Shown: positions 1 to 64,000 of the stretch, piece after piece
How the letters are laid out: each line of letters opens with the position of its first letter
Position numbering within the stretch: position 1 is the first letter of the stretch
From: Candidatus Edwardsiibacteriota bacterium
Lineage (GTDB): Bacteria > Edwardsbacteria > AC1 > EtOH8
Direction of reading: 5' to 3'
Assembly: GCA_020053305.1 (NCBI GenBank)
Contig: JAGVNJ010000077.1
Coordinates: 1 to 64,000 of the forward strand
DNA: 64,000 nt
Program-made: the position numbers and the translations under genes
Notes under the pieces: model-generated
The model's database searches: none
The model's input: the letters and a program-made list of their open reading frames with translations, nothing else
What the model was told of the DNA's origin: nothing

Positions 1-138
1 ACAGAAACGGCCCCATCATGTACGGAGTTATTTTAAGCATCCCAAAGCGTCCTATGCTGCATAACTCTTCACATATTTATTTGCCGGAGTAATATTATAC
101 CAATCGTCAGGAATGAATATCTACGTTGTGTTTCCATA

Positions 139-681
139 TCACTTACCTCCGGGATTGTTTATTTCAAAATTCCTGCCCCGCAAATAGGCCTCCATGATAT
201 AGCCGATTCCGATGAACACCGGCAGGGTGAACAGCGTCCTAAGCAGGGAAAACTTTAAACCCAGAAACCCGATCTCGAAGGTCAGCATCGGTATCTTTAA
301 TGTCGAGAAGGCCCCCAGATAGATGAAGATATTCTTGATGCTGCAACCCTTCTTCCACAATATGTAGGCCACCGGAAAGGCCCCGTAAAGCGGCCCGGCC
401 TGTAGCATGGCCAGCAGGATGATCCAAATGGTGCCCATCAGACCGGACTCAGCACCGATATGCCGTTCTATTTTTTCCTTCGGCGTCCAAACATCTATCA
501 GCCCGATCAGGACGAACATCAGCGGCAAAAAGGTGATCATCTCGGAGAAGAAGGCCCAAAAGTTCTTTCCCGCGCCCAGGCCGAAGGACCATCCGGTAAA
601 GCGGGATATCAATAAGGCCAGCCCGAACAGGACCACCAGCAGATATTCGCCCAGCCCTAATTTTTGGATTGTTTTTTTCAC
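139..681 (-). CDS. Permease, one half of a split transporter
   Basis: A 180-residue integral membrane protein with about five hydrophobic segments. It resembles one half of the DUF318/ArsP-type permeases (PF03773), which usually run to 300-430 residues. Its start overlaps the stop of the upstream gene (678-1148) by 4 bases as ATGA, so the two are translationally coupled and probably form one two-subunit transporter. The motif GPLYGAFPVAY near residues 97-107 lies at a membrane boundary, as expected for a substrate path. The CSC motif of the full-length permease at 6338-7636 is absent, so the substrate cannot be named. Existence of the gene is secure; family assignment is moderate. Confidence 0.75.
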   Translation of the reverse strand: MKKTIQKLGLGEYLLVVLFGLALLISRFTGWSFGLGAGKNFWAFFSEMITFLPLMFVLIGLIDVWTPKEKIERHIGAESGLMGTIWIILLAMLQAGPLYGAFPVAYILWKKGCSIKNIFIYLGAFSTLKIPMLTFEIGFLGLKFSLLRTLFTLPVFIGIGYIMEAYLRGRNFEINNPGGK

Positions 682-1148
682 ATGAATACCCTCATCAGCA
701 GGCCGATCAACAATGCTCCCGCCAGGCTTAGCCCGTTCCTCAGCAAGGCGGCCTTTCCCCCAAAATATTTAATCTCAATGGGGAGGGTTAGAATCCCCAC
801 CATCATCAAGGTGGTGATGAATACCGCAACTACCGCATAACCCACGCCGCTTTTCAGCAGCAGGGCAGCCAGAGGGAAGGCCACAAAGCCGGGGATCAGC
901 GCTATCGAGCCGATCACGGCGGCAATGGCGCAGCCGGCCATACCGGAGTTGGCCCCCAGCCATTTGACCAAGGTCTCCTTGGGGACCAGATAGAGCGCGA
1001 TGCTGACCAGAATCAGAACGTTGAGCAACATCGGCAATATGCCCAGGAACATCTTATAGCTCTTCTTAAGGCCTTCCAGAGTCTTTCTCCGGTCAGCCAA
1101 GGCTGATGCCAGAAGCGCAACAGCAGTTGCAATAATAAGAATCAACAT
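678..1148 (-). CDS. Permease, other half of a split transporter
   Basis: A 156-residue protein with about four membrane segments and an Asp/Arg/Lys stretch (ADRRKTLEGLKKSYK) near residues 18-32, typical of the link between the two halves of DUF318-type permeases. The segment SIALIPGFVAFPLAALL near residue 81 is Pro-rich within a helix, as in this family. It is the first gene of a two-gene unit with 139-681. No promoter or regulator is evident in the 109 bases before the next gene. The split could be ancestral, since the full-length family has an internal duplication, rather than decay. Confidence 0.72.
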   Translation of the reverse strand: MLILIIATAVALLASALADRRKTLEGLKKSYKMFLGILPMLLNVLILVSIALYLVPKETLVKWLGANSGMAGCAIAAVIGSIALIPGFVAFPLAALLLKSGVGYAVVAVFITTLMMVGILTLPIEIKYFGGKAALLRNGLSLAGALLIGLLMRVFM

Positions 1149-1257
1149 AAATTGTTAAATAATTGGGACTGTTCCACAGAATTGCCCATGCGACTGTGCT
1201 TGGCAACTAAAAGCATTCCGTGGGGTGAAACTCGCCGGGGTCATTGGGTGAAAAACT

Positions 1258-2532
1258 CTAAAAATAAAACCTGGCCCAAAACTCCGCCTTGCTTTCATAC
1301 TGCTTGCTGCCATACTCGGTGCTTATTCCTCCGGCAAAAACAGCGGGCCAAAACACGAATTCCAGATTGGTTATCGGTTTATAGCTGAACGGCAGACCGG
1401 CTGAATAGCTGTGATCTTCAAGATTATAAAGCAACTGAACGGCGGGCGTAAAGTACAACCAGTTAAACGGCTCCTGCCATGATACTTTAAGGTATAAATA
1501 CTCCCGCATCAGGTTTGGATTGCTGAAATACGTTTTACTGGTATTCAGGGCACCGGAGACGGCAATATTGTTTCCCGCGGCAACAGCGTTTGCCAAAAAG
1601 TCATGGTACTCTTCAAATTCAGCTTTGCTTAACCCGGCCCCATTCCGGTAGTATTCCCCGATAGTGGTTATGTTCCAGCTATTCAGCCATCGGAACCCGA
1701 AAAGGGAAGATGAACCGCCAACGTTTTCTGTCTGCAGGCTGTCGTTCAGGATAAAATATCTTGGCTGGCTGATGAAACGGCTGTACTCGCCGTGGATCTC
1801 CAGGCTGGGAATAACATTCCGGGAAAAATCAATACCGTATTTTTTGGGATTTCTCCGGCTGTAATATCCCATCAGATCTATATCTGTGTTCCACCAAAGC
1901 AAATAAATCTTTCCGGCGATATCGGTATTTTCCGCTTCCGCTACTTTGCCGTTGATGGTGTTCTCTGAAGGCGACAGTATCAGATCAATTGAAATATTAT
2001 TAAGCGCCTTTCCGGTAAAACTTTTGGTATATTGGTAATTCATGGACAAGAGGCCCGATTGCGACTGATCGGGGTTCTCCGGGTCCTTTTTGGGGTTGAC
2101 ATACCCCACCGGATTGAAGGCGTAGCCTTTGCCCCAATTGAACATCTTTTGCCCCAGCAGCAGAAAAGAATTGTCTGATATGCTTACATTTCCATACAGC
2201 TCATACAGGTCAAAGTCCGCCTGGCTGGAGCCATAATACATCGAATAGGTCTTTAAATGAACCCCGACATTTCCGGTCTGGTAGTCCCCGTTCAAATAAA
2301 AGTCGGCCCGGTACGATGACAGGACATCGGACAAAGGCCGGTTGTAATACTGCAGGGCATACAGGGCTGAACTGTTTCTGCTTTTTATCAGGGAATGCCT
2401 GGCATCAAGGTTGCCGCTTAACTCCAGGGTCTCTTTTTGAGTCTCCGCCGGAGGTATCTCAAAAGCAGGCTCTTCGGCCCGGGCAACCGCGCCGAAGAGC
2501 AACAAGCAGAATAACCCCGTCAAAACCCTCAT
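1258..2532 (-). CDS. Outer-membrane beta-barrel protein of the PadR export operon
   Basis: A 424-residue protein with a signal peptide (MRVLTGLFCLLLFGAVARA) and a body of alternating aromatic strands ending in an aromatic residue (WARFYF), the usual barrel-assembly signal. No enzymatic motif is visible. It is the last gene of an operon with a LolA-like protein, an FtsX-type permease and an ABC ATPase, and its start overlaps the LolA-like stop by 4 bases. The context suggests it is the outer-membrane exit or final acceptor of a lipid or hydrophobic-molecule export route. That role is inferred from order alone. Confidence 0.75.
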   Translation of the reverse strand: MRVLTGLFCLLLFGAVARAEEPAFEIPPAETQKETLELSGNLDARHSLIKSRNSSALYALQYYNRPLSDVLSSYRADFYLNGDYQTGNVGVHLKTYSMYYGSSQADFDLYELYGNVSISDNSFLLLGQKMFNWGKGYAFNPVGYVNPKKDPENPDQSQSGLLSMNYQYTKSFTGKALNNISIDLILSPSENTINGKVAEAENTDIAGKIYLLWWNTDIDLMGYYSRRNPKKYGIDFSRNVIPSLEIHGEYSRFISQPRYFILNDSLQTENVGGSSSLFGFRWLNSWNITTIGEYYRNGAGLSKAEFEEYHDFLANAVAAGNNIAVSGALNTSKTYFSNPNLMREYLYLKVSWQEPFNWLYFTPAVQLLYNLEDHSYSAGLPFSYKPITNLEFVFWPAVFAGGISTEYGSKQYESKAEFWARFYF

Positions 2533-3263
2533 TTTCTTAATCCCTCAAGTCGGGACATATAGTTTATGGTAAACACCTCTTCCTTGAAGGTCCTTGGTTT
2601 CACCTGGGAATAGATCATGGTTGAAAGGTAGCCCTTGTACAGCGGGCTGTATGTTTCTATGACCGACGGCCGCACCACCCCCTGGCCAAAGTCCTTCAGC
2701 TCCTTAAACTCCAGGGTTTTTATCAGCATTCCGCTGGCGGAATAGCACTCCACTTTTTTCAATGTCTCGTCCTTGGCGGCCCACATCTTGAGCTTGTCAT
2801 AGGCCACGGTTTTGTTCTTGGCTTTTAGCGTCAGGATATATTCCGATTCCGATTCCTCCGTCTTTTCGACATCGTATTCCGCGTTGTAATCAACCTGCAT
2901 GATATCGGCGTTGTTGAACACCCCTCCGGTGATGGATTGCAGGCTGGTTATGCGTATCGGCTTGCCCACGTTGGGTATATACAGCCACATGTTTTCGCCC
3001 AGCCGCAGGGTGGTCCGGCCCTTTTCGCTGGCCGGGGAAAGGTACAGCATGGCCACCTTGTCCTTTCCCTTCTTTGCGGTATAAAATACAAACTCCTTTT
3101 TCCGTCCGTTGGGCTCTGCGTTGATCAGCTTCCGGTACGACTCGTAGCTTTCCGGCATCAGCTTTTCGTCGATCCTTTTCAGCAGCTGGTTGCCGTCTTG
3201 GGCCAGGGCCGGGCCTAAAGCGGAGGCCAACCACAGCGGCAACAATAATAGCATTCTTTTCAT
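2529..3263 (-). CDS. LolA-like outer-membrane lipoprotein-sorting protein
   Basis: A periplasmic protein of about 244 residues with a signal peptide (MKRMLLLLPLWLASALGPALA). The mature part carries the LolA-like fold sequence of COG2834/PF17131: a conserved block around ENMWLYIPNVGKPIRI and late strands ending in the YMSRL region. The family carries lipids or lipoproteins across the periplasm, often next to LolCDE/MacB-type transporters, as here. The start at 3263 is chosen over the in-frame ATG at 3287 because the signal peptide begins there and an AAGGAAT ribosome site precedes it. It sits 16 bases after the permease gene. Confidence 0.85.
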   Translation of the reverse strand: MKRMLLLLPLWLASALGPALAQDGNQLLKRIDEKLMPESYESYRKLINAEPNGRKKEFVFYTAKKGKDKVAMLYLSPASEKGRTTLRLGENMWLYIPNVGKPIRITSLQSITGGVFNNADIMQVDYNAEYDVEKTEESESEYILTLKAKNKTVAYDKLKMWAAKDETLKKVECYSASGMLIKTLEFKELKDFGQGVVRPSVIETYSPLYKGYLSTMIYSQVKPRTFKEEVFTINYMSRLEGLRK

Positions 3264-3279
3264 CGGAATTCCTTTCTGA

Positions 3280-4530
3280 TTATACATGCCTTAACGCCTC
3301 CACCGGCTCCATTTTTGACGCCTTGAGCGCCGGCTGCAGGCTGGCCAAGGCAGAAATGACGACCACTATGATCAGGGATAAAATTATTTCCGCCGTGGGT
3401 ATCTGCGGGGACAGGGAAAGCTTCATCATCCCGAAAACGAAGTTCAACTTCGCCGCCGCCACGATCATCAGAAGCCCCGTTCCAAAAATGATCCCGGCCA
3501 GGGCGCTGAAAAAGCCAAGCAGGAGGCCTTCGGTCAGGAATAGCGCCAGGATCTTAGAGGGCGGCGTCCCGATGGAAGCGATGGTGCCGATTTCTCCGAT
3601 CCGCTCATAAACGGACATCATCATGACATTGAGGATGCTTATCAAAACGATGGACACCAGCACCAACCTGACCACCATGATCAGCAGGGTCACAATTTTT
3701 ACAATGCTGGAAAAGGGCGATAACTCCTCCCAGGAATGAACCTCAAATGCCGGTTTGCCCGAGTTCTCCCCTGGGATTTGGGCCAATTCGCCCTTAAGCC
3801 GTGAATATACCTTCTTTAGCTTGTCAAAATCATTCAGCTTTACGGCTATTTCGGTGATCTCCCCGTTCTCGATCCTTAAAAGGGAAACCGCATCATCAAT
3901 GTGAATGTAACCGTCCTTGCCCTGCGGACCAAGTATATTTTCCGAAATACCGGAGATTTTAAAGGTTACTCCGTTTACCGAACCGTCCTTGTTGGTGGCC
4001 ACCAATACGGCATCGTCCCCGATTTTAAGGTTCATACCCGCGGCGATATTGGCGGGAATGACAATCGACCCCGGCTGGACGAAGGTTTTGGGGTCGGAAT
4101 TCCCCTCTTTTATCCTTTCCGTCAGGGCCGGACAGGTGTTGCTTTCTTTCTCGGGATAAACTGCGGTTAACCGCATGCTGGTGGTCTGGACAAAATTGCT
4201 GATCATCGCCCCGAACCTGATCCTTTCCGAATAGACTTTCACTTCGGGGTTGGCGTCCAGCAGCGATTTTATCTTGTTCAAGCCCTGCTCCGGGATGACA
4301 ATATCCAGCGGCAGATTATCCATCGAACCGACATACCCTTTCTTGTGGATCTGGATGTCGCCCAGGTTGGAATTGGTGATGGTGCCTATGACTTCGTCTT
4401 TGAACGAGGCTCCTATCCCTCCGAAGATTATCACCAGGGCCACGCCCACCGCTATCAGCGACGAGGTCAGCAGCGTCCGGCGGGTGTATCTTAACAGATT
4501 GCGCCAGGAGATCTTTATAATGTTCTTCAT
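3280..4530 (-). CDS. ABC transporter permease, FtsX/LolC/MacB type
   Basis: A 416-residue inner-membrane protein with one N-terminal membrane helix (residues ~16-38), a large periplasmic domain (~45-265) matching the MacB-like core, and three C-terminal helices of the FtsX domain (~275-405). It ends SKMEPVEALRHV, the usual end of this family. Such permeases transmit ATPase motion to the periplasm and extract or push lipoproteins, lipids, peptides or drugs rather than carrying solutes through a channel. Its start overlaps the ATPase stop by 4 bases. With the LolA-like and barrel partners it probably exports a lipophilic substrate. Confidence 0.9.
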   Translation of the reverse strand: MKNIIKISWRNLLRYTRRTLLTSSLIAVGVALVIIFGGIGASFKDEVIGTITNSNLGDIQIHKKGYVGSMDNLPLDIVIPEQGLNKIKSLLDANPEVKVYSERIRFGAMISNFVQTTSMRLTAVYPEKESNTCPALTERIKEGNSDPKTFVQPGSIVIPANIAAGMNLKIGDDAVLVATNKDGSVNGVTFKISGISENILGPQGKDGYIHIDDAVSLLRIENGEITEIAVKLNDFDKLKKVYSRLKGELAQIPGENSGKPAFEVHSWEELSPFSSIVKIVTLLIMVVRLVLVSIVLISILNVMMMSVYERIGEIGTIASIGTPPSKILALFLTEGLLLGFFSALAGIIFGTGLLMIVAAAKLNFVFGMMKLSLSPQIPTAEIILSLIIVVVISALASLQPALKASKMEPVEALRHV

Positions 4531-5237
4531 TTTACGCCTCCCCCGGCGGTTCCGTTTGCCTGGACTTTGGTTATCAATCCGTCCTCCATGGTGTAGACGA
4601 TCTCGGCCTCGCCTACTATTTTCTGGTCATGGGTGGCAAAGATGAAGGAGGTATTGAATTCTTTCTTCATCTGGTGCATCAGCCCGATTACCTTATAGGC
4701 CGTGTCATGGTCAAGGTTGGCCGTGGGTTCGTCCGCCAAAACCAGTTTGGGATCCATGACCAAAGCCCGGGCAATGGCCACCCGCTGCTTCTGGCCCCCG
4801 GAAAGCTGGGAGGGGTATTTATTCCTCTGGTCGGCCATCCCGACCCGGTCCAGCATGTCATCAATCCTTTGTTTCCGCGATTTCAGGGCTATGTCCTGGA
4901 CCATGATCAAGGGATATTCCACGTTTTCATAGACCGTTAAAACCGGAATCAGGTTGAAGTTCTGAAAAATAAACCCGATGTTATCGCCCCGGAATTTTGC
5001 CGAAGTCTTCCGGTCCATCCGGTTGACCTCCACCCCGGCCACGGTGACGGTTCCCTCGGTCGGTTTGTCAAGGCAGCCGACCAGATTCAACAGGGTGGTT
5101 TTCCCGCTGCCGGACGGCCCCACAAAAGAGATGAATTTGCCCTTTTCCACCGTCAGATTTATCCCCTTAAGGGCCTGTACCGTAACATCTCCGGCCAGGT
5201 AATCCTTCCTGACATTAGCAAGCGAAAGTAAGCTCAT
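4527..5237 (-). CDS. ABC transporter ATP-binding protein, LolD/MacB type
   Basis: A 236-residue cytoplasmic ATPase with all motifs present: Walker [10 protein letters not shown] (~residues 40-48), signature [15 protein letters not shown] (~144-158), Walker [13 protein letters not shown] (~164-175) and the H-loop in ATHDQ. The length is normal for the LolD/MacB (MJ0796-like) group. It follows the PadR regulator gene after 49 bases and overlaps its permease by 4 bases. It powers the transporter formed with 3280-4530. Confidence 0.95.
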
Positions 5238-5286
5238 TTCATTGTCCCTCCTTTAATTTTAGCCGTAATCTCTAATGGCTTCCGGT

Positions 5287-5679
5287 TTATTTGTCGTCAA
5301 ACATTTTCAGTAATTGTTCCAATTTCATCTTACGTTCGGCAATCACTGCTTTCCAGGCTTTAAGGGATTTCTGCCCGGCTGCGGTAATGCGGTAACAACG
5401 GCGGGCAGGGCCTGAATTTTTAGTATCCCAGACAGACCGGACCAGTTTGTTTGATTCCAACTTTCTTAGCGTCCGATAAACGGCAGCTGGGTCGGCCGGA
5501 CCGTCAAACAGCCCCGACTCCCCCAGCCTCTGCATCAGTTCATAACCATACCCCGGCTTTTCCTTAAGCAATAGCAGCAGGCTTGGCACAACGAACCGGG
5601 GGGTCCGGCGGCTATGGCAGTCGCATCCAACCGGAGCTTTTACGGGACGGCGTTCGGCATCAGAGTTATCAGCGGTCAT
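5287..5679 (-). CDS. PadR family transcriptional regulator
   Basis: A 130-residue protein with the PadR winged helix (FVVPSLLLLLKEKPGYGYELMQRL, then the recognition region PAAVYRTLRKLESNKLV) and a short C-terminal helix for dimerisation. The N-terminus carries a Cys pair (CDCH, ~residues 19-22) that could bind metal or sense redox state; that is inference. It is first in the operon and has its own consensus promoter with an inverted repeat just downstream of the -10, so it probably represses itself and the export genes until a ligand binds. An AGGAG ribosome site lies about 5 bases before the ATG at 5679. Confidence 0.9.
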   Translation of the reverse strand: MTADNSDAERRPVKAPVGCDCHSRRTPRFVVPSLLLLLKEKPGYGYELMQRLGESGLFDGPADPAAVYRTLRKLESNKLVRSVWDTKNSGPARRCYRITAAGQKSLKAWKAVIAERKMKLEQLLKMFDDK

Positions 5680-5692
5680 CCATCTCCTTATT

Positions 5693-5741
5693 TATATGTA
5701 TTAGACATATATATGATACAAAAGGTTTAAACAAAAGTCAA
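5693..5741 (-). promoter_or_regulatory. padR promoter and PadR-type operator
   Basis: On the minus strand TTGACT (5741-5736) is followed after exactly 17 bases by TATCAT (5718-5713), a near-consensus sigma70 promoter. Immediately downstream is a perfect inverted repeat with arms TATATGT and ACATATA and a 5-base spacer (5693-5711). ATGT/ACAT half-sites are the usual PadR recognition core. The position overlaps the expected start of transcription, so binding would block the promoter. Confidence 0.7.
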
Positions 5742-5849
5742 GGGGTTGAGAGCAATTGATGAAACCTCCATGGGCCAAGCAGTCCCTGAAACAAAAAGAG
5801 ACCGCCGATAGTCGTTGACAGCGAGACGGCCTCCTGTTATAAACCGCGG

Positions 5850-6254
5850 TTAGGCCACAATTCGACTTTCTGTTTTCACGGCCATCTGCGGATCCAAACT
5901 GTTCAGCACCGAGCAATATTTTTCCTTTACCAGAAGCAGGACTCCATCCAGAACCTCCAGGGAAACATTGGCCTGCACCTCGAAAGTCAGGGTGATGCTT
6001 TTAAATTTTTTGGGGTGTTCCGCAGCCCGTTCCCCATCGGCCAGCACCCGGAGTTTGGTGACCGCTATCCGCTTTTTAACCAGCACCTCCAGCAGATGAT
6101 TGCTCATACAGGCAGCGGCGGCCGCCAGCAGCAATTTGGTGGGAGAAAACCCGGCCGGAATTTTTTCCCGCCGGGATTCCACAATTATGCCGTGGCCCTC
6201 TTCATCCTGGGCCAGGTATTGCATGTCTTTGGTCCAATCAATTACCACCTGCAT
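5850..6254 (-). CDS. OsmC family protein
   Basis: A protein of about 134 residues with the OsmC/Ohr fold sequence and both conserved cysteines (AACMSNHLLEVL and EKYCSVLNSL). In active members these form the thiol pair that reduces organic hydroperoxides. The start at 6254 is chosen because an AAAGGA ribosome site lies 5 bases upstream; the longer frame to 6314 adds a non-conserved tail. It is the last gene of the arsenic/redox operon, 83 bases after the permease. A hydroperoxide or thiol-related protective role fits its neighbours. Confidence 0.88.
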   Translation of the reverse strand: MQVVIDWTKDMQYLAQDEEGHGIIVESRREKIPAGFSPTKLLLAAAAACMSNHLLEVLVKKRIAVTKLRVLADGERAAEHPKKFKSITLTFEVQANVSLEVLDGVLLLVKEKYCSVLNSLDPQMAVKTESRIVA

Positions 6255-6337
6255 GTTGGTCCTTTCGGATACAAAAATATGTTGAGGATATGCAGCGCCG
6301 GCGTTAACGGGCAAGAACTGTTTTTCAAATAACGTTG

Positions 6338-7636
6338 TTAAAACAACCAGCCATAAATCATTCCGGTAAAGGTAGCCATTATTACCACCAGGGAAATATA
6401 TACCATCGTCTTCTTTGTGCCCAGAACTGTGCGGATCACCAGCATGCTGGGTAGCGACAAGGCCGGGCCGGCCAACAGCAATGCCAGGGCCGGGCCTTTG
6501 CCCATTCCCGAGCCCAACAGACCCTGAAGGATGGGAACCTCGGTCAGTGTGGCAAAGTACATAAAGGCCCCGACGATGGAGGCAAAGAAGTTCGCCCCCA
6601 GGGAATTGCCTCCCACCAATTTAGCCACCCAGGCCGAGGGAATGATGCCCTCATATCCCGGCCGGCCCAGAAAGAACCCGGAGGCCAGCACCCCGAACAG
6701 CAGCAGCGGAAATATCTGTTTGGCATAACCCCAGGCCGACTCGAACCAGGTTCCGGCCTCGCCCTTGTCGGTGGCGGTAATTACCGAAAGCCCGATGACC
6801 GCAGCGCCGAAGGGAATAAGCGGTTCGTGGGAAAAGATGATGGAAAGAACTGCCACTACCGCTCCGGTAATAGTTATCTTCCACCAGGCGATGTCAAACC
6901 ACTTGTACAACACCCAGCCGAATATTATGGCCGAGGTGCTTGTTAATATCCACTTAATGGAATACATGGCCTGCCAAAACCCGCCGGCGCCTTGGGGTTT
7001 GCCCCAGTTGCTGAAGATCAATATGGCTACCATCAGCCCGAAATATACCACGTTCTTCCAAAGCCGCCGTTTGGTTTCGGCTACGGGCATCTCTACCATG
7101 TTCTGGGTCCGCTTGGCCTCGTCCTTGCGGAAGATGAAATGCATCAACAGGCCGATCACCACGCTGAAGACTACCGCCCCCACCGCCCGGGCGATGCCCA
7201 TCTCCGGCCCCAGCACCTTGGCGGTCAGAATGACGGCCAGCACATTGATGGCCGGGCCGGAGTACAAAAAGGCGGTGGCCGGACCAAGCCCCGCGCCGGT
7301 GTTGTATATCCCGGCGAACAGCGGCAGCACCGTGCAGGAGCAGACCGCCAGAATGGTGCCCGACACCGAAGCCACGCCGTAAGCCAGCGCCTGGTTGGCC
7401 TTGTGCCCCAGGTAGCGCAAAACCGATTCCTGGCTGACGAACACCGTGATGGCTCCGGCGATGAAGAAGGCCGGGATCAGGCACAACAGCACATGCTCCC
7501 GGGCATACCACTTGGTCAATTGCAGCCCCTCAACAATGGCGTTATCGAACCTGGGCCAGCCCACCGGCAGATAGAAGAAGGCCAGAAAGCCTCCCACCAT
7601 CCATAGCAGGTATTTGTATTCTTTTTTCCAATCCAC
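6338..7636 (-). CDS. ArsP/DUF318-type permease with CSC motif
   Basis: A 432-residue membrane protein with two homologous permease halves. The motif AVCSCTVLPLF (Cys99 and Cys101) and the later ALALLLAGPALSLPSML are hallmarks of PF03773 permeases. Some members export trivalent organoarsenicals (ArsP); others occur with thioredoxin-like proteins and have unknown substrates. It lies in one operon with ACR3, a CcdA-like protein and a CPKC redox protein. The Cys pair in a membrane helix could bind a soft metal or metalloid or exchange thiols with those partners, which is inference. The gap to the CcdA-like gene is 19 bases. Confidence 0.88.
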   Translation of the reverse strand: MDWKKEYKYLLWMVGGFLAFFYLPVGWPRFDNAIVEGLQLTKWYAREHVLLCLIPAFFIAGAITVFVSQESVLRYLGHKANQALAYGVASVSGTILAVCSCTVLPLFAGIYNTGAGLGPATAFLYSGPAINVLAVILTAKVLGPEMGIARAVGAVVFSVVIGLLMHFIFRKDEAKRTQNMVEMPVAETKRRLWKNVVYFGLMVAILIFSNWGKPQGAGGFWQAMYSIKWILTSTSAIIFGWVLYKWFDIAWWKITITGAVVAVLSIIFSHEPLIPFGAAVIGLSVITATDKGEAGTWFESAWGYAKQIFPLLLFGVLASGFFLGRPGYEGIIPSAWVAKLVGGNSLGANFFASIVGAFMYFATLTEVPILQGLLGSGMGKGPALALLLAGPALSLPSMLVIRTVLGTKKTMVYISLVVIMATFTGMIYGWLF

Positions 7637-7655
7637 GATGTAATTTCCCCTCTCT

Positions 7656-8357
7656 TTATCTGGCCGTAACTATCATATAAACCCCGCCCAGGATCACCAG
7701 TACTCCACAGATGATTTTGACGATGATCGTGCCTTTGGATCTCTCGCTCCAATTCAGGTAATGCTGGATGACCTCGGTGAAGGTCCCCGCCAGCACCAGC
7801 ACCGAGCAGTGTCCGATCCCGTAGGCCAGCAGCAGCCCGGCCCCGTAAATGGGATTGGTGGAAGCGGTGCGGAAGGCCACCGCCAGCATCGGGGCCATAT
7901 AGGCAAAGGTGCAGGGGCCCAAAGCTATTCCGAAGATCAGGCCCAGGACAAATGCGGCCAGCAAACCTTTTCTTTTGTACCCCGAGGCATTGGCCCCGGC
8001 CCAGGGCATGGGGATCAGGCCTATCAGGTGCAGTCCCACCAAAAAGAATATGACGGCCACAAAATAATTGCCCCACCGTCCGATGTCGCCCAACATCCGC
8101 CCCAGGGCCGCGGTTATTGCGCCGATGACCGCGATGGTGATCAGTATCCCCAGCCCGAAAAGCAATGAGATGCTGAAGGCCCGCTTGGTGGAGATCCGGC
8201 CCTGCTCGTCTACAAAGCCCACGATCAGCGGGATCGAGGCCAGATGGCAGGGGCTGAGAATTATGCTGAGGATGCCCCACAGGAACGAGGCGATCAGGGC
8301 GATGGCGGGAGCGCCCTCCACCGCATGAGACAGTTTTATGAAGACTGTTTCTATCAT
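7656..8357 (-). CDS. CcdA/DsbD-type membrane thiol transporter
   Basis: A protein of about 233 residues with six membrane helices and one reactive Cys in each half: SPCHLA (Cys37) and GPCTFAYMAP (Cys149), as in CcdA and the DsbD membrane domain. The family moves electrons from cytoplasmic thioredoxin to periplasmic thiol proteins. The start at 8357 overlaps the upstream thioredoxin stop by 4 bases (ATGA); the open frame extending to 8603 overlaps that gene and is not used. The exported thioredoxin encoded just upstream is the obvious periplasmic electron acceptor. Confidence 0.9.
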   Translation of the reverse strand: MIETVFIKLSHAVEGAPAIALIASFLWGILSIILSPCHLASIPLIVGFVDEQGRISTKRAFSISLLFGLGILITIAVIGAITAALGRMLGDIGRWGNYFVAVIFFLVGLHLIGLIPMPWAGANASGYKRKGLLAAFVLGLIFGIALGPCTFAYMAPMLAVAFRTASTNPIYGAGLLLAYGIGHCSVLVLAGTFTEVIQHYLNWSERSKGTIIVKIICGVLVILGGVYMIVTAR

Positions 8358-8836
8358 TTCTTGAATTCGTGCCCCAGTTCTTTCCACTTGGCCAGAATGT
8401 CTTCCCGGGAATAAAAACCCTCGTGCCGGAAAAGTTCCTTGCCTTCCGGGCTGTAGAATATCTGGGTGGGTATCACCCGGATCTTGTATTTGCTGCCTTC
8501 GTCGGCGTTCTGCCAGACGTCTATGAACACCACTTCCAGTTTTCCGGCAAAATCCTTTTTCATTTCGTCCAGGATGGGGGCCATCATCTTGCAGGGGATG
8601 CATTTTCTCGCGCCCAGGTCCACCATCCGGGGAAGCTTGACCGCTATGGGTTTCAGGCTGTCGGCCTTGACAATCGTTTTCTTTTTAACCTTGGTCTTCG
8701 TTTTGCTTTTTGTTGCGGCTTTGGCGGCGATGGAATCTTTTTTAACTGTGGTTGTTTTGACTTCCTGTGCCCCTAAGTGCATAGTCAGAAACAAGAACAC
8801 CGTGGCCGTCAGAAGTGTCAAATGGTTTATTCTCAT
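8354..8836 (-). CDS. Exported thioredoxin-fold protein
   Basis: About 160 residues: an N-terminal signal/membrane segment (~1-22), a Lys/Thr-rich linker (~28-58, many KTK repeats), then a thioredoxin domain with CIPC at residues 79-82 and the strand VVFIDVWQN. It should act in the periplasm, reduced by the CcdA-like protein encoded next to it. The start at 8836 is supported by an AGAGGA ribosome site and by the signal sequence; the longer frame to 9079 is non-coding. The polybasic linker is unusual and could hold it near a membrane surface. Confidence 0.88.
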   Translation of the reverse strand: MRINHLTLLTATVFLFLTMHLGAQEVKTTTVKKDSIAAKAATKSKTKTKVKKKTIVKADSLKPIAVKLPRMVDLGARKCIPCKMMAPILDEMKKDFAGKLEVVFIDVWQNADEGSKYKIRVIPTQIFYSPEGKELFRHEGFYSREDILAKWKELGHEFKK

Positions 8837-8883
8837 TATATCCTCTTTTTTATTGCCCTTTATGTTCTTTGCGTCTTTGCGGT

Positions 8884-9114
8884 TCATGAGATCAGTTTCT
8901 TGATCTGCTCCGGCGAAAGCAGGTGTCCGGTGGACTTGACTACGCCGTCTACGGCCAGGGCCGGGGTCATCATCACCCCAAAGGCCATGATATCTTTGAT
9001 CTCCGTGACCTTGACTACCTCCGCTTCGATGCCCAATTCTTTGACTGCCTTCTCGGCGTTGGCGGTCAGGGTTTTGCACTTGGGGCAGCCGGTGCCCAAA
9101 ATCTGGATCTTCAT
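8884..9114 (-). CDS. Small thioredoxin-like redox protein (CPKC)
   Basis: A 76-residue protein starting MKIQILGTGCPKCKTL, with active-site cysteines at 10 and 13 and the cis-proline strand MMTPALAVDG. It matches the small redox-active disulfide protein family (MTH895-like, TIGR00412). These are typically cytoplasmic and encoded beside PF03773 permeases and arsenic genes, as here. It may reduce or load the permease or a regulator; the partner is inferred from position. The 47-base gap before the next gene holds a common intergenic phrase repeat (about 8862-8887). Confidence 0.9.
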   Translation of the reverse strand: MKIQILGTGCPKCKTLTANAEKAVKELGIEAEVVKVTEIKDIMAFGVMMTPALAVDGVVKSTGHLLSPEQIKKLIS

Positions 9115-9130
9115 TTTTTAGTCCTTTTGT

Positions 9131-10057
9131 TTATTTGTGGTCGCAGCTGTTGGTTGTTTCCGTTATATGGCAGTTCACCCCGTTGCACTCGGCGCATTCG
9201 AACTGAATGGTGGTGTGCAGAATTCCGAACTCATGCTCCAGCAGTTCCTGGATATCCGCCAGCAGGGCGTCGCTCTGGCTGGTCATCTGGTCCTCTATCT
9301 GCACATGGGCGCTCAAGGCGTGGATCCCGGAGGACAAACTCCAGACATGCAGGTGGTGCAGGGCTTTGATGCCTTTGATCCCGCTCAGGGCCTTTTCAAT
9401 TTCCCGGCTTTCGATCCCCGCCGGAGCAGCTTCCAGCAGAATGTCCGCCGATTCCTTCACCAGGCCGTAGGCCCCCTTCAGTATCATCAGCCCGATCAGG
9501 ATGCTCAGTATCGGGTCTATCATCAGCCAGCCGGTGAAGCGGATGATAAGCCCGCCGATGATCACCGCCACCGAGGACAGCAGGTCGCCCACCACGTGCA
9601 GAAAGGCTCCCCGCACATTGAGGTTTTCCCGGCTGGAGGAGCGGAGGATGAAGAACCCGGCAATGTTGACGGCCAGCCCGGCCAGGGCCACCACTATCAT
9701 CAGGCCGCTCTTGATCTCTGTCGGCGAGCTGAAGCGCTGCCAGGCTTCGTAAAAAATGTACCCCGACAGGACTATCAGGGTCACCCCGTTCAGCAGCGCC
9801 GCCAGGATCTCCAGCCGGTAGAAGCCGTAGGTCTTTTTGGCATTGGCCGGGGTGGTGGCAAAGCGGATGGCCAGCAGGGACAGGCCCAGCGCCAGCACGT
9901 CGGTCAGCATGTGGCCGGCGTCGGAGACCAGGGCTAATGAACCCGACAGCCAGCCGCCGGCGAACTCCACCAGCATCAGAAGCGCGGTCAGGACCAGGGT
10001 CCACTTCAACCCCTTAAGACTGTCCGCCCGGTTGTTATGATTGTGTCCGTGTGACAT
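9131..10057 (-). CDS. Cation diffusion facilitator family transporter
   Basis: A 308-residue CDF protein. The N-terminus is His-rich (HGHNHNN), followed by six membrane helices with the metal-site signatures DAGHMLTDV and HVVGD, and a cytoplasmic C-terminal domain (~210-290) with HHLHVWSL. The extreme C-terminus has extra Cys/His (CAECNGVNCH...CDHK) that could bind metal. The family exchanges Zn, Cd, Co or similar divalent cations for protons at the inner membrane. Its place in an ArsR-regulated operon suggests heavy-metal resistance beyond arsenic. Confidence 0.93.
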   Translation of the reverse strand: MSHGHNHNNRADSLKGLKWTLVLTALLMLVEFAGGWLSGSLALVSDAGHMLTDVLALGLSLLAIRFATTPANAKKTYGFYRLEILAALLNGVTLIVLSGYIFYEAWQRFSSPTEIKSGLMIVVALAGLAVNIAGFFILRSSSRENLNVRGAFLHVVGDLLSSVAVIIGGLIIRFTGWLMIDPILSILIGLMILKGAYGLVKESADILLEAAPAGIESREIEKALSGIKGIKALHHLHVWSLSSGIHALSAHVQIEDQMTSQSDALLADIQELLEHEFGILHTTIQFECAECNGVNCHITETTNSCDHK

Positions 10058-10065
10058 AGTTCATT

Positions 10066-10110
10066 TTCCTATATTATGCCTCTCTCCCGTTGGGGGAGAG
10101 GTGCGGAGAG
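10066..10110. repeat. Intergenic palindromic repeat (CTCTCCC type)
   Basis: Between the CDF and ferredoxin genes the arms CCTCTCCC and GGGGAGAGG form a short hairpin (about 10079-10100), followed by a further GGAGAGGGG. Related C/T-rich palindromes occur at 20051-20074, 22340-22398 and 26962-27002. It could be a transcript-stabilising hairpin inside the operon. Confidence 0.5.
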
Positions 10111-10113
10111 GGG

Positions 10114-10365
10114 TCAGCAGCAGCCGGACCCCGAGCCCCCGCAATTGCAGGAGCACTCGGTTTTTCCGGCCTTCTTTTCCGGGAAGGAGATGGCTCCGGT
10201 GGGGCAGGCCGGCAGGCACTTTTCCCCGGTACCGCAGCATTCGTCGGAGTTCTTGACCTCGGCCTTGCCCTTGATAAGCTGGTACAGCTTTTTGCAGCAG
10301 GCTTTGATGCAGGCCCCACAGCCATTGCAGAGGTCCTTGTTTATGACCGGTCCTTTGAATTTCAT
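10114..10365 (-). CDS. Cys-rich 4Fe-4S ferredoxin-like protein
   Basis: An 83-residue protein with a first cluster motif CNGCGACIKACC (~residues 13-24), then CCGTGEKCLPACPTGAI, the usual CP end of a second [4Fe-4S] site. The tail CSCNCGGSGSGCC adds five more cysteines not expected in a plain 2[4Fe-4S] ferredoxin. It probably carries electrons to a redox step of the arsenic/metal operon. The Cys-rich tail could also bind arsenite or metal directly; that is inference. It is flanked by the rhodanese-like and CDF genes. Confidence 0.85.
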   Translation of the reverse strand: MKFKGPVINKDLCNGCGACIKACCKKLYQLIKGKAEVKNSDECCGTGEKCLPACPTGAISFPEKKAGKTECSCNCGGSGSGCC

Positions 10366-10433
10366 TTATCTTCAACTTTCTATAATATTTGAAAACCCTT
10401 ATTTGTGTTCTTGTTTCCGTGGTTTCGTACCAG

Positions 10434-10856
10434 CTACTTCCCTGGCGGCCGCAGCCTGCAGGTACAGGAGCCGGAGAGCTTCTTTGAATTGTCAACCTTG
10501 ATCGGCATTCCGTCGTGCTCCCAGTCCAGTATCCCGCCGTTAAGGTTGGCGACGTTGGTAAACCCCTGTTCCATCAGATGCCTTACCGCCTCCTTGCTGC
10601 GAAGTCCCACCGAATCGGCTATGATCAGGGGGCGGTCTTTCGGCAGCTCGGCCAGGCGGTTGTTTAATTCCGGAGCGGGAAGGTAGAGCACCTCCGGGAC
10701 ATCGAATTTCTTGTAGGCGGTCTCGACCGGAGCCCTCAGATCCACCAGTAGCCCACCATTTTGGGCTACCTCCAGAGCCTCCTTTCCGGATAGGTGTGTT
10801 ACGCCTGCTATTAACAGGCCTTTATTTCCGAAATATACATTCATGCTATCTATCAT
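10434..10856 (-). CDS. Rhodanese-like domain protein lacking the catalytic Cys
   Basis: A 140-residue protein with a single rhodanese fold: VDLRAPVE in the N-terminal half, then IIADSVGLRSKEAVRHLMEQGF and NLNGGILDW. In active rhodaneses the loop begins with Cys (C-x-x-G-x-R-S); here that position is Asp81, so sulfur transfer by the standard mechanism is unlikely. The C-terminus carries CTC (131-133), which could serve as an alternative thiol site or metal ligand. It lies between ACR3 and the ferredoxin. A sensing, carrier or arsenate-related function is possible but not shown. Confidence 0.85.
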   Translation of the reverse strand: MIDSMNVYFGNKGLLIAGVTHLSGKEALEVAQNGGLLVDLRAPVETAYKKFDVPEVLYLPAPELNNRLAELPKDRPLIIADSVGLRSKEAVRHLMEQGFTNVANLNGGILDWEHDGMPIKVDNSKKLSGSCTCRLRPPGK

Positions 10857-10897
10857 AGCAGGTGCATGGTTGTTGTCTTTAATTATTTAAACGTTTT

Positions 10898-11956
10898 TTA
10901 GTGAATTTCGTGGGCAAAGTATTTTTTCTTGAACCGCAGCGCCACGTTGACCAGCCCGATCATCACCGGCACCTCCACCAGCGGGCCGATCACCGCGGCG
11001 AAGGCCGCCCCGGAGTTGATCCCGAACACCGCCACCGCCACCGCGATGGCCAGCTCAAAGTTGTTGCTGGCGGCGGTAAAGGCCAGGGTGGTTGTCTTGC
11101 CATAGCCGGCCCCGGCCTTGGCCCCCATCCAGAAACTGACCAGAAACATCGCCACAAAGTAGATCAGCAGGGGAATGGCGATCCGCACCACGTCCACCGG
11201 TATCTTGACGATGTATTCACCCTTAAGGCTGAACATCACCACGATGGTAAACAGCAGAGCGATCAGGGTGATGGGGCTTATTTTGGGAATGAACTTGGAA
11301 TGATACCATTCCTTGTTTTTCAGCTTGATCAATGTAAAGCGGCTGATGATGCCAGCGATGAATGGTATGCCCAGGTAGATGAATACGCTTTTGGCGATCT
11401 CTCCGATGGTGATATTGACCGCGCTGCCCTGCAGGCCGAACAGCGGCGGCAGTTTGGTGATGAATACCCAGGCGTAGACCGAGAAGAACAGCACCTGAAA
11501 GACGCTGTTGAAGGCCACCAGTCCGGCGGCGTACTCGGTGTCGCCTTTAGCCAGGTCGTTCCAGACGATTACCATGGCGATGCAGCGGGCCAGGCCGATC
11601 ATGATCAGCCCCACCATGTACTCGGGGTAGGCCGGCAAAAAGATGATGGCCAGAAAGAACATCAGGACGGGGCCCACCACCCAGTTCTGCAGCAACGACA
11701 GGCCCAGCACTTTCCAGTTCTTGAAGACGTCTCCCAGTTCCTCGTATTTGACCTTGGCCAGCGGCGGATACATCATTAATATCAGCCCGATGGCAATGGG
11801 AATGTTGGTGGTGCCGACGCTGAACCTGAGGTTGAATGATTGCACCGCTCCCGGCGAAAGCCAGCCGATAAACACGCCCACAGCCATAGCGGCGAAGATC
11901 CAGGCCGTCAGATAGCGGTCACAAAAACCCAATTTGCGGGAAATTGGCTGGCTCAT
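10898..11956 (-). CDS. acr3: ACR3-type arsenite efflux transporter
   Basis: A 352-residue membrane protein with ten hydrophobic helices of the BASS/ACR3 fold. The conserved ACR3 cysteine is present in [19 protein letters not shown] (Cys124), and the end [11 protein letters not shown] is cytoplasmic. ACR3 exports As(III), using proton antiport, across the inner membrane. It follows arsR by 26 bases in the same operon. No arsC or arsM is seen in the window, so arsenate reduction would have to come from the redox proteins in the operon or from elsewhere. Confidence 0.95.
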
Positions 11957-11982
11957 AAAACAATCGCTCTGATTTTATTTAC

Positions 11983-12261
11983 TCACCATTTGCTGATACT
12001 GACCAGCTCGTTGAGCAACGACAGGAATTTTCTGCTGTCCTTGCTTTTATGCAGGCGGTAATGGACCCACTTGCCCTGGCGGCGGTCGTCTATCAACCCG
12101 GCCTCCTTGAGGATCGACAGATGCCGGGAGATGCGGGATTGTCCCATTTTGAGGGCCTCCATCAACTGGCAGACGCACAATTCCCCGCCCCCCAGCAGTT
12201 TGATGATGTTCAATCTTGTGGGATCGCCCAGGGCCTTGAATGTTTTTTCGATCTGTTTCAT
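11983..12261 (-). CDS. arsR: ArsR/SmtB family metalloregulator
   Basis: A 92-residue winged-helix repressor. The alpha3 metal-site motif ELCVCQLM (Cys29 and Cys31) is the classic As(III)/Sb(III) site, and the recognition helix region is SRISRHLSILKEAGLI. The start at 12261 is chosen because the family N-terminus KTFKALGDPTRL begins there; the frame open to 12381 runs across the promoter. It heads the ~6.4 kb operon ending at osmC and has a matching operator and promoter just upstream. Confidence 0.95.
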   Translation of the reverse strand: MKQIEKTFKALGDPTRLNIIKLLGGGELCVCQLMEALKMGQSRISRHLSILKEAGLIDDRRQGKWVHYRLHKSKDSRKFLSLLNELVSISKW

Positions 12262-12300
12262 TTTTATTTGCGTTTTCAATGAATACGTCGATTGTTTGTT

Positions 12301-12320
12301 ATTCCCGTGCAGACGGGAAT
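12301..12320. repeat. ATTCCCG/CGGGAAT palindrome in the arsR leader
   Basis: Arms ATTCCCG (12301-12307) and CGGGAAT (12314-12320), followed by CCAGG, form a small hairpin in the untranslated leader of arsR. The same pattern, with a longer loop, appears at about 40374-40447. This is a widespread type of intergenic repeat. It is not followed by a U-run in the transcript, so it is not a convincing terminator. Confidence 0.55.
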
Positions 12321-12330
12321 CCAGGAAAAA

Positions 12331-12381
12331 CATATCAATATATCTTGATATGAATATATACCAAAGCGCTCGTTTTGTCAA
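12331..12381 (-). promoter_or_regulatory. arsR promoter with ArsR operator
   Basis: On the minus strand TTGACA (12381-12376), 17 bases, then TATATT (12358-12353): a near-perfect sigma70 promoter. Directly after the -10 lies a perfect inverted repeat with arms CATATCAA (12331-12338) and TTGATATG (12345-12352) and a 6-base spacer, matching the known ATCAA-N6-TTGAT core of ArsR-family operators. Binding there would cover the transcription start, with relief by arsenite. Confidence 0.82.
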
Positions 12382-12401
12382 TATATTTGTATAAATTTAT
12401 G

Positions 12402-12430
12402 TTGAAGCCCGTCAGATTAAGTGTTATATT
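12402..12430 (+). promoter_or_regulatory. Divergent promoter for the 12461 gene
   Basis: TTGAAG (12402-12407), 17 bases, then TATATT (12425-12430) on the plus strand, ending 30 bases before the ATG at 12461. It is back to back with the arsR promoter, with about 20 bases between the two -35 boxes, but outside the ArsR operator. Confidence 0.65.
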
Positions 12431-12460
12431 TAAACCTGCTACAAACATGGAATAGAGCAT

Positions 12461-13201
12461 ATGAAACTATCCCGCTGGTATGTTTTCCTGGCTGGGCTGC
12501 TGGCCGCCGCCTCGTTCTCCTTTTATCTGGCCCAGGTGCTTATCTTTCACCGGCCGCAGGACACCTTCTTCTACATGCTGCAGGACCTGGCCTTCGTGCC
12601 AGTCCAGGTGCTACTGGTGACCCTGATCTTGAACGATCTGATGGCCCGCCGGGAGAAAAAGGCCCTGCTCAACAAAATGAACATGGTGATCGGCGCCTTC
12701 TTCGGCGAGGTGGGCACTGAACTGATCGTCCATCTATCGAAGTTTGACCGGAATGCCGCCGGGTTGAGATCGCTGCTTAAGATTGAGACCGGCTGGAACG
12801 AAGACAATTTTAAACAAGCCCGGCAGAAACTTCTGTCGCAGAATTACATGATCGACCCCCGTTCGGGGGATCTGGAGATCTTGAACGAATTCCTTTCGGC
12901 CAAGCGGGCGTTCCTGCTGAGCCTGCTGGAGAACCAGAATCTGCTGGAGCACCAGAGCTTCACCGACCTGCTGTGGGCGGTGTCGCACCTGACCGAGGAA
13001 CTCAAGCTGAGGAGTGATTTTGCGGAATTGCCGGAAAGCGACCTGACCCATCTGGCGGGCGACATCAAGCGGGCCTATGTCCTGCTGCTGACCGAATGGC
13101 TGGGATACGTCAGGCACCTGAAGACCGCCTACCCTTACATCTACTCTCTGGTGCTACGCTCCAATCCGCTGAACCCAGAGGCCTCGGTTACCATTAAATA
13201 G
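12461..13201 (+). CDS. Membrane protein of unknown function
   Basis: A 246-residue protein with two N-terminal membrane helices (~6-27 and ~36-58), then a Lys/Arg-rich turn (MARREKKALLNKMN) and a long helical cytoplasmic domain. I do not recognise the family. The C-terminal part looks all-helical, with no catalytic motif. It is transcribed away from the arsenic operon by its own promoter and is followed by a 90-base gap before exonuclease III, so it is probably monocistronic. A link to arsenic is not indicated. Confidence 0.7.
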   Translation: MKLSRWYVFLAGLLAAASFSFYLAQVLIFHRPQDTFFYMLQDLAFVPVQVLLVTLILNDLMARREKKALLNKMNMVIGAFFGEVGTELIVHLSKFDRNAAGLRSLLKIETGWNEDNFKQARQKLLSQNYMIDPRSGDLEILNEFLSAKRAFLLSLLENQNLLEHQSFTDLLWAVSHLTEELKLRSDFAELPESDLTHLAGDIKRAYVLLLTEWLGYVRHLKTAYPYIYSLVLRSNPLNPEASVTIK

Positions 13202-13291
13202 AACGCTGATATACGCAGATTTCCGTTGATCATTAACCCTCAGGCAAATGGTTATCGGCGTTGACCTGCGTCCAATAAAGAAAAATACGCT

Positions 13292-14062
13292 ATGAGCATA
13301 AAACTTCTCTCATGGAACGTCAACGGCCTGCGGGCCGTGTTTAAAAAGGGCTTTGCCCAATGGGTGGCCAAGGCCGACCCCGGCATCCTCTGCCTGCAGG
13401 AAACCAAGGCCAGGCCGGAGCAGGTGGTGAAGGAACTGGAAACCATCAAGGGATATGATGTCCATTTTGCCTCGGCCCAAAAGCCCGGCTACAGCGGGGT
13501 GGCGCTGTTCTCCAAAGAGAAACCGCTGTCCGTCAAGCAGAGCTTCGGGGCGGCCAGATTCGATGATGAGGGACGCATCCTTCAGGCTGATTACGGAAAA
13601 TTCATCCTGTTCAACATCTACTTCCCCAACGGCAAGGCCTCGCCGGAGCGCCTTAAATACAAGATGGATTTTTATGAGGCTTTTCTGCTGGAGATGAAGA
13701 AGCTGAAGAAGAAAGGCAAAAAGATAATCATCTGCGGCGACGTCAACACCGCCCATAAGGAGATAGACCTGGCCCGGCCCAAGGAGAACTCCAAGGTCTC
13801 CGGCTTTCTGCCCCGGGAGAGGGAATGGGTGGACCGGTTCCTGGAACTGGGTTTCGTGGACACCCTGCGAATGTTCGACCAGTCGGCCGGCCGCTACACC
13901 TGGTGGGATGTGATATCCCGGGCCCGGGCCCGCAACGTGGGCTGGCGGATAGATTATTTCTATGCCAGCGCTGATCTCAAGGGGAATCTGAAGAAGGCCT
14001 ATATCCTGCCCGAGGTGATGGGCTCCGATCATTGCCCCATAGGATTGGAGGTGAACATATGA
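13292..14062 (+). CDS. xth: Exodeoxyribonuclease III
   Basis: A 256-residue member of the exonuclease III/APE family of DNA repair nucleases. Conserved motifs are all visible: LLSWNVNGLRAV (residue 4 on), CLQETKA (Glu metal ligand), GDVNTAHKEIDL, GWRIDYFYAS and the C-terminal GSDHCPIGLEV (Asp-His catalytic pair). The protein cuts at abasic sites and degrades 3' ends in base-excision repair. The upstream gap (13202-13291) holds a phrase-type intergenic repeat. Its stop overlaps the start of the next gene by 4 bases. Confidence 0.95.
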   Translation: MSIKLLSWNVNGLRAVFKKGFAQWVAKADPGILCLQETKARPEQVVKELETIKGYDVHFASAQKPGYSGVALFSKEKPLSVKQSFGAARFDDEGRILQADYGKFILFNIYFPNGKASPERLKYKMDFYEAFLLEMKKLKKKGKKIIICGDVNTAHKEIDLARPKENSKVSGFLPREREWVDRFLELGFVDTLRMFDQSAGRYTWWDVISRARARNVGWRIDYFYASADLKGNLKKAYILPEVMGSDHCPIGLEVNI

Positions 14063-14892
14063 AAGATATCTTCGAAGCCCTGCTGTCGGAACAGCAAGCG
14101 GACGGTGCCATTCCCCACCACCCCTATCACAAATGGCGGGGAGCCCACTGGGTGCTGCTGCAGCTGGCCGACCTGGGCCATCCTCCCGGGGGCCGGAAGC
14201 TGATCCCCTTGCGAAACCAGGTGTATGAATGGCTGTTGTCGGAACGTCATCTGAAAAGCGTAAAAACAATAGAGGGAAAGGCCCGGCGATGCGGCTCTCA
14301 GGAGGGCAACGCCATCTTCTCCACCCTGATCCTGGGAATATCCGACCAGCGGGTGGAGCAATTGGTGGCCCATCTTATCAAATGGCAGTGGCCCGATGGC
14401 GGATGGAACTGCGACAAAAAACCCTCGGCCCGCGTTTCGTCCTTTCACGAGACCCTGGCTCCATTTAGGGCCCTGGCTCTGCACGCCAGGATCACCGACT
14501 GTAAAACCTCCCGCCGGACCGCGGAAAAGGCCGCCCAGGTGTTTTTGTCCCGGAAAATGTTCCTGCGCAAAAAAGACGAAACGGTGATGGACCGCGGGTT
14601 CACCCGGCTGGCCTACCCGGCCTACTGGCACTATAATATCCTGGCCGGGCTGAAGGCCATGGCCGAGGCCGGGTTCATCATGGACCCTCGCTGCCGCCCG
14701 GCCCTGGACCTGCTGGAATCGAAACGTCTGCCGGACGGCGGCTGGCCGGCCGAGGTCAAGTATTACCGGTTTTCTGAAGGAACGCTCCGGGGGACCACCG
14801 GCATTGACTGGGGCGGGACCAGCAGGATCAAAAGCAATCCCTATGTCACCGCCGATGCTATCTTTGTGCTGAGATCGGCCGGCCGAGAATGA
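14059..14892 (+). CDS. Alpha/alpha-toroid (prenyltransferase/squalene cyclase-like) protein
   Basis: A 277-residue protein with repeated QW-like motifs, WPDGGWNCD (~residues 112-120) and LPDGGWPAE (~228-236), typical of the terpenoid cyclase/prenyltransferase toroid superfamily. It is about half the length of a full cyclase, and I see no DxDD catalytic motif, so a binding or unknown role is more likely than cyclisation. The start at 14059 overlaps the exonuclease stop (ATGA), indicating coupled translation; an in-frame TTG-type start further upstream is not needed. Confidence 0.75.
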   Translation: MKDIFEALLSEQQADGAIPHHPYHKWRGAHWVLLQLADLGHPPGGRKLIPLRNQVYEWLLSERHLKSVKTIEGKARRCGSQEGNAIFSTLILGISDQRVEQLVAHLIKWQWPDGGWNCDKKPSARVSSFHETLAPFRALALHARITDCKTSRRTAEKAAQVFLSRKMFLRKKDETVMDRGFTRLAYPAYWHYNILAGLKAMAEAGFIMDPRCRPALDLLESKRLPDGGWPAEVKYYRFSEGTLRGTTGIDWGGTSRIKSNPYVTADAIFVLRSAGRE

Positions 14893-14928
14893 AAAAGATT
14901 TGGAATCATTTTATTGGGGGATAACGAC

Positions 14929-15876
14929 ATGGAAGACCAGGAAAAATCAAAGGAACAGCTCATCAACGAACTGCACGCCCTGCGCATCCGCCTGTCCGAG
15001 GCCGAGGTCCAGGACCTGGAGCACGGCCGCACCCGACAGAAATTGCGGGCCCTGGAGCAGCTGGTGGATACCATGGCTCTGGGGGTGACCATCTCGGACA
15101 TCGAGGGCCGGATACTCTACTCCAACCCGGCCGAAGCCCAGATGCACGGCTACCAGGTCAGTGAGTTGATCGGCCAGGAGGTGCGGATCTTCGCCCCCAA
15201 CGGGATCTGGAATCCCATGACCCGGGAGCAGGCCAGAAAGATCAAGCGCCTGAGCCGCGAGGGCCTCAACATCCGCCAGGATGGCTCGATCTTCCCGGTG
15301 CACCTGATATCGGACGTGGTCAAGAATGCCGCTGGGGAGCCGGTGGCCATCATAACCACCAGCGAGGAGACCACCGGCCGGAAGCAGGCCCAGGCCATGC
15401 AGTCGGCCCTGTACAAGATATCCCAGAAGGCCGCCGCCGCCGCCAGCCTGGAACAGCTGTTCTCCGACATTCACAGCATCCTGGGCGGCCTGATCTACGC
15501 CCGCAATTTCCTGGTGGCCCTGTACGACCAGGATAGTCAGATCCTGGAATTTCCCTATCATATAGACGAGTTCAGCGCCACCCCGCCCCCCGCCAGACTG
15601 GGCAAGGGGCTGTTCGAGTATGTCATCAAGAGCGGCCAGGTGTTGTTCGCCACCTCGGAGACCATCGCCGAGAAGATGCGGGCCGGGGAGATGGATGAGA
15701 TGAACTCCCCCTTCGTCAACTGGCTGGGCATCCCCCTGAAGAAGGGGGAGAGGACAGTCGGCATCTTGGTCATCAAGAGCTACACCGAGGAGATCTCCTT
15801 CAGCGACAGTGAGAAGGACCTGCTGATCTTCGTAGCTCAGCAGATAGTGGGCGCCATCGACCGGCTGAAAAAATAA
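14929..15876 (+). CDS. PAS-GAF sensory protein
   Basis: A 315-residue cytoplasmic protein: an N-terminal coiled coil (~1-40), a PAS domain (~45-160; ITISDIEGRILYSNPAEAQMHGY-like core split around residue 55), and a GAF domain (~170-310; LFSDIHSILGGLIYARNFLVALYD and LGIPLKKGERTVGILVIKSY). There is no histidine kinase, GGDEF or effector domain, so the signal would have to pass to another protein. The ATG at 14929 has a GGGGG site 8 bases upstream; a TTG at 14914 is the alternative. Confidence 0.85.
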   Translation: MEDQEKSKEQLINELHALRIRLSEAEVQDLEHGRTRQKLRALEQLVDTMALGVTISDIEGRILYSNPAEAQMHGYQVSELIGQEVRIFAPNGIWNPMTREQARKIKRLSREGLNIRQDGSIFPVHLISDVVKNAAGEPVAIITTSEETTGRKQAQAMQSALYKISQKAAAAASLEQLFSDIHSILGGLIYARNFLVALYDQDSQILEFPYHIDEFSATPPPARLGKGLFEYVIKSGQVLFATSETIAEKMRAGEMDEMNSPFVNWLGIPLKKGERTVGILVIKSYTEEISFSDSEKDLLIFVAQQIVGAIDRLKK

Positions 15877-15900
15877 TCCTATCGATCTTTCCGGTTATGC

Positions 15901-15906
15901 TATAAT
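15901..15906 (+). promoter_or_regulatory. Extended -10 element upstream of serS
   Basis: TGCTATAAT with the exact TATAAT at 15901-15906 is an extended -10 promoter. No good -35 lies 17 bases upstream. It would give a leader of about 165 bases for serS containing the interleaved repeat at 15944-15994. No T-box features (stem I, NCCA-binding TGG bulge) were recognised. Confidence 0.45.
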
Positions 15907-15943
15907 AGGGAGAAACCAATCACGGTTGCGCGCCTGCCTGGCC

Positions 15944-15994
15944 TCGATACAGCCGGTGGTTGAGTAGCATAAAAAGTGTATCGAAACCACCGGC
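15944..15994. repeat. Interleaved inverted repeats in the serS leader
   Basis: Four arms occur in the order a-b-a'-b': TCGATAC (15944-15950), GCCGGTGGTT (15952-15961), GTATCGA (15978-15984), AACCACCGGC (15985-15994). Both pairs are perfect. This order can fold as either of two exclusive hairpins or as a pseudoknot. Similar GGTTGAGTAGC...GTATCGAAACCACC sequences are scattered between genes in other bacteria, so a dispersed repeat is the likely explanation. Confidence 0.7.
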
Positions 15995-16076
15995 CACTCG
16001 GCCAACGTCAGGTAAGCACTCCGTGGTAAAGTAAAAAATCCTGTAAATCCTGTCAAAAATTTAAAAGGAACCAATT

Positions 16077-17348
16077 ATGCTGGATACCAAATTCATCCGA
16101 GAGAACATCGAACTGGTCAAGAAGGCCATCGCCGACAAGGGCGAGAAGGCCGACCTGGGCCCGTTCCTGGAGCTAGACGCCAAACGCCGGGCCATGGTCC
16201 AGGAGGTGGAGGTCTTAAAGGCAGAACGCAACACGGTCTCCGACGAGATCGCCAAACTTAAGAAAGAAAAGTCGCCCGAGGCCGATAAAAAAGTTTTGGA
16301 GATGCGCCAGGTGGGCGATAAGATAAAACTTTTGGACGACGACCTGCGCCAAGTGGAAGAAAAGCTGACCGAGATCACCCTGTCCCTGCCCAATCTGCCC
16401 GATCCCACCGTTCCGATAGGCCAAAGCGAAAAGGACAACGTGGTGGAGAAGACTGTCGGCGAAGAGAAGAAATTCGATTTTGCCCCCCAGCCCCACTGGG
16501 AGCTGGGCGAGAAACTGGATATTATTGATTTCGAGCGGGGGGTGAAAATGTCCGGCACCCGCTTCTATTTATTGAAAGGCGCCGGGGCCCGGCTGCAGAG
16601 GGCCTTGATCGCATTCATGCTGGATGTCCACACCAAAAAGCACGGCTACGGTGAGATCCTACCGCCCTACATCGTTAATCACGACTGCCTGATCGGCACC
16701 GGCCAGCTGCCCAAGTTCGCCGACAACCTGTATCACGATGCCGAGGAGGATTTCTGGCTGATCCCCACCGCCGAGGTGCCGGTGACCAATATGTACCGGG
16801 GCGAGATTTTGGACGGCACCAAGCTTCCGCTCTATCACGTGGCCTATACCGCTTGCTTCAGGCGGGAGAAGATGTCGGCCGGCAAGGATGTGCGGGGCAT
16901 CAAGCGGGGGCACCAGTTCGACAAGGTGGAGCTGGTCAAGTTCTCTTTGCCGGAGAATTCCAATGACGAACTGCAGAAGCTTTTGGCCGACGCCTGCGCC
17001 ATCCCCGAGATGCTGGGCCTGCGCTACCGCGTGGTCCAGCTGTGCACCGCCGACCTGACCTTCTCCTCGGTGAAGACTTACGACGTGGAGGTGTGGGCCC
17101 CGGGGTGTAACGAGTGGCTGGAAGTGAGCTCCTGCTCCAATTTCGGGGATTTCCAGGCCCGCCGGGCCAATATCAAGTTCCGGCGGGAGCCCAAGGCCAA
17201 AACGGAGTTCGTGCATACCTTGAACGGCTCTGGCCTGGCCCTGCCCAGGACCATGATAGCGGTGATGGAGAATTACCAAAACGCCGACGGAAGCATCACC
17301 GTGCCGGAGGTGCTGAGACCGTATATGGGGATGGATGTGATAAAATGA
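16077..17348 (+). CDS. serS: Seryl-tRNA synthetase
   Basis: A 423-residue class II synthetase: an N-terminal coiled-coil arm (~1-110, rich in E/K/R) that grips tRNA-Ser, then the catalytic core with motif 2 FRREKMSAGKDVRGIKRGHQFDKVEL (split around residue 262) and motif 3 ALPRTMIAVMENYQ (~383-396). It charges tRNA-Ser. The C-terminal end PEVLRPYMGMDVIK is complete, but a second, diverged copy of this end lies about 190 bases downstream (17501-17542), so the present 3' end may be a replacement. Confidence 0.97.
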   Translation: MLDTKFIRENIELVKKAIADKGEKADLGPFLELDAKRRAMVQEVEVLKAERNTVSDEIAKLKKEKSPEADKKVLEMRQVGDKIKLLDDDLRQVEEKLTEITLSLPNLPDPTVPIGQSEKDNVVEKTVGEEKKFDFAPQPHWELGEKLDIIDFERGVKMSGTRFYLLKGAGARLQRALIAFMLDVHTKKHGYGEILPPYIVNHDCLIGTGQLPKFADNLYHDAEEDFWLIPTAEVPVTNMYRGEILDGTKLPLYHVAYTACFRREKMSAGKDVRGIKRGHQFDKVELVKFSLPENSNDELQKLLADACAIPEMLGLRYRVVQLCTADLTFSSVKTYDVEVWAPGCNEWLEVSSCSNFGDFQARRANIKFRREPKAKTEFVHTLNGSGLALPRTMIAVMENYQNADGSITVPEVLRPYMGMDVIK

Positions 17349-17357
17349 TTTATCTAT

Positions 17358-17490
17358 CAGCGATACCATTCCGCCAAAGGCGGACAGGAAACAATATCGC
17401 TGGTCAAACATCAAGCCCGGCAAACCGGGTTACCGAGTCAGGCCTCGTAGAGGCCTTGTTGACTTCCAGCGATAGACTTTAGGCTATCGC
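17358..17490 (+). repeat. Array of four hairpins between serS and its duplicated tail
   Basis: Within about 130 bases there are four short perfect hairpins: CCGCC/GGCGG (17371-17383), CCCGG/CCGGG (17416-17429), AGGCCTC/GAGGCCT (17440-17456) and GCGATAG/CTATCGC (17469-17490). The first is enclosed by CAGCGATA (17358-17365) and TATCGCTG (17395-17402), and CAGCGATA recurs at 17468-17475. No open reading frame fits. It may be the ends of a small palindrome-rich mobile element or a structured RNA; a decision is not possible from one copy. Confidence 0.6.
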
Positions 17491-17500
17491 CCAAACCGCC

Positions 17501-17542
17501 AAGGTTTTACGGCCGTTCATGGGGATGGATGTGATAAGATAG
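17501..17542 (+). pseudogene. Second copy of the serS 3' end
   Basis: An open stretch encodes KVLRPFMGMDVIR followed by TAG, clearly homologous to the last residues of the intact SerS (EVLRPYMGMDVIK). The two share the identical 19-base block ATGGGGATGGATGTGATAA (17325-17343 and 17519-17537) but use different codons upstream. Upstream of Lys the frame leaves homology. It is a remnant left by an insertion or recombination event at the gene end. Confidence 0.85.
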
Positions 17543-17553
17543 AAAGTCCAGTA

Positions 17554-17886
17554 ATGAAATCTTTTACGCGCAATGATTGGATTGATCTTTTAAAAAGGGA
17601 CTTAGTCCCTATACCATCTTGTGATTGTGATGGTTTTAGGGAATATGCAAACCCCGAACATTTATTTGTTACTATTAAAACCAAAACAAACAGGAAATGT
17701 ACTTTTGGTGGGCCTGTTTGGTGCGCAATAATTAATATTCACGATAAAAAATATTTGTATGTTGATTACTTAAGCCCTTTAAAAAAGACACGTAGGTTTT
17801 TATGGGATAAAATTGAATCTATTGAATTTCGTTTTGTTACAGATGTTAAACATCCAAGAGATTTATTTTATAAAAATAATACCTAA
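17554..17886 (+). CDS. AT-rich ORFan, unknown function
   Basis: A 110-residue protein that I do not recognise. It has the Cys pair CDCDG near residues 23-27, a hydrophobic strand WCAIINIHDKKYLYVDYL and a basic C-terminal half; no signal peptide or membrane helix. Its DNA is far more AT-rich than all neighbours, with runs of AAA, ATT and TTT codons, which suggests recent acquisition. It starts 12 bases after the duplicated serS tail and ends 20 bases before the methyltransferase, inside the accessory patch. Confidence 0.65.
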   Translation: MKSFTRNDWIDLLKRDLVPIPSCDCDGFREYANPEHLFVTIKTKTNRKCTFGGPVWCAIINIHDKKYLYVDYLSPLKKTRRFLWDKIESIEFRFVTDVKHPRDLFYKNNT

Positions 17887-17906
17887 TACAAATATTATTT
17901 ACATCC

Positions 17907-18536
17907 ATGACCATCTGGGATAACATATACAAAAACTTCCAAAACGGCGGAGAGGCCTGGGCCAGCCTATCGGAAGACATTCACCCCTTATTCAAACAAT
18001 TCCTGGAACACTCGGAATTCATTCTTAAGTACGCTTTGGACATCGGCTGCGGGACCGGCAAATATTTAAAACTCCTCCGGGCCGGCGGATTTAAGACCGA
18101 CGGAATAGATTCCAGCCAAACCGCGGTGGAAATGACCAAAAAGGAACTGGGCAGCGGCTCGGAGATCGTTTGCGCGGACATGTTTGGATACGACATCCCC
18201 AGAGACAGATACGATTTGATCCTTTCGGTCTCGACCATTCATCACGGGACCAAAGAACAGGTACGTTTGTTGGTAAGCAATATATATGAAGCGACCGCAG
18301 AGAACGGAAAGATATTCGTCACCGTGCCCGATCTTGCCAGCAGCAAAAAGTGGAACACCTTCAAGGAGCACCAAAAAATAACCGAGGGCACCTATGCCCC
18401 GTTATCCGGCCCGGAAAAGGGCCTGCCCCACAGCTTTTATGAAGAAAATGAGGTTCGGAAACTGTTCTCCAAGTTCAACGATCTGCGGCTGGACCTGGAT
18501 GACCGCGGCAGGTGGATAATTCAAGCGACAAAATGA
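17907..18536 (+). CDS. Class I SAM-dependent methyltransferase
   Basis: A 209-residue protein with the SAM-binding motif I ALDIGCGTGKYLKLL (~residues 43-57), the acidic loop DGIDSSQTAV and motif IV region YDLILSVSTIHHG. It resembles the TehB/UbiE-like small-molecule methyltransferases; the substrate is unknown. Its stop overlaps the start of a truncated GNAT gene (ATGATG at 18533-18538), so it was probably once cotranscribed with the complete GNAT gene. Confidence 0.88.
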   Translation: MTIWDNIYKNFQNGGEAWASLSEDIHPLFKQFLEHSEFILKYALDIGCGTGKYLKLLRAGGFKTDGIDSSQTAVEMTKKELGSGSEIVCADMFGYDIPRDRYDLILSVSTIHHGTKEQVRLLVSNIYEATAENGKIFVTVPDLASSKKWNTFKEHQKITEGTYAPLSGPEKGLPHSFYEENEVRKLFSKFNDLRLDLDDRGRWIIQATK

Positions 18537-18649
18537 TGAACGATATCCTCATCCGCCCACACCAGCCCGGCGACTCCATACCGGAGATCACCGCCCTCCT
18601 GCACAAGGCCTACGCCGGCATGGCCGGGCAGGAAGTAAAACGAACATAG
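18536..18649 (+). pseudogene. Truncated 5' copy of the GNAT acetyltransferase gene
   Basis: The frame begins MNDILIRPHQPGDSIPEITA and stops after 37 codons. Bases 18550-18632 match 19555-19637, inside the intact GNAT gene, at 81 of 83 positions. After GMAGQ the sequence diverges to EVKRT and a TAG stop, where the Bro-N unit begins. It still overlaps the methyltransferase stop, so this looks like the original start of the GNAT gene cut off by the insertion. Confidence 0.88.
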
Positions 18650-18665
18650 AAAAGTGAGGTATAAA

Positions 18666-19508
18666 ATGGCAGACAGCCTGCCGCTTGCCGTCTTTGAAAA
18701 TTATAAAATACGCAGGATCTACGATGAAAAAGCCGAATCTTGGTATTTTTCGGTTATTGACATAATTGCGGCTTTGATCCAGCAGCCCAACCACCAAGCC
18801 GCCCGGAATTACTGGAAAGTCCTGAAAAACCGGCTTAAAAAAGAGGGCAGCCAAACGGTTACAAAATGTAACCGTTTGAAGATGCCCGCGGAAGACGGAA
18901 AGCTCCGCATCACCGACTCGGCCGATGCCGAAACCCTGCTGCGGCTGATCCAATCCGTTCCCAGTCCCAAGGCCGAACCCATCAAGCTTTGGCTGGCTAA
19001 AGTCGGCTATGAGAGAATTCAGGACATGGGGGATCCTGCGCGATCGCTGGACCGCGCCCGGCAGTACTGGCAGCAGCACGGGCGGAGCGAAAAATGGATC
19101 CAGCAGCGGATGATGGGCCAGGAGACCCGCAACAAACTTACCGACTACTGGAAAGACCATGAGATCAAAGACGAAGACGAATACGCCATCTTGACCAACA
19201 TCATCCATCAGGAATGGAGCGGCGTGTCGGTAAAAAAACACAAGAAGATCAAGGGCCTTAAAACCCAAAATCTGCGCGATCACATGAGCGAAGCCGAGCT
19301 TATTTTTACCGCCCTGGCCGAACTATCCAGCCGCCAGATCGCCGAAAGCGTCGAGGCAACCGGAATGACTGAGAACGCCGAGGCGGGACAAAAGGGCGGG
19401 AAAATCGCCCGAAAAGCACGGCTATCATTGGAACGGAAAACAGGCAAGCGGGTTGTTACCGGCGAGAATTTTTTGCCTCCGGCCAAGGAAAATAAAAAGC
19501 TGAAATAA
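18666..19508 (+). CDS. Bro-N domain protein (antirepressor-like)
   Basis: A 280-residue protein with an N-terminal Bro-N domain (~5-100; IRRIYDEKAESWYFSVIDIIAAL and an AARNYWKVLKNRLKKEG core) and a helical C-terminal region resembling DinD-type proteins (DHMSEAELIFTALAE, then a Gly/Lys-rich GQKGGKIARKAR). Bro-N proteins bind DNA and are common in phages as antirepressors, but also occur as orphan chromosomal genes. The ATG at 18666 has GAGGT about 9 bases upstream; a GTG at 18654 is the alternative. It lies between 83-base direct repeats of the GNAT 5' end. Confidence 0.88.
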   Translation: MADSLPLAVFENYKIRRIYDEKAESWYFSVIDIIAALIQQPNHQAARNYWKVLKNRLKKEGSQTVTKCNRLKMPAEDGKLRITDSADAETLLRLIQSVPSPKAEPIKLWLAKVGYERIQDMGDPARSLDRARQYWQQHGRSEKWIQQRMMGQETRNKLTDYWKDHEIKDEDEYAILTNIIHQEWSGVSVKKHKKIKGLKTQNLRDHMSEAELIFTALAELSSRQIAESVEATGMTENAEAGQKGGKIARKARLSLERKTGKRVVTGENFLPPAKENKKLK

Positions 19509-19525
19509 CCTTCCGGCTTAATGGA

Positions 19526-20062
19526 ATGAACAATAACGCATCCAAAGAAATAATCATCCGCCCATACCAGCCCGGCGACTCCATACCGGAGATCACCGCC
19601 CTCCTGCACAAGGCCTACGCCGGCATGGCCGCGCAGGGCATGCGCTACCTGGCCTCCCACCAGGATGATCAGACCACTTTGGAGCGCCTCATCATTGGCG
19701 CTTCATTTTTAGCCGTAAAAGAAAACGCCATCGTCGGCACCATTACCCTCTACGGGCCGTATCCGGAGGCCGAGGCGTCCCTCTACCGGCAGGAGGGCGT
19801 CAGCCATTTCGGCCAGTACGCGGTGGACCCGGACCTGCAGGGCGCCGGCCTGGGCAAAAGGCTGTACCAAACCGTGGAGGACCATTGCCGGAAGAATAAC
19901 ATCAAAACTCTGGCTCTGGACACCTGCCAGGATGCGGCTGACCTGATAGAGATGTACCGGCACTGGGGCTTTAAGCAGGTGGACCATGTGCAGTGGGACT
20001 GCACCAACTACCGCAGCGTGATAATGGCGAAAGATCTGACCGCCCCTCCATCCCCTCCTTGA
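19526..20062 (+). CDS. GNAT family N-acetyltransferase
   Basis: A 178-residue acetyltransferase. Motif A is FGQYAVDPDLQGAGLGKRLYQTVEDHC (~residues 93-119), containing the acetyl-CoA loop Q-G-A-G-L-G. The substrate is unknown. The N-terminus (MNNNASKEIIIRPYQPGDS) differs from that of the truncated upstream copy (MNDILIRPHQPGDS), then becomes almost identical, so this copy probably received its first codons with the inserted unit. The stop codon lies inside a 24-base palindrome. Confidence 0.9.
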   Translation: MNNNASKEIIIRPYQPGDSIPEITALLHKAYAGMAAQGMRYLASHQDDQTTLERLIIGASFLAVKENAIVGTITLYGPYPEAEASLYRQEGVSHFGQYAVDPDLQGAGLGKRLYQTVEDHCRKNNIKTLALDTCQDAADLIEMYRHWGFKQVDHVQWDCTNYRSVIMAKDLTAPPSPP

Positions 20063-20074
20063 TCAAGGAGGGGA
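20051..20074. repeat. 24-base perfect palindrome at the GNAT stop
   Basis: TCCCCTCCTTGA and its reverse complement TCAAGGAGGGGA meet without a spacer. The GNAT stop codon TGA (20060-20062) is inside. It is followed by CCAAAGGGGTGG, giving a common C-rich intergenic repeat. It could act as a weak transcript end or stabiliser; there is no following T-run. Confidence 0.6.
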
Positions 20075-20101
20075 CCAAAGGGGTGGTGAAAGGAACCGAA
20101 G

Positions 20102-20881
20102 ATGAACTCCATTTTCCTGCTGGCAGCCCTCTCCCTGCTGGGCCTCTACAGCGAGCCCCACCTGACCCTGGAGTTCGCCGGCCCGGCCGCGGTCGATGCC
20201 GCCGGCCAGCGGGCGCTGTTCTTTGCCTTCGTCCAGGCGCACCGCCCGGCTAAGGGCCTGGCGGCCTTTCCCGACGGCGGCCGCCCCAGGATCCTCTACA
20301 AGAATGTTTCGCTTTATCAGATGGATATCCCCGAAGGGACTTTGAAAAGACTTTACGACTTCGGCCCCCTGCCGCTGGCCAGATCCGCCTGGAACTGCCG
20401 GGCCTTTTATGAGGGCGATTCGGTGCGGTTTAATCTGGAGCCGGTCAGCGGCTGGCAGCAGAATCTCAAGTGGAAGCGGGTGGATACGGCTTCATACCAA
20501 AAATATCATACCTGGTTTGTCATTGATCCCGCCACCGGAGTTGTATCCCCGACCGATCCGGCCGGCAACGCCCCAAAAGTCGGCCCCGGATTCCCCTTAA
20601 GCCGGATCAGACAATTTTGCGAAAACATCACCTGGGGGCAGTGGGGCATCGAGCTGGACAGCATCTGCCCGGCCGGCAAAAAAGAGCGGATAGAGCAACT
20701 GACCGGACTGAAGGGAAATCAGAACTACCGGGATGCCTTGGTCGAGCAGCTTTACGGCCGGCTGGAGAAGAATGAGGCCCGGAAGATCGTTTCCGCGATC
20801 CGGAAAGACCGGCCGGGATCGCCGGCGGCCAAGGAGACCGTCGCCAAACTGCGCCAAATCTTTCAACTGGAGGACGAATGA
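20102..20881 (+). CDS. Exported protein of unknown function
   Basis: A 259-residue protein with a short hydrophobic N-terminus (MNSIFLLAALSLLGLYS) that may be a signal peptide. I do not recognise the fold. The middle is rich in aromatic residues (FYEGDSVRFNLEP, TWFVIDPATGVVSPTDPAG) and the last 60 residues are helical and charged. Its stop overlaps the start of the discoidin-like gene by 4 bases, so the two are cotranscribed and may work together at the cell surface. Confidence 0.72.
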   Translation: MNSIFLLAALSLLGLYSEPHLTLEFAGPAAVDAAGQRALFFAFVQAHRPAKGLAAFPDGGRPRILYKNVSLYQMDIPEGTLKRLYDFGPLPLARSAWNCRAFYEGDSVRFNLEPVSGWQQNLKWKRVDTASYQKYHTWFVIDPATGVVSPTDPAGNAPKVGPGFPLSRIRQFCENITWGQWGIELDSICPAGKKERIEQLTGLKGNQNYRDALVEQLYGRLEKNEARKIVSAIRKDRPGSPAAKETVAKLRQIFQLEDE

Positions 20882-21912
20882 TCTTCAGATGGTTCCTGGC
20901 CCTCCTGTCCCTGACGGCCGCCACGGCTTTGGCCCAGGACTGGGTAGAGATAGCCCTGAGCGGGGCGGAAGGCCAGTATCATAACGCCAGCTCCCAGCTG
21001 GGCGCCAGCGAAGGGTGGGAGGATACGGAGGCCGGCCGAAAGTACGGGGCGGCAAACCTGGTCGACTGGGACTTCTCCACCACCTGGGCCGAGGGCGACC
21101 CGGGAGACGGCATCGGCCAAACGGTGTGGATAGAGATCCCGCGGGACTGCCGGGCCTTCAACATTTTTTCCGGCTACGGCAAAAGCCGGGGGCTTTACCT
21201 GAAGAACAACCGGCCCAAACGGATCAAGCTTTCCTGCTATGCCGGGGTCAGCCCGCCGGGCTATGTCACCGAGATCGCTCGGTGCTTCCGGGCCCTAAAA
21301 TACCCCGGCGATCTTTATTTTGACCTGAAGGACACCTTCGGCCTGCAGAGCTTCTCCTTTCCGGTGGCCTACCAAGACCTGGAGGATCTGCTGCACAAGG
21401 TCCAGGCCGGCTCCCGCCCGAGCGACAGTCTGCCGCCGGACCCGTCCTGCCTGATCCTGCGGCTGGACATAGTAGAGGTATACCGGGGCACCAAATGGAA
21501 CGACGCCTGCATCTCGGAAGTTTTCTTCGGCAGCATTTACGTGGCGGACGACCGCCGCCCCGGATTTGCCGGGGCCAAAAATATCCGGGTGGACCCCAAA
21601 AACGAGGGCCGGATCCTGGCCGACCTGCCGGGGAAGAAGAATGTGGTGATCTATAGCGACCCCGGTTATGTGCTGGTCCTGGCCGAGATCTCGCCCAGCC
21701 TGCGCTGGGCCACCGTCATGCGGATGGATGCCGGGCCCGGAGCGGGCCGCCGGCAGACCGAATGGCTGCTGTTTGATATCCCCAACGGAAAGGTAGTGAA
21801 CCGGGAATTTGAGAAGGCCACCGGGATCCCCCTATCCGGCCCCTTCTTCCTGGTGCAAAAGGGAGGCCGGCTGGTCCTGGATGTCTCGTCAATCGAGATA
21901 TCCCTTTATTGA
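20878..21912 (+). CDS. Secreted protein with discoidin/NPCBM-like domain
   Basis: A 344-residue protein with signal peptide MIFRWFLALLSLTAATALA. Residues ~20-225 match the NADase-type glycan-binding or discoidin-like family: NLVDWDFSTTWAEGDPGDGIGQ, then a jelly-roll with YLKNNRPKRIKL and ending KWNDACISEVFFG, the typical closing motif. Such modules bind carbohydrate. The C-terminal 110 residues are of unknown type. It is coupled to 20102-20881 by a 4-base overlap. Confidence 0.82.
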   Translation: MIFRWFLALLSLTAATALAQDWVEIALSGAEGQYHNASSQLGASEGWEDTEAGRKYGAANLVDWDFSTTWAEGDPGDGIGQTVWIEIPRDCRAFNIFSGYGKSRGLYLKNNRPKRIKLSCYAGVSPPGYVTEIARCFRALKYPGDLYFDLKDTFGLQSFSFPVAYQDLEDLLHKVQAGSRPSDSLPPDPSCLILRLDIVEVYRGTKWNDACISEVFFGSIYVADDRRPGFAGAKNIRVDPKNEGRILADLPGKKNVVIYSDPGYVLVLAEISPSLRWATVMRMDAGPGAGRRQTEWLLFDIPNGKVVNREFEKATGIPLSGPFFLVQKGGRLVLDVSSIEISLY

Positions 21913-22039
21913 TCCAGCCGCTCAAAAGATTGACCGCTAAACGTTATCCGGGCAAAATAGGGGTTAGGTCACAACCGTAAGGGCAATTCATGAATTGCCC
22001 CAACAATGAATATGAACAACCATTACTATGGAGGGAAAA

Positions 22040-22336
22040 ATGAAATACAAGAATGCTCTGTGGGCCACTATCCTGTTCATCGCCCTGGCCACCCTGACCG
22101 GCTGCATCCCCGGCGACGGCCGCAACACCGTCCAAAAACCAGCCGGGTTCTTCTGGGGCATCTGGCACGGCTGGGTGGCGCCCATCTCGCTGATAATCAG
22201 CATCTTCAAGAAGAACATCCGGCTGTATGAGGCCTTCAACAACGGCTGGCTGTACGATTTCGGGTTCTATATCGCGGTCATCAGCGGGTTCGGCGGGCTG
22301 TCGCTGTTCCGCCGCCGGAAATCGTCCTGTAAATAA
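22040..22336 (+). CDS. Small membrane lipoprotein, unknown function
   Basis: A 98-residue protein with a lipobox (ALATLTGC, ~residues 16-23), then the motif KPAGFFWGIWHGWVAPISLI with a membrane helix, and a second helix near the C-terminus (FGFYIAVISGFGGLSLF) followed by RRRK. This small conserved family is found in many bacteria without known function. The start at 22040 has GGAGGG 5 bases upstream. It is followed by a palindrome-rich terminator region. Confidence 0.8.
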   Translation: MKYKNALWATILFIALATLTGCIPGDGRNTVQKPAGFFWGIWHGWVAPISLIISIFKKNIRLYEAFNNGWLYDFGFYIAVISGFGGLSLFRRRKSSCK

Positions 22337-22339
22337 AAA

Positions 22340-22398
22340 CCTCACCCCTGCCCCTCTCCTAATGCTTTAGGAGAGGGAAGTCGTAAGGCAGGGTGAGG
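22340..22398. repeat. Nested palindromic intergenic repeat
   Basis: An inner hairpin with arms CCCTCTCCTAA (22352-22362) and TTAGGAGAGGG (22367-22377) lies inside outer arms CCTCACCC (22340-22347) and GGGTGAGG (22391-22398). The inner 26 bases are repeated exactly at 26962-26987, again followed closely by GGGTGAGGTC. It is a dispersed repeat of this genome. Confidence 0.75.
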
Positions 22399-22404
22399 TC
22401 GGTC

Positions 22405-22432
22405 AAAGAGGCATGTTTAATCATGCCTCTTT
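22405..22432. terminator. Bidirectional terminator between convergent genes
   Basis: Arms AAAGAGGCATG and CATGCCTCTTT with a 6-base loop, followed on the plus strand by TCTTT. It separates the small lipoprotein gene from the convergent radical SAM gene. Confidence 0.8.
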
Positions 22433-22435
22433 TCT

Positions 22436-23698
22436 TTATCCCAAATAGGGGTTGAAATAATCTATCTTCGTTTTGGGCGTTTCCCTCCTGAACAATTTGA
22501 TCAACTCCGCGATCCCGATGGCCCGGCCCTTGGGCCGGGGGATGGCTCTTATGTACCACCAGGGATCTATGGACAGATTCCTCATCTGGACCATGTCCAC
22601 CCTGTACTTGGCGAATAATTGTAAAAGCCCGGCCGCCTCCTGCTCCCTATCGGTGTATCCCGGGAAGACCAGCAGGTTGATGCTGACGAACAGCCCGTGG
22701 TCCTTGGCGGTCTTGATGCTCTTAAGCACATCGGAATATTTATAATTGACCGGCCGGTAGTAGGTATCGTAGCATTTCTTGATGGAGGAATTCAGGCTGA
22801 TGCGCACCGAATCCAGTCCGGCGCTTGCCAGGGCCTTTATCCTCTGCGGGCTGTAGCCGTTGGTGTTCAGGTTGATGGTCCCTTTAGCGGTTTGCTTCCG
22901 GATCAGTTTGACGGCTTTCCCGATGGTCTCCGATTGCAGCAGCGGCTCGCCCTCGCAGCCCTGCCCGAAGCTGGCGATGGGCGAAGGCGCATTCTGCAGA
23001 TGGGGAATGGCTATTGAAGCTATCTCCTGCGGGCTGGGCACGAAAGCCAGCCGGTCCTGTGAGGCGCAGCAGCCCTCCTTGCCGGCCGGCTGCCATGACA
23101 GGCAACCCAAACACCGGGCATTGCAGGTAGGCGAGGTGGGCAGGGGCAGTTCCCAGCGGCGGTAAAAGGTGTTCTTTCCGGCAAAGCAGTGATATTCCAG
23201 GGCGCAGCGGGCCAATTGTTTTAACAGCCGGTTGTTAGGCTCATCTTTTAGCCGCTGTTCCACCAGTTTGATGAGTTTTTTATCCTGCTCCGGACTGTGC
23301 AGCTCGGGGTCGGCCTTGGGATTCTTGGCCACCAATTTGGCCGCTCCGCAGATCTTTCCCTTATGCCAAGCCACCGCAGTGTAGGACCACAGCGGAAGCA
23401 GCGGATCGGGTGACCGCTCCACATAGGCCGGCATCAATGTCCGGGTGTACCCAGCCGGCATGAAGGCCGCCACCGGATAGATCCTTTTATTCCCTATCTT
23501 TTCCAGGTAGACCGGACTGCCCTCCCTTTGGGCAACAATGATCCCCTTTTTTATCACAAACAGCTCGCTGCCCTCCGGCAGGGGCACCATTTCGCTGGCC
23601 GGGATGGGGACCAGGTCCCCGCCGGACAGACCCAGGGCCTGGTGTTGGGCGGAATCGAAGATCCGGCCCCTGGCATCGGCGTAAAGTAGATTTGGCAT
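22436..23698 (-). CDS. Radical SAM protein, unknown function
   Basis: A 420-residue protein. The [4Fe-4S]/SAM motif is CNARCLGC (Cx3Cx2C, ~residue 195 in the chosen frame), followed by glycine-rich INLNTNGYSPQRI and DSVRISLNSS, as in the MoaA-like/SPASM-related family. An N-terminal ~180-residue extension with many prolines is unusual. No substrate or peptide partner is seen beside it. The ATG at 23698 sits 6 bases after a consensus -10, so the mRNA is probably leaderless; longer frames to 23803 run through the promoter. Confidence 0.85.
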   Translation of the reverse strand: MPNLLYADARGRIFDSAQHQALGLSGGDLVPIPASEMVPLPEGSELFVIKKGIIVAQREGSPVYLEKIGNKRIYPVAAFMPAGYTRTLMPAYVERSPDPLLPLWSYTAVAWHKGKICGAAKLVAKNPKADPELHSPEQDKKLIKLVEQRLKDEPNNRLLKQLARCALEYHCFAGKNTFYRRWELPLPTSPTCNARCLGCLSWQPAGKEGCCASQDRLAFVPSPQEIASIAIPHLQNAPSPIASFGQGCEGEPLLQSETIGKAVKLIRKQTAKGTINLNTNGYSPQRIKALASAGLDSVRISLNSSIKKCYDTYYRPVNYKYSDVLKSIKTAKDHGLFVSINLLVFPGYTDREQEAAGLLQLFAKYRVDMVQMRNLSIDPWWYIRAIPRPKGRAIGIAELIKLFRRETPKTKIDYFNPYLG

Positions 23699-23704
23699 AC
23701 CGTG

Positions 23705-23733
23705 ATTATACGGAATATTGGAGAATTTGTCAA
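23705..23733 (-). promoter_or_regulatory. Perfect consensus promoter, probable leaderless start
   Basis: On the minus strand the exact TTGACA (23733-23728), 17 bases, then the exact TATAAT (23710-23705). Only 6 bases separate the -10 from the ATG at 23698, so transcription should begin at or next to the A of the start codon. Confidence 0.85.
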
Positions 23734-23770
23734 ACAGGCGCGACTGGTTGATTAACAATAAAAATAGTTC

Positions 23771-23800
23771 TTGACAAATATGTCCCGGGAGGTTTATTAT
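23771..23800 (+). promoter_or_regulatory. Promoter of the large secreted protein gene
   Basis: TTGACA (23771-23776), 18 bases, TATTAT (23795-23800), with GGAGG further down at about 23841-23846 and the ATG at 23853. It is divergent from the radical SAM promoter. Confidence 0.65.
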
Positions 23801-23852
23801 CAATCAAATAGCATTCTGACCGGCCACACCACCATTATTAACGGAGGACGTC

Positions 23853-26800
23853 ATGAAAATAATTCGTTGGATATCAGCAATTTCTTCGGTGGCTTTGACC
23901 GCCTCCATGGCCCTGGCCGCCACCGCGCCGGGAACAACGCCCCCGGCCACCAAATTGATGTCACAAAAAGTACTCAACGCCAATGCCTGGACCATCTACA
24001 CCACCAACTACGGACCGATGGTAAAACCCCAGCCCGGCAGCGGCGGCGGTTTCTGGCGCAACCCGGCTCACGGCTATATCTACGGTGCCGGACTGTGGGT
24101 GGGCGCCCAAAATAGTTCCGGAACAAAAATCGTGGCTATGGGCTACAACCCCTCCAGCGGTAGTTCTGAATTCGGCCCGGTCAGTATGGATGAAAGCTAC
24201 CAAGACTATCTGACGGACCCCTTTGCTCGGGTATACCTCTCCACCGATCCCACCGATTACTATGACTGGCCTGTTTTGGATGGCGGAAAGAAGATTATCA
24301 AATCCCGTCAGGACAGTTATTGCAAGTACAGCGACGAAAACCCCCAGTTTACCACCAGCGGCGACAGTATTCTTCGCGTGGTGGTGGATCAGCATAGTTA
24401 TGCCTGGAACTATGCCGACAACAACGATATCGTCTTCTTCTATTTTAAGGTTAAAAATAAGTCGGGGATTATTTTAGACAGCGTTTATATTGGCCCCTGC
24501 GTTGATGCCGACATCGGAAATGAGGCCGACGGCCCGACCACCCCCAATGACCGCACCCTTTTTGACTATACCCGCAATCTGGCCATGCAGTACCAAACTA
24601 TTCCCGAGGTTGGCTGGGATGCGGTCGGTGTGGTGGGTTTCAGGTATTTTGAAAGCCCTATCAACAACACCGGAAATACCGTTAATGTGGTTGACAATCA
24701 GTTTCCACATTCAATCCCCCCAGGGTGGCCGTTAGGAATGACCGCTTTTAAAATATTGCTACGGGCCGGAAAAGTCGGCGATCCGGCGACCGATGCAGAA
24801 GCATACGCAGTAATGGAGGGATATGATTTTATAACCTGGGACAGGGACGGCTACGACGAATGGGGGGCTGACCAAGAAGGCGACAAACGCTTTGTTATGT
24901 CCAGCGGGCCTTTCGTATTAAAGCCCGATTCGGTGGTCACCACCTGCATCGGCATTATCGGCGCCTTGGACACCGTAAAGCTCAAGGCCGCCTCGGATGT
25001 GGCCCAGACCATTTACGACAATGGGTTCGCTTTGGCCGATGCGCCGGCTTCACCCGCTTTTGCTTTTACTGCCACCGCCGGAGACGGCAAGGCTTATTTA
25101 AGCTGGAACAAAGCCATTGAGACCACCCCCGATCCCTATTGGGAAAAATTGGATTCTACCAAGAAGTGGTATTACTATTTTCCCGGCTCCTGGCTACATC
25201 TGCCTCCGGCCGGCCAGGCACTGGTGGATTCTTTCTTAATCAAGACCAGCGATATCACCGTAGTTACAATACCACGGGGGGCTGCCAATCCGGTGGGCGG
25301 TACAGACACCCTACTGGCTCTTTATAACCAGAAAGCCATGTACGAGCCATACGATTTTCAGGGATACCTGCTCTACCGGGCCGACCATTTGTCCGACCTG
25401 AATGACCCCGCCAAGAGAGTCAATGTAGGGACTCTCTCTTTTGGCAGCAGCGGGGCTCATGGTTATTTCTATGACAAGGCGGACGGGGTACAGATAGTTA
25501 TAGATACCGAAGAATTCGTCTATGTGACCCCCGGCGGCACTTACTATCTGCCGATCTACGACACACTCGGCACCGACCGGGGGCTTATCTACGGCCTTAT
25601 TGACAACGGCCTGACCAACGGCCATTGTTATTACTACGGCATCTCGGCCTACGACTACCAGCCCAATGTTTATTTCACCCGCAAATCCCCCACCACCCTG
25701 GCCAGCGACCCGGTTTTGTATGCCCAGCCGGTGATCCCGGCGGCAACCCCGGGTGGATATATCCCTCCAAACATTACAATACGTGTAGACGGCGGCTCGG
25801 ATTCGCGTTACGGGGGCGCATTGGATTATTTTGAGAACCTGCAGGTGGCAAACCCTAAAATTGTTCCCAATGACAGTTTTAAGCTTCACTGGGGAGCGAT
25901 GAAAAAATACTTTGCCTCGTTTTATAATTATCCCGTTTACAGCGGATATCTTTTTAACTCCAGCGATGTATTAATAGATTCTGTTAATTTGCAAGCGGAT
26001 TATAACCAATATTCAACTAATTACTATGGCACACCACATGATGAAATGCCATTCGGCGGCATTGTTTTTAAGCCCTACCTTGAATGGAGCAAAAGGGACG
26101 CCCTAATCGACAGTCTGCAGGTAATTGAAACGCCCGGAGGAGTGCGGACCTATCCTAAGGACAGCATATTTACTTTGGTAGATACGATAAATACTTTCCG
26201 GGCTGACAGGGCACAATGGCAATGGCGGGGTTCCGATATCGAGATCCGGTGGAGGGACAGCATCGGCCAGGTGGGCACCAACCCCAGCGGGAACATCCTT
26301 ACCTGCACGGTATGGGATATCACCAATAATGTAGAGGTCCCATGGGAGGGCGGACTTACAAAAGCCAATATGACGAAATCCGCTTGGTGCTTTAACCCGC
26401 TGTCTGCCTCAAGCGGCACCTACAAGTATATCGACAGCACCATGACGGCAGGCATTGGCATGCACATTGCGGGCGTTACCATGTACTTCAAGAGGTTTGG
26501 CGGTGTAGGAACCGCCAGCCGGATGAGTTGGCCCAACCGCCCCGAAACCGGGGACATTTGGAAGGTTTATTGTTCCGGACCCACTACACCTAGTGAAGGA
26601 TCTATTGCTACCTTTATTATGACCCCGGAAGCTTCGGGGGTTGAGGGCAAACCCGGCGTTAATGTTCTCAGCTTCTTGCTCTCCCAAAACGCCCCCAACC
26701 CCTTCGGCCGCTCCGGCACCAATATCAGCTACCAGATCGGCGGCAGCGGCTCCAGCCCGGTCAGCCTGAAGATATATAACATCACCGGGCAATTGGTAAA

Positions 26801-26954
26801 GACCCTGGTCGATGATTATAAAACCCCGGGCCGTTATAATGCCGTTTGGGACGGAAGGTCCGACAAGGGCCAAAAGGTCTCGGCCGGCATCTATATCTAT
26901 CGCCTGCAGGCCGGGGAGAAGAATATCACCAGAAAGATGGTGCTGATAAGATAG
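23853..26954 (+). CDS. Large secreted protein with C-terminal FlgD-like sorting domain
   Basis: A 1033-residue protein with signal peptide (MKIIRWISAISSVALTASMALA) and a long surface-type body with many Tyr, Asp and Gly residues; a fibronectin-like stretch occurs near 400-420 (PAFAFTATAGDGKAYLSWN). The last 95 residues are the FlgD-Ig/type IX-type sorting domain: LSQNAPNPFGRSGTNISY, VSLKIYNITGQLVKTLV, YNAVWDGRSDKGQKVSAGIYIYRL and the basic end RKMVLIR. It should be exported and anchored or released at the surface. The specific role is unknown. Transcription ends at the hairpin at 27003. Confidence 0.88.
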   Translation: MKIIRWISAISSVALTASMALAATAPGTTPPATKLMSQKVLNANAWTIYTTNYGPMVKPQPGSGGGFWRNPAHGYIYGAGLWVGAQNSSGTKIVAMGYNPSSGSSEFGPVSMDESYQDYLTDPFARVYLSTDPTDYYDWPVLDGGKKIIKSRQDSYCKYSDENPQFTTSGDSILRVVVDQHSYAWNYADNNDIVFFYFKVKNKSGIILDSVYIGPCVDADIGNEADGPTTPNDRTLFDYTRNLAMQYQTIPEVGWDAVGVVGFRYFESPINNTGNTVNVVDNQFPHSIPPGWPLGMTAFKILLRAGKVGDPATDAEAYAVMEGYDFITWDRDGYDEWGADQEGDKRFVMSSGPFVLKPDSVVTTCIGIIGALDTVKLKAASDVAQTIYDNGFALADAPASPAFAFTATAGDGKAYLSWNKAIETTPDPYWEKLDSTKKWYYYFPGSWLHLPPAGQALVDSFLIKTSDITVVTIPRGAANPVGGTDTLLALYNQKAMYEPYDFQGYLLYRADHLSDLNDPAKRVNVGTLSFGSSGAHGYFYDKADGVQIVIDTEEFVYVTPGGTYYLPIYDTLGTDRGLIYGLIDNGLTNGHCYYYGISAYDYQPNVYFTRKSPTTLASDPVLYAQPVIPAATPGGYIPPNITIRVDGGSDSRYGGALDYFENLQVANPKIVPNDSFKLHWGAMKKYFASFYNYPVYSGYLFNSSDVLIDSVNLQADYNQYSTNYYGTPHDEMPFGGIVFKPYLEWSKRDALIDSLQVIETPGGVRTYPKDSIFTLVDTINTFRADRAQWQWRGSDIEIRWRDSIGQVGTNPSGNILTCTVWDITNNVEVPWEGGLTKANMTKSAWCFNPLSASSGTYKYIDSTMTAGIGMHIAGVTMYFKRFGGVGTASRMSWPNRPETGDIWKVYCSGPTTPSEGSIATFIMTPEASGVEGKPGVNVLSFLLSQNAPNPFGRSGTNISYQIGGSGSSPVSLKIYNITGQLVKTLVDDYKTPGRYNAVWDGRSDKGQKVSAGIYIYRLQAGEKNITRKMVLIR

Positions 26955-26961
26955 ACCGGCT

Positions 26962-27002
26962 CCCCTCTCCTAATGCTTTAGGAGAGGATGGAGGGTGAGG
27001 TC
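26962..27002. repeat. Second copy of the CTCTCCTAATGC palindrome
   Basis: The 26 bases 26962-26987 are identical to 22351-22376, and GGGTGAGGTC (26993-27002) follows as in the first copy. The spacing to GGGTGAGGTC differs between the copies (5 versus 14 bases). Confidence 0.75.
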
Positions 27003-27028
27003 AGCCCCGCCCTTAGGGCGGGGCTTTT
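27003..27028 (+). terminator. Rho-independent terminator
   Basis: Arms AGCCCCGCCC and GGGCGGGGC(T) with a TTA loop, followed by TTTTCATTT. It ends the secreted-protein transcript before tyrS. Confidence 0.88.
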
Positions 27029-27093
27029 CATTTGCATTTGGCCGACAAAAGTGGTATCCTTACTCTCGTTCAAAATCAAAGGATTTTAAATTT

Positions 27094-28311
27094 ATGTCAG
27101 TATTTGATGTCCTAAAAGAGCGGGGCTTCATCCAGCAGATGACCCATGAGGACGAGATCCGCCAGCTTCTGGAAAAGGAGAAGGTCACCTTCTACATAGG
27201 GTTCGATCCCACCGCCGATAGCCTGACCGCGGGGCATTTCATGCAATTGATGGCCATGAGCCACATGCAGCAGCACGGCCACCGGCCCATCGCCCTGCTG
27301 GGCGGCGGCACCACCATGGTGGGCGACCCCTCCGGGAAAAGCGATATGCGAAAGGTGCTGGGCAAGGAGGACATCGCCCGCAACGCCGATTGCTTCAAGA
27401 AGCAGATGGAGAGGTTTCTTGACTTCTCGGACGGCCAGGCCGTTATGGCCAACAATGCCGACTGGCTGCTGGGCCTCAACTATGTGGATTTTTTAAGGGA
27501 GATCGGATCGCACTTTTCGGTGAACCGCATGCTGCAGGCCGAGTGCTTCAAGGCACGCTTGGAGCGGGGCCTGACCTTCATGGAGTTCAACTACATGGTG
27601 ATGCAGGGCTATGATTTCCTGGAGCTGTACCGCAGGCATCACTGCACCCTTCAGCTGGGCGGGGACGACCAGTGGTCCAACATTATCGCCGGGGTGGAGC
27701 TGGTGCGCAAGATAGAGGCCAAGCCGGTCTTGGGAATGACCTTCACCCTGCTGACCACCAGCGACGGCAAGAAGATGGGCAAGACCGAAAAGGGCGCCGT
27801 CTGGCTGGATCCCCAAAAGACCCCGCCCTACGATTTCTACCAGTACTGGCGCAATGTGGCCGACAGCGAGGTGAAAAGATGCCTGGCCCTGCTGACCTTC
27901 TTGCCCATGAATGAGGTCAATCGCCTGGGCAACCTTAAAGACCAGGAGATCAACCAGGCCAAAAAGATACTGGCCTACGAATTGACCAAAATAATTCACG
28001 GAGAAGAGAAAGCCCGCAAGGCCCAGAAGGCCGCCGAAACCCTTTTTGAAGGCGGGGCCGATATGCAGGATGTTCCTACCGCAACGATCGGCCAAGACCT
28101 TCTGGGCAAAAGCATCATCGAGGTGCTTTTCGCCTGCCGGATAATCCCCACCAAAAGCGAGGGCCGCCGGCTTATCGCCCAGGGCGGGCTGTATGTGAAC
28201 TCCGCCAAGGTGGAAAGCATCGACCTCAAGGTAACTCAAGATCTGTTCAAGGACGGAATGATGATGGTCCGAAAAGGAAAGAAAGGATATCACAAGGTGG
28301 TTGTCCAGTGA
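27094..28311 (+). CDS. tyrS: Tyrosyl-tRNA synthetase
   Basis: A 405-residue class I synthetase of the TyrRZ type. The HIGH-equivalent is in [17 protein letters not shown], the KMSKS loop is [15 protein letters not shown], and residues ~340-400 form an S4 RNA-binding domain ([17 protein letters not shown]). It charges tRNA-Tyr. The ATG at 27094 is used because the family N-terminus ([14 protein letters not shown]) starts there; the frame open to 26995 crosses the terminator. The stop overlaps the GTG start of the pseudouridine synthase gene. Confidence 0.97.
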
Positions 28312-29057
28312 GCGAAACAAAGGCAAGGTTAAATAAATATCTCTCCATGTGCGGCGCGGCCTCCCGCCGCAAGGCCGACGAGATGATATCCCGCGGGCAG
28401 GTCCGGGTCAACGACAAAGTGGTTGATAAGCTGGGCACAGTGATAGATATTTACAACGATATCGTTACCGTCGGCGGAAAGATCCTCCGCCTGCCGCAAC
28501 GGGCCGGTTACTTCATATTCAACAAGCCGGCCGGCTGCCTTTGCTCCAAGAGCGATCCCGAGGGAAGAAAGACCATTTACGACCTGCTCCCGGGCAACAT
28601 GAGGAAACTTAAATACGTGGGGCGGCTGGATAAGGACACCGAAGGGCTGTTGCTGCTGACCGACGACGGCGACATGATAGAGTACCTCACCCATCCCCGC
28701 AACCAGGTCCCCCGGACCTATCACGCTCTGGTCCGGTGGATCCTGCGGGACAGCGACGTTGAGCCTTTAAGAAAAGGGGTTGATTATCTGGGTGAATCCT
28801 ACGATCCGGCCCAGGTTAAGATCTTGTCGATCGACCGGCCCAAGAACAACACCCTGCTGGAGATCACCATCAAGGAAGGGAAGAAACGCGAGGTGCGGAT
28901 GATGCTTCGCGCCCTCAACCTCCACGTGGACCACCTGAAGAGAGTTGCCTTCGGGCCGTTGAGACTGGATAACACTCCGGTCGGCAAATCCCGACCCTGC
29001 AAGCCCAATGAACTGGAACGATTGAGAAAGGTATCCAAAATAAAAGCCCCGCTCTAA
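28308..29057 (+). CDS. RluB/RsuA-type rRNA pseudouridine synthase
   Basis: A 249-residue enzyme with an N-terminal S4 domain ([20 protein letters not shown]) and a catalytic domain with [18 protein letters not shown], in which the Asp attacks uridine, plus the late motif [11 protein letters not shown]. It converts uridine to pseudouridine in rRNA. It begins with GTG at 28308, overlapping the tyrS stop by 4 bases. The stop codon lies in the loop of the terminator hairpin. Confidence 0.93.
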
Positions 29058-29069
29058 AGCGGGGCTTTT
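29042..29069. terminator. Terminator overlapping the pseudouridine synthase stop
   Basis: Arms AAAAGCCCCGCT and AGCGGGGCTTTT with loop CTAA. The TAA stop (29055-29057) is in the loop. The T-rich flank on both strands suits both converging genes. Confidence 0.88.
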
Positions 29070-29088
29070 GCATTTATGGGGCGGCCGG

Positions 29089-31317
29089 TCAGAAATACAT
29101 CAAGTATCTGGCCTTGATGGCGCCGATGGCGTATCGTTGGGTCATTTCGCCGTCTGGGTTTACAGTATAATCCAGCGAGTTGTAATCGTTCAAAGCCACA
29201 TACAGCCAGCTTTTGGGAGAAAAGTTCCAGGAGTATAGCAGTCCAAACCGATCGGTCTGAAGCCGGGTCTTTCCCAGATCGGTCCCCGGAGTGGCGGCCA
29301 CCATTTCATTGAATAACGATAACGACATCCGGGCCGTGATCCGGCAATCTAACCTGGGCCTTAGGATCGGGGTCATGGCCGCTATCCTTTTATTCTGATT
29401 CCACTCGATCCACAACACAGAAGTAAGTGTGGTGCTTAGCGGCGAAATTATGGAATAGCTGAGCGTAAGCCAATTTGAACCTTGGTATGCCAGAGAATCT
29501 CTGGCGTAATTATAACTGTAATTATAATTACAGCCTCCGTTGACGTTGTTCCCTATTAACATGCCCCAGAAATTAAAATATATATCGCGGCTGATATAAT
29601 CTATACAATAAGTGGAATCTACATACGGATCGTAGATAAGCTCGAAGCTTCTGCCGTAGCTTCCCTCCAGGTTTGCCCCCCAGTTATTCCTCCAGTTCGG
29701 ATTGATGACAAAAGAACCGAAGGTGGACCATCGGGGGCTGCCGGGCTCCCTGGTCCGGGCAAATCCCGGAGCTATATATAAATTGCGCAAAGCCCCTTCC
29801 TTAAAGGTCCAAAACGGACCGCTTATCAGCAAGGCCCGCTGCCGGCCGGTCCAGGGAACAAACCCAATATCGCCCACATCAAAGGAATCGGCGATCGCCT
29901 CATAGGCCGCCATGGTCAGGAATTTGCCGGCCCAGCCTCGATACCCGGTGGAAACGGCCCAGCCGCAGTTTTTTACGGTATCCAACCCGGCCATCCTTTG
30001 AGCATCGCTATAGGCCCCCTGGATGATCAGTTGGCTTGGCCCTTTGCGCAATGAGGCATCCATCCCGATGGCATAGTTATATTCCAGGCTGTTGGCCGAC
30101 ATCCCGCTGAATAAAATACCGGCGTCGGAATTGTTAAAAATTCGCCTGGCAGCCCGGACCACCCCGAATTTTCTTTCCGGTTCGGTAACGGGCTGGCCCC
30201 CTGAGGAATAGTCATATTTTTCGGTATAGGCTGCCAGCGCCCCGATGTTCCATTCCGTCGTTTTATGGGTTGCTTTCAAACCGCCGACTATCGGCACCGC
30301 TCCACCGTCAATGGATTTTCCCACCCGGCGTGAATAAAAAAGATTGAGCGGCTGAAAGAACCCGCTCCCCTGGAATTCCGAAAAGCGGAATATCTCCCGC
30401 CCCTCCACAAAGAACGGCCGCTGTTCCTGCAGATAGGTGGGATAGCGGGAAAGGTTGACCGAGGACGGGTCCGATTCTATCTGGGCAAAATCGGGGTAAG
30501 CGGTGGCATTGATGCTGGTCTGGGGGGTCAGATCCCATTTGGCGGTCAAGCTGCCGTTGATCTTTCTGGCCGTGGCCCGGCCGCGAAAATGCTCATACCG
30601 AAAAAACCCTTCGGGATACAGCTCAAAGTAATAGCCCGAAGATTGCGGGTTGACGTTCCCGGCCCTTCCCCAGCGGGACACCAAGTCGTCGTCCTTCTGG
30701 GTAACCTCAGTCCAGTAGTCGTTCTCATGGGTGCTGGCGATGTGGCGGGCAAACTGGACGCTCCATTCCCCCAGGCCTTTCTTGTAGCGCAGGGTTTTGA
30801 AAGGGATCTTCATCTCCGCTTCCATTTTGTCGGGGTACAGCTTCACGGCATTGTACCAGATCCCCTCCCAGGAATGGTCCTGGCTGCGGCCGTCGTCCAT
30901 GATCAGGCCCTCCCAGAACAGCCCGCTGCCGCATACCAGAAAGAAATAACCGCTGGTCCGGCTGCCGAAGGGGTCGAGCTTGATGGTCACGTAATCCTCA
31001 TCCTTGGTGAAACAGGCCACCGGGGGATTGTGGAACGAGTAGCATCTAAACGCCACATAAAGATTCTCGGCATCCTGAAGAAGGTAAACCACCGTCCGCT
31101 CGGTAGGAGCGGTCTTTTCGTACGGAGAATGCTGGATGAAATCGGTGGCCGAATCGGCGGACAGCCAGAGGTCCTCGATAAGACCGTCGATCTTGGGGGC
31201 AATTTCGGTATGCCTGATATCAACGCTTTTTTGCGGCTGCAAACCATTGCGCTCTGCCGGGGAGTTTCCGGCAATTTCCAATAAAACAACACTGATAATT
31301 ACGATTATTTTTTTCAT
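29089..31317 (-). CDS. DUF5916 protein: CBM9-like domain plus outer-membrane barrel
   Basis: A 742-residue protein with a signal peptide. Residues ~35-210 match the carbohydrate-binding family 9-like domain (IDGLIEDLWLSADSATDFIQ, VYLLQDAENLYVAFRCY, EAEMKIPFKTLRY). The rest (~215-742) is the DUF5916 barrel: KINGSLTAKWDLTPQTSINATAYPDFAQIESD-like start and a terminal aromatic (YLMYF). The family is probably an outer-membrane protein that binds or imports glycans; function is not established. It stands alone between terminators. Confidence 0.88.
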   Translation of the reverse strand: MKKIIVIISVVLLEIAGNSPAERNGLQPQKSVDIRHTEIAPKIDGLIEDLWLSADSATDFIQHSPYEKTAPTERTVVYLLQDAENLYVAFRCYSFHNPPVACFTKDEDYVTIKLDPFGSRTSGYFFLVCGSGLFWEGLIMDDGRSQDHSWEGIWYNAVKLYPDKMEAEMKIPFKTLRYKKGLGEWSVQFARHIASTHENDYWTEVTQKDDDLVSRWGRAGNVNPQSSGYYFELYPEGFFRYEHFRGRATARKINGSLTAKWDLTPQTSINATAYPDFAQIESDPSSVNLSRYPTYLQEQRPFFVEGREIFRFSEFQGSGFFQPLNLFYSRRVGKSIDGGAVPIVGGLKATHKTTEWNIGALAAYTEKYDYSSGGQPVTEPERKFGVVRAARRIFNNSDAGILFSGMSANSLEYNYAIGMDASLRKGPSQLIIQGAYSDAQRMAGLDTVKNCGWAVSTGYRGWAGKFLTMAAYEAIADSFDVGDIGFVPWTGRQRALLISGPFWTFKEGALRNLYIAPGFARTREPGSPRWSTFGSFVINPNWRNNWGANLEGSYGRSFELIYDPYVDSTYCIDYISRDIYFNFWGMLIGNNVNGGCNYNYSYNYARDSLAYQGSNWLTLSYSIISPLSTTLTSVLWIEWNQNKRIAAMTPILRPRLDCRITARMSLSLFNEMVAATPGTDLGKTRLQTDRFGLLYSWNFSPKSWLYVALNDYNSLDYTVNPDGEMTQRYAIGAIKARYLMYF

Positions 31318-31424
31318 ATTTCCCTCAAAGATATGCTTTTCAAGACAAACTACTTGAATAGGGCCGGCTTTGTTTCATTTATTTGCATCAATTCCTCAAA
31401 AACTCTTCCCGGCATATCAATACC

Positions 31425-32153
31425 CTAAAACCGGCGGTAGGCCGGCTCCCCGAAATAAAAATGCTTTCTCAGATATTCCCGGTAGCCCGCCAGGGTGAAC
31501 CATCCCTCTCGCCCCTGATCCGCCCCGGCCTTCTCTAAATGAAACTGCTGGGCCGGCATAAAACTGTAACCGATCAGATAGCGTTGATCACCTTTACCAT
31601 CCTGGCAAACATCCATCACCACCGAAACATGACCCACTCCGCCCGTTTTGTTTTGCACTAGCATGTCCCCCGGCCGTAAATTAATCTCGTCAACCGATTG
31701 GCAACCCTTTTTCACCGAATAGGAATTTGCGTTGCCCAGGGCCCATTTTAGAAACCCCTTATAGGGCTTGCCGCTATACCGATAATAACGATGCTTTCCG
31801 CTATAATCAAAAAGGTAGAGTTGTTCCAGTCTTCCGGTCTGTTTAAAATACTCTGCCCGGAATCTGAAGCACCAGTCGGCACACTGCTCCAGGTCCTGGT
31901 TGAAAAGCATTGGCATATCAACTACTGCCAGAATGTTATAAAAGGGCGAAATGATCGGCTTCCCATTGTACCCCAATATAACATTGTCTTCTTTTAGCGG
32001 AAGTCTCTGAATCCATGCAGAATAAGAACTATCGGCATATTCCACCCGCACATATCCTAAAGGAACAGGCATATCTTTGATAATCTTTGCTTGACAGATA
32101 GTGGGCAGAACAAGCAATGCCCCTATTATCATCAGGAATTTTAAAATTTTCAT
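31425..32153 (-). CDS. DUF4846 domain protein
   Basis: A protein of about 242 residues with signal peptide (MKILKFLMIIGALLVLPTICQA). The DUF4846 body includes GYVRVEYADSSYSAWIQRLPL, the Cys-containing NQDLEQCADWCFRFRAEY, and LRPGDMLVQNKTGGVGHVSVVMDV, whose His-in-strand pattern recalls NlpC/P60-like or cysteine-peptidase folds. No biochemical role is known. The ATG at 32153 is chosen for the signal peptide; an upstream start at 32177 adds eight residues. Confidence 0.85.
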   Translation of the reverse strand: MKILKFLMIIGALLVLPTICQAKIIKDMPVPLGYVRVEYADSSYSAWIQRLPLKEDNVILGYNGKPIISPFYNILAVVDMPMLFNQDLEQCADWCFRFRAEYFKQTGRLEQLYLFDYSGKHRYYRYSGKPYKGFLKWALGNANSYSVKKGCQSVDEINLRPGDMLVQNKTGGVGHVSVVMDVCQDGKGDQRYLIGYSFMPAQQFHLEKAGADQGREGWFTLAGYREYLRKHFYFGEPAYRRF

Positions 32154-32175
32154 ATATCGCCCATTACTATAAATC

Positions 32176-32205
32176 AAAGGCGAAGATCGTTTGGTCTTCG
32201 CCTTT
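32176..32205 (-). terminator. Terminator after ilvE
   Basis: Arms AAAGGCGAAGA and TCTTCGCCTTT with an 8-base loop. On the minus strand it lies 15 bases after the ilvE stop and before the DUF4846 gene. Confidence 0.8.
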
Positions 32206-32220
32206 ATTCTTCGATACTAA

Positions 32221-33291
32221 TTACTGCACTTTATAAACCCAGCCGTATTTATCCTCTTTTTCTCCGTATTGTATCCCGGTCAGGGTATCAAAGAATCTTT
32301 TAGCCCAAGGTCCGGTCTCCTGCGAGATAATATATACCTTATCTTTATAACTGATCCTGCCCACCGGGCTGATCACCGCCGCAGTACCGGCACCAAAAGC
32401 TTCGGTGACTTTTTTATTCTTGATGCCCTCTATCAGTTCATCAATCGAGATCTGCTTTTCCTCGGGAACGATTCCCAGGTCCTCGGCTATCTGAAGCACC
32501 GATTTGCGGGTGATGCCCTGCAGGATGCTTCCCGAAAGTTTCGGGGTGACCAACTTGTTGTCAATTATGAAGAAAATATTCATGGCTCCAACTTCTTCGA
32601 TATATTTGTGCTCCACTGCATCCAGCCACAGGACCTGGCTGCAACCCTTGTCCTTGGCGATTTTGGATGCCAGCAACGTACCGGCATAATTCCCGCCGGT
32701 CTTGGCCTCGCCGGTGCCGCCCTGGGCAGCTCTGGTATAGCTGTCGCTGACCCACAGTCCCACAGGGTTGAAACCCTCTTGAAAATACGGCCCTACCGGA
32801 GAAAGAATGATGAAAAAAAGATACCGGTCGGCGGGCTTTACCCCCAAAGCGGCCTCGGTGCTTATGACCGCCGGGCGGATATATAAAGAGGCCCCCACAG
32901 CCCTGGGGATCCACCGTTCCTCAAGCTTGACCAGTTCGCCTTCGGCCTGCAGAAAAATCTCTTCGGGAATCTCCGGCATGCACATTCTTTTAAGGGAGTG
33001 ATTAATGCGCCGGGCATTTTCCTGTGGTCGAAACAAAAGAATTTCGTCCTTGGGGGACTTATAGGCTTTTTGTCCTTCGAAAACCTCCTGGCTATAGTGA
33101 AGAACATTGGCGGCGGGATCAAGCATCAAGGACTGATATGGTTTTATTTCGGCATTGTGCCAACCCTTTTCCGCGGTATGTTCCATGGTGAACATATAGT
33201 CGGTAAAGGTGCGTCCAAAAACCAGTTTCAACGGGTCTTGATACAGGGGCTTTAGTTTGTCGTCCGGCAAAATCGTCTTTTTAATATCCAT
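32221..33291 (-). CDS. ilvE: Branched-chain amino acid aminotransferase
   Basis: A 356-residue class IV PLP enzyme of the longer, eukaryote-like BCAT group (TIGR01123). The PLP lysine is in GEAKTGGNYAGTLLASK, followed by QVLWLDAVEHKYIEEVGAMNIFF, as in mitochondrial BCAT; PLP-phosphate contacts are in SGSILQGITRKSVL. It interconverts Leu, Ile and Val with their keto acids. It is monocistronic with its own terminator. A possible promoter, TTGATA then TATTCT after 17 bases, lies upstream at about 33331-33361. Confidence 0.95.
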   Translation of the reverse strand: MDIKKTILPDDKLKPLYQDPLKLVFGRTFTDYMFTMEHTAEKGWHNAEIKPYQSLMLDPAANVLHYSQEVFEGQKAYKSPKDEILLFRPQENARRINHSLKRMCMPEIPEEIFLQAEGELVKLEERWIPRAVGASLYIRPAVISTEAALGVKPADRYLFFIILSPVGPYFQEGFNPVGLWVSDSYTRAAQGGTGEAKTGGNYAGTLLASKIAKDKGCSQVLWLDAVEHKYIEEVGAMNIFFIIDNKLVTPKLSGSILQGITRKSVLQIAEDLGIVPEEKQISIDELIEGIKNKKVTEAFGAGTAAVISPVGRISYKDKVYIISQETGPWAKRFFDTLTGIQYGEKEDKYGWVYKVQ

Positions 33292-33393
33292 CGTCTGCTC
33301 CGTTTAATTAGTGCATTGGATCCATATTATAGAATACCAGATGTGAGAAAATATATCAAGGAAATATTTATGGTGGTGCATTTTAAAGCAGGA

Positions 33394-33930
33394 TTATTTT
33401 ATAGCAATGAACTCCATCCCGCCGAAGACCACCGAAGCATGGATCAAAAGATGCCTTTCCGCGCTTTTAAAATTCTCTGTTTTGTAGGTGTATTGGCCGA
33501 AGGCCACCACATTGCCGTCCGGCAGGTGAGCCCCGCCGAAGGCCGAACTGGCGACAATCTTGGTGGGAGTGGCGGGATTGATCTTTATCACCGTCCCGCC
33601 AAAGACGGTGTTGATGTACACCCTCACAGTCTGATCCTTTAGTTCAATGCCGGAGAGGTCTATCTCCCCCTTCCCGAAGACCACATCATATTTGTCCGAG
33701 GCCGTGGTAACTTCGATGGTCTTTTCTTCGAATATAGCGGTCTTCTTACTTTTATTCCAGAACGAAGTGCCGGTCAGCATCTGAATACCCAAGTAGATCA
33801 GGAACAGGGCAACTATGGTCCTGAAGATGGGTATCTTAACACCAAACACCACATTGATGATCACGCCCAAACCTATCAGGATAAGCACCACGCCCCAAAA
33901 AACGCCGGTAAAGATAAAACCCATTCTCAT
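33394..33930 (-). CDS. LiaF/DUF5668-type membrane protein
   Basis: A 178-residue protein with an N-terminal DUF5668 membrane part of two helices (FWGVVLILIGLGVIINVVFG and TIVALFLIYLGIQML) and a C-terminal right-handed beta domain with repeated FGG motifs (VVFGKGEIDLSG, VFGGTVIKINP, AFGGAHLPDG, VVFGGMEFIAIK). This is the family called cell-wall-active antibiotic response protein (LiaF-like). No LiaRS two-component pair is adjacent, so envelope sensing is only suggested. Confidence 0.85.
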   Translation of the reverse strand: MRMGFIFTGVFWGVVLILIGLGVIINVVFGVKIPIFRTIVALFLIYLGIQMLTGTSFWNKSKKTAIFEEKTIEVTTASDKYDVVFGKGEIDLSGIELKDQTVRVYINTVFGGTVIKINPATPTKIVASSAFGGAHLPDGNVVAFGQYTYKTENFKSAERHLLIHASVVFGGMEFIAIK

Positions 33931-34091
33931 AACCTTCTCCTTATATTTAATGGAATGCTGTTAGAGGCGCTGGCGACCCGATGGGAATTGTAAATCCTCC
34001 GACAAAAAAAGTCAACCATAAAATCATCCAGGGACATCCACCGCAAGTCCGGTAAAATTGTCTCTGCTTTATGCTACGTATATATGGTGAT

Positions 34092-34121
34092 GGGTTGCTG
34101 TTTCACGTGAAACAGCAACCC
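34092..34121. other. parS centromere site 1 (30-base palindrome)
   Basis: The core TGTTTCACGTGAAACA (34099-34114) equals the chromosomal parS consensus bound by ParB/Spo0J. It is the centre of a perfect 30-base palindrome with arm extensions GGGTTGC and GCAACCC. The ParA and ParB genes lie 15-18 kb to the right. Confidence 0.9.
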
Positions 34122-34146
34122 CCGGCGATATTTATCGTCGGGGGTT
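34117..34146. other. Strong hairpin between the two parS sites
   Basis: Arms AACCCCCGGCGATA and TATCGTCGGGGGTT pair over 14 positions with one G-T. It overlaps the outer arm of parS site 1 by five bases. There is no T-run, so terminator function is doubtful. Confidence 0.6.
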
Positions 34147-34170
34147 GAGTGGCGGGGTTTTGTGCTCCTC

Positions 34171-34194
34171 GGAATGTTTCACGTGAAACGTTCC
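34171..34194. other. parS centromere site 2
   Basis: The core GTTTCACGTGAAAC (34176-34189) matches the parS consensus; the flanking arms GGAA and TTCC extend the symmetry with one mismatch. It is 76 bases from site 1, centre to centre, in the same 283-base intergenic region. Confidence 0.87.
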
Positions 34195-34213
34195 GCGCCG
34201 GCGGGGTCCGCAA

Positions 34214-34405
34214 TCACGTCTGCTCCGAGTTTTGTTCCTTAATGGCATGGGCCAGTTGCTGCCGATCAATGTATCCCATCTCCAGTAGACACTCGCCGAT
34301 CTTTTTTGAGGAATCGTTGATCTGTTTATATCTGGCCCGGATAATATGTTCGACCGATATGAACCCTTGGGCCATCATTATTTCGCCCAATAGCTTTTTT
34401 CTCAT
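34214..34405 (-). CDS. Small MshEN/GspE N-terminal-like protein
   Basis: A protein of about 63 residues resembling the N-terminal c-di-GMP-binding-type domain of type II secretion ATPases: LLGEIMMAQGFISVEHIIRA and KIGECLLEMGYIDRQQLAHAI show the repeated LGE...L...G.I...L pattern. It is free-standing, with no ATPase domain. The ATG at 34405 has AGGA 7 bases upstream; the ATG at 34411 is too close to that site. It lies just after the outer-membrane protein gene and is probably cotranscribed with it. Confidence 0.75.
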   Translation of the reverse strand: MRKKLLGEIMMAQGFISVEHIIRARYKQINDSSKKIGECLLEMGYIDRQQLAHAIKEQNSEQT

Positions 34406-34417
34406 CGCCATGTCCTA

Positions 34418-35533
34418 TTAAAAATTATAGTTGATCCCGGCATATGTCAGAAATTTCTTATAATTATAAAGCTCGTCGTTGGATGAATTGGTTAAATAAT
34501 AAACACCCGCCCTTAGGTCTACGCTGTTTGCGCCTCCTGATAACGGAGCGGTGTAATCTATTCCCAAAACGGTCTCCCGGTCCAGCCTGGCGACTCCCAG
34601 GTTTTGTCTGGTCAGAATACTGGCGTTGTCCGCCGCCGGAAGACTGTAGGCATTGAGCTGGGCATAGCTTCTGCTGGTATAGTTGCTCCACAGAGCCAAC
34701 TTTCCGGCGGGCTCAAGCTTTATGGTTATTTTTGCCCCCACCCGGCTGCCGGAGTAGTCAAAATATTCGTTCACCTCGTTCAATAAAGTATCGGGCATAT
34801 AATAAGAATTGACCGTGGCAACCTTGTTGGTTAAGTATGAATATTCCAGGGATAGGCCGATATTTGATCCGAATCCCTGGCTGGCACGACATCCCGGGGA
34901 CAGGTTGGTAATGTTCGCGGGGACCTGGCTGTCGGTCGGTAATGGAGAAAAATCGTACTTTTTGTATCCTGCCAAAACAGCCAGGCCGGTTCGGGTGGGA
35001 AGGAATAAATTTAACGATAGATTTGCTATTGACTGGTCAAAATTATATCTTGAGAGGTTCTTGTATTGGTACCTCCCCAAGGCCCCATCCATCTTTAACA
35101 GCACCGGCCGGGACAGATATAGTTTTGTCTCCCCGATAATTTTGAAATTATTGGTGTCATAAGCCGAGCGGTCCGCGGCGTTCAATTGGAATCCGTAGGT
35201 GGCCCCCAAGCCCGCAAATCCGTCTTTTCCCAACCCCCTCCAAAGGATCATTTTCAGAAAATGGTCGTTTTGGCTGATGCCCAGATAACTGAGGTAGGCG
35301 CTGTGGCTGCCGGAATAGTCGGCTCCCAAAATCATTCCGGCCAATTTCAGGTCAATGTCAGTGGTAAGATCCAGAAAAGCGGTGCCGACCATGCTGCTGC
35401 TGCCGTAGAAATCATTATAGGCATTGCTGTCATATTCGCCACTTACCCCGATGTCCCCTTTGATCTGGGCAAATAAGGTTCCTGATAAAAATATTGTAAT
35501 TATCCCGGTAATATAGAATTTTAAATTTCTCAT
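34418..35533 (-). CDS. Outer-membrane beta-barrel protein, unknown function
   Basis: A 371-residue protein with signal peptide MRNLKFYITGIITIFLSGTLFA. The rest is a run of amphipathic strands (DIDLKLAGMILGADYSGS and similar) ending TYAGINYNF, with the terminal Phe expected for a barrel. I do not recognise a named family. It is probably in one transcript with the low-complexity protein gene upstream (35617) and the small MshEN-like gene downstream. Confidence 0.75.
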   Translation of the reverse strand: MRNLKFYITGIITIFLSGTLFAQIKGDIGVSGEYDSNAYNDFYGSSSMVGTAFLDLTTDIDLKLAGMILGADYSGSHSAYLSYLGISQNDHFLKMILWRGLGKDGFAGLGATYGFQLNAADRSAYDTNNFKIIGETKLYLSRPVLLKMDGALGRYQYKNLSRYNFDQSIANLSLNLFLPTRTGLAVLAGYKKYDFSPLPTDSQVPANITNLSPGCRASQGFGSNIGLSLEYSYLTNKVATVNSYYMPDTLLNEVNEYFDYSGSRVGAKITIKLEPAGKLALWSNYTSRSYAQLNAYSLPAADNASILTRQNLGVARLDRETVLGIDYTAPLSGGANSVDLRAGVYYLTNSSNDELYNYKKFLTYAGINYNF

Positions 35534-35616
35534 GATTCATCTTCCTTAATATGATGTCACAAAGCAAGAGAAGCGCAGGCAAATTATGTACCTGCGCTTC
35601 ATTATTAAGTACTATC

Positions 35617-36129
35617 CTACTGGCCCCGGCCGGTGGTTGTGCCGTTGCCCTTCTTGCCATTGGCTCCGCCTTTGGGAGTCATGTCTTCATCCTTTCCATC
35701 CTTTGCCCGTGTACGAGTGCGGGTTCTAGTTTGCTCCTTGGTCTGGGTGGAATCGCAGATACCATCCCCATCCTCATCCCGGTATCTGGTCTGGGTCATC
35801 TCGCCTTGTCCCTTGTCGCCTTCCTCGGTGCGGGTGCGGATCTTCTGGTCCTCGCCTTTGTTCTGGGTGCGAACCTTATTTTGTTCCTTTGCGTTGACAG
35901 AATCTCCCTCGGCCAGCTTCTTCTCCACCATGGTTCTGGTCCGAGTCATCTCACCCTGTCCCTTTTGGCCCTCTTCAGTGCGGATCCTTAGCTGGGTTTC
36001 CTCGCCCTGATTTTTGGTTTTGATCTCGTTTTTCACTTTCAGGCTGTCGCCATCTTCAGCCAAGGCCACTGTGGTCAAGGCCAGAGAAAAAGTCAAAACC
36101 GGCAGTAACAGCAGCATGTTCTTCTTCAT
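35617..36129 (-). CDS. Secreted low-complexity repeat protein with DxDGDG motif
   Basis: A 170-residue protein with signal peptide MKKNMLLLLPVLTFSLALTTVALA. The mature part is built from imperfect repeats around IRTRTEEGDKGQGEMTQTR, rich in Thr, Arg, Lys, Glu and Gln. It includes DEDGDGICD, a thrombospondin-3/EF-hand-like calcium loop, and a Gly/Lys-rich tail. It is probably unstructured without calcium. A strong AAGGAGGT ribosome site precedes the ATG at 36129. Function unknown. Confidence 0.78.
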   Translation of the reverse strand: MKKNMLLLLPVLTFSLALTTVALAEDGDSLKVKNEIKTKNQGEETQLRIRTEEGQKGQGEMTRTRTMVEKKLAEGDSVNAKEQNKVRTQNKGEDQKIRTRTEEGDKGQGEMTQTRYRDEDGDGICDSTQTKEQTRTRTRTRAKDGKDEDMTPKGGANGKKGNGTTTGRGQ

Positions 36130-36356
36130 TTTATGGACCTCCTTAATAAATTGCGAGTTGATTAACCGTCGTTGATTAACCGTCTCTGTTTTGTTATATT
36201 ACATTAGAGCTATCCACCATTAATAAGGTTCCCAGACATAATTATAACATTAATATTGATATTAGACAACTATTATGTTATCATAGTTTATTCAATGGCA
36301 AGACAATTAATATATTTTCTATGTCTTTGCCTTGCTTGTTGTTATGAATTGTTTTT
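36130..36356. promoter_or_regulatory. AT-rich divergent region upstream of mnmG
   Basis: A very AT-rich 227-base region. It has a tandem 14-base repeat, GTTGATTAACCGTC at 36157-36170 and 36171-36184. It also has an mnmG promoter: TTGATA at 36256-36261, 17 bases, TATCAT at 36279-36284. One weak DnaA-box-like CTATCCACC is present near 36210. In several bacteria the region upstream of mnmG is oriC, but the evidence here is thin. Confidence 0.5.
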
Positions 36357-38282
36357 ATGAATAAACTTTTTGATGTTATAGTCATAGGCGGCGGACACGC
36401 TGGCATTGAAGCGGCGGTTGCTTGTTCGGGCATGGGAATGAATACTGCTTTATTCAGCATTACCCTGGACCGCATAGGCTGGATGTCATGCAATCCGTCC
36501 ATCGGCGGACTGGCAAAAAGCCATCTGGTAAAGGAGATTGATGCCATGGGCGGCGCCATGGGCCGGTTGGCCGATTTGTCAGGGATACAGTTCCGGATGC
36601 TGAATAAGGGCAAGGGGCCGGCGGTCTGGTCTCTTCGGGCCCAATGTGACCGAACTCTTTATTCGGCAGAAGCCAAGCATCTTCTAGAGAATCTGCCAAC
36701 TGTAGAACTCCGGCAAGCCTTGGTTAATGATATTATACTAACGGAGCGGAACGGTATAAAATATGCTGCCGGGGTAAGGACCGAAAGCGGTCAGGAATTT
36801 TTTGCCAAGGCCTTGATCGTGGCCACCGGTACTTTTCTTAACGGGCTGATACATATCGGAGACCGGTCCTTTCCGGCCGGCCGGGCCGGGGAATTCCCGG
36901 CCCAAAAATTATCAGATTCACTTAAAACATGCGGGCTGGAAATGGGCCGGCTGAAGACCGGAACCCCGGCCCGGGTTAATTCTCAAAGCGTGGACTTTTC
37001 TGCAATGTCCGAACAGCCCGGCGACCCCGACCCGCCTCCCTTCTCTCAGCAGACCAAGCTTTACGCGGTCATCAATCAGCGTACAAATCAGAAAAGGAGT
37101 ATCTGGCCAATGCTGCCCCAGCTTCCCTGCTATCTTACCTACACCAATCCGGCAACCCACCAGATCATCCGAGACAACCTTTCCCGTTCTGCCCTTTATT
37201 CCGGCCGGATAACAGGCATCGGCCCCAGGTACTGCCCGTCTATCGAGGACAAGGTGGTTCGCTTCTCCGAGCGCGAGGGGCATCAGGTTTTTATCGAGCC
37301 CGAGGGCCTCAATACCAATGAACTTTATCTTAACGGTATCTCCTCGTCTCTGCCCGAGGAGGTCCAGGAGGAGATGATCCATTCCATAAAAGGCCTGGAG
37401 AATGCTAAAATAACCCGTCCGGGCTATGCCATAGAATATGATTTTGTTTTTCCCACCCAATTATACCCCACCCTTGAGGTCAAGCTGATATCCGGCCTGT
37501 ACCTGGCCGGCCAGATCAATGGCACTTCGGGATACGAAGAGGCCGCGGCCCAGGGCCTGATGGCCGGGATCAATGCCGCTAAAAAGATTTTGGGCAACGA
37601 TCCCTTCATTCTGCGAAGGGACCAGGCTTATATCGGCGTTTTGATCGATGATCTGGTCACCAAGGGAACCGAGGAGCCGTATCGGATGTTCACCTCCCGG
37701 GCCGAATACCGGCTGCTGCTGCGCCAGGACAACGCCGATCAGAGGCTTCTGGCTTACGGCTATGGTCTGGGACTTATCGCCGAGAAGCGATGGGTCGATT
37801 TCCAAAGGACCCAAAGCAGGATGGCGTCTGAAATCCAGCGCCTCCGCCTGGAAAAAGCCCTGCCGTCGGATGCCAATGATATTCTCGAAAGGCTGGGAAC
37901 CTCGCCTATCAGCCAGCCGGCCAGCCTGGCCGAATTATTGAAGCGTCCTGAAGTGACCTATGATATTCTCCTGCCGCTGGACCAGTATCGTCCCGATTAC
38001 GACCGGGCGGTTTTCGAAAAGGTGGAGCTGGAGCTCAAATACGGCGGATACGCCAAACGCCAGCAGGACGAGGCCCTGAAGATGAGGGGGCTGGAAAATA
38101 TGGTGCTGTCGAACAACTTCGATTACTCTCTGGTCTATGGACTTTCCACCGAAGCCCGACAGAAACTGCAGAAACTTAAACCCCTCAGCCTGGGTCAGGC
38201 CTCGAGGATATCGGGCGTCTCCCCGGCCGATGTCAGCATGTTGTTGATCCATCTAAAAAAAACGAAAAAGGCTTGCGGTTAA
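36357..38282 (+). CDS. mnmG: tRNA uridine-5-carboxymethylaminomethyl modification enzyme MnmG
   Basis: A 641-residue FAD protein, the family's full length. It has the dinucleotide fold [19 protein letters not shown] (~residues 10-28), the conserved [23 protein letters not shown], the Cys-containing [13 protein letters not shown], and the C-terminal helical domain [26 protein letters not shown]. With MnmE it modifies U34 of certain tRNAs. Together with rsmG, parA and parB it belongs to the classic cluster near the replication origin, but here those genes are up to 17 kb apart. Confidence 0.97.
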
Positions 38283-38358
38283 TTTGACCTTGATATCTTT
38301 TACGTTTTCCTGTAATATTGATGTGTTAGTTGTTAGTAATAACCAGGAGGGCACCATT

Positions 38359-40326
38359 ATGAAAAAAATAATCCTGTCGGCACTGATCCTGATCTCTTTC
38401 TCCCAGGCGCGGGGGCAGGCCATCAAATTTGAATTTTCCAGCATCCAGTTCCGCACCGGGCGGGCCAGCATTGATCCCAGGACCTACCCGGCTCTGGACT
38501 CTCTGGCAGTATTTTTAAAGAACTCCGGGGTCAGGATAGAAATTGCCGGACATACCGACAATGCGGGCGGCTCCAGGGCCAACCAGCGTCTTTCTCAGCA
38601 GCGGGCCGAGACCGTCAGGCGTTATCTGATATCCCGTCATCGCATTCCGGCGTCCCGGTTGATTGCCAAGGGCTACGGCGATCTGTTCCCGCTGGTTCCA
38701 AATCTGACCGCCGAATACCGGGCCAAGAACCGCCGGGTGGAGATCACCATTCTTTCCAAGATCAGAACGGCCCGCCTGTCATATATCCAGGGAAATGTTT
38801 TCACCCGCAAGCAGGGCGTCAGCAGCTGGCAGCCGGCGGCATTGGACCAGGTGTTGACCATTCAGGATGAGGTGGTGACCGATTCTTCCAGCCGGGCCGA
38901 GATCACCTTTGACAACGGCACCAAGATAAAAGTGCTTCCCAGATCGGATATTGTGATCACTAAGCAAGCGTGGGACGAAAAAGAGGGAGTAGGGGATACC
39001 GAGCTTAAGCTTATGATGGGGCGCACCCTCTCCAAGGTGGCAAAGCTGAGGAGCAACAAGGAGCACTTTTCCATGGCCACCCCCACCGCAATAGCCGGAA
39101 TCCGCGGCACGGAATTTATCGTGGAACATAGGCCGGACAGGACCGCCCTGCTTTCGGTTTGGGAGAGCAGTGTGTCCTGGCGTGGACAGTTAGCCGGTTC
39201 CCTGGAAACCGAAGTACCATCGGGCAAGGGGTGTCGTTGCCGGCACGGACAGCAACCGGAACCCTTGGTGGATCTGCCCGCTCCGCCGTTTCCCAAATCC
39301 CCTGCGGCCAATGATACTTTCTTTTATAACCCGGACCGGACCCGTTCCATCACTTATCATTGGAGCAAGCCGGCTGATATTAAGGCCCACCTCCTGGTCT
39401 GGCATGATATTGATCAGAACGAGGTGCTGGTTGACGCTGTTGTATCCAGCGACAGCTTTAAAATGGCTCCTCCAAAGACTGACAAAATTTACTGGTCATT
39501 GACGGCGATAGATTCTATCGGATTTGAGGGGCAGCCCTGGCCCAGCCGGGTGCTCAACCTGTCCCGCAAGCTTGATAATCCCCGGCTGGATATATTAAAC
39601 CCCAAATCGGAACAAACGATCAACAGCAATATGACCCTGGTAACCGGCCAGACCGATTTAAAGGCCTTGATCACCATCAATGGACTGACCGTCACTACGG
39701 CACAAGATGGAGTTTTTGCCCAACCGGTTAAGTTAACTCCGGGCATAAATAATATCATGATAACCTCCACCGACCGGGCCGGGAATATCACTTCGGTGGC
39801 TTTCAGTGTGGTCTCTTCGCCCGTAAAGCGTTATGAGTTGCAGCCCTTTGGGTCAGGGATTAAGCTGCTGGGAGGAGATATGGACTTTAGTGCTATCGGG
39901 TTTATCGCTGGTGCCAAGGCCGCTTATAACCTAAACGAAAAATACAGTCTTGGTGTCTTGGGCGGATATAGTGAAGTGGGCGCCAGGGATGTTACTGAAA
40001 TTCCAAACGAATACCTGACCAGTATGACATTGGCCGGAGCTTTTGTAAAATACACCTTTGCCCCGGGAGCCGCAATCACTCCTTATTTGACAGCCGAGGC
40101 CGGAGCCATCATGTGGAAGAACCAGTATAACGACGCCACCCTTTACGAATCAAACAGCCCGTTCGTCGCCATCGGCCCGGGCGTACGGTTTAACCTTAAC
40201 CCTGGCATCGGACTGCAGGCAGAGGGCAAGGGCGGATTCATGGCCAACAATGATCCCAACTCCGGACCGATGGATGCCAACAACCTGTTCCTCGTCGGAT
40301 CACTTGGTCTCTGTTTTGGCCTTTAA
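38359..40326 (+). CDS. OmpA-FecR-barrel outer-membrane protein
   Basis: A 655-residue protein with a signal peptide. Its domains run in an unusual order. First is an OmpA peptidoglycan-binding domain (~20-135; IAGHTDNAGGSRANQRLSQQ, NRRVEI). Next is a FecR-type domain (~145-260; TFDNGTKIKVLPRSDIVI, TPTAIAGIRGTEFIVE). Then come an Ig-like stretch (~390-470) and a C-terminal barrel (~490-655). It probably links the cell wall to the outer membrane. The ATG at 38359 has AGGAGGG upstream; the longer frame to 38284 is rejected. Confidence 0.87.
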   Translation: MKKIILSALILISFSQARGQAIKFEFSSIQFRTGRASIDPRTYPALDSLAVFLKNSGVRIEIAGHTDNAGGSRANQRLSQQRAETVRRYLISRHRIPASRLIAKGYGDLFPLVPNLTAEYRAKNRRVEITILSKIRTARLSYIQGNVFTRKQGVSSWQPAALDQVLTIQDEVVTDSSSRAEITFDNGTKIKVLPRSDIVITKQAWDEKEGVGDTELKLMMGRTLSKVAKLRSNKEHFSMATPTAIAGIRGTEFIVEHRPDRTALLSVWESSVSWRGQLAGSLETEVPSGKGCRCRHGQQPEPLVDLPAPPFPKSPAANDTFFYNPDRTRSITYHWSKPADIKAHLLVWHDIDQNEVLVDAVVSSDSFKMAPPKTDKIYWSLTAIDSIGFEGQPWPSRVLNLSRKLDNPRLDILNPKSEQTINSNMTLVTGQTDLKALITINGLTVTTAQDGVFAQPVKLTPGINNIMITSTDRAGNITSVAFSVVSSPVKRYELQPFGSGIKLLGGDMDFSAIGFIAGAKAAYNLNEKYSLGVLGGYSEVGARDVTEIPNEYLTSMTLAGAFVKYTFAPGAAITPYLTAEAGAIMWKNQYNDATLYESNSPFVAIGPGVRFNLNPGIGLQAEGKGGFMANNDPNSGPMDANNLFLVGSLGLCFGL

Positions 40327-40373
40327 ATTCTTTCCCCGATTTTATTTCTTCGACGAATAAATAGCGCAGGGGA

Positions 40374-40447
40374 TCATTCCCGCGCCACGCCCCGCCTACG
40401 GCGAGGCTCCGCTTGCAGCGGGGCCGTGGGAAGGCGGGAATCCAGGT
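40374..40447. repeat. Long palindromic intergenic repeat (ATTCCCGC...GCGGGAAT)
   Basis: Outer arms CATTCCCGC and GCGGGAATCCAGG enclose GC-rich inner complementarity (CCCCGC with GCGGGG). A further CCCGCA/TGCGGGA pair follows near 40470. It is of the same type as the shorter element at 12301-12326. The 268-base gap 40327-40594 holds nothing else but the terminator. Confidence 0.6.
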
Positions 40448-40553
40448 CTGGATACCATTCGGAATTTATCCCGCACATGATGCGGGAACGGCATGACAAA
40501 AAGACATTTATAAACAGGTGCGGGTTGTTGATCAATTTAATTACCGATATAAT

Positions 40554-40583
40554 AAAAAGGCCTCCAAGACGGAGGTCTTTTTG
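40554..40583 (-). terminator. Terminator after the DUF4349-like gene
   Basis: On the minus strand arms AAAGACCTCC and GGAGGCCTTTTT with a short loop end in a T-run, 12 bases after the stop at 40595. Confidence 0.78.
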
Positions 40584-40594
40584 CTTAGACGGCA

Positions 40595-41284
40595 TTATCC
40601 ATTGGGATCGGCCAGCGCTTTTCTGCGGCTCCTGATCCAACCTGTCAATAATCCTAAAAAGAAAAGCAGCAGGGCCGAAAGAGCCGAGAGAAGTATCAAT
40701 AAATATTTATTCCTCGATCCGGTCCGGCCGGAGGAGTAATTATCGTAGCCCCTCTCCTTGATGGATACCTGTATCATGGCCTGGGTGCTGTCCTGCTGGG
40801 AAGCGCTCCGCAGCTGGCTTTCCAGCGACTCGATCTGCTGGGTCAGCAGCTTGACCACCTCCGCTTCGGGTTTTTCCGAGGAGATTATTTTCTCCAGATA
40901 TCTTTTGAATATCTCTATCTTCAGTTGGATATTCTCCAGGTCGTAATAGTTCTGATACTCGCTGTAGCTCTTGGACTGGACATCGCCCAGTTCGGCATAT
41001 GAACCTATCAGTCCCAGGGCTTTTCCTTTGGGGATCTGCAGGCTTAGGTTTATGGAGCTTTTCTTGGTCTGGTTGTTGGTGTATTCGTTGTAATTCTTGA
41101 CCGCCGGATTGTATTCGGCATTGATCCGGTCGATCTTTTGGGCAATGCCTTTCACGTTCCTGACCTCTATGACGATATTCCCGTTCCCGGCGCCACCGGC
41201 CGGGCTGATCCTGGCGGCAACGCTTTCGGCGCAGGCCATTCCCCCCATCAGCAAAGCAAACAAGCACAAAAGATTCCGTGTCAT
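40595..41284 (-). CDS. DUF4349-like membrane protein
   Basis: A 229-residue protein with a signal peptide (MTRNLLCLFALLMGGMACA), an extracytoplasmic domain with VIEVRNVKGIAQKIDRINAEY and LSLQIPKGK, a long coiled coil (~100-165) and a C-terminal membrane helix (~185-215) followed by RSRRK. This matches the layout of the DUF4349 family, of unknown function. The gene stands alone. Confidence 0.75.
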   Translation of the reverse strand: MTRNLLCLFALLMGGMACAESVAARISPAGGAGNGNIVIEVRNVKGIAQKIDRINAEYNPAVKNYNEYTNNQTKKSSINLSLQIPKGKALGLIGSYAELGDVQSKSYSEYQNYYDLENIQLKIEIFKRYLEKIISSEKPEAEVVKLLTQQIESLESQLRSASQQDSTQAMIQVSIKERGYDNYSSGRTGSRNKYLLILLSALSALLLFFLGLLTGWIRSRRKALADPNG

Positions 41285-41374
41285 CTCTCTCTCCTTAAAA
41301 TATTAGTGTTCCAACCGCTAAGCATCATATATACCAGTATAATATCAGGGATATTCCCGGTCAAGGGAAATTTA

Positions 41375-42244
41375 TCAGGTCTCGGCCAGCACCACGCCGC
41401 CGATCAGGATCAGTCCGCCCAGGATCAGACCGGCGGTCAATTTTTCCCCCAACAGAAATATGCCCGATAGCACGGTCACCAGCGGTATCAAGTATACCAC
41501 CGCTCCCAGCCGGGCGGCCTCGGTGTGCTTTAAGGCCCAGGACCACACCAGGAATCCGAAGATGGTGCACACCAGAGTCAGAAAAGTCAGCGCCCACCAG
41601 GCCGGAGCCGGCAATTGGGCCAGGTTTCCAGGAATGAAAAAAACCAGCGGCATACTGCCCCACAATATGGCCGACATGGTTATCAGGTTGGGATCCTCCC
41701 GGCCCACCATGGGCTTCCCCACGATGGTATATATTGCCCAGGATATCGGCGCCCCCAGGGTGATCAGCACCCCCCATAGGTAGTTGAAGCTGATGGGGTC
41801 GTTGGTTCCCCAGCGCACCACCGCAAACAGGCCGATGAAGGAGATGATTATCCCCAGCAGTTTTCTGGCGGTGATCTTTTCCCTTAAAACCATATTGGAG
41901 GCGACCAGGGTGAAGATGGGGGAGAGGCCGACCATCAGGCTGGCGGTTCCGGCGGCTATCCTGGTCTCGCCGAAGTTGAGGGCCAGATTATATCCCAGGA
42001 CGCCGGTAATCCCGTATAGCGAGATACCCCGCCATTCTTTCTTCCAGACCGCCAGCATCCTTTTGGGGCCATAAAAGACCAGCATTATCGCCAAAACGAT
42101 CGCCGCGGCCGGAACATACCGCAGCGAGGTAAGCCCCATGGCCGAAAACCCCTGAACCTCCAGCAGGTATTTGATGGCTACAAAAGCAATCCCCCAGGAG
42201 AGAACTACCAGCAGCATTAAAAAAAGCAATAATATTTTTTTCAT
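41375..42244 (-). CDS. EamA/DMT family transporter
   Basis: A 289-residue protein with ten predicted membrane helices in two EamA repeats (LSWGIAFVAIKYLLEVQGF; WGVLITLGAPISWAIYTIVGK). The second repeat ends LGEKLTAGLILGGLILIGGVVL. The family exports amino acids, nucleotides or other small metabolites; the substrate is unknown. It follows a related transporter gene by 12 bases. Confidence 0.92.
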   Translation of the reverse strand: MKKILLLFLMLLVVLSWGIAFVAIKYLLEVQGFSAMGLTSLRYVPAAAIVLAIMLVFYGPKRMLAVWKKEWRGISLYGITGVLGYNLALNFGETRIAAGTASLMVGLSPIFTLVASNMVLREKITARKLLGIIISFIGLFAVVRWGTNDPISFNYLWGVLITLGAPISWAIYTIVGKPMVGREDPNLITMSAILWGSMPLVFFIPGNLAQLPAPAWWALTFLTLVCTIFGFLVWSWALKHTEAARLGAVVYLIPLVTVLSGIFLLGEKLTAGLILGGLILIGGVVLAET

Positions 42245-42256
42245 ATATTCCCCGAA

Positions 42257-43108
42257 TTATTTTCCCAGTTCGGCGGTGAGCGTCCCCGCCAGGATCATTC
42301 CAGCCCCCAGCCATCCCGCCATCGGCAGCATCTCGCCGAAAAGCACGAAGGCAAAACCCGCCGCAAACAAGGGCTCCATGGTATAGATGATGGCGGCCCT
42401 GGTGGCGGTGGTCCTTCTCTGCCAGTAGAACTGGATGACCAACGCCCCGGCGGTAGCCAGCAGGCTGGTGACGGCCAGGTCCAGCAGCAGACTGTCTGAC
42501 CATTGCCAATGCGGTTTTTCCAGCGCGCCGATGAAGATGGCCGACAGGATCACGGTGGTTAATATCTGGACCATGATCATGTCCATGGGCTGATGCTTTT
42601 GGGTGAACTTCTGCACCAGCACCACCTCCACGGCAAAGCTGACGGCGCAGAGGGCGGTCAGCAGGTCGCCCTTGTTGAAGCCGCCGGCTTCCGGGCGGGA
42701 GAGGAAGTACAGCCCCGCGGCGGCCATAATCACCCCCAGTATCTGCCAAGCGTCGCTTTTGGTTTTCAGCATGACGACCGAGAGCCAGGGCACCAGCACC
42801 ACACACATTCCGGTGATAAAAGCCGATCGGGTGGCGGTGGTGTAAACCAGCCCCACGGTCTGGAAGGCAAATCCGGCGAATAAAAAAACTCCTATCAACA
42901 TCCCGTCGCGCCAGCCCTCCCGGGAAAGGGTTTTCAAGCCTTTATAACAGAACGGCAGCAGCGCCAGCCCGGCCAGCAGGAACCGCACTCCCAAAAACAC
43001 CAGGGGAGAGGCGTACAGCATGGCATCCTTGACCGCCACAAAGGTGACGCCCCAAAAAAAGGTGGCCAGCAACAACCACATATCCGCTTTTAAATGTCTG
43101 TTCGGCAT
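42257..43108 (-). CDS. EamA/DMT family transporter (tandem partner)
   Basis: A 283-residue ten-helix DMT protein starting MPNRHLKADMWLLLATFFWGVTFVAVKDA. It has the typical first-repeat arginine-rich turn (LVPWLSVVMLKTKSDAWQ) and ends FGEMLPMAGWLGAGMILAGTLTAEL. It is the first gene of a two-gene operon with 41375-42244. The two may be separate exporters or a heterodimer; the sequences are clearly related but not recent copies. Confidence 0.92.
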   Translation of the reverse strand: MPNRHLKADMWLLLATFFWGVTFVAVKDAMLYASPLVFLGVRFLLAGLALLPFCYKGLKTLSREGWRDGMLIGVFLFAGFAFQTVGLVYTTATRSAFITGMCVVLVPWLSVVMLKTKSDAWQILGVIMAAAGLYFLSRPEAGGFNKGDLLTALCAVSFAVEVVLVQKFTQKHQPMDMIMVQILTTVILSAIFIGALEKPHWQWSDSLLLDLAVTSLLATAGALVIQFYWQRRTTATRAAIIYTMEPLFAAGFAFVLFGEMLPMAGWLGAGMILAGTLTAELGK

Positions 43109-43317
43109 AGGCAGACATTATATCATAAAAGACGGGAGATTTAATATGCACCGACCTCGGTGGAAGAAATAATATTATACTTCTGCCAAAAATGTTTTTT
43201 ACCACGGAAACACTGAATTTTTGGAATAATAATCCTGGAAAAAACCGGGCTTAGGGGCCTTTTCTTTGTGTTTTCAGTGGTTCCGTGTTTCAGTGGTTAG
43301 TTTCGAAGCGATCTTTT

Positions 43318-44289
43318 TTATATCGCCAGGCTGCGTTCCCGCTCAGAACTCATCTTGTTTCCCATCATCCCCTCGATGCCGTTCAATATCTGGCGGATCT
43401 CTCCTCGGGTGGGCGGATAATACCGGTCGGCCGAGCTGAGATTGGGATCCCGGAACAGCTTGATCAGTTTGCCGCGGCTCTCCCGGGCGATGATGGTGGA
43501 TAGTTTCTCGCCAGGCATGAATTTTATTTCGTCGCGGTTGCGGAAGGAGGGATTTATCATCAGCAGGGACAGGGCCTGCTGGCGGTAAAGAGAGGCCGCC
43601 CGGATGGTCTCCCGATAGGCCGGCTCATCGAAGATGTCGGGGCAATGGGCGGTCAGGGGCTCGGGATAGCCGTCGCTGAGCAGGATCACCAGATTGGTGG
43701 AGCCGGGCTTGCGGAACTTCTCCAAGCGCACCATGGCCAAAGCCTTTAACAGTCCGTCGGCCAGCGGGCTCTCGCCCTGGACCTTGAGGCCCATCAGCCC
43801 CTTGGTGATCACCCGATAGTTGTGGGTGGGGTGGTTGAGTATCTTGGCCTGCATGCCCTGCAGGGAGATCAGCCCGATGCGGTCCTGATGCAGCTTGAAG
43901 TAGCCGGTCAGGGAATCCAGTATCTCGGCGAAGATCTTGATGAAGGGAAAGGTGGAGCGGCTGACATCCACCAGCAGCACCAGGGTCATGCTCTGGCGCT
44001 CCAGCTTCTCCCAGCCCACAAAATCGCCGGGGCCGATGCTGAATTCCTTCCGGGCCAGCGAATATTTGCCGCCGATCAGCGAGCCGACCACCGTCTGCAG
44101 GGGGGCCAGGGTGTTCTCGCCGGCCCGGAAGCGGACGACCTTGATGTTGCGCCCCGACCGGTCGCTGATGACCGATTTGCGCTTCTTGCTGCCGCGCACA
44201 GTCCTTGATTTTAAGCGGCTTATTTTATTGAGAAATTTAAAGAAGGCTTTTTTCAGCTGGCTGAACGTGCCGGGCGGCTCCTGGAACAA
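43318..44289 (-). CDS. VWA domain protein, chelatase D-subunit-like, probably made by -1 frameshift
   Basis: The frame encodes a von Willebrand A domain with MIDAS motif DVSRSTF (~residue 108) and SPLADGL, closest in layout to the C-terminal half of BchD/ChlD. The first standard start is a TTG at 44289 without a ribosome site. The same frame is open without a stop back to the A9 run (44415-44407) near the end of the upstream ATPase gene. There A AAA AAC is a -1 slippery sequence that would produce an ATPase-VWA fusion of about 730 residues. Known chelatases use this arrangement. Confidence 0.85.
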   Translation of the reverse strand: MFQEPPGTFSQLKKAFFKFLNKISRLKSRTVRGSKKRKSVISDRSGRNIKVVRFRAGENTLAPLQTVVGSLIGGKYSLARKEFSIGPGDFVGWEKLERQSMTLVLLVDVSRSTFPFIKIFAEILDSLTGYFKLHQDRIGLISLQGMQAKILNHPTHNYRVITKGLMGLKVQGESPLADGLLKALAMVRLEKFRKPGSTNLVILLSDGYPEPLTAHCPDIFDEPAYRETIRAASLYRQQALSLLMINPSFRNRDEIKFMPGEKLSTIIARESRGKLIKLFRDPNLSSADRYYPPTRGEIRQILNGIEGMMGNKMSSERERSLAI

Positions 44290-44393
44290 AACCGGGGCCG
44301 CTTTGTCCTGGGCCTGAAGGCGAAGTAGGATACCCGGTCTTTTCTTTTTTCTAAAGGGCAGAATCTTTTTGGAGAAATCCAGGATCTTTTCAG

Positions 44394-45521
44394 CTATGGA
44401 TTGCCGTTTTTTTTTATACGTTGTTGGTCGGAGGAGGAGGCGGCGGCAACTTCGATCTTTTGTTTGACCATTGTTTTTGGGAGGAGCTCTTTGTCCCTGG
44501 GCAGGTTTTTATTGAAATTGTCCATTATTTCATCCGTCGATGGCGGCTCCAGCAGTCCGCCGTCCCGGGTGCGGTGGATCAACGTCAGCTCTGAGGCCAG
44601 CAGGATATCACTGGAAATAACCTCGCTGCGCCGGTTGAGGGCGGCTATAGTCATGGCGGTCTTGATTATCACGATGTCGGGCCGCTGGCCGTCCACCTTT
44701 AAGGCGGCGCAGGTGGCGGCCACCGAATCTATCAACGACGGATCGATGGTTACCTTAGGCAGATGCTCCCGGGCGGAAAGAATCTGTTTCCCGATCTCTT
44801 CTTCCTGCCTGTTGAACTTTTCATGAAAGGCTTCCCTTTGGTTTTCGAACAGCAGATTGTTCTGCACCACCCGGGAGCGGACGGCGGGATCCTTGATGGT
44901 CTCGATCTTTACGCACAGCGGAAAGCGGTCCAGGATCTGGGGACGGAGGTCGCCCTCCTCGGGGTTCATGGTGCCCACCAGCACAAAATCGGCCGGATGT
45001 GAAACCGAGATGCCCTCGCGCTCGATGGTGTTCCAGTGGGTGGAGGCGGCATCCAGGATGTCGTCCACCAGATGGTCCGGCAGCAGGTTGACCTCGTCCA
45101 CGTAGAGGATGTTGCCGTTGGCCTGGCCCAGAATGCCGGGTAGGATCACCTTCTGGCCGGTCTTTAAAAGCTTTTCGATGTCGATGCTCCCGATCAGCCG
45201 GTCCTCGGTGCAGCTTAGGGGAAGATTGATTATCCTCATCTTCCGCGTGACCGCCGGATGATCCGGCCTTTCGCGGCACAGCGAGCAGAAGTCCTGGGGC
45301 CTTTCCGGATGACAATTAAAAATACAGCCGTCGATAGCCTTGCCCTCCGGCAGGATGGACTCCACCGAATGGACGATGGTGCTCTTGCCGGTGCCCTTGG
45401 GCCCGCTGATCAGCAGCCCGCCTATCCTGGGATTGACGATGTTGGCCAGGTAGGCGTATTTCAGCTTGTCCTGCCCCAGAACGGAGGAGAAAAGAAAACG
45501 TCTGTTTTGTGAGTTATTCAT
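44394..45521 (-). CDS. AAA+ ATPase, Mg/Co-chelatase I-subunit-like
   Basis: A 375-residue AAA+ protein. It has Walker A GPKGTGKST (~residues 40-48), Walker B NILYVDEVNLLPDHLVDDIL, sensor VGTMNPEEGDLRPQILDRF, and a C-terminal helical lid. A Cys-rich insert, CIFNCHPERPQDFCSLC (~66-82), is unusual and could bind Zn or an Fe-S cluster. The family drives metal insertion into tetrapyrroles. No cobalamin or chlorophyll genes are nearby, so the substrate is unknown. The 3' end carries the A9 slippery run leading into the VWA frame. Confidence 0.9.
   Translation of the reverse strand: MNNSQNRRFLFSSVLGQDKLKYAYLANIVNPRIGGLLISGPKGTGKSTIVHSVESILPEGKAIDGCIFNCHPERPQDFCSLCRERPDHPAVTRKMRIINLPLSCTEDRLIGSIDIEKLLKTGQKVILPGILGQANGNILYVDEVNLLPDHLVDDILDAASTHWNTIEREGISVSHPADFVLVGTMNPEEGDLRPQILDRFPLCVKIETIKDPAVRSRVVQNNLLFENQREAFHEKFNRQEEEIGKQILSAREHLPKVTIDPSLIDSVAATCAALKVDGQRPDIVIIKTAMTIAALNRRSEVISSDILLASELTLIHRTRDGGLLEPPSTDEIMDNFNKNLPRDKELLPKTMVKQKIEVAAASSSDQQRIKKNGNP
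44407..44415 (-). promoter_or_regulatory. Candidate -1 frameshift site (A9)
   Basis: On the minus strand nine A residues are followed by C. In the ATPase frame the codons are ATA AAA AAA AAC, containing the heptamer A AAA AAC. Shifting back one base gives AAA CGG CAA TCC ATA GCT and an open frame into the VWA domain, whereas the zero frame ends four codons later at TAG. Confidence 0.72.
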
Positions 45522-45526
45522 GATCC

Positions 45527-45829
45527 CTATACTTTATAATCAACCACCACCCGCTGATTACGCACCTTTCCCAAAAAACCTACGGTTTTAAGGTGCTCGG
45601 GGTGCTTCTGGTAGATATCCAGTCCGGCCTGGTCGTCGAATTCCGAATACAACGCCAGGTCGTAGGCCGCATCGGAGGGGTTGATGTTCTGCCCCACCTC
45701 CAGAAAACGCACCGTATCGATCTTGTCCTTGAGCCCGGCCAGCATCTGGGCGGCCAGCTTGAGATTTTCATCTTTACCCCGGCCGTCGGCATGATCCTTG
45801 AAGGTCCACATTACGATATGTTTTACCAT
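45527..45829 (-). CDS. Dabb (stress-response A/B barrel) domain protein
   Basis: A 100-residue protein starting MVKHIVMWTFKDHADG, with the ferredoxin-like alpha-beta barrel signature VGQNINPSDAAYDLALYSEFDDQAGLDIYQKHPEHLK. The family forms small dimeric barrels; the reaction is often unknown. It lies 6 bases before the chelatase-type ATPase gene on the same strand and is probably cotranscribed with it. The ATG at 45829 is chosen because homology begins there. Confidence 0.9.
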   Translation of the reverse strand: MVKHIVMWTFKDHADGRGKDENLKLAAQMLAGLKDKIDTVRFLEVGQNINPSDAAYDLALYSEFDDQAGLDIYQKHPEHLKTVGFLGKVRNQRVVVDYKV

Positions 45830-46162
45830 TTTAGTCCCCCGTAGTTTCAGAATAAGAATACAACTTGACAGCAATAAAATCAAGAAAATTTATTAATAAT
45901 TTATTAATAAAGTTTGGTATAATGAATGTGGGTTTTATTTTAGGTCATTCTGAAAATACCGTATTGCTTTACCAATGAAGAATCCGAGATCCTTCATTAG
46001 GAAAGTATCGGGTCTATTTCAGGATGACGGCGGGCAGTGATATTCGCCCCGAAAAAATAATACCGTGCAAATCCGGATGCTCTGTGCCATCCGTGTGCCA
46101 TTAACCGGAGAATAATTATTAACAATCCTGAATTTCAAAAGATAGACCAGGCCGTCCAATTA
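45830..46162. other. 333-base region without a gene
   Basis: The region holds an AT-rich tandem repeat of AATTTATTAAT (about 45887-45908) and a TATAAT box (45918-45923) that could serve rsmG. It also holds the palindromic element at 45944-46028. A phrase-type repeat (CCGTGCAAATCCG...GCCATCCGTGTGCCATT) lies at about 46061-46102. No coding frame with a ribosome site was seen, apart from a possible N-terminal extension of rsmG. Confidence 0.6.
45944..46028. repeat. 85-base MITE-like palindromic element
   Basis: Terminal arms GTCATTCTGAAA (45944-45955) and TTTCAGGATGAC (46017-46028) pair with one G-T. Inside, AATGAAG (45974-45980) and CTTCATT (45992-45998) form a second hairpin around ATCCGAGATC. 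Sequences with CCGAGATCCTTC and TTCAGGATGAC are common between genes in many bacteria, so this is a dispersed element. Confidence 0.65.
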
Positions 46163-46783
46163 ATGGGCGTGACGTTGAGCCAGGAACAGATAGAAAAGTT
46201 GTTCCAGTTTCAGGCTCTGGTAAAAGAGTGGAACGTCAAGATAAATCTGATCTCACGTCGAGACATAAACAGCCTGCTGGACAATCATCTCCTGGATTCG
46301 CTGTCAGCCTTACCGGTATTGGCGGCGGAGTCCACGGCCGAAGTGATGGATCTGGGCCCGGGCGGGGGTTTTCCCGGCATTCCGCTGAAGATCTGCCTGC
46401 CGGAGATTAAGCTGACCTGCTTAGAGGCTACCCAGAAGAAGGCCCGCTTCATAGAGCTGGCTGTCACCGAATTGGGTTTGCCCGATGTTGTGGTGATCGC
46501 CAAGCATTCCCAGGAGGCCCAAAAGGATAAAAATCTTTTGAACAGATACGATTTTATAACCGCCCGGGCGGTGGCCGAGCTAAAGGAGCTGGTGAAGATA
46601 TCCTTTCCATTCCTGAAGGTCGGTGGGAAACTGCTGGCCTATAAATCCAGCAAGGCCGGCCAGGAGATCGAGGCCGCCGGGGAGATCATAAATAAACTGG
46701 GGGGAACGATCGAGGGTGAGCTGCGCCAGGAGCCGGGATCAGGCGACAAAGACAGAAAAATAATCATAATAAGGAAAGAATAA
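46163..46783 (+). CDS. rsmG: 16S rRNA m7G527 methyltransferase RsmG
   Basis: A 206-residue class I methyltransferase. The SAM motif is VMDLGPGGGFPGIPLKICLP (~residues 60-79), followed by VELTCLEA-like KLTCLEATQKKARFI and ARAVAELKELV. It methylates G527 of 16S rRNA. The ATG at 46163 is the first standard start. The same frame continues upstream as NNPEFQKIDQAVQL, which resembles the family N-terminus and is preceded by GGAG, so an ATT or ATA start near 46115 is possible. It belongs to the mnmG-rsmG-parAB set. Confidence 0.93.
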   Translation: MGVTLSQEQIEKLFQFQALVKEWNVKINLISRRDINSLLDNHLLDSLSALPVLAAESTAEVMDLGPGGGFPGIPLKICLPEIKLTCLEATQKKARFIELAVTELGLPDVVVIAKHSQEAQKDKNLLNRYDFITARAVAELKELVKISFPFLKVGGKLLAYKSSKAGQEIEAAGEIINKLGGTIEGELRQEPGSGDKDRKIIIIRKE

Positions 46784-46792
46784 ACCAACTTA

Positions 46793-47479
46793 ATGAGTTA
46801 CACCCATCTGGTCCTTTTCGACATAGACGGCACCCTGGTGCATTGCGGCCCCACTCCCAGAAGGGTCTTCAAGCAGGCCCTGCTGGATGTTTTCGGCACC
46901 GCCGGCCCGATAGACGGCTGGATATTCGATGGCAAGACCGACCCCATGATCGTCCGGGAATTGATGAGCGCGACGGGGGTGCCGTACAATGACGAATTGG
47001 TGAAAAAGGCCCTTGACATTTATGCCGAAGGGATAAAAAGAGAGCTTCCCGACGAGACCAACAAGAAGGTCTATCCCGGGGTTCTCTATCTGTTGGAGGC
47101 GCTGGCCAAACAGCCGGTTCTGTTGGGCCTGTTGACCGGCAATATACAAAAGGGCGCCCGGGCAAAGCTGGAATCGCTGGATATTTGGAGGTATTTCTCC
47201 TTCGGGGCCTTTGCCGACGATTCCTCCGTCCGCAAAGAACTGGCCGATGTTGCGGTGCAGAGGGCTTATGAAATGACCGGGCAGCAATTCTCAGGAAAGC
47301 AGATCGTCATCATCGGCGACACCGAACATGATATAAAGTGCGGCCAGCATCTGGGGGCCAAGGCCATTGGAGTGGGCACTGCCAGAAGCACCGCAAAGGA
47401 ACTGCTGGCCCACGGAGCGGACCATGCTTTTGACGATCTTTCGGATCATGCTTTAGTTCTTCGGTCAATAATGGGGTAA
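46793..47479 (+). CDS. HAD family hydrolase
   Basis: A 228-residue haloacid dehalogenase-type phosphatase. Motif I is VLFDIDGTLVHCG (~residues 7-19), motif II LLGLLTGN, and motif IV IIGDTEHDIKCG, followed by GAKAIGVGTARS. The cap is helical, as in phosphoglycolate phosphatase-like members. The substrate is unknown. It starts 9 bases after rsmG and is closed by a strong terminator, so the two form one transcript. Confidence 0.92.
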   Translation: MSYTHLVLFDIDGTLVHCGPTPRRVFKQALLDVFGTAGPIDGWIFDGKTDPMIVRELMSATGVPYNDELVKKALDIYAEGIKRELPDETNKKVYPGVLYLLEALAKQPVLLGLLTGNIQKGARAKLESLDIWRYFSFGAFADDSSVRKELADVAVQRAYEMTGQQFSGKQIVIIGDTEHDIKCGQHLGAKAIGVGTARSTAKELLAHGADHAFDDLSDHALVLRSIMG

Positions 47480-47491
47480 TAGATGATAGAT

Positions 47492-47522
47492 AAAAAGCCC
47501 CGGCTTAGTGCCGGGGCTTTTT
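47492..47522. terminator. Terminator after the HAD gene
   Basis: Arms AAAAAGCCCCGGC and GCCGGGGCTTTTT with loop TTAGT. It suits both the HAD gene and the convergent damaged barrel gene. Confidence 0.9.
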
Positions 47523-47538
47523 ATCTATTTAAACCACA

Positions 47539-48095
47539 TTACGGATGCAGACCAAGCATAATAGAAAAAACAGAGTGTTTAATGTCGTAATTGTAGTCTT
47601 TAAATATTTTACGAAGCCCCATTGTGTACCTAACATCTAAAGATATTTTAAAGGGTGTTTTTATTTCACCACCCAAAACAAGTCCCAAATCAGGGCTGTT
47701 AACATACTGGCTGAAATCAAAATCTTCATATTCAGGTTCGAATTTGACGTTAGCTAATAAGCTTACTGCCGGCCCTAAATACGGACTGACCCCATATTTT
47801 CTTATTAAGGGGATCTTCACTAAAACCGGGATATCAACATAATTATAAGTTATAATAAGATCCGACACACATCCCTTCTGGGTGTATAATATTTCTGGCT
47901 GTATGCAAAAGGTGGTGAAATTAAAAGAAAAAACGCGCCGCCAATAAAACCTTTTTTTGTTCTATTTCTTACAACATCCTCACCAATAAAATTGGATAAA
48001 TTCATTCCGCCCTTCAGACCGAAGGAGGTCGTTTGTGCCAAACACAAACCAGAGAACGATGTAAGCATTAAAATTACCAAGAGGCATCTTTTCAT
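47539..48095 (-). pseudogene. Frameshifted PorT-like outer-membrane protein gene
   Basis: An N-terminal part (MKRCLLVILMLTSFSGLCLAQTTSFGLKGGMNLSNF...GGAFF) and a C-terminal part (SDLIITYNYVDIPVLVKIPL...HSVFSIMLGLHP) lie in different frames. Joining them at the homopolymer 47928-47933 (T6 in the coding strand) by adding one T gives SFNFTTFCIQPEILYTQKGC and a complete protein of about 185 residues homologous to the neighbour at 48162-48782. The gene is either a real pseudogene, phase-variable at the T-run, or carries a sequencing error. Confidence 0.82.
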
Positions 48096-48121
48096 GGTTA
48101 ACTCCTGGTTACGGGTTGTTT

Positions 48122-48147
48122 AAAGCCCCGGCAAAAGCCGGGGCTTT
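48122..48147 (-). terminator. Terminator downstream of the PorT-like gene
   Basis: Arms AAAGCCCCGGC and GCCGGGGCTTT with loop AAAA. It lies 15 bases after the stop at 48162 and before the damaged paralogue. Confidence 0.85.
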
Positions 48148-48161
48148 AATGTTACCAAATC

Positions 48162-48782
48162 TTAGAACAGTGCGAAACCTACCAATAGAGAAATATTGCT
48201 GTTCTTGATGTCTATATCCCAGCCGCTATCATCTATGGAATTTAAACCCATGGAATAACGGGCTTCCAACGATAGCTTTACCGGGGTTTGCACGCCGGCC
48301 CCGAAGGTCAGCCCCATGTCGGAACTTTTTACAAAATCATCAATATCGCCGGAGACTGAAACGCCACTAACCGTTACTTCTTGGGTGGCGCCAATCATGG
48401 TGGCAAAATATGGGCCTGCCAGAATGTACGGTTTTACAATAGCCCCAAATGATATTTTCGCCAAAACAGGTATTTCCAGGTAATTAATACGGGTTGTAAG
48501 CTCAATCGGAGTGCCTAAATAATCACCCGACTCCTTGCAGCCTTTTTGAGAATAAAATACTTCCGGTTGAATTGCGATATTGGGCAGAAGGCCAATGGTC
48601 GCATAGCCGCCAATTGCAATACCGGTAAGGCTTTCGGGATTGGTTAAGCTGTCTCCGGTAAAATTGGACATATTCATCCCGCCCTTGATCCCCAAGGATA
48701 GCCCCTGGGCGGAACAGTATTGGGGAAGACCGAAAACCATAGCCGTGACCAGAACCAACAGGACAAAGGCTGTCTTTCTCAT
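48162..48782 (-). CDS. PorT-like outer-membrane beta-barrel protein
   Basis: A protein of about 206 residues with signal peptide MRKTAFVLLVLVTAMVFGLPQYCSA and the family start LGIKGGMNMSNFTGDS, then strands including IAIQPEVFYSQKGC and INYLEIPVLAKISF, ending ISLLVGFALF. It is an eight-stranded-type barrel (outer membrane beta-barrel/PorT family). It is paralogous to the frameshifted gene downstream. The ATG at 48782 has a GGAAAG site; the frame to 48857 runs into promoter sequence. Confidence 0.87.
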   Translation of the reverse strand: MRKTAFVLLVLVTAMVFGLPQYCSAQGLSLGIKGGMNMSNFTGDSLTNPESLTGIAIGGYATIGLLPNIAIQPEVFYSQKGCKESGDYLGTPIELTTRINYLEIPVLAKISFGAIVKPYILAGPYFATMIGATQEVTVSGVSVSGDIDDFVKSSDMGLTFGAGVQTPVKLSLEARYSMGLNSIDDSGWDIDIKNSNISLLVGFALF

Positions 48783-48911
48783 GATCTTTCCTTTCTTATT
48801 ATTAGATGCTGGGCTTTCGCTGGGATATATGCTATAATAATTGTGGTCATAAGTCAATACTTTATTTGAAGTTTAACGTTTTTTTGAAGTCTTGCGGCTT
48901 TTCGGTTTTCC

Positions 48912-48941
48912 TTGACAAAGACCGGCAGGCTATATTATCAT
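48912..48941 (+). promoter_or_regulatory. Probable parA promoter
   Basis: TTGACA (48912-48917), 18 bases, TATCAT (48936-48941), 58 bases before the parA ATG; a ribosome site TAGGAG lies at about 48987-48992. Confidence 0.6.
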
Positions 48942-48999
48942 ATCAGTTTGCAAACCAACTTATCGGCACCCCCAATCAGGCTATTTTAGGAGCGTTTCA

Positions 49000-49770
49000 A
49001 TGTCGCGCATCATCGCTTTGGTCAACCAAAAAGGCGGCGTGGGAAAGACCACCTCGTCCATCAATCTGGCGGCCTCGCTGGCCGTGCTGGAGAAGCCCAC
49101 TCTGTTGGTGGATATCGACCCCCAGGCCAACGCCACCAGCGGGCTGGGCATAGACAAAAGCTCGGTGGAGACCGGCATCTACGACGTGCTGTTGAACGAG
49201 GTGCCCATCAACGATATAATTGTCAAGACCCAGCTGGACAAGCTGCACCTGGCGCCCTCCCAGATAGATCTGGCCGGAGCCGAAGTGGAGATGGTGGGAA
49301 TGGAAGGCCGGGAGAATCTCTTAAAGCCCCACCTGGAAGCCTTGCGCGAAAGGTACAAGTACATCCTGATAGACTGCCCGCCCTCGCTGGGCCTGCTGAC
49401 CATAAACGCCCTGACCGCGGCCGATTCGGTGCTGATCCCCATCCAGGCCGAATATTATGCCTTGGAGGGCCTGGGCCAGCTGCTGAACACCATCGATCTC
49501 GTCAAGAACGGCCTCAATCCGGAGCTGGACATCGAGGGCATCCTGCTGACCATGTTCGATTCCCGCCTTAACCTGGCCCAGCAGGTGGCCGGGGAGATAA
49601 AAAAGCATTTTCCGGAAAAGGTCTATGAGAACGTTATCGCCCGCAGCGTCAGGATAGCCGAGGCTCCGTCCCACGGCAAGCCGATCATATTATATGACGT
49701 CAACTCCAGCGGCGCCCAGAGCTATCTGGCCCTGGCCAAAGAGGTGGCGGCCCGGAGGGGCGCGAAATAG
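49000..49770 (+). CDS. parA: Chromosome partitioning ATPase ParA (Soj)
   Basis: A 256-residue Walker-type ATPase. It has the deviant Walker A QKGGVGKTTSSINLA (~residues 9-23), DIDPQANATSGLG, and the nucleotide switch YILIDCPPSLGLLTINAL. The length is that of chromosomal Soj proteins without an N-terminal HTH. It forms gradients on the nucleoid and moves ParB-parS complexes. ParB is encoded 2.5 kb downstream, separated by three unrelated genes, an unusual interruption. Confidence 0.97.
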   Translation: MSRIIALVNQKGGVGKTTSSINLAASLAVLEKPTLLVDIDPQANATSGLGIDKSSVETGIYDVLLNEVPINDIIVKTQLDKLHLAPSQIDLAGAEVEMVGMEGRENLLKPHLEALRERYKYILIDCPPSLGLLTINALTAADSVLIPIQAEYYALEGLGQLLNTIDLVKNGLNPELDIEGILLTMFDSRLNLAQQVAGEIKKHFPEKVYENVIARSVRIAEAPSHGKPIILYDVNSSGAQSYLALAKEVAARRGAK

Positions 49771-49795
49771 ATCATTCATTAAAAAGAGAGCTAAG

Positions 49796-50431
49796 ATGAA
49801 TAAAAGACCCTTTTCCGGCCTTCGTTTAATAGCTGTACTGGCGGCCCTGGTCGTCATCCTCCCGGGCTGCGCCACATTGACCCAGATGGCCGGGGCGCTA
49901 TCTAATCTGCAACGACTGAAGTTCAAAGTGGCCGGGGTCTCCGGCTTCACGGTGTCGGGCATCGCCATTGCCGGCAAACAGCAGTTAAATGATTTCACCC
50001 TGCTGGACGGTATCAACCTGATGGCGGCCTACCGCAACAAGAAACTTCCGGCCGGGTTTACCCTCAACATCGAGGCCATAAATCCCAACGACGGCACCGG
50101 AGGCTCGCCCCAGACCAGCTCCACCCTGACCAGCTTCGAATGGCGGCTGCTGATAGACGACAAGCCCACCGTCTCCGGCAATATCGCGCAACCCATCGAG
50201 ATCCCCGGCACCGGCCAGTCGGCCGTCATCCCGCTGCAGATAAGTCTGGACCTGGTGGAGTTCTTCAACGAAAAGGGCTACAATGACCTGTTGAACCTGG
50301 CCCTGGCATTGGGCGGGGCCCAAAGCGACATCAGCCGGCTGGCCATAGACGCCCAGCCCCGCGTCAGCACCCCGCTGGGGGAGATCACCTACCCCGGCCG
50401 GATCACCATAGTATCCAAGGAATACCGGTAG
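49796..50431 (+). CDS. LEA14-like lipoprotein
   Basis: A 211-residue protein with a lipobox (LVVILPGC, ~residues 17-24). The mature part resembles LEA type 2/WHy domains: FKVAGVSGFTVSGIAIAGKQQLN, LPAGFTLNIEAINPNDGT and SGNIAQPIEIPGTGQSAVIPLQISLDL. It should sit on a membrane facing the periplasm. Function unknown. The ATG at 49796 begins the signal sequence; earlier starts lie inside parA. Confidence 0.85.
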   Translation: MNKRPFSGLRLIAVLAALVVILPGCATLTQMAGALSNLQRLKFKVAGVSGFTVSGIAIAGKQQLNDFTLLDGINLMAAYRNKKLPAGFTLNIEAINPNDGTGGSPQTSSTLTSFEWRLLIDDKPTVSGNIAQPIEIPGTGQSAVIPLQISLDLVEFFNEKGYNDLLNLALALGGAQSDISRLAIDAQPRVSTPLGEITYPGRITIVSKEYR

Positions 50432-50463
50432 GCATACTACGGCATTAACTGAATGGGGGGCTT

Positions 50464-51633
50464 ATGAAAAAGTTTATGGCGCTAATAACCTTTTTCTTCT
50501 GTTCTATTGTTCTTGCTCAAACAAATGTTTCAATCATTACCTATGACCCGTTATTTACGCCTTTTACTGATTTTTACGCCAGCCCTAAACTATCCGCAAT
50601 AAGCGGTGGGCGTGGTTGCACCGGTATTGCCGACGAGGACGGTGGCCTTGAAAGCACCCTGTTGAACCCTGCTTCCTTGATGGTAAAGGGATTTGCATTA
50701 TCTGCCGGCTACAATTATAAAAGCAACATCGATTGGTATTCTGGGGTAAAGTTCACAGCATACCAACCACCCATTTTAGCCGGGGTTGGTTTTTCCCTGT
50801 TTAATAAATTAAACTTCGGCGCTTTGTATTACGATAGAAGCAATTTTAAATTTGTTGTAGAAATAGATGAAGCAACAATAATTAGGGAGGATGAAGGCGG
50901 CTTGCCACCCTATGTGGCCGTGGATGACGTTTGTCAGCGGACTTTGTCTTTTCCGGTTTCTTACGCACCGTTAAAAACCTTCAAAATGGGCATAAACGTA
51001 AACTATTCTTTCTTCTCCCACGATTTTTATATTGGAGTCAACAATAACGTTTTTGAAAAAACCCGTTTTGAATTACTAACCGCCGATTTTGGTTTGATAA
51101 TTAAGCCCTCCGACAGATATTCTTTCGGCCTGACGGTATCCCCCCGATATACCAAGCAGTTTATCAAGGAACGAATATACGAATACAGCTTAATAGCAGA
51201 CTCTCTCTGGCCTTCGGAAATTGGCGGCTACACCATCCCCGAACCAAGGATGAATAAATTTCCCCTTTCGGCCGGTTTGGGCATAAAATACCTTCTGTCC
51301 GAAAAGATCAAACTATTTGCCGACTATCATTTCGTCAACGCCTCATTATATCCGTATTATTCTGACCGGCATGATATAAATTTAGGCGTTGAATACCTGC
51401 ATAAAAAAACCGCTCTGCGCGCCGGAGCTTTCACTCTGCTGGACTTTCGTAAAACAGACCTGTGGCTGCAGGAGTCCGCCGGAAAGGAACATCAGTATTT
51501 CCTTACTTGTGGCGTGACCCAACCTGTCGGCCCGATGGAGGTAAGCCTGTCGCTGATGGACAGCCATATATTATCGTCCGGGAGTTTAAAGCAGACCCAG
51601 GTTTCCTGCGGTTTGAATTACAAAACAAAATAA
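50464..51633 (+). CDS. PorV/PorQ-like outer-membrane protein
   Basis: A 389-residue protein with signal peptide MKKFMALITFFFCSIVLA. The barrel-type sequence includes GGRGCTGIADEDGGLESTLLNPASLMVKGFALSAGY (split), similar to the N-terminal pattern of PorV/UPF0164 proteins (GARG..GGA..AL..NPA). It continues with many aromatic strands and ends QVSCGLNYKTK. It may help secrete FlgD-tailed proteins, as PorV does in type IX secretion; this is inference. Its DNA is more AT-rich than parA and parB. Confidence 0.78.
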   Translation: MKKFMALITFFFCSIVLAQTNVSIITYDPLFTPFTDFYASPKLSAISGGRGCTGIADEDGGLESTLLNPASLMVKGFALSAGYNYKSNIDWYSGVKFTAYQPPILAGVGFSLFNKLNFGALYYDRSNFKFVVEIDEATIIREDEGGLPPYVAVDDVCQRTLSFPVSYAPLKTFKMGINVNYSFFSHDFYIGVNNNVFEKTRFELLTADFGLIIKPSDRYSFGLTVSPRYTKQFIKERIYEYSLIADSLWPSEIGGYTIPEPRMNKFPLSAGLGIKYLLSEKIKLFADYHFVNASLYPYYSDRHDINLGVEYLHKKTALRAGAFTLLDFRKTDLWLQESAGKEHQYFLTCGVTQPVGPMEVSLSLMDSHILSSGSLKQTQVSCGLNYKTK

Positions 51634-51644
51634 TAGGAGCATCA

Positions 51645-52208
51645 ATGAACGTCAAGGGAACCGCACTGGCGGTGCTGCCGATCTTCATCGAGAGCAAATT
51701 CGGCAAAGAGGGCCTTAACAAGTGGCTGGAATCGCTGAATTCCGAGGCGGCGGCGCTGTACCAAAACGCCAACACCGTCAAGATCAACCATTGGTACCCT
51801 TTAAAGGAAAGCTACCTTGAGCCGACGGCGGCCCTGTGTGAGCTTTTTTACAACAATGATCCCCGGGGGGCCTGGGAGGTGGGGCGATTCAGCGCCGATT
51901 TCGCCCTGAAGGGCGTTTACAAGGCTTTTGTCAAAATGACCTCGGTCAGCTTCTTCATCAAGCGGGCCAGCCTGCTGATGACCACCTACTACCAGCCCAG
52001 CAAAATGGAACTCAAGTCGTCCACCTACAGCCAGGCGATCCTGCATATGACCGAATTTCCCGAGGCTCACCACCTGATAGAATCGCGCATCGGGGGATGG
52101 GTCCAGCGCGCATTGGAGATCCACGGCTGCAAAGAGGTGGCGGTGGATATAACCCGCTCCCTGGCCAACGGCGATTCTCTCACCGAGTTTATTTTAAGCT
52201 GGAAATAA
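51645..52208 (+). CDS. TIGR02265/heme-NO-binding-like small-domain protein
   Basis: A 187-residue cytoplasmic protein of helical character: VKGTALAVLPIFIESKFGKEGLNKWLESL, then ALCELFYNNDPRGAWEVGRFSADFALKGVYKAF and a C-terminal WVQRALEIHGCKEVAVDITRSLANGDSLTEFILSW. The pattern resembles the TIGR02265/V4R-HNOB-like family often found as stand-alone sensors. No heme His in the expected place is certain. It lies 30 bases before parB with an AGGAG site 6 bases before the ATG. Confidence 0.68.
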   Translation: MNVKGTALAVLPIFIESKFGKEGLNKWLESLNSEAAALYQNANTVKINHWYPLKESYLEPTAALCELFYNNDPRGAWEVGRFSADFALKGVYKAFVKMTSVSFFIKRASLLMTTYYQPSKMELKSSTYSQAILHMTEFPEAHHLIESRIGGWVQRALEIHGCKEVAVDITRSLANGDSLTEFILSWK

Positions 52209-52237
52209 TTTCGACACATCAGAATATTGGAGCCACC

Positions 52238-53119
52238 ATGACCGCACAGAAAAGAGGCCTGGGAAAGGGCCTGTCGGCCCTGATCCCGGCCAAGAAGACC
52301 GCTGCCACCGTAATAACACATCATCCCGAAGGCATCGAACGTTTCCTGAAGCTGGCCGAGATCAAGCCCAACCGCTTTCAGCCCCGCCGCACATTCCGGG
52401 AGGCCGAGCTTACCGAACTGATGGACTCCATCAAAGAGAAGGGGGTCATCGAGCCGGTGATCGTCCGCCGCAGTGGCTCTGGATACGAGCTGATCGCCGG
52501 GGAGCGCCGCATCCGGGCCTGCCAGAAGCTGGGCCAGGAGAAGATCCCGGCCATCATCCGTCAGGCCACCGACCAGGAGGCCCTGGAGATAGCGCTGATA
52601 GAGAACATCCAGCGGGAGAATCTAAACCCCATTGAGGAGTCCCGGGGCTACGAGCGGCTGGCCAGGGAATTCAGCCTGACCCAGGAGGCTTTGGCCAAAA
52701 AGGTGGGCAAGGAAAGGTCGACCGTGGCCAACAGCCTGCGCCTTTTGGCCCTGCCGGAAGAGATCCAGAAAATGCTGGAGGACGACAAGCTGACCGCCGG
52801 GCACGCCCGGGCCCTGCTGATGGTCAGCGACAAGCGAAAACAGATGGCCCTGGCCCAGAACATAGTCTCAAAGGGCCTGTCGGTAAGGGAGGCCGAAAGC
52901 CTGGCCAAGGGGGAGCCTATCAAATCTGCCTCTGCTTCCCCAAAAAACCCCAAGCAATTGGATCAACATCTGACCAATATCCAGAACGAGATCCAGCGGA
53001 CCTTCGGCACGAAAGTGCGGATAGTGCCTCAGGGAAAGAGCAAGGGTAAGATCGAGGTGGAGTATTATTCGGCCGATGATTTTGAGAGGATCCTGCAGAA
53101 ACTCAATATCAAGTTATAA
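52238..53119 (+). CDS. parB: Chromosome partitioning protein ParB (Spo0J)
   Basis: A 293-residue protein. The N-terminal ParA-stimulating peptide is KRGLGKGLSALIP. The CTP-binding box has GERRIRACQKLG, then ENIQRENLNPIEESRGY, followed by the HTH (LTQEALAKKVGKERSTVANSLRLL) and a C-terminal dimer domain. It loads at parS sites and slides as a CTP-dependent clamp. Two parS sites lie at 34.1 kb. The start at 52238 is set by the family N-terminus; longer frames overlap the previous gene. Confidence 0.97.
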   Translation: MTAQKRGLGKGLSALIPAKKTAATVITHHPEGIERFLKLAEIKPNRFQPRRTFREAELTELMDSIKEKGVIEPVIVRRSGSGYELIAGERRIRACQKLGQEKIPAIIRQATDQEALEIALIENIQRENLNPIEESRGYERLAREFSLTQEALAKKVGKERSTVANSLRLLALPEEIQKMLEDDKLTAGHARALLMVSDKRKQMALAQNIVSKGLSVREAESLAKGEPIKSASASPKNPKQLDQHLTNIQNEIQRTFGTKVRIVPQGKSKGKIEVEYYSADDFERILQKLNIKL

Positions 53120-53173
53120 AATTTTAGGCACGACATAAAGACCGTGCCATATTTTTATCCAAAAGGAGAGTAT

Positions 53174-55621
53174 ATGGAGGGATTGATCGTATTGTTAGCT
53201 TTGGCAATAATCGCCCTTCCGGTAGTAGCGATCGTTGTTAATTTCAAGACCCATAAGATCATCCGGCAGCACTTGTTCGATATGCGGACAGATCTTGCCA
53301 GAATCGGCTCCTCCCTGGAAGATCTAAAAAAAGCCGTCCGTTCCCCGGGCATCACAGACCAACCCGCCACGGCTCCACGGGAACCACCAGTGCCGTCGGA
53401 TGCGACAGTTGAAATCAAAGCCCCCTCGGCGGCTCCTGTCTTCTCGGAAAAAGAAAGCCCACCTGCCGGAGTTTCGGTTACAGCAGAAAAAACCGGGACT
53501 GCGGTTCCGCCACTTCCTTCTTCGCCAGCCGCGCCAAAATCGCACACCATAGAGAACATCGAGGGCGCCTTGGCCAAGATCTGGAACTGGCTGATAGTGG
53601 GAGAGGAATACCGCAATCCTAATGTTTCGATGGAATTCGCCGTGGCCAGCACCTGGCTGCTGCGGGTTGGGATCGTGGCATTGGTGGTGTGCGTGGGATA
53701 TTTTTTGCGTTGGTCGATCGACAAGGGCCTGCTTGGCCCAGCAGGGCGGGTAACCCTGTCAATCCTGGCTGGATTGATCATGCTGGCGGCGGGAGTTCGC
53801 ACCGTCGGCAAAAAATACCATTTGCTGGGCCAGGGGTTTCTGGGCGGCGGCCTAGCCTGCCTCTATTTTGCTATGTATGCCGCCGGACCGATGTACGCCT
53901 TGGTGCCGACCGCGGCTGCCTTCGCGTTGATGTGCTTGGTGACGATCACCGCCGGAGGCCTGGCGGTGATGACCCGGTCGCAACTGGTGGCCATTCTGGG
54001 CATCGTCGGCGGATACGCCACGCCGGTGATGCTGCGGACAAACCAGCCCAATCTGCCAGTGCTGTACCTGTACCTGCTGCTACTGAGCCTGGGGGTGCTG
54101 GGAATAGCCCACCGCCAGCAGTGGCGGCTGCTCAACTATCTGGCCTTTCTGTTCAGCTGGGGGATATTTTTGGGAAGCCTCGACAGCTACCGGCCCGAGG
54201 AGCATTTTACCCTGGCCATAGTGTTCCTCACCCTGTTGTTCGTGCTGCAGTCGGCCACCGTGTATTTCTATAACCTGATCCGTAAAAGGCCGTCGACAGC
54301 ATTGGAAGTCATTCACCTGCTGCTGAACGGCCTGGTGTTCGCCTCAATTTCCTATCACTTGATCATAGAGGCCCGGGGCCGCCCCTGGCCGGCGGTAATG
54401 TGCGTGGCCCTGGCCGTGTTCTACGCGGCGCACATCACCGTCTTTTTGAAGAACCGGATCAATGACCGGCCGTTGCTAATAGCCTTGCTGGGACTGGCGG
54501 GATTTTTCACGGCGCTGGCTATACCGATCTTAACCGAACGAGAATCGATGACCATCTGTTGGTCGCTGCTGGCGTTTTTCTTTTTATGGGCCGGCCAGAA
54601 ACTCCATAGCAACGTTCTAAAAACCATGTCCTCAATCTTGTATCTATTGGTAATCGGACGGCTATATTTTCTTGATATCCCCCGAAATTTCTCGCATCTC
54701 GATTGGATGGCCCAGCCGCAGGCTATCTATTGGAAAAGCTTTTTCGGCAGGTTCTGGACATTCGGCATCTCTATCGTTTCATTCTTCGCTTCGGCACTGC
54801 TGTACCGACGCAAACAGGAGGGAACATATTCTGTCGGTCCAGGAATCGATATCAAGCCGGTGGGGCAGGATGGTGCCATGGGCCATGCGGCCTTCTGGAT
54901 CGGGGTGGTGGCATTTTTCACCGTTGCTTATCTGGAACTGGCACAGATGTTCAGTTATTTGCCGCCTTTCCGGACGCCGGTCCTTACCTGTCTGTGGGCA
55001 CTGCTGGGCCTATACCTTTTGCGATATTTTCTGGCGGAGCATAAATCGGTTTACCGTACCGGCGCTATTTGCATTCTAATAGTAACGGTCGTTAAACTTT
55101 TATTCATCGATATCCCCGGATGGCACTATGGGTCGATTGCGATGGCCGGCGGCGACCACCTAACCGGCATGCTGGTCAGGACGCTAGACTGGGGGGCGGT
55201 GCTGGTCATGTTTTACCTGTTTGCCCGATCCGTCCGCGGTAGCAAGGAGCCAGAAAATCTTTATTCCGTATTAAAGGTGGCTGGTACGGCCCTATTGTTC
55301 CTGTATGCCAGTTTCGAGACCGACGCCTTTTTTCACTGGCAAGTGCCGGACTTTCGAACCGGTTCAATATCGGTGCTGTGGGCGCTGTTCGCCATCAGCT
55401 TCATTGCTATAGGCATCAGGAACGCCGGAAAGGGGTGGCGCTATGCCGGGTTGATCCTTTTCGTAGTGGTGGTGGGAAAGGTTTTTTTCTCGGACCTGGC
55501 CGGCATGGCTACCATCTACCGGGTTTGGGCCTTCATGCTGGTGGGGCTACTCCTCATCGCCGGGGCCTTCGCCTACATCAAGGCCAGCAGAAATTTCACC
55601 GCCAAAGAGGTCAAACAATGA
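53174..55621 (+). CDS. DUF2339 multi-pass membrane protein
   Basis: An 815-residue protein. It has one N-terminal helix, a short coiled region and a Pro/Ala/Thr-rich linker (~60-130), then more than 20 membrane helices typical of DUF2339, starting VASTWLLRVGIVALVVCVGYFLRWSID. Function is unknown. In many genomes DUF2339 is paired with DUF3999, as here, with a 4-base overlap. The ATG at 53174 has AAGGAG upstream. Confidence 0.9.
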   Translation: MEGLIVLLALAIIALPVVAIVVNFKTHKIIRQHLFDMRTDLARIGSSLEDLKKAVRSPGITDQPATAPREPPVPSDATVEIKAPSAAPVFSEKESPPAGVSVTAEKTGTAVPPLPSSPAAPKSHTIENIEGALAKIWNWLIVGEEYRNPNVSMEFAVASTWLLRVGIVALVVCVGYFLRWSIDKGLLGPAGRVTLSILAGLIMLAAGVRTVGKKYHLLGQGFLGGGLACLYFAMYAAGPMYALVPTAAAFALMCLVTITAGGLAVMTRSQLVAILGIVGGYATPVMLRTNQPNLPVLYLYLLLLSLGVLGIAHRQQWRLLNYLAFLFSWGIFLGSLDSYRPEEHFTLAIVFLTLLFVLQSATVYFYNLIRKRPSTALEVIHLLLNGLVFASISYHLIIEARGRPWPAVMCVALAVFYAAHITVFLKNRINDRPLLIALLGLAGFFTALAIPILTERESMTICWSLLAFFFLWAGQKLHSNVLKTMSSILYLLVIGRLYFLDIPRNFSHLDWMAQPQAIYWKSFFGRFWTFGISIVSFFASALLYRRKQEGTYSVGPGIDIKPVGQDGAMGHAAFWIGVVAFFTVAYLELAQMFSYLPPFRTPVLTCLWALLGLYLLRYFLAEHKSVYRTGAICILIVTVVKLLFIDIPGWHYGSIAMAGGDHLTGMLVRTLDWGAVLVMFYLFARSVRGSKEPENLYSVLKVAGTALLFLYASFETDAFFHWQVPDFRTGSISVLWALFAISFIAIGIRNAGKGWRYAGLILFVVVVGKVFFSDLAGMATIYRVWAFMLVGLLLIAGAFAYIKASRNFTAKEVKQ

Positions 55622-56994
55622 AAATATTAACTGCAACGCTTCTGCTTTGCACCTTCGCCGTATGTCAGGGCTCCGTCAAACCGAATGACTTCAGATACTG
55701 CAAGGAGCTAGCAGCCGGAGACAGTCTGAAATCGGATGTCGGCGTCTTCAGTCTCGACGGCGATATCTACCGCAGCACCCAAGGAGACCTCTCGGACATC
55801 CGTTTGGCCGGGCGCGGCCTGCGCGAGGTGCCCTATCTCCTCCGGCTGGCCACCCGCACCGACACGGTGACGGTCCGTTATCCGATCGGGCTGGAGACCA
55901 TCAACTTCAAGGAAGGGCCGGACAACAGCATCACCATAATCCTCAGCCGCAAGGAGACCGATTCCATCCCGGACGAGCTGGAGATCCGGACCCCGAACTC
56001 CAATTTCGAAAAGAGCGTCTCGGTTTATGGTAGCAAGGACCGAGCTGACTGGCAGGCCCTGGCTGTCAGTCAACCGATATTCGATTATTCGCGGTACATC
56101 GATGTCCGCAACACCAACGTTTTCCTAAAAGGCCCGGCCTTCTTCTATTACAAGGTGGTGGTAGGAACTGCGGTCGAGGTCAAGCGGTCGCCCTTCAGCC
56201 AGATCGTAACCCAGACCGGGGCCCGGCCGGGGGTGCGCTACGAGTCTTTTATGCAGAACGCCGAACCGTTCCGGATCGAGCAGGCCGAGTTCTTCGGGGT
56301 CAGGGCCGAGGTCCGGGCCGCCAACCCGCTGCAGGTTGACCATCCCCTTCCGGTGACGTCCTCGGCTTCGGACACGGTGGAAAAGGCGACGCTGATCTAT
56401 TGCCGGTCAGACCGGCAGCCTATCAACGAGATCCGCCTGTCAACCGCCAGCCGGATTTTCCGGCGGCAGGTTCTGGTGGAGGGCACGGACGATACATCCA
56501 AAACCGCTGACTGGACCAAATTGGCCACAAGTATCGTGCAACGGCTGAAGATGGGAGCCTTTCGCCGGGAGAACCTGAGCATTCCGCTGGAAGGATGGCA
56601 ACGATATTTGCGATACCGTCTGAGTATTGCCAATGAGGACAATCCTCCCATCGAGGTAAGCGGGGTTACGGCAAGGGGCGGCGTCCACCAGGTATTTTTC
56701 TTTCATAATCAGGACGAAACCCTGACGGTGTATTACGGCGGAGTGGATATCAAACCGCCGCGATATGATGTGGCGGCCATGCTGGTCGACATCCCCGGGG
56801 TTGTGGGCGCACAATGGCACCTGGGAGCGCAGCTGCCGGCAAATAAAAATGGGCCGGCCCGGCGCAGGCCGTGGCTCAGTCCCCAAAACATCCTGATATG
56901 CTCGCTGGTTGTTATGGTTGGTGTGCTGGCCGTGGTGCTGTTTCTGACAGTTAAAAAAGTTGAGCAGTACACTGCCCAGAAAAGTGAACAATAG
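55618..56994 (+). CDS. DUF3999-type membrane-anchored protein
   Basis: A 458-residue protein with a signal peptide (MKILTATLLLCTFAVCQG), a long periplasmic beta-rich region with discoidin-like pieces (NSNFEKSVSVYGSKDRADWQAL, ASRIFRRQVLVEGTDDTSKTADWTKL) and one C-terminal membrane helix (~430-450). This is the DUF3999 layout. It is coupled to the DUF2339 gene and probably binds it. Ligand and function are unknown; a cell-envelope polysaccharide is a fair guess only. Confidence 0.87.
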   Translation: MKILTATLLLCTFAVCQGSVKPNDFRYCKELAAGDSLKSDVGVFSLDGDIYRSTQGDLSDIRLAGRGLREVPYLLRLATRTDTVTVRYPIGLETINFKEGPDNSITIILSRKETDSIPDELEIRTPNSNFEKSVSVYGSKDRADWQALAVSQPIFDYSRYIDVRNTNVFLKGPAFFYYKVVVGTAVEVKRSPFSQIVTQTGARPGVRYESFMQNAEPFRIEQAEFFGVRAEVRAANPLQVDHPLPVTSSASDTVEKATLIYCRSDRQPINEIRLSTASRIFRRQVLVEGTDDTSKTADWTKLATSIVQRLKMGAFRRENLSIPLEGWQRYLRYRLSIANEDNPPIEVSGVTARGGVHQVFFFHNQDETLTVYYGGVDIKPPRYDVAAMLVDIPGVVGAQWHLGAQLPANKNGPARRRPWLSPQNILICSLVVMVGVLAVVLFLTVKKVEQYTAQKSEQ

Positions 56995-57030
56995 TTCCCA
57001 TGATTTGGTAATTTGAATTAGGAGTACGTT

Positions 57031-57150
57031 ATGGATATTACGACGGTTTCTATACAGAAACCGGATGAAATCAACTTCATCCTGGGCCAGACCCACTTCA
57101 TCAAACCGGCAGCCCCGGGCGGGGATCAAGAAATGAAGAAATCACTATAA
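57031..57150 (+). pseudogene. Truncated 5' copy of the adenosine-specific kinase gene
   Basis: The frame starts at an ATG with a TAGGAG site 6 bases upstream and encodes MDITTVSIQKPDEINFILGQ then THFIK. Of the first 25 residues, 17 are identical to the intact gene at 58244; the bases ATCAACTTCATCCTGGGCCAG-type core (57070-57090) are identical to 58283-58303. After FIK it diverges and stops after 39 codons. It looks like the original gene start, cut by the inserted RhuM unit. Confidence 0.88.
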
Positions 57151-57165
57151 TGGCAGGCGGCAGTG

Positions 57166-58179
57166 ATGAATAAAAATCCATCAACATTCATTTTGTTCAA
57201 AACCGAGGACGAAAAAATATCGGTGGATGTCCGGCTTGAAGACGATACGGTTTGGCTGTCGCAGGAGCAAATGGCGATATTGTTTGAAAGAGACAGGACG
57301 GTAATTGTCAAGCATATTGGTAACATTTTTTCGGAAGGTGAACTGGAAGAGAAAAGCAATGTGCGTTTTTTGCACATTGCAAATTCTGATAAGCCGGTAA
57401 AAATATACAACCTGAATGTAATCATTTCCGTAGGCTACCGGGTAAAATCGCAGAGGGGAACCCAGTTTCGCATTTGGGCCACCAAACGGCTTAACGAGTA
57501 CATCCGCAAAGGTTTTACCCTGGACGATGAACGCCTGAAAAATCTGGGCGGCGGCGGCTATTGGAAAGAGCTGTTACAGCGCATTCGCGACATTCGCGCC
57601 TCCGAGAAGGTGTTTTACCGCCAGGTGCTCGACATTTACGCCACCAGCATTGATTATGACCCCCGGGCCGGCATTTCCATTGAGTTTTTCAAAAAAGTAC
57701 AGAATAAAATCCATTATGCCGTCCACGGACAAACGGCTGCCGAGGTAATTTTCAACCGCGCCGACGCCGAAAAGGATTTTATGGGCCTGATGACCTTCCC
57801 GGGCAGCCGGCCGTATCTAAAAGACGCAGTGGTGGCAAAAAATTACCTGAACGAAAAGGAGCTCCGCTCGCTTGGCCAGATAGTTTCCGGATATTTGGAT
57901 TTTGCCGAGCGTCAGGCCGAACGCGAACAGGCGATGACAATGAAAGACTGGGCCGCCCATTTGGACAAAATACTGATCATCAGCGGGGAAAAGCTGCTGC
58001 CGGGGGCCGGCGCCGTCAGCCACGAAAACGCCATTGAAAAGGCGGTCGCGGAATACAAGAAATACCAGCATAAAACATTGAGCGCAGCGGAAAATAATTA
58101 TCTGGAGAGCCTGAAGGAATTGGAGACCAAAAGCAAACCGCCTGCGCTCAGGCCCAAAAAGGGCAGGGTTAATAAATGA
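57166..58179 (+). CDS. RhuM family protein
   Basis: A 337-residue protein of the virulence RhuM family (PF13310). The N-terminal DNA-binding part has DDTVWLSQEQMAILFERDRTVIVKHIGNIF and YNLNVIISVGYRVKSQRGTQFRIWA. The C-terminal region is a helical Fic-like extension with DPRAGISIEFFKKVQNKIHYAVHGQTAAEVI. The biochemical role is unknown; it occurs on islands and next to phage or defence genes. It sits between a truncated and an intact copy of the adenosine kinase 5' end. The ATG at 57166 follows GGCGG; a GTG at 57163 is the alternative. Confidence 0.92.
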   Translation: MNKNPSTFILFKTEDEKISVDVRLEDDTVWLSQEQMAILFERDRTVIVKHIGNIFSEGELEEKSNVRFLHIANSDKPVKIYNLNVIISVGYRVKSQRGTQFRIWATKRLNEYIRKGFTLDDERLKNLGGGGYWKELLQRIRDIRASEKVFYRQVLDIYATSIDYDPRAGISIEFFKKVQNKIHYAVHGQTAAEVIFNRADAEKDFMGLMTFPGSRPYLKDAVVAKNYLNEKELRSLGQIVSGYLDFAERQAEREQAMTMKDWAAHLDKILIISGEKLLPGAGAVSHENAIEKAVAEYKKYQHKTLSAAENNYLESLKELETKSKPPALRPKKGRVNK

Positions 58180-58243
58180 GGCAACGAGAAAAAATATTTC
58201 ACGCCCGGCGATACGTTAATCCGATACATAGGCAGATATACCC

Positions 58244-58726
58244 ATGACCCAACACCTCGTCCCCATCCAAAAGCCCGAGGATATCAACTTCATCCTGGGC
58301 CAGTCGCATTTCATTAAGACCGTGGAGGATCTCTACGAGGCCCTGGTCTCCTCGGTTCCCGGCATCAAGTTCGGGCTGGCCTTCTGCGAGGCCTCCGGAG
58401 CCTGCCTGATCAGATCCGATGGAACGGATAAAGAGATGATCGAGCTGGCGTGTGAGAACGCCAAGAATATTGGAGCCGGTCATAGCTTCATCATTTTCTT
58501 AAAAGACGTATTTCCCATCAACATCCTCAACGCCGTAAAGAACTGCCCGGAGGTCTGCCGCATCTACTGCGCCACCGCCAATCCCTGCCAGGTGATCGTG
58601 GCCGAAAGCGAGCAGGGGCGGGGCATAATGGGGGTGATAGACGGCTTTGCCCCCAAGGGCGTGGAGGATGACGAGGGCATCAAGTGGAGAAAAGAGCTTC
58701 TGCGCAAGATCGGGTATAAACGATAG
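58244..58726 (+). CDS. Adenosine-specific kinase (DUF355)
   Basis: A 160-residue protein of PF04008, full length: [77 protein letters not shown] and [16 protein letters not shown]. Members phosphorylate adenosine or were assigned so from archaeal homologues. The N-terminal seven residues differ from the truncated upstream copy, so its start may have been supplied by the RhuM unit. The 64 bases before it hold no strong promoter. Confidence 0.92.
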
Positions 58727-58757
58727 TTAAAAACCCATAACTAATGAGGTTATAACG

Positions 58758-60518
58758 ATGAATATTTTATCAAAATTTGTCTTTTGGGCTGGCGCGACAT
58801 TCTAGCTTTTCATTTCGTCCGTCATCGCCCAGCCGCCGATAACCAGCCGTCTGGCATCGGCACTAGAAAACACCAAGACCGATACGACGATATCGGTGTT
58901 GGTGTATTTCACCGACAAGGGCTTTTCCACCCAGGACGAATTAAGAAGCGCTTTGAAGCAGCGCCGGATGCAATTCTCCCCGCGGGCAATCAAGCGCCGG
59001 GCCAAGGTGGGACGGCAGGATATGACTTTTGAGGACCTTCCGGTAAATACCGATTACATCCGCCGGATCGTGGCCCTGGGCGCAAAGCACCGGCAGTCGC
59101 TAAACTGGTTCAACGCCGCCAGTTTCGAGATGACAGAACTCCAAGTCAAGATCTGCCAAAACCTAAGCTTTGTAAAAACCATCGATCTGCTTCCGGCCCG
59201 CAGTAAAAAGATCAGGCCGGAATTTGAAAACACCAGCCCGAAGATACCTGAGGCCGAAAGCCCTAAGGCCCACCTGCTGAACTACGGCCCGTCCTTTACC
59301 CAGGACAGCCTGATCAACGCAGTGATCTGCCACGACTCCGGCTATTCCGGGGCCGGGGTGCTGGTGGCCATGCTCGACAATGGGTTCCGTAAGGGCCACC
59401 AGGCTTTTGACTCGATCCGCGCCAACGGCCGCCTGGTGGATGAATGGGACTTTGTAACCATTGCAGACACCGTCGCCTGGGACGCGCACGGCACAGCCAT
59501 CTGGTCGGCGGCCGGCGGCTACGTTCCCGGGAAGCTGATCGGGCCGGCCTACAAAGCGTCCTGGGCCATCTACCATACCGAGGACATGAGCCAGGAGATG
59601 CCGGTGGAGGAGGACCACTGGGCCGCGGCGCTGCAGCGGGCCGATTCCATCGGCGCAGAGGTGGTCTCCAGTTCGCTGGCCTACCGCGATTTCGACTTGC
59701 CCCAGTATTCGTATTCCTACGAAGACCTGGACGGCAACACCGCCATTTCATCCCTGGCCGCCCGCCATGCCGCATCGCTGGGCATCATCGTCTGCAATGC
59801 CATGGCCAACTCCGGCCCGTCGCTGGGAACCCTGGCCGCCCCGGCCGACGCCGATTCCATCATCTCGGTGGGCGCCACCGATTCCTTCGGTATCATCGCC
59901 AGCTACAGCTCCCGCGGCCCGACCTACGACGGACGGCCTAAGCCGGAGGTCTGCGCCCAGGGAACCCAGGTCTATCTGGCCTCCTGGGCCACCACCACCA
60001 GCTACGGCCGGGGATCCGGCACCTCCTGCTCCACCCCCCTGGTGGCCGGGGCCTGCGCCCTGATCCTGGAGGCCCACCCCGACTGGACGCCGCTGCAGGT
60101 GCGGGAGGGCCTGATGATGACCGCCAGCCGCAGCGCCAGCCCCGACAACTCTACCTATGGCTGGGGAATTATCGATACCTGGGCGGCCATGCATTATTCG
60201 CCAAGCGGGGCAGCCGGACAAAAACCGGAGTTGCCGCCCGGCTCCGGGCTGGCGCTTTCCTGCCGGCCCAATCCGATGCGGGCAGGCGCTGTAATAAGTT
60301 TTACCATGCCCGGACTGGGCAGCGCAAAGCTGTCGGTCTATGACATAACCGGCCGTCTGGTCTATCGATCACCGATTATCACCACCGCCCCGGGAAGCAA
60401 CCGATTTTACTGGCACGGTCGTGATTACTCGGGCCGTCTGTTGGGCAATGGGGTTTATCTCTGCCGGGTGAACGGCGGAGGCCGGGCCGGAATAATAAAG
60501 ATCACCATTATCCGCTGA
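58758..60518 (+). CDS. S8 subtilisin-like protease with FlgD-like sorting domain; in-frame TAG in signal peptide
   Basis: The catalytic triad is visible: Asp in VLVAMLDNGFRKGH, His in WDAHGTAIWSAAGG, Ser in GSGTSCSTPLVAGACALIL. The C-terminal 85 residues are a FlgD-like sorting domain (CRPNPMRAGAVISF, LSVYDITGRLVY, FYWHGRDYSGRLLGNGVYLCRV). From the ATG at 58758 the frame gives MNILSKFVFWAGATF, a TAG (58803-58805), then LFISSVIAQPPITS, so a signal peptide is broken by one stop. The first start after it is GTG at 58896, which would lack a signal. Probably a mutated gene, or a sequence error. Confidence 0.85.
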
Positions 60519-60571
60519 ACCTTTTTGCTTTTCAACAAAACGTAACCAATAACTTGCTGAGAGGATCAATT

Positions 60572-63025
60572 TTGCAGATCAAAGATTTTAAAAAGGCCGC
60601 CCTGATCTACCGGGACCGGGAGATATCCTATGCCGAAACCATCTCCCTGGTAAACCGCTTCGCCTCCTGCTATCGGTTAAACAAGGGGGACCGGGCATCG
60701 GTTTTCGCCGAGAACCGCCCGGAGTGGATCTATGCCTATTTATCGGTATGGCGGAACGCCGGCATCTCGGTGCCCATAGATTACCTGGCCCCGGCCGATG
60801 AGGTGTCCTATATCCTGAACGACTGCCGGCCAGCGGTGGTCTTTTGTTCGCACAAAACCAAAGAGGTTTTGGCCGAAGCGGTCAATTTGCTGGAAGGGGG
60901 CTATCGCCCGGAGATTCTGGTGTTCGAGGAGCTTTCCCTGCCGGAGAATGCGCCCGATAAAATGCCGGCCGAGCCGGACAAGCATGAGACCGCCACCATC
61001 ATCTACACCTCCGGCACCACCGGCAGCCCCAAGGGGGTGATGCTGACCCACGACAACATCATGGCCAACATCGAGGACGTGGCGGACCACACCAAAATAT
61101 TCACCGCCGATGACCGGCTGCTGGCCATACTGCCGTTCCACCACATCTTCCCGCTGATGGGGACCATCATGGCCACCCTGTATTGCGGGGCCACCCTGGT
61201 GATCCTGGAGAAGATCTCCTCCGAGGAGATACTGAACGCCCTGAAGCAATACCGGATCACCATCATCATCGGGGTTCCCCGGCTGTACCGGCTGTTTCAC
61301 AAGGGGATGATCGACAAGGTCAACGCCAGTTCTGTTGCTAAAATACTTCTCAATATCTCCCGGACGCTGAAGCAGCCGGCCCTGGGGCGCCTGATATTCA
61401 AAAAAGCCCAGCAGGCCTTCGGGGGGCATATCAAATACTTCATCTCCGGCGGGGCCAAGCTGGACGAAAGGGTGGGCGGCGACCTTTACGCCATGGGCTT
61501 CGAGGTGCTGGAGGGATTCGGCATGACCGAGGCCGCCCCCATGATAACCTTCACCAAGCCCGGCCGGGTGAAGATCGGCTCGCCCGGCACCCCCACCAGC
61601 CAGACCGAGGTCAGGATCGAAGACGGCGAAATACTGGCCCGGGGCCGCAATATAATGAAGGGCTATTATAACAAGCCGGAGGAGACCGCCGCAATTTTGA
61701 AGGACGGCTGGCTGCATACCGGGGATCAGGGCTACCTGGACAAAAAGAACCGGCTGTTCATCACCGGGCGCAAGAAGGAGATCATCGTCCTGTCCAACGG
61801 CAAGAACATCAACCCCGAGGAGATCGAGAACCGCATCCTGTCTCTCTCTCCTCTGATCAAGGAGATAGGGGTCTATCCCCGGGAGGAGAAGCTGGGGGCG
61901 GTGATCCACCCCGACTTCCTGGCGGTCAAGAAACAGCAGGTGGTCAACTTGCGGGAGACCATCAAGTGGCTGGTGCTGGACAAGTTCAACCTGACGGCGC
62001 CCGGCTATAAGAAGATCCATCACTTCACCCTGGTCAACGACGAACTGCCCAAGACCCGGCTGGGCAAATTGAAAAGATTCCTGCTGCCCCAGATGGACGC
62101 CAGAACCTCCGAGACCCACCGCTTGAGGCCCGACCCCGACACCCAGGAGTACCGGACATTAAAAGCATACCTGGAAAAGGCCCTGGATAAAAAAATCTAT
62201 CCCGACCAGCATCTGGAGTACGACCTGGGGCTGGACTCGCTGGGCAAGATAGAGCTGGACCTCTTTCTGGAAAAGAACTACGGGATCAAACTGGAGGACC
62301 AGGAGTCGGTGGCCCACCATACGGTGGAGGCCCTGAGCCAGTTGATGGCCGAACAAAAAAAGAGCGGCACGGCTGAGACATCGGACTGGCACAGCACCCT
62401 GCAGGAGAAGACCGATTTTCCGCTACCCCGAAGCCGGTTCATGCAATGCCTGCTGAAACTGACCGCTGCGCCCCTGTTCCGGCTATACTTCCACCTGCGA
62501 GGACAGGGGCAGCAGAACCTGCCGCCGGGCCCGTTCATCCTGGCCCCCAACCACCAGAGCTTTCTTGATGGGATATTTTTATCCATTCTGCTGCCAAACC
62601 GGATTTTAAAGGACACGTTTTTCCTGGCCGCCGGCAAACACGTGAAAACACCTCTTAATAGATTTTATGCCAACCACAGCAACCTGTTGGTGATGGACAT
62701 CAACCGGGATTTAAAGAGCACCCTGCAGCAGGCGGCGGCGGCCATCCGGCAGGGAAAAAATCTGGCCATCTTCCCCGAGGGGGCCCGTAGCCGGGACGGC
62801 CGTCTTTCGGAGTTCAAAAAGACCTTCGCCATCCTCAGCCGGGAACTGCAAGTGCCGGTGGTGCCGGTGGCCATCTCCGGGGCCTATGCCTCGTTCCCCA
62901 TCGGCCGAAAACTGCCCAAAGCCGGCAAGGTGTCTTTAAAATTCCTTCCGGCCATTTACCCGGGGCAGATGGATTATGAGCAAATCACCAGCCAGACCAA
63001 GGAAGCTATTGAACAAAATATTTAA
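60572..63025 (+). CDS. Acyl-CoA/ACP ligase - ACP - acyltransferase fusion
   Basis: An 817-residue three-domain protein. First an AMP-forming ligase (~1-500; TIIYTSGTTGSPKGVMLTHDN, GYYNKPEETAAILKDGWLHTGDQGYLD). Then an acyl carrier domain (~525-600; DLGLDSLGKIELDLF, with Ser for phosphopantetheine). Last a PlsC acyltransferase (~630-810; APNHQSFLDGIF, FPEGARSRDGRL). It could activate a free fatty acid, hold it on its own ACP and place it on a lysophospholipid. E. coli Aas has the reverse order and no ACP. The start is TTG at 60572 with AGAGGA 6 bases upstream. Confidence 0.9.
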   Translation: MQIKDFKKAALIYRDREISYAETISLVNRFASCYRLNKGDRASVFAENRPEWIYAYLSVWRNAGISVPIDYLAPADEVSYILNDCRPAVVFCSHKTKEVLAEAVNLLEGGYRPEILVFEELSLPENAPDKMPAEPDKHETATIIYTSGTTGSPKGVMLTHDNIMANIEDVADHTKIFTADDRLLAILPFHHIFPLMGTIMATLYCGATLVILEKISSEEILNALKQYRITIIIGVPRLYRLFHKGMIDKVNASSVAKILLNISRTLKQPALGRLIFKKAQQAFGGHIKYFISGGAKLDERVGGDLYAMGFEVLEGFGMTEAAPMITFTKPGRVKIGSPGTPTSQTEVRIEDGEILARGRNIMKGYYNKPEETAAILKDGWLHTGDQGYLDKKNRLFITGRKKEIIVLSNGKNINPEEIENRILSLSPLIKEIGVYPREEKLGAVIHPDFLAVKKQQVVNLRETIKWLVLDKFNLTAPGYKKIHHFTLVNDELPKTRLGKLKRFLLPQMDARTSETHRLRPDPDTQEYRTLKAYLEKALDKKIYPDQHLEYDLGLDSLGKIELDLFLEKNYGIKLEDQESVAHHTVEALSQLMAEQKKSGTAETSDWHSTLQEKTDFPLPRSRFMQCLLKLTAAPLFRLYFHLRGQGQQNLPPGPFILAPNHQSFLDGIFLSILLPNRILKDTFFLAAGKHVKTPLNRFYANHSNLLVMDINRDLKSTLQQAAAAIRQGKNLAIFPEGARSRDGRLSEFKKTFAILSRELQVPVVPVAISGAYASFPIGRKLPKAGKVSLKFLPAIYPGQMDYEQITSQTKEAIEQNI

Positions 63026-63211
63026 GACAATGCTTTTAACCCAGCTCATCCTCGCCTTTCGGACAACGATGGCAGCCTCCCTTTCTCCTTGCTTCGTTAG
63101 ACTCAGCACAAGACCACCAAAAGGGCGGGGTTGATTTTCAAAGGACAACCGCCCAGACCAGACCCGCCAGGCCATTGATTTTTCTTTAAATCTTTTACAG
63201 GAGACTCATAA

Positions 63212-64000
63212 ATGAAACCCTCTCCCCAAGACAGCCTTCCGCTTTGGCATACCCTGCCCATCGAAACCGTCGTCAAGCAATTGGAATCTACCCCCGCCGG
63301 GCTGACCGGGGCTGAAGCCGTCAGGCGCCTGGCTGAACACGGGCCCAACGAACTGCTGGCTGCCCACCGCATCTCTCCCTGGGAGATTCTTTTTCAACAG
63401 TTCAAAAATGTGCTGATCGTCATTCTGCTCGTGGCCACGGCCCTCTCCGCCTTCCTGGGGCACGGCATTGAGGCGGTGGCCATTACCGTCATCGTGTTGT
63501 TCGCCGTGCTGTTGGGATTTGCCCAGGAGTATCGGGCCGAGCGCGCCATTGAGGCCCTGCGCCGGATGGCCGCGCCGACGGCAACCGTTCTCCGCGACGG
63601 GGAGGAGGTTGAAATCCCGGCCCGCGATCTTGTGCCGGGCGATATCATCCTGTTGCACGCCGGCGATAAAATTCCCGCCGACGCCAGATTGATCGAGGCT
63701 GTTAACCTGCAAATAGAAGAGGCGGCCCTTACCGGCGAATCGGTCCCGGTGGAAAAACAGGCCGCGATGCTGGCCGGCGGCCAAGCGCCGCTGGGAGACC
63801 GCAAAAACATCGCCTACTCCGGCACAACCGCTTCCTATGGACGGGGACGGGCCGTCGTGGTGGCCACGGGCATGAGCACCGAGTTCGGCAAGATTGCCCA
63901 AATGCTGCAAACGGTTGAAACCAGCAAGACCCCGCTGCAGGAAAATCTGGACCGGGTCGGCCATATGCTGGCGCGGGTCGCTTTCGCGGTGGTGGCGGTC
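63212..64000 (+). CDS. P-type cation-transporting ATPase, partial at window end
   Basis: The first 263 residues of a P-type ATPase. It has a cation ATPase N-terminal domain (LPIETVVKQLESTPAGLTGAEAVRRLAEHGPNEL), helices M1-M2 (VLIVILLVATALSAFLGHGIEAVAITVIVLFAVLLGF) and the actuator domain with VPGDIILLHAGDKIPAD and the LTGES loop (AALTGESVPVEK). The sequence ends before the phosphorylation DKTG site. The pattern is nearest to Ca2+/Mg2+-type (P2) pumps. AGGAG lies about 8 bases before the ATG. Confidence 0.92.
   Translation, partial: MKPSPQDSLPLWHTLPIETVVKQLESTPAGLTGAEAVRRLAEHGPNELLAAHRISPWEILFQQFKNVLIVILLVATALSAFLGHGIEAVAITVIVLFAVLLGFAQEYRAERAIEALRRMAAPTATVLRDGEEVEIPARDLVPGDIILLHAGDKIPADARLIEAVNLQIEEAALTGESVPVEKQAAMLAGGQAPLGDRKNIAYSGTTASYGRGRAVVVATGMSTEFGKIAQMLQTVETSKTPLQENLDRVGHMLARVAFAVVAV

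Follow-up and report, generated by a model that had tools for sequence, protein, structure and literature searches.

The window, i.e., the whole analysed stretch of 64,000 nt from a Candidatus Edwardsiibacteriota bacterium (contig JAGVNJ010000077.1), contains a Bro-N and a RhuM gene, each situated between the truncated start of a neighbouring gene and the full copy of that gene, as well as a second copy of the 3' end of serS. The features concerned are the following:

16077-17348 (+): intact serS (Pfam); its 3' end at 17308-17346 is the first repeat copy
17502-17540 (+): copy 2 of the serS 3' end, standing by itself (repeat comparison; comparison with genome G003)
17554-17886 (+): ORF of 110 aa with no hit in Pfam; it belongs to the variable cargo that separates serS from GNAT (Pfam, synteny)
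17907-18536 (+): methyltransferase-like ORF, part of the serS-GNAT cargo (Pfam)
18533-18649 (+): truncated GNAT start of 38 codons with native-type N terminus; repeat copy 1 at 18549-18632
18654-19508 (+): Bro-N gene, ATG at 18666; PADLOC candidate PDC-S13; predicted model matches DdrC
19526-20062 (+): complete GNAT acetyltransferase gene, its N terminus unusual; carries repeat copy 2 (19554-19637)
57031-57150 (+): resident copy of the adenosine-specific kinase start, truncated to 39 codons; repeat copy 1 at 57052-57108
57163-58179 (+): RhuM gene; PADLOC candidate PDC-S05; DdrC is the best solved-structure match of its predicted model
58244-58726 (+): full adenosine-specific kinase gene; repeat copy 2 at 58265-58322

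The Bro-N gene (Pfam 30.9 bits, cut-off 25.6) is the single gene between the two copies of the GNAT start, which are identical at 82 of 84 nt (97.6%, E 2e-34 in the self-comparison of the window); the truncated copy, read from 18533, translates to MMNDILIRPHQPGDSIPEITALLHKAYAGMAGQEVKRT*. Since these copies are 98% alike and just 79-88% similar to those of five relatives, and since copy 2 begins within a gene that has an unusual N terminus, the GNAT case fits a duplication made inside the species.

The RhuM gene (Pfam 347 bits) is likewise the single gene between the two copies of the kinase start, which agree at 47 of 58 nt (81%, E 1e-6 in the same self-comparison), so that the duplicated gene starts noted around both genes in the first-pass annotation are confirmed. 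An empty, uninterrupted site of this unit exists in the sister genome G001, to which positions 56800-57105 and 58263-58798 of the window align in stretches overlapping by 56 nt. The truncated kinase start is, together with its 5' leader, orthologous to this empty site, and the leader of the full gene is unlike the leaders of eight aligned relatives. Concerning the start of the working kinase gene, G002 (50 of 54 nt) and G003 (49 of 54) are nearer to it than the fragment (43 of 54) and G001 (44 of 54).

The serS repeat pair (39 nt, 79%) is by itself weak, and chance is not rejected for it, since the self-comparison of the window, at E 0.01, does not list it; however, relatives back the pair. 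The second copy is 95% identical over 40 nt to the serS end of G003 compared with 79% of 39 nt to the resident serS, and G003 and G006 have duplicated serS 3' ends as well, placed around ORFs of 222 and 218 aa. One copy thus resembles another species in two of the three cases in the window (kinase and serS, in species comparisons spanning 40-54 nt), which suggests that in these two the cargo probably came on DNA with its own gene end and was joined by short one-sided homology.

Within the family of the window, the very gene starts affected here are hotspots, and their cargo differs. Upstream of the adenosine kinase, G001 is empty, G002 possesses a 281-aa ORF, G006 two ORFs, G009 an ORF read as DNA methyltransferase, and G000 RhuM. 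Upstream of GNAT, a RelA-like gene is situated in G002 and an HNH gene together with a second GNAT-like gene in G008, whereas G006 exhibits a GNAT start fragment, a second GNAT-like gene, another GNAT start fragment, a NUDIX-like gene, and finally GNAT. The GNAT fragments end after differing codons, i.e., the break points vary. In G008, a Bro-N/DinD gene lies between a start fragment of sucC and the full sucC, and the second sucC copy of G009 is not a working gene. A first impression from genus-mates, that the sucC-start fragment is part of a travelling unit, was dropped because the fragment is found at the same locus with the same upstream neighbour gene in both genera; it is what remains of an earlier sucC. 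Seven RhuM/Bro-N genes of this family were tested, and three of them are without such a repeat.

The first-pass annotation had suggested that such duplications mark a class of units carrying antirepressor-like genes, and in the broad scan across bacteria that it put forward as a check they are indeed enriched around RhuM and Bro-N. Direct repeats flank 16 of 58 tested genes (of 65 target hits, 5 of the 65 stretches being without a target gene call) compared with 17 of 573 neighbouring genes, or 15 of 57 if L079 and L080, probably one event, are counted once. In a second sample (72 of 80 loci tested), repeats were found around RhuM in 11 of 72 cases compared with 13 of 465 neighbouring genes (10 of 71, p 0.00025, without L377, a locus of tandem RhuM paralogues), the tested loci being the best-scoring out of all matches and the two samples possibly sharing organisms. 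The enrichment stays when the family of the window is left out (12 of 51 vs. 16 of 473, p 1.9e-6). Chance is therefore rejected as source of the GNAT and kinase repeats, by their E values in the self-comparison, and of the enrichment, by these counts.

Compared with other families, RhuM and Bro-N (17 of 64, largely the genes of the first sample and not another sample) exceed the controls Fic, Abi_2, and methyltransferases taken together (6 of 67, p 0.011; 13 of 172 loci left out before the count). Abi_2 (0 of 12) and PF01555 methyltransferases (1 of 27) are not above neighbouring genes. Fic (5 of 28) and ORF6N (4 of 28) show the pattern too, as does other cargo in the family of the window, such that a restriction to antirepressor-like families is rejected and the pattern is not peculiar to RhuM and Bro-N. 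Carriage by phages was considered and rejected: on contigs of IMG/VR the flanked fraction is lower, with 3 of 54 for RhuM (neighbours 6 of 224; 78 of 80 loci taken, 24 dropped before the count) and 3 of 36 for Bro-N (neighbours 2 of 138; 40 of 60 taken, 4 dropped).

The 27 RhuM/Bro-N repeat pairs (including L377) are 25-111 bp long, with a median of 68, and their copies are 77 to 100% identical, those of L165 at 58 of 58 nt. A called gene end is found at 21 of these pairs compared with 686 of 1300 random placements (p 0.011), the start of the right-hand gene being the commonest class (16 of 27); the remaining six are situated away from any called gene end. Gene starts as well as gene ends are affected, the latter being mirror cases of the kind suggested for serS. 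In the cases printed, RhuM or Bro-N is the only called gene between the repeats, and no integrase is called there. In the Bro-N and RhuM inserts of the window, Pfam (E up to 0.001) finds Bro-N and RhuM only and no nuclease, which, together with the varying break points, argues against the homing considered earlier. For comparison, flanking repeats are reported on 10-18% of variable segments in E. coli, S. aureus, and S. pyogenes (PMC2884548), where, according to the figures given, 66-94% of the repeats are shorter than 30 bp, whereas the median here is 68 bp, though with a score threshold that excludes the shortest.

Concerning the origin of the units, chances seem about even to us that they are footprints of lone accessory genes which arrived with a short copy of their neighbour's gene end. 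The cargo would come on DNA bearing, adjacent to it, such a copy (about 25-110 bp), and this DNA, either as it came in or after forming a small circle, would recombine with the resident gene solely at the gene-end homology, by a one-sided homologous join or a Campbell-type crossover, the other junction being illegitimate. The resident gene would retain a working end, and the other copy would stay behind as a fragment on the far side of the cargo. Repeat hotspots would arise at conserved gene ends because homology there is common to donors and recipients and because insertions mid-gene would be selected against. These recombination steps and the donor molecules we infer; no donor molecule was seen. 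Similar joins are described as homology-facilitated illegitimate recombination, for E. coli conjugation (PMC3240628) and as a model for T6SS arrays of V. cholerae (PMC5361080). The likeness would comprise a single conserved anchor with an illegitimate junction opposite, remnants that are displaced, and serial insertions by one anchor gene, and the anatomy of the RhuM unit (kinase copies, site in G001) appears to fit one anchor and one illegitimate junction; in contrast to those joins, what is displaced here is a short gene end, a solitary gene makes up the cargo, and the process is proposed from sequence. If true, solitary genes of a common class, candidates for phage defence, would spread via short gene-end homology without transposase or integrase, which would help to account for such genes standing alone next to conserved genes and would make a truncated gene end a simple computable sign of gene gain. 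Points against this origin are the GNAT case, the shortness of the species comparisons, the six pairs off gene ends, sucC in G009, the family members without repeat, and gene ends of the type used by integrases (see below).

Related signatures in print further include long target duplication and att-bounded remnants. Insertion with long target duplication (Nobusato 2000, Furuta 2010, as cited in PMC3874152, PMC3031569, PMC1643837) would copy tens to about 100 bp of the target in the event itself, such that both copies are the recipient's. As these accounts present it, a restriction-modification locus is acquired without a transposase and has on either side a long direct repeat, variable in length and about 100 bp (PMC3874152, PMC1643837), and the earlier view that no system with this signature is described finds no support. 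The RhuM insert is equally bounded by long repeats, of which G001 has one copy at its empty site, and the lengths lie within the restriction-modification range, 'in the order of 100 bp' (PMC3874152); the GNAT copies, close to one another and far from the relatives, with copy 2 inside a gene with a new start, are compatible with two recipient copies, as are the identical copies of L165. The kinase and serS copies, which resemble different species, are not, and the identity of copies varies; furthermore, the repeats favour gene ends, and Bro-N or RhuM alone, not a restriction-modification system, constitutes the cargo. We regard this possibility as rather unlikely.

That the repeats represent attL and attR sites in gene ends, left by integrative elements that lost their integrase (CIME-like), appears improbable for the units in general, although some cases point in this direction. 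In E. coli, RhuM directly follows the tRNA gene selC, and beyond RhuM, at a distance of 1.22 kb, part of the selC end recurs over 28 nt; at least 80% of this stretch is found in 839 of 5426 genomes. In the two E. coli genomes read, more short RhuM-like repeats exist past the selC copy, so that this is not a clean single unit. As an empty-site test E. coli was rejected: some RhuM match, mostly just a short one, exists in 4442 of the 5426 genomes, and K-12 keeps a remnant of 130 nt, such that the comparison reveals decay rather than fresh gain. In two further genomes, presumably Bacillota, RhuM is situated at the 3' end of a gene which we take to be rlmD/rumA; the start points of the repeats nearly coincide, and these two cases could therefore belong to CIME or integrase-made elements. 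The gene ends of these two and of the selC case are of the type used by integrases, and rumA is a known target, at an internal site, of serine-integrase elements (PMC5704250). With CIME, as described in that source, the units share direct repeats at gene ends, a restored target gene, and no recombinase; they differ in being one-gene units of about 1 kb with variable break points, at starts as well as ends (PMC5704250). A fixed crossover site per target, as for integrase-made elements, was not found, the break points at one target gene differing among units as in GNAT, and right-hand gene starts prevail. Ordinary turnover of cargo, by recombination between flanking conserved genes, with repeats left over and without a special link to RhuM or Bro-N, would explain the flanked Fic and ORF6N genes and the other cargo in the family of the window; however, RhuM and Bro-N exceed both the control families and the neighbouring genes, and we consider this account very improbable.

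Despite the arrival of cargo with a neighbour's gene end being our preferred reading, the proteins themselves might take part. The predicted models of both look like DdrC of Deinococcus radiodurans (PMC5436757), Bro-N over its full length with Z 14.5 (219 residues aligned at rmsd 12.2, the next unrelated entry reaching Z 6.8) and a Foldseek E of 4.6e-7, RhuM more weakly and less surely with Z 8.6 (192 residues aligned at rmsd 16.9, the next unrelated entry reaching Z 6.6) and E 4.5e-4. From these structure comparisons, the DdrC entries are the ones drawn on here. The comparison is one of predicted models, with 8-18% identity over the Foldseek alignments and TM-scores of at most 0.48. In profile searches, DdrC takes the top three places for Bro-N (E 0.016-0.024), ahead of an unrelated fourth hit at E 0.1; DdrC was not found with the RhuM profile, and when the RhuM and Bro-N profiles were compared directly, they did not match significantly (probability 0.5%). 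DdrC is reported to circularise and anneal DNA (PMC5436757). It is a speculation with a slender chance of being right that RhuM and Bro-N/DinD are DdrC relatives that hold, circularise, and anneal DNA ends and form one-gene mobile elements without transposase: the protein would circularise the entering or outgoing piece together with the short neighbouring gene end and promote re-insertion via that homology of about 70 bp, leaving the target gene working, such that an end-joining, annealing protein would stand in for a transposase. The likeness to DdrC would offer both DNA-binding families a concrete, testable biochemical function.

Both single-gene units described in the first-pass annotation are present in the window. 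The start of a GNAT gene is duplicated at 18.5-19.6 kb (82/84 nt identical) and encloses a single Bro-N gene, and that of an adenosine-specific kinase gene is duplicated at 57.0-58.3 kb (47/58 nt identical) around a single RhuM gene. The mirror case claimed for the 3' end of serS stands in part: the two copies (17308-17346 and 17502-17540, 79% identity over 39 nt) are absent from the self-comparison list of the window at E 0.01, but the second copy and the end of serS in a relative (G003) share 95% identity over 40 nt, and clear serS-end duplications surround a 222-aa ORF in G003 and a 218-aa ORF in G006. Here the import appears to be the fragment rather than the working end. Elsewhere in the window, an exact hairpin-like, terminator-like repeat of 26 nt occurs at 22351-22376 and 26962-26987, with 4.6 kb between.

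In G001, a genus-mate of the window genome, the kinase locus (L071) contains no insert. Window positions 56800-57105 align to 5335-5640 of this locus and 58263-58798 to 5585-6121, the duplication in the RhuM unit being the 56-nt overlap of the two G001 stretches. The kinase fragment and its leader agree with G001; the leader of the working start is unrelated, and the working start itself matches G002 (50/54) and G003 (49/54) better than the fragment (43/54) or G001 (44/54). On sequence comparison, the fragment is thus the resident copy, and the working start looks imported. Concerning GNAT, the two copies are 98% identical to each other and each 79-88% identical to five relatives, and eight residues precede the conserved IIRP/ILIRP-type motif in the working gene as against four in the fragment and the five relatives, which we read as probable intragenic joining to DNA from the same strain or one very close to it.

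The broad scan proposed in the first-pass annotation was run in symmetrical form, aligning locally the 500 nt upstream and the 500 nt downstream of each complete gene no shorter than 300 nt (minimum score 44), and repeats were enriched around RhuM and Bro-N genes. The first sample comprised the window, four more stretches from its family, and 60 stretches from other genomes around PF13310/PF02498 genes. Repeats flanked 8/26 RhuM and 8/32 Bro-N genes (together 16/58) vs 17/573 other genes (Fisher p 1.2e-9), and were found in 5/373 mismatched flanks; with the window's family left out, the counts were 12/51 vs 16/473 (p 1.9e-6). In a second sample of 80 named GTDB loci, 11/72 RhuM genes were flanked (10/71 without the paralogue case L377) vs 13/465 other genes (p 7e-5), and viral contigs exhibited a small excess (6/90 RhuM/Bro-N vs 8/362 neighbours, p 0.04). 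On equal terms, the flanked fractions were 9/29 for RhuM and 8/35 for Bro-N (largely the genes of the first sample), 4/28 for ORF6N, 5/28 for Fic, 0/12 for Abi_2 and 1/27 for N6/N4 methyltransferases. The pattern is not exclusive to RhuM and Bro-N. Pooled, these two exceed Fic, Abi_2 and methyltransferases (17/64 vs 6/67, p 0.011), yet an excess over neighbouring genes is seen for Fic and ORF6N as well.

The 27 repeat pairs around RhuM/Bro-N genes measure 25-111 nt (median 68) at 77-100% identity, and 21 of them touch the end of a called neighbour gene, vs 686/1300 random placements (p 0.011). They involve 16 starts of right-hand genes, 10 3' ends of left-hand genes and 5 other ends, where a single pair may count in two classes. 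Target ends include what we take to be an rlmD-like end (in two genomes) and a tgt-like end, target starts presumably those of helicase-like and DNA polymerase IV-like genes. In E. coli KKo009 (L532 3064-4634), RhuM comes directly after the selC tRNA-Sec gene; behind it, a 28-nt stretch of the selC end recurs 1.22 kb away from the first copy, with short RhuM-like repeats beyond. At least 80% of this selC-RhuM stretch is present in 839/5426 genomes, and E. coli K-12 retains 130 nt of RhuM as a remnant at that position.

Across ten genomes of the window's family, cargo at equivalent sites differs from genome to genome, and repeats flank four of the seven RhuM/Bro-N genes tested there.

Cargo at three sites in the window's family
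Before the adenosine kinase: nothing in G001; a 281-aa ORF in G002; two ORFs in G006; an ORF in G009, in our reading a DNA methyltransferase; RhuM in G000
Before GNAT, G006: two GNAT start fragments, a cargo gene after each (a second GNAT-like gene; a NUDIX-like gene), then full GNAT
Before GNAT, G008: an HNH gene and the second GNAT-like gene
Before GNAT, G002: a RelA-like gene and a NUDIX 3' remnant adjoining GNAT
Before sucC: Bro-N/DinD in G008 (76-nt repeat) and G009 (69-nt repeat)

The GNAT fragments stop after differing codons, so the crossover site is not fixed. We read the GNAT hotspot as probably retaining right-hand remnants of earlier cargo. At L065 5484-5574 (G002), a NUDIX-like 3' end persists directly before the GNAT start; the NUDIX-like gene is intact in G006, of another genus. 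Concerning sucC, the second copy in G009 is no longer a working gene, and in G002, G003 and G000 the copy at this locus is reduced to a start remnant, preceded by other ORFs. At L080 6048-6180 (G009), the middle of sucC is apparently lost, the start joining the apparent last codons and then a sucD-like start; at L205 1339-1489 (G000), a 151-nt Bro-N/DinD piece, 96% identical to the G008 gene of another genus, lies beside the start remnant. Other cargo comprises a toxin-antitoxin-like pair in G009 (L074), presumably BrnT/BrnA-like, between 70-nt copies (90%) of a peptidase 3' end at 2991-3060 and 3703-3772, and, in G004, what we take to be an M16-like peptidase gene with the same repeat mark and a Fic gene at a presumably polA-like start.

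As best reading, to which we give an even chance, the cargo would be imported on DNA bringing its own gene end and joined through a short stretch of homology on one side, or in the form of a small circle; these recombination steps we infer. True target duplication, or DNA from a conspecific, may contribute and is favoured by the GNAT case, and the direct repeats may in part be att remnants, as favoured by the rlmD-like and selC cases. All three, import included, may be at work.

The first-pass annotation knew of no described system with this signature; related long, variable target duplications (~100 bp), formed without a mobile element, are however already described for restriction-modification genes in passages of PMC3874152, PMC3031569 and PMC1643837. 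For V. cholerae, insertion at a single anchor, with remnants displaced, has been proposed (PMC5361080), and integrase-less att-bounded elements are known (PMC5704250). The present cases extend the restriction-modification type of duplication to solitary Bro-N/DinD, RhuM, ORF6N and Fic genes, adding a quantified enrichment and a gene-end bias.

For the AlphaFold models of the two cargo proteins (mean pLDDT 81.5 and 87.3), the top solved-structure match is DdrC, a DNA-binding protein of Deinococcus radiodurans. The Bro-N model matches it with Foldseek E 4.6e-7 and Z 14.5 (219 residues, rmsd 12.2; next unrelated Z 6.8), the RhuM model with E 4.5e-4 and Z 8.6 (192 residues, rmsd 16.9; next unrelated Z 6.6), although helical models may attain such Z through common arrangement alone. 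Given the large rmsd values, and TM-scores that do not exceed 0.48, parts match DdrC in a differing arrangement. The Z gap, together with a weak sequence-profile match (top three DdrC, E 0.016-0.024; next unrelated E 0.1), argues for a predicted kinship of Bro-N with DdrC; for RhuM the argument is less strong. DdrC binds DNA in both single- and double-stranded form; it also circularises linear plasmid and can anneal 67-mers (PMC5436757). By analogy, this suggests that Bro-N and RhuM genes might promote their own insertion.

In the PADLOC library, the window Bro-N and RhuM correspond to the candidate defence families PDC-S13 and PDC-S05, and the RelA-like cargo of G002 to PDC-S33. NCBIfam identifies the Bro-N of G008 as DinD (396 bits, cut-off 242); none of its models matched the window Bro-N. 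At locus L353 (5755-7526), the duplicated target around RhuM is the start of a Bro-N gene, one candidate-defence gene apparently being inserted at the start of another.

What the first reader, a model, noticed from the sequence alone, without database searches (positions are those of the whole stretch)
18536..19637. Bro-N gene inserted between a truncated and an intact start of the same GNAT gene
Bases 18550-18632 and 19555-19637 match at 81 of 83 positions. The first copy is the start of a GNAT gene that still overlaps the methyltransferase stop and ends after 37 codons; the second is the intact gene with a different first ~12 codons. Between them lies a single Bro-N gene. The repeats are 1005 bases apart. 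This looks like a unit that cut the gene near its 5' end and supplied a new start, so that the host gene survived.
Basis: seen in the sequence. Interest (0 to 1): 0.8.

Follow-up and report, generated by a model that had tools for sequence, protein, structure and literature searches.

The report
Gene inserted inside duplicated gene start
A single candidate phage-defence (Bro-N) gene sits between a leftover and an intact copy of the start of a neighbouring gene, and relatives carry other genes inserted in the same way at this and other places, so these bacteria repeatedly add single genes by duplicating roughly 30-200 bases at the end of a neighbouring gene, without any visible transposon or integrase.

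Summary
In detail: window 18536-18632 and 19526-19637 are two copies of one GNAT gene start (82/84 identical in the core), 1005 bases apart, flanking one Bro-N gene. It is not specific to Bro-N. The same SerRS-GNAT interval in relatives holds different single genes (NUDIX, another GNAT, DUF3592-like), also separated by partial copies of the GNAT start, and others separated by copies of the SerRS 3' end. Similar gene-end duplications occur at lpxA, glyS, recN, a restriction gene and others in 1.66 Mb of related genomes: 20 direct against 2 inverted. [quoted passage not shown] The Bro-N protein matches PADLOC candidate defence family PDC-S13; three distant homologues also have flanking direct repeats. 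That the unit supplied a new start is not supported: the new first codons resemble a relative's GNAT start. Likely mechanism (inferred): one illegitimate plus one homologous exchange with imported DNA, after which the repeats act as homology arms. No exact empty site for Bro-N was found; empty sites exist for lpxA, glyS and an alaX-like gene. Known kind, new variant: varied cargo, stacked remnants, uncultured phylum.

The parts
16077..17348 (+). seryl-tRNA synthetase gene, left border of the variable interval in G000, G001, G003, G007 and G008
   Evidence: Pfam Seryl_tRNA_N 7e-29; conserved left neighbour in the relatives
17349..17501 (.). non-coding stretch with inverted motifs between SerRS and the SerRS 3'-end copy; a similar stretch lies at the same place in G007, related pieces elsewhere in G007
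17502..17540 (+). partial copy of the SerRS 3' end
   Evidence: local alignment score 46 against a shuffle maximum of 31; 28 nt at 89%, E 3e-4
17554..17886 (+). AT-rich ORF, 110 aa, no family match; probable earlier insert
   Evidence: no hit in Pfam, PADLOC or PHROGs
17907..18536 (+). class I methyltransferase gene; its stop overlaps the old GNAT start; probable earlier insert
   Evidence: Methyltransf_25 8e-14; no match in the corresponding intervals of relatives
18536..18632 (+). R1: left copy of the GNAT 5' end (truncated ORF runs to 18649)
18633..19525 (+). inserted segment (893 nt if R2 is counted from its start codon)
   Evidence: defined by the ends of R1 and R2
18654..19508 (+). Bro-N gene (GTG start; alternative ATG at 18666), candidate phage-defence family PDC-S13
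   Evidence: Pfam Bro-N 4e-7; PADLOC PDC-S13 5e-118; PHROG 15286 2e-85
19526..19637 (+). R2: right copy of the GNAT 5' end, in the intact gene
   Evidence: first codons resemble those of the G001 GNAT gene
19526..20062 (+). intact GNAT acetyltransferase gene
   Evidence: Acetyltransf_1 6e-15; orthologues in five relatives

Best explanation
This is one case of recurrent single-gene insertion at gene ends with duplication of the target. A DNA segment carrying the Bro-N gene was joined into the 5' end of the resident GNAT gene so that the first 97 or so bases were left behind as a dead stub (R1) after the methyltransferase, while a second copy of the GNAT start (R2) follows Bro-N and runs into the intact gene. 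Shown: the layout; its repetition with other cargo at the same GNAT start and at other genes; inserts present in some relatives and absent in others. Inferred: the join was made by general recombination, with the incoming fragment (Bro-N followed by a piece of a related GNAT start) pairing by homology in the GNAT start and joining illegitimately on the other side; selection kept joins in which the flanking gene stayed whole; afterwards R1-cargo-R2 can spread by ordinary homologous recombination, since both arms match a single start in a recipient. Also inferred: the truncated start ORF ends right at the cargo start (4 nt before the Bro-N GTG), so Bro-N may be translated by coupling to the old GNAT start. 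The cargo is probably a solitary defence gene.
For: Direct repeat flanking one gene. Same GNAT start hit with other cargo: G007 R1-GNAT161-R1-NUDIX-GNAT; G003 decayed R1-DUF3592-like-R1-NUDIX-GNAT. SerRS 3' copies between inserts in G001, G007 and the window. Other loci: lpxA 5' with a 71-aa ORF plus a nucleotidyltransferase-like gene, same junction in G000 and G001, empty in G009; glyS 5' 205 nt in G003, gap 2877 nt against 156 in G001, and an alaX-like gene 5' 119 nt, gap 3472 against 78; recN 3'; a restriction gene 3' end in three copies. Direct against inverted gene-end duplications 20:2 (p about 1e-4). Sequence exchange: NUDIX 89% identical between G003 and G007 where SerRS is 81% and GNAT 77%; G001 and G007 GNAT 90% against SerRS 81%. 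G007 keeps a G008-like native start in R1, while its live start resembles that of G003. R2 start resembles that of G001. ComEC-family gene in all ten genomes. No other gene in the insert and no terminal inverted repeats.
Against: No donor with Bro-N in front of GNAT and no exact Bro-N-less twin (methyltransferase-GNAT) was found among ten genomes. Of 68 synteny gaps scored as insertions, only 3 carried a gene-end repeat, and one of those is a paralogue pair, so most gene gains or losses do not show this mark. The rate is not significantly above a 400-kb E. coli control for the strict set. Bro-N in G008 has no flanking repeat. ComEC is widespread (10 of 14 controls) and does not prove competence. 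No recombination step was observed.
Confidence: 0.6

Rival explanations
1. Insertion with a true long target-site duplication: a staggered break of about 100 bases at the GNAT start is filled in on both sides of a mobile single gene, as proposed for restriction-modification genes. No donor GNAT piece is needed.
For: R1 and R2 are nearly identical over 84 nt; lpxA repeats include about 34 nt upstream of the start codon; three distant Bro-N genes have flanking direct repeats of 95, 32 and 41 nt; the named precedent is cited in PMC3031569 and PMC1643837.
Against: The start codons of R1 and R2 are not significantly alike (p 0.22) and each resembles a different relative; the cargo differs from case to case, so no single mobile gene can make the cut; repeat lengths vary from about 30 to 205 nt.
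Confidence: 0.25
2. Homing-type element: the inserted gene product cuts the GNAT start and brings its own copy of it, like mobile endonuclease ORFs of fungal mitochondria that replace gene termini.
For: The anatomy (a duplicate gene end carried by a free-standing ORF) matches PMC3630166.
Against: No nuclease domain found in the Bro-N protein; the same site carries NUDIX or GNAT161 genes in relatives; G008 Bro-N sits elsewhere with no duplicate.
Confidence: 0.04
3. Integron-type cassette insertion: the gene is a cassette integrated by the integron-type integrase at a secondary site.
For: G000 has an integron-type integrase above the curated cut-off (462 bits, C70:26420-27361); single genes of mixed function resemble cassette cargo.
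Against: Only 17 nt lie between the Bro-N stop and the GNAT start, too short for an attC site; relatives with the same kind of insertions have no integrase above the cut-off; no cassette array noticed beside the integrase.
Confidence: 0.03
4. Tandem duplication of a longer block followed by deletion of the middle, or an assembly error.
For: Direct repeats are what such events leave.
Against: No second copy of Bro-N in the genome; the same type of junction is seen in separate assemblies (47, 48); the 84-nt repeat is short.
Confidence: 0.04

Closest known systems
Insertion with long target duplication (Nobusato et al. 2000, Furuta et al. 2010; discussed in PMC3031569, PMC1643837, PMC4978471)
   Same: A gene flanked by a long, variable direct repeat made from the target; no transposase; attributed to mobile defence-type genes (restriction-modification).
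   Different: Here the cargo is mostly not restriction-modification (Bro-N, NUDIX, GNAT, lipoprotein, reductase); several remnants are stacked at one locus; repeats lie at gene starts or ends so that the gene stays whole. The original papers were not readable here; details come from citing papers.
Homology-facilitated illegitimate recombination, as invoked for orphan immunity-gene arrays (PMC5361080) and shown in competent bacteria (de Vries and Wackernagel 2002, cited there)
   Same: An incoming fragment anchors in one conserved gene piece and joins illegitimately on the other side, giving arrays with displaced remnants.
   Different: Here the anchor gene is an ordinary GNAT or tRNA-synthetase gene end rather than a secretion effector cluster; donor molecules are unknown.
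Mobile endonuclease ORFs in fungal mitochondrial genes (atp6, atp9, cox2, nad3; PMC3630166)
   Same: An inserted ORF accompanies a duplicate gene terminus, and the displaced native terminus stays as a remnant.
   Different: There the ORF encodes a homing endonuclease and the 3' end is replaced; here no nuclease and variable cargo.
PADLOC PDC-S13 Bro-N proteins
   Same: Full-length match, 5e-118.
   Different: Family is a computed candidate; defence function not tested for this protein.
E. coli DinD
   Same: Weak similarity, 23% over 209 aa, E 6e-5 for a single comparison.
   Different: Low identity; the window protein is much closer to PDC-S13 than to DinD.

Membership tests
Insertion with long target duplication | Insert flanked by a long direct repeat copied from the target | tested here: met
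   84-97 nt, 97.6% in the core
Insertion with long target duplication | Related genome with a single target copy and no insert | tested here: inconclusive
   G001 and G008 have one GNAT start and no Bro-N, but other neighbours; clean empty sites seen for lpxA (G009), glyS (G001) and the alaX-like gene
Insertion with long target duplication | Cargo is a restriction-modification system | tested here: not met
   Bro-N, no restriction or methylase domain in the insert; one G003 locus with a DNA methylase-like gene does show the pattern
Homology-facilitated illegitimate recombination | Donor molecule with one homologous and one non-homologous end | not testable with these tools
   No donor found; mosaic at the NUDIX insert of G007 is consistent
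Homology-facilitated illegitimate recombination | DNA uptake capacity | tested here: inconclusive
   ComEC-family gene in all ten genomes, but also in 10 of 14 controls
Integron gene cassette | attC site at the 3' end of the cassette | tested here: not met
   Only 17 nt between the Bro-N stop and the GNAT start
Homing endonuclease element | Inserted ORF encodes a site-specific nuclease | tested here: not met
   Only Bro-N family matches; no nuclease model
DNA transposon | Transposase and terminal inverted repeats, short target duplication | tested here: not met
   No transposase in the insert, no inverted repeat at its ends
PDC-S13 candidate defence family | Full-length profile match | tested here: met
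   residues 6-282, profile 2-275 of 286, 391 bits
PDC-S13 candidate defence family | Protects cells from phage | not testable with these tools
   needs an assay

The most novel reading that the evidence does not exclude
In this uncultured phylum, gene starts and ends act as general docking sites: single-gene units of the form end copy, cargo, end copy move between species by homologous recombination alone, forming cassette-like arrays (as between SerRS and GNAT) without an integrase.
Probability: 0.2. Interest if true: 0.75.

Novelty: new variant of a known kind. Interest (0 to 1): 0.5.

Why it matters
It gives a readable trace of how single genes, including candidate defence genes, enter operons without breaking neighbours and without a mobile-element machine. 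Stacked stubs at one locus preserve traces of successive insertions, and the flanking copies would make each insert transferable by ordinary recombination. This makes a mechanism proposed about 25 years ago for restriction-modification genes testable with other cargo in another phylum.

Tried and rejected
Bro-N as a self-homing unit: rejected by varied cargo at the same site and no nuclease match. Integron cassettes: an integron-type integrase is present in G000 but there is no attC room and relatives lack it above cut-off. Dispersed-repeat explanation: the GNAT start copies occur only at this locus in the ten genomes. Phage, plasmid and E. coli searches gave Bro-N homologues below 60% identity or none, and no near donor. 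Rfam and tRNA scans were negative. The E. coli control gave 1 gene-end event in 0.4 Mb against 13 strict in 1.66 Mb, not significant. Synteny-gap counting was noisy because my simple gene caller missed genes. PDC-S13 is not mentioned in the paper library. Furuta et al. 2010 is not held.

Full report
OBSERVATION. The repeat is real. Window 18539-18632 and 19544-19637 match at 94% over 94 nt, start-to-start 1005 nt; the core 18549-18632 / 19554-19637 is 97.6% over 84 nt, E 3e-36. The left copy (R1) opens at ATG 18536, overlapping the methyltransferase stop, and runs into a stop after 37 codons; the right copy (R2) begins the intact 178-aa GNAT gene at 19526. One gene lies between, 18654-19508, with a Bro-N domain (4e-7). 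It matches PADLOC family PDC-S13 over its whole length (5e-118) and PHROG 15286 of unknown function.

THE LOCUS IN RELATIVES. The window is contig 59 of a 2.59-Mb genome (G000). The only held relatives, also at phylum level, are nine genomes of the same family. GNAT orthologues occur in G001 and G003 (same genus) and in G006, G007 and G008. In G001, G003, G007 and G008, as in the window, seryl-tRNA synthetase is the left border and GNAT the right border of a variable interval (sequences). G007 reads SerRS, SerRS 3' copy, lipoprotein-like gene, SerRS 3' copy, HNH-like gene, GNAT 5' copy, a second GNAT-type gene, GNAT 5' copy (78 nt), NUDIX gene, GNAT. G003 reads SerRS, RelA/SpoT-like gene, decayed GNAT 5' stub, DUF3592-like gene, GNAT 5' stub, NUDIX, GNAT. 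G001 reads SerRS, lipoprotein-like gene, SerRS 3' copy, AT-rich ORF, GNAT. G008 has an HNH-like gene, the second GNAT-type gene and then GNAT, with no significant stub. In G006 the contig starts 151 nt before GNAT. Cargo names without a database hit cited here are read from the translated sequence by eye. Shuffle tests put the stubs in G000, G001, G003 and G007 beyond every one of 200 shuffles, except the most degraded G003 stub (L007 4372-4430), which is by eye only. The window also has a short SerRS 3' copy at 17502-17540. The GNAT-start copies are found at this locus only. So the site is a hot spot and Bro-N is one of several cargoes.

OTHER LOCI. I fetched about 1.6 Mb from G001, G003 and G007 and with the window scanned 1.66 Mb for short local repeats. 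Gene-end duplications with the second copy outside any called gene: 20 direct, 2 inverted, one of the two at a terminator-like hairpin (binomial p about 1e-4). Some of the 20 are paralogues or doubtful; a hand-picked strict set has 13. Clear ones: lpxA 5' end in G001, with the orthologous insert and the same junction in the window's own genome (L129), and an empty lpxC-lpxA junction in G009; glyS 5' end in G003, 205 nt, with G001 as empty site (2877 against 156 nt); an alaX-like gene 5' end in G003 (3472 against 78 nt in G001 and G007); recN 3' end in G001 around a flavin-reductase-like gene; the 3' end of a large restriction-type gene in G003 present three times; a 5'-flank copy around a DNA methylase-like gene in G003. 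Caveats: a 400-kb E. coli stretch gave one event, so the rate difference is not significant for the strict set; of 68 synteny gaps only 3 carry such repeats, one of them a paralogue pair.

BRO-N ELSEWHERE. In the ten genomes the only other Bro-N of this type is in G008, between pfkA and a 357-aa gene; G007 has that junction empty and G008 shows no flanking repeat. Of five viral-contig and six plasmid loci examined, three show direct repeats flanking Bro-N: 95 nt at 76% just upstream of an integrase-like gene (L133), 32 nt at 91% (L150, Parabacteroides), 41 nt at 95% beginning at a parB stop (L152; partly palindromic, perhaps a parS-like site). In Arcobacter, Bro-N sits between cas4 and cas1 without repeats.

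MECHANISM. What the sequences show is duplication of a gene end around a new gene, repeatedly. What made it is inferred. Facts that favour recombination with related DNA over a simple staggered cut: NUDIX is 89% identical between G003 and G007 although SerRS is 81% and GNAT 77% identical; GNAT is 90% identical between G001 and G007 although SerRS is 81%. In G007 the stub keeps a G008-like start, while the live GNAT start resembles that of G003 for its first codons and then returns to G008-like sequence. In the window, the first codons of R2 resemble G001 (p 2e-4), those of R1 resemble G007 and G008 (p 0.003-0.009), and the two are not significantly alike. This means the live start probably came from a GNAT allele and was not supplied by unrelated insert sequence. 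Once made, R1-cargo-R2 carries homology to a single resident start on both sides, so it could spread by normal recombination. A ComEC-family gene is present in all ten genomes, which allows but does not prove DNA uptake. In three well-kept cases the stub ORF stops at the cargo start: 4 nt before the Bro-N GTG in the window, 12 nt before NUDIX in G007, overlapping the 71-aa ORF at lpxA in G001. This suggests translational coupling, untested.

COMPARISON. [quoted passage not shown]). It matches in anatomy, but the defining cargo of that description, restriction-modification genes, is not what is here. The homology-facilitated illegitimate recombination model has been proposed for arrays of orphan immunity genes (PMC5361080). 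Fungal mitochondrial mobile ORFs with duplicate gene termini are a formal analogue (PMC3630166) but need an endonuclease, which is not seen here.

VERDICT. It is a new variant of a known kind, of moderate interest.

Noticed in passing
window 17349-17501; L015 1530-1680: A non-coding stretch of about 150 nt with inverted motifs lies between SerRS and its 3'-end copy in both G000 and G007; related pieces occur elsewhere in G007 (L056, L057), so it may be a small mobile repeat.
   Followed up: partly
G000:C70:26420-27361 (L162): An integron-type integrase gene, 462 bits against a cut-off of 265, in the window's own genome only; no cassette array noticed nearby. G006:C29 has two fragments that look like a broken copy.
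   Followed up: partly
L129 (G000:C20, minus strand) and L069: lpxC-lpxA junction is a second insertion hot spot: four-helix protein, 71-aa ORF plus nucleotidyltransferase-like gene, and others in different relatives.
   Followed up: partly
L104 (G003:C5 near 568195, 571161 and 572369): Three copies of the 3' end of a large restriction-type gene, with a 340-aa ORF, a Vsr-like 121-aa ORF, a 252-aa ORF and a Fic-like gene between them.
   Followed up: no
L149 (Arcobacter cloacae plasmid pACLO): A PDC-S13-like Bro-N gene sits inside a type I-B cas operon between cas4 and cas1.
   Followed up: no
L008 (G001 GNAT) and L015 (G007 GNAT): GNAT genes of two genera are 90% identical while the neighbouring SerRS is 81%, pointing to exchange of the GNAT gene between genera.
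   Followed up: partly
L029-L030 (G001:C4:1-32000): Many intergenic repeats of 50-230 nt, some above 95% identical, dispersed over about 30 kb.
   Followed up: no

Follow-up and report, generated by a model that had tools for sequence, protein, structure and literature searches.

A probable programmed -1 frame change joining a ChlI-like ATPase to a VWA domain in Candidatus Edwardsbacteria and relatives

A single gene in the window (the whole 64 kb stretch of DNA analysed here, from the family Candidatus Edwardsbacteria) very probably gives two products through a programmed frame change. Normal decoding would produce a ChlI/CobS-like AAA+ ATPase (I) of 375 aa; a -1 move at a run of nine A's (A9), affecting only some of the mRNAs or ribosomes, would produce an I-VWA protein of 734 aa. 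Both products are presumably made and may assemble together as an I ring with VWA-bearing subunits, as do the I and D subunits of Mg-chelatase. Judged by dN/dS, the selected coding frame changes from ATPase to VWA at the run in congeneric genomes.

The features of the locus are listed in Table 1. The run is exact, with T before it and C after it, and the ATPase frame ends in CGT ATA AAA AAA AAC GGC AAT CCA TAG. The -1 (VWA) frame is open from 44508 to 43318, i.e. through A9, and the joined I-VWA translation reads RIKKKRQSIAEK at the junction. These values agree with the initial annotation, which had placed the run at these coordinates with the ATPase ending just past it, had read the VWA frame as open through it, and had predicted a fusion of about 730 residues with the peptide KKRQSIAEK across the junction; the reading of the ATPase frame as a separate I subunit under normal decoding also fits the predicted product. 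The first ATG, GTG or TTG of the VWA frame past A9 is the TTG at 44289, and a search of the window sequence upstream of it found no ribosome site, again as annotated. The further statement that no ATG or GTG precedes the VWA domain holds for the 117 nt past the run, but not beyond: the VWA Pfam match begins about 142 codons past A9, and GTG codons at 44199, 44091 and 44019 lie upstream of the domain within the selected VWA-frame coding stretch.

Table 1. Features of the I-VWA locus
Feature	Coordinates	Strand	Remarks
ChlI/CobS-like AAA+ ATPase frame (predicted I product, normal reading)	44394..45521	minus	375 aa
A9 slip site (candidate)	44407..44415	minus	zero frame ATA AAA AAA AAC; heptamers A AAA AAA and A AAA AAC
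Zero-frame TAG stop of ATPase	44394..44396	minus	10 nt past A9
VWA frame past A9	43318..44406	minus	362 aa + stop; -1 relative to ATPase; basic linker, then VWA domain
Stretch without ATG, GTG or TTG, evolving as VWA-frame coding sequence	44290..44406	minus	117 nt

This A9 is the sole run of at least nine identical bases in the window. The 2.59 Mb genome holds 11 exact A9 runs on both strands, the slip-site run included; at least seven of the other ten lie inside open frames, so the run alone is no proof of recoding use. A possible second slip site is another of these A9 runs (L106; G000 C24:17046-17056), which precedes the stop of a 421-aa open frame by about 27 nt.

Relatives were collected by profile search with one genome per species, and further searches of 386 relatives added more. 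Those from the profile search are titled Edwardsbacteria, UBP2, WOR-3, Zixiibacteriota, CSSED10-310, Cloacimonadota, Oligoflexia and Latescibacterota. The -1 arrangement is present in all members found with A9 or A10 (20 of 20) and with A7 (three of three), from at least seven phyla. A run of A7 to A10 occupies the same place in all 23 frameshifted junctions found; the ATPase stop always falls within about 33 nt past the run and VWA is always in -1. Four congeneric assemblies have A9 and the same frames. An in-frame fusion of both parts is found only in G145 and G282, which belong to one family and have lost the A-run. The A-run, whose conservation the initial annotation had proposed as a check, is thus kept along with the -1 arrangement in the 23 frameshifted members. 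Neither a relative with a clear ATG and ribosome site for VWA nor loss of the run with both frames intact, the two observations that it had set against its own reading, was found in the window lineage. Loss of the run coincides with frame fusion, and the shorter run (A7, one genus) coincides with a Shine-Dalgarno-like site and a hairpin.

The ATPase tree unites frameshifted and fused members in a single clade (100/100 support). Both the A7 genus and the fused family branch from within this clade; A9/A10 is therefore likely to be the older state, as far as this tree indicates. G393, which shares its family with the A7 genus, carries A9. Every one of the 23 genomes that gave a match has exactly one I-type copy, so that the short product has no other source in those genomes. 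The fused family shows the long product to be a natural protein; a separate I gene was sought in G145 and G282 and none was found, hence free I is not needed everywhere. The gene is absent from two of the ten genomes of the window family (G004 and G009) and is thus dispensable.

A more distant second group (L093, L094, L095 and L098; 44-48% identity) also has A9 or A10 at a -1 junction between I and VWA, and CobN is present in two of its four genomes. A ChlI-like ATPase, 49% identical, is encoded at positions 5203-6150 of phage record MT837301.1; this 7-kb record from human faeces is labelled Bacteriophage sp. and is possibly a mislabelled bacterial contig.

The agent of the slip may be RNA polymerase, as in Thermus dnaX, or the ribosome. 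In dnaX both routes are known: the slip is ribosomal and aided by stimulators in E. coli, while in Thermus it is the polymerase that slips, on A9 (PMC5009743). The window has A9 and no stimulators; Shine-Dalgarno-like sites upstream and hairpins downstream were both sought and neither is present (folding z 0.2). On this parallel, polymerase slippage is a strong candidate for the window. Its A9 also reaches the length of at least nine A's used to recognise transcriptional slippage. The other A9/A10 members show no consistent Shine-Dalgarno-like site upstream, and their downstream folding is mostly similar to that of shuffled sequences (z near 0), with L039 (-2.4) and L056 (-2.5) as exceptions. 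Polymerase slippage would explain runs of A9-A10 without stimulators equally well or better than a ribosomal slip, and in the A9 lineage the addition of one A by RNA polymerase appears somewhat likelier than an unassisted ribosomal -1 slip.

A purely ribosomal slip, by tandem -1 tRNA re-pairing on A AAA AAA or A AAA AAC, is nevertheless quite possible. It competes with the polymerase route only and would give the same two products, with the longer run offsetting the missing stimulators. The related A7 genus (L008, L042 and L055) has the layout of E. coli dnaX: a Shine-Dalgarno-like site lies 10 nt upstream of A7 (AGGAGG in L008 and L042, AGGGGA in L055), and a few nt downstream, past the stop, there is a stable hairpin (GGTGGGC..GCCCACC or close; z -2.1, -6.4 and -4.9). 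In addition, the last zero-frame codon of the run is AAG or AAC in most A9/A10 members, which also suits a ribosomal slip. Against this, the stimulators are lacking or inconsistent in the window and the other A9/A10 members; seven A's would suffice for a ribosomal site, yet nine or ten are retained; and A9 is a known efficient length for transcriptional slippage (PMC5009743; PMC1088944). The codon phase of the run was considered as a discriminator between polymerase and ribosome and dropped, since any phase of nine A's holds A AAA AAA. The initial annotation had attributed the joining of I and VWA to a ribosomal -1 slip on A AAA AAC; the frame change is supported, and the ribosomal step is unproved.

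Whichever agent acts, the position of the change is marked by selection. Over the last 102 nt ahead of the run, the ATPase frame has a dN/dS of 0.22 compared with 0.86 and 1.09 in the other frames (three congeneric genomes); in the 117 nt past the run it is 0.20 in the VWA frame compared with 1.1 and 4.2 (four congeneric genomes). The latter stretch has no ordinary start codon in three of these four genomes, and the remaining one has TTG. In a sister-genus pair (L005 and L006) the VWA frame is likewise constrained past the run (0.42, then 0.14 and 0.17), and a search of this frame in L006 found no ATG, GTG or TTG for 276 nt past the run. The missing start codon, which the initial annotation had suggested looking for in relatives, is therefore kept in the genus, where the start-less stretch is under purifying selection in the VWA frame. 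Since this constraint begins at the run, translation of the VWA frame probably sets in at the run, in favour of a frame change and not of a new start.

Three further explanations were rejected on the start-less stretches, the congeneric assemblies and the frame-specific dN/dS. Synthesis of two separate proteins, with VWA translated from its own weak start or by reinitiation past the ATPase stop, is very unlikely. TTG 44289 and GTG 44199 are available in the window, and the ATPase stop of L008 overlaps with an ATG; that ATG is missing in sister species, which have TAATAA and TAATTA. The window lacks a ribosome site, and neither the selection upstream of TTG 44289 nor the start-less stretch of L006 fits such a start.

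Still less credible is a sequencing or assembly error, by which a single in-frame I-VWA gene would have lost one A from an A10. Homopolymers are error-prone, and the contigs of L038 and L033 break at or near the run, which leaves ATPase and VWA on different contigs; yet the four congeneric assemblies agree, the 20 A9/A10 and three A7 members all give -1, and run length and phase co-vary while the shift is always -1. A decaying pseudogene pair, which could be read into the interrupted frame and the missing gene in G004 and G009, is next to impossible given the low dN/dS in both parts and MIDAS motifs that are intact across at least seven phyla.

The ATPase frame matches Pfam AAA_lid_2, Mg_chelatase and AAA_5 above cut-off. 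It scores 416 bits against the N-terminal half of TIGR02442 and 335 bits against TIGR02030 (cut-off 467 bits), and it matches the ChlI structure 6l8d in PDB with an E-value of 1.6e-84 over query residues 8-324; the ChlI structure 8osf is also matched. By these matches it is assigned to the ChlI/CobS AAA+ superfamily and appears ChlI-like over most of its length. The VWA frame matches Pfam VWA_2 (8.5e-9), and its MIDAS motifs are intact (DVSRS / ESPLADG / SDGYPEP), with the DxSxS and the last D invariant across 15 sequences; this half thus has the VWA domain with DxSxS...T/S...D MIDAS that characterises the BchD/CobT type. Its sole sequence match to a solved structure is the BchD subunit of 2x31 (E 2.2e-10). 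Both halves match TIGR02442 in the expected order, with 416 (I) and 65 (VWA) of the 779 bits of the cut-off; neither of the two tetrapyrrole chelatase families, TIGR02030 and TIGR02442, is matched at its curated cut-off. A search of an anti-phage defence library gave a weak generic AAA match only.

The AlphaFold model of the VWA half has a mean pLDDT of 70 and is confident mainly at residues 141-320, where it has a VWA fold. In a fold search, residues 136-350 of the model are recognised as a VWA fold with generic VWA matches only; the VWA domain of NorD (9qh6) is among them and no BchD or CobT structure stands out. The 135 residues before the modelled domain are mostly a low-confidence basic linker with a charge of +24. 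The basic linker was dropped as a diagnostic feature because some CobN-type fused homologues also have a strongly basic one (up to +21).

The large subunit of the known chelatases, CobN/ChlH (PF02514), was not found in G000, the genome of the window (99% complete), or in 25 other genomes of the group, with five controls positive; the 26 genomes include G004 and G009, both of which lack the I-VWA gene. Of 24 comparison genomes carrying other ChlI-like genes, 15 have PF02514. Given the lack of CobN/ChlH in the genomes of the group, the predicted I-VWA complex is unlikely to be a tetrapyrrole chelatase of a known type. Remodelling or metallation of a protein target, in the manner of NorQD-type AAA+/VWA pairs, is more likely. 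In NorQD, metal is inserted into a protein by the joint action of an AAA+ ring and its VWA partner (PMC13036017), and by analogy a NorQD-like action is the best working idea.

When the flanking genes of 19 loci were clustered, no family was shared across the clade except the I-VWA pair itself, so that a partner or substrate cannot be read from gene context. The ATPase start is closely preceded by the end of a Dabb-domain gene (45530-45883), a neighbourhood seen in the genus (the window and L072) and not in the other lineages compared. Genes resembling mnmG, rsmG, parA and parB at 36357-53119 follow the order that is common around replication origins (the mnmG-, rsmG- and parA-like calls were made by eye from translations), interspersed with unrelated minus-strand genes that include the I-VWA unit. 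At 6338-11956, a Cu/Zn-efflux-like transporter (SO_0444/SaoE-type, below cut-off) is close to an ACR3 arsenite efflux gene.

Frameshifted chlD genes, some of them without CobN/ChlH, have already been published, and the gene in the window belongs to that kind. What is added here is a broad clade without the large subunit, a frame-specific test of selection and a change of signal within the clade. Large-subunit-less chelatase-like proteins, known but unexplained, are thereby extended to a wide range of phyla, most of them uncultured, which raises the question of the role of an I/D pair without a tetrapyrrole-binding partner. Orthologues with one output differ in signal: some have A9/A10 alone, others have A7 with a Shine-Dalgarno-like site and a hairpin, and others have fused frames. 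Should both products be made, nature has provided in this clade an experiment that allows a direct comparison of slippage by polymerase and by ribosome. As a tentative synthesis, doubtful in its full extent, the clade may hold a large-subunit-less AAA+/VWA machine, kept in at least seven phyla, that metallates or remodels a protein and not a tetrapyrrole, and whose two-product output has outlasted an exchange of the recoding mechanism inside one family, from polymerase slippage on A9/A10 to a ribosomal slip on A7 with Shine-Dalgarno-like site and hairpin.

Among known systems, NorQD/MoxR-type pairs resemble the I-VWA unit in combining an AAA+ of hexamer type with a VWA partner and no tetrapyrrole large subunit (PMC13036017); they differ in that the ATPase here is ChlI-type by sequence and that VWA would be fused to a second ATPase copy by the frameshift. 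Thermus thermophilus dnaX shares with the window an A9 on the sense strand, no obvious stimulators and two products with a common N-terminus; its long product is the zero frame, whereas the long product of the window needs the shift. E. coli dnaX is matched by L008, L042 and L055 in the order of Shine-Dalgarno-like site, A AAA AAA and hairpin, with similar spacing. The window, in contrast, has neither site nor hairpin, and the E. coli shift gives the short product.

The closest likeness is to frameshifted chlD (fs-chlD). Frameshifted chlD-type genes, which the initial annotation mentioned for other bacteria, are documented in the literature (PMC3711429; PMC9227772). Mg-chelatase genes of this kind were reported by Antonov et al. 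2013 (PMC3711429), whose reporters with A7, A9 and A11 gave 10, 40 and 63% frameshifting respectively in E. coli, in favour of a programmed frame change. Frameshifted chlD in bacteria with neither the large subunit nor the chlorophyll and B12 pathways was described by Kuznetsov et al. 2022 (PMC9227772); Spirochaeta thermophila and Brevefilum fermentans are examples. As in fs-chlD, whose A-runs span 7-11, the I-type AAA+ frame of the window ends just past a poly-A run, VWA follows in -1, and the A-rich site at the overlap is conserved. A downstream stimulatory RNA structure is usual, not defining, for fs-chlD (PMC9227772); it is absent from the window and strong only in the A7 genus. Compared with published fs-chlD, the present set is a whole large-subunit-less clade of at least seven, mostly candidate, phyla, and within it the recoding signal switches and the two frames are fused in one case.
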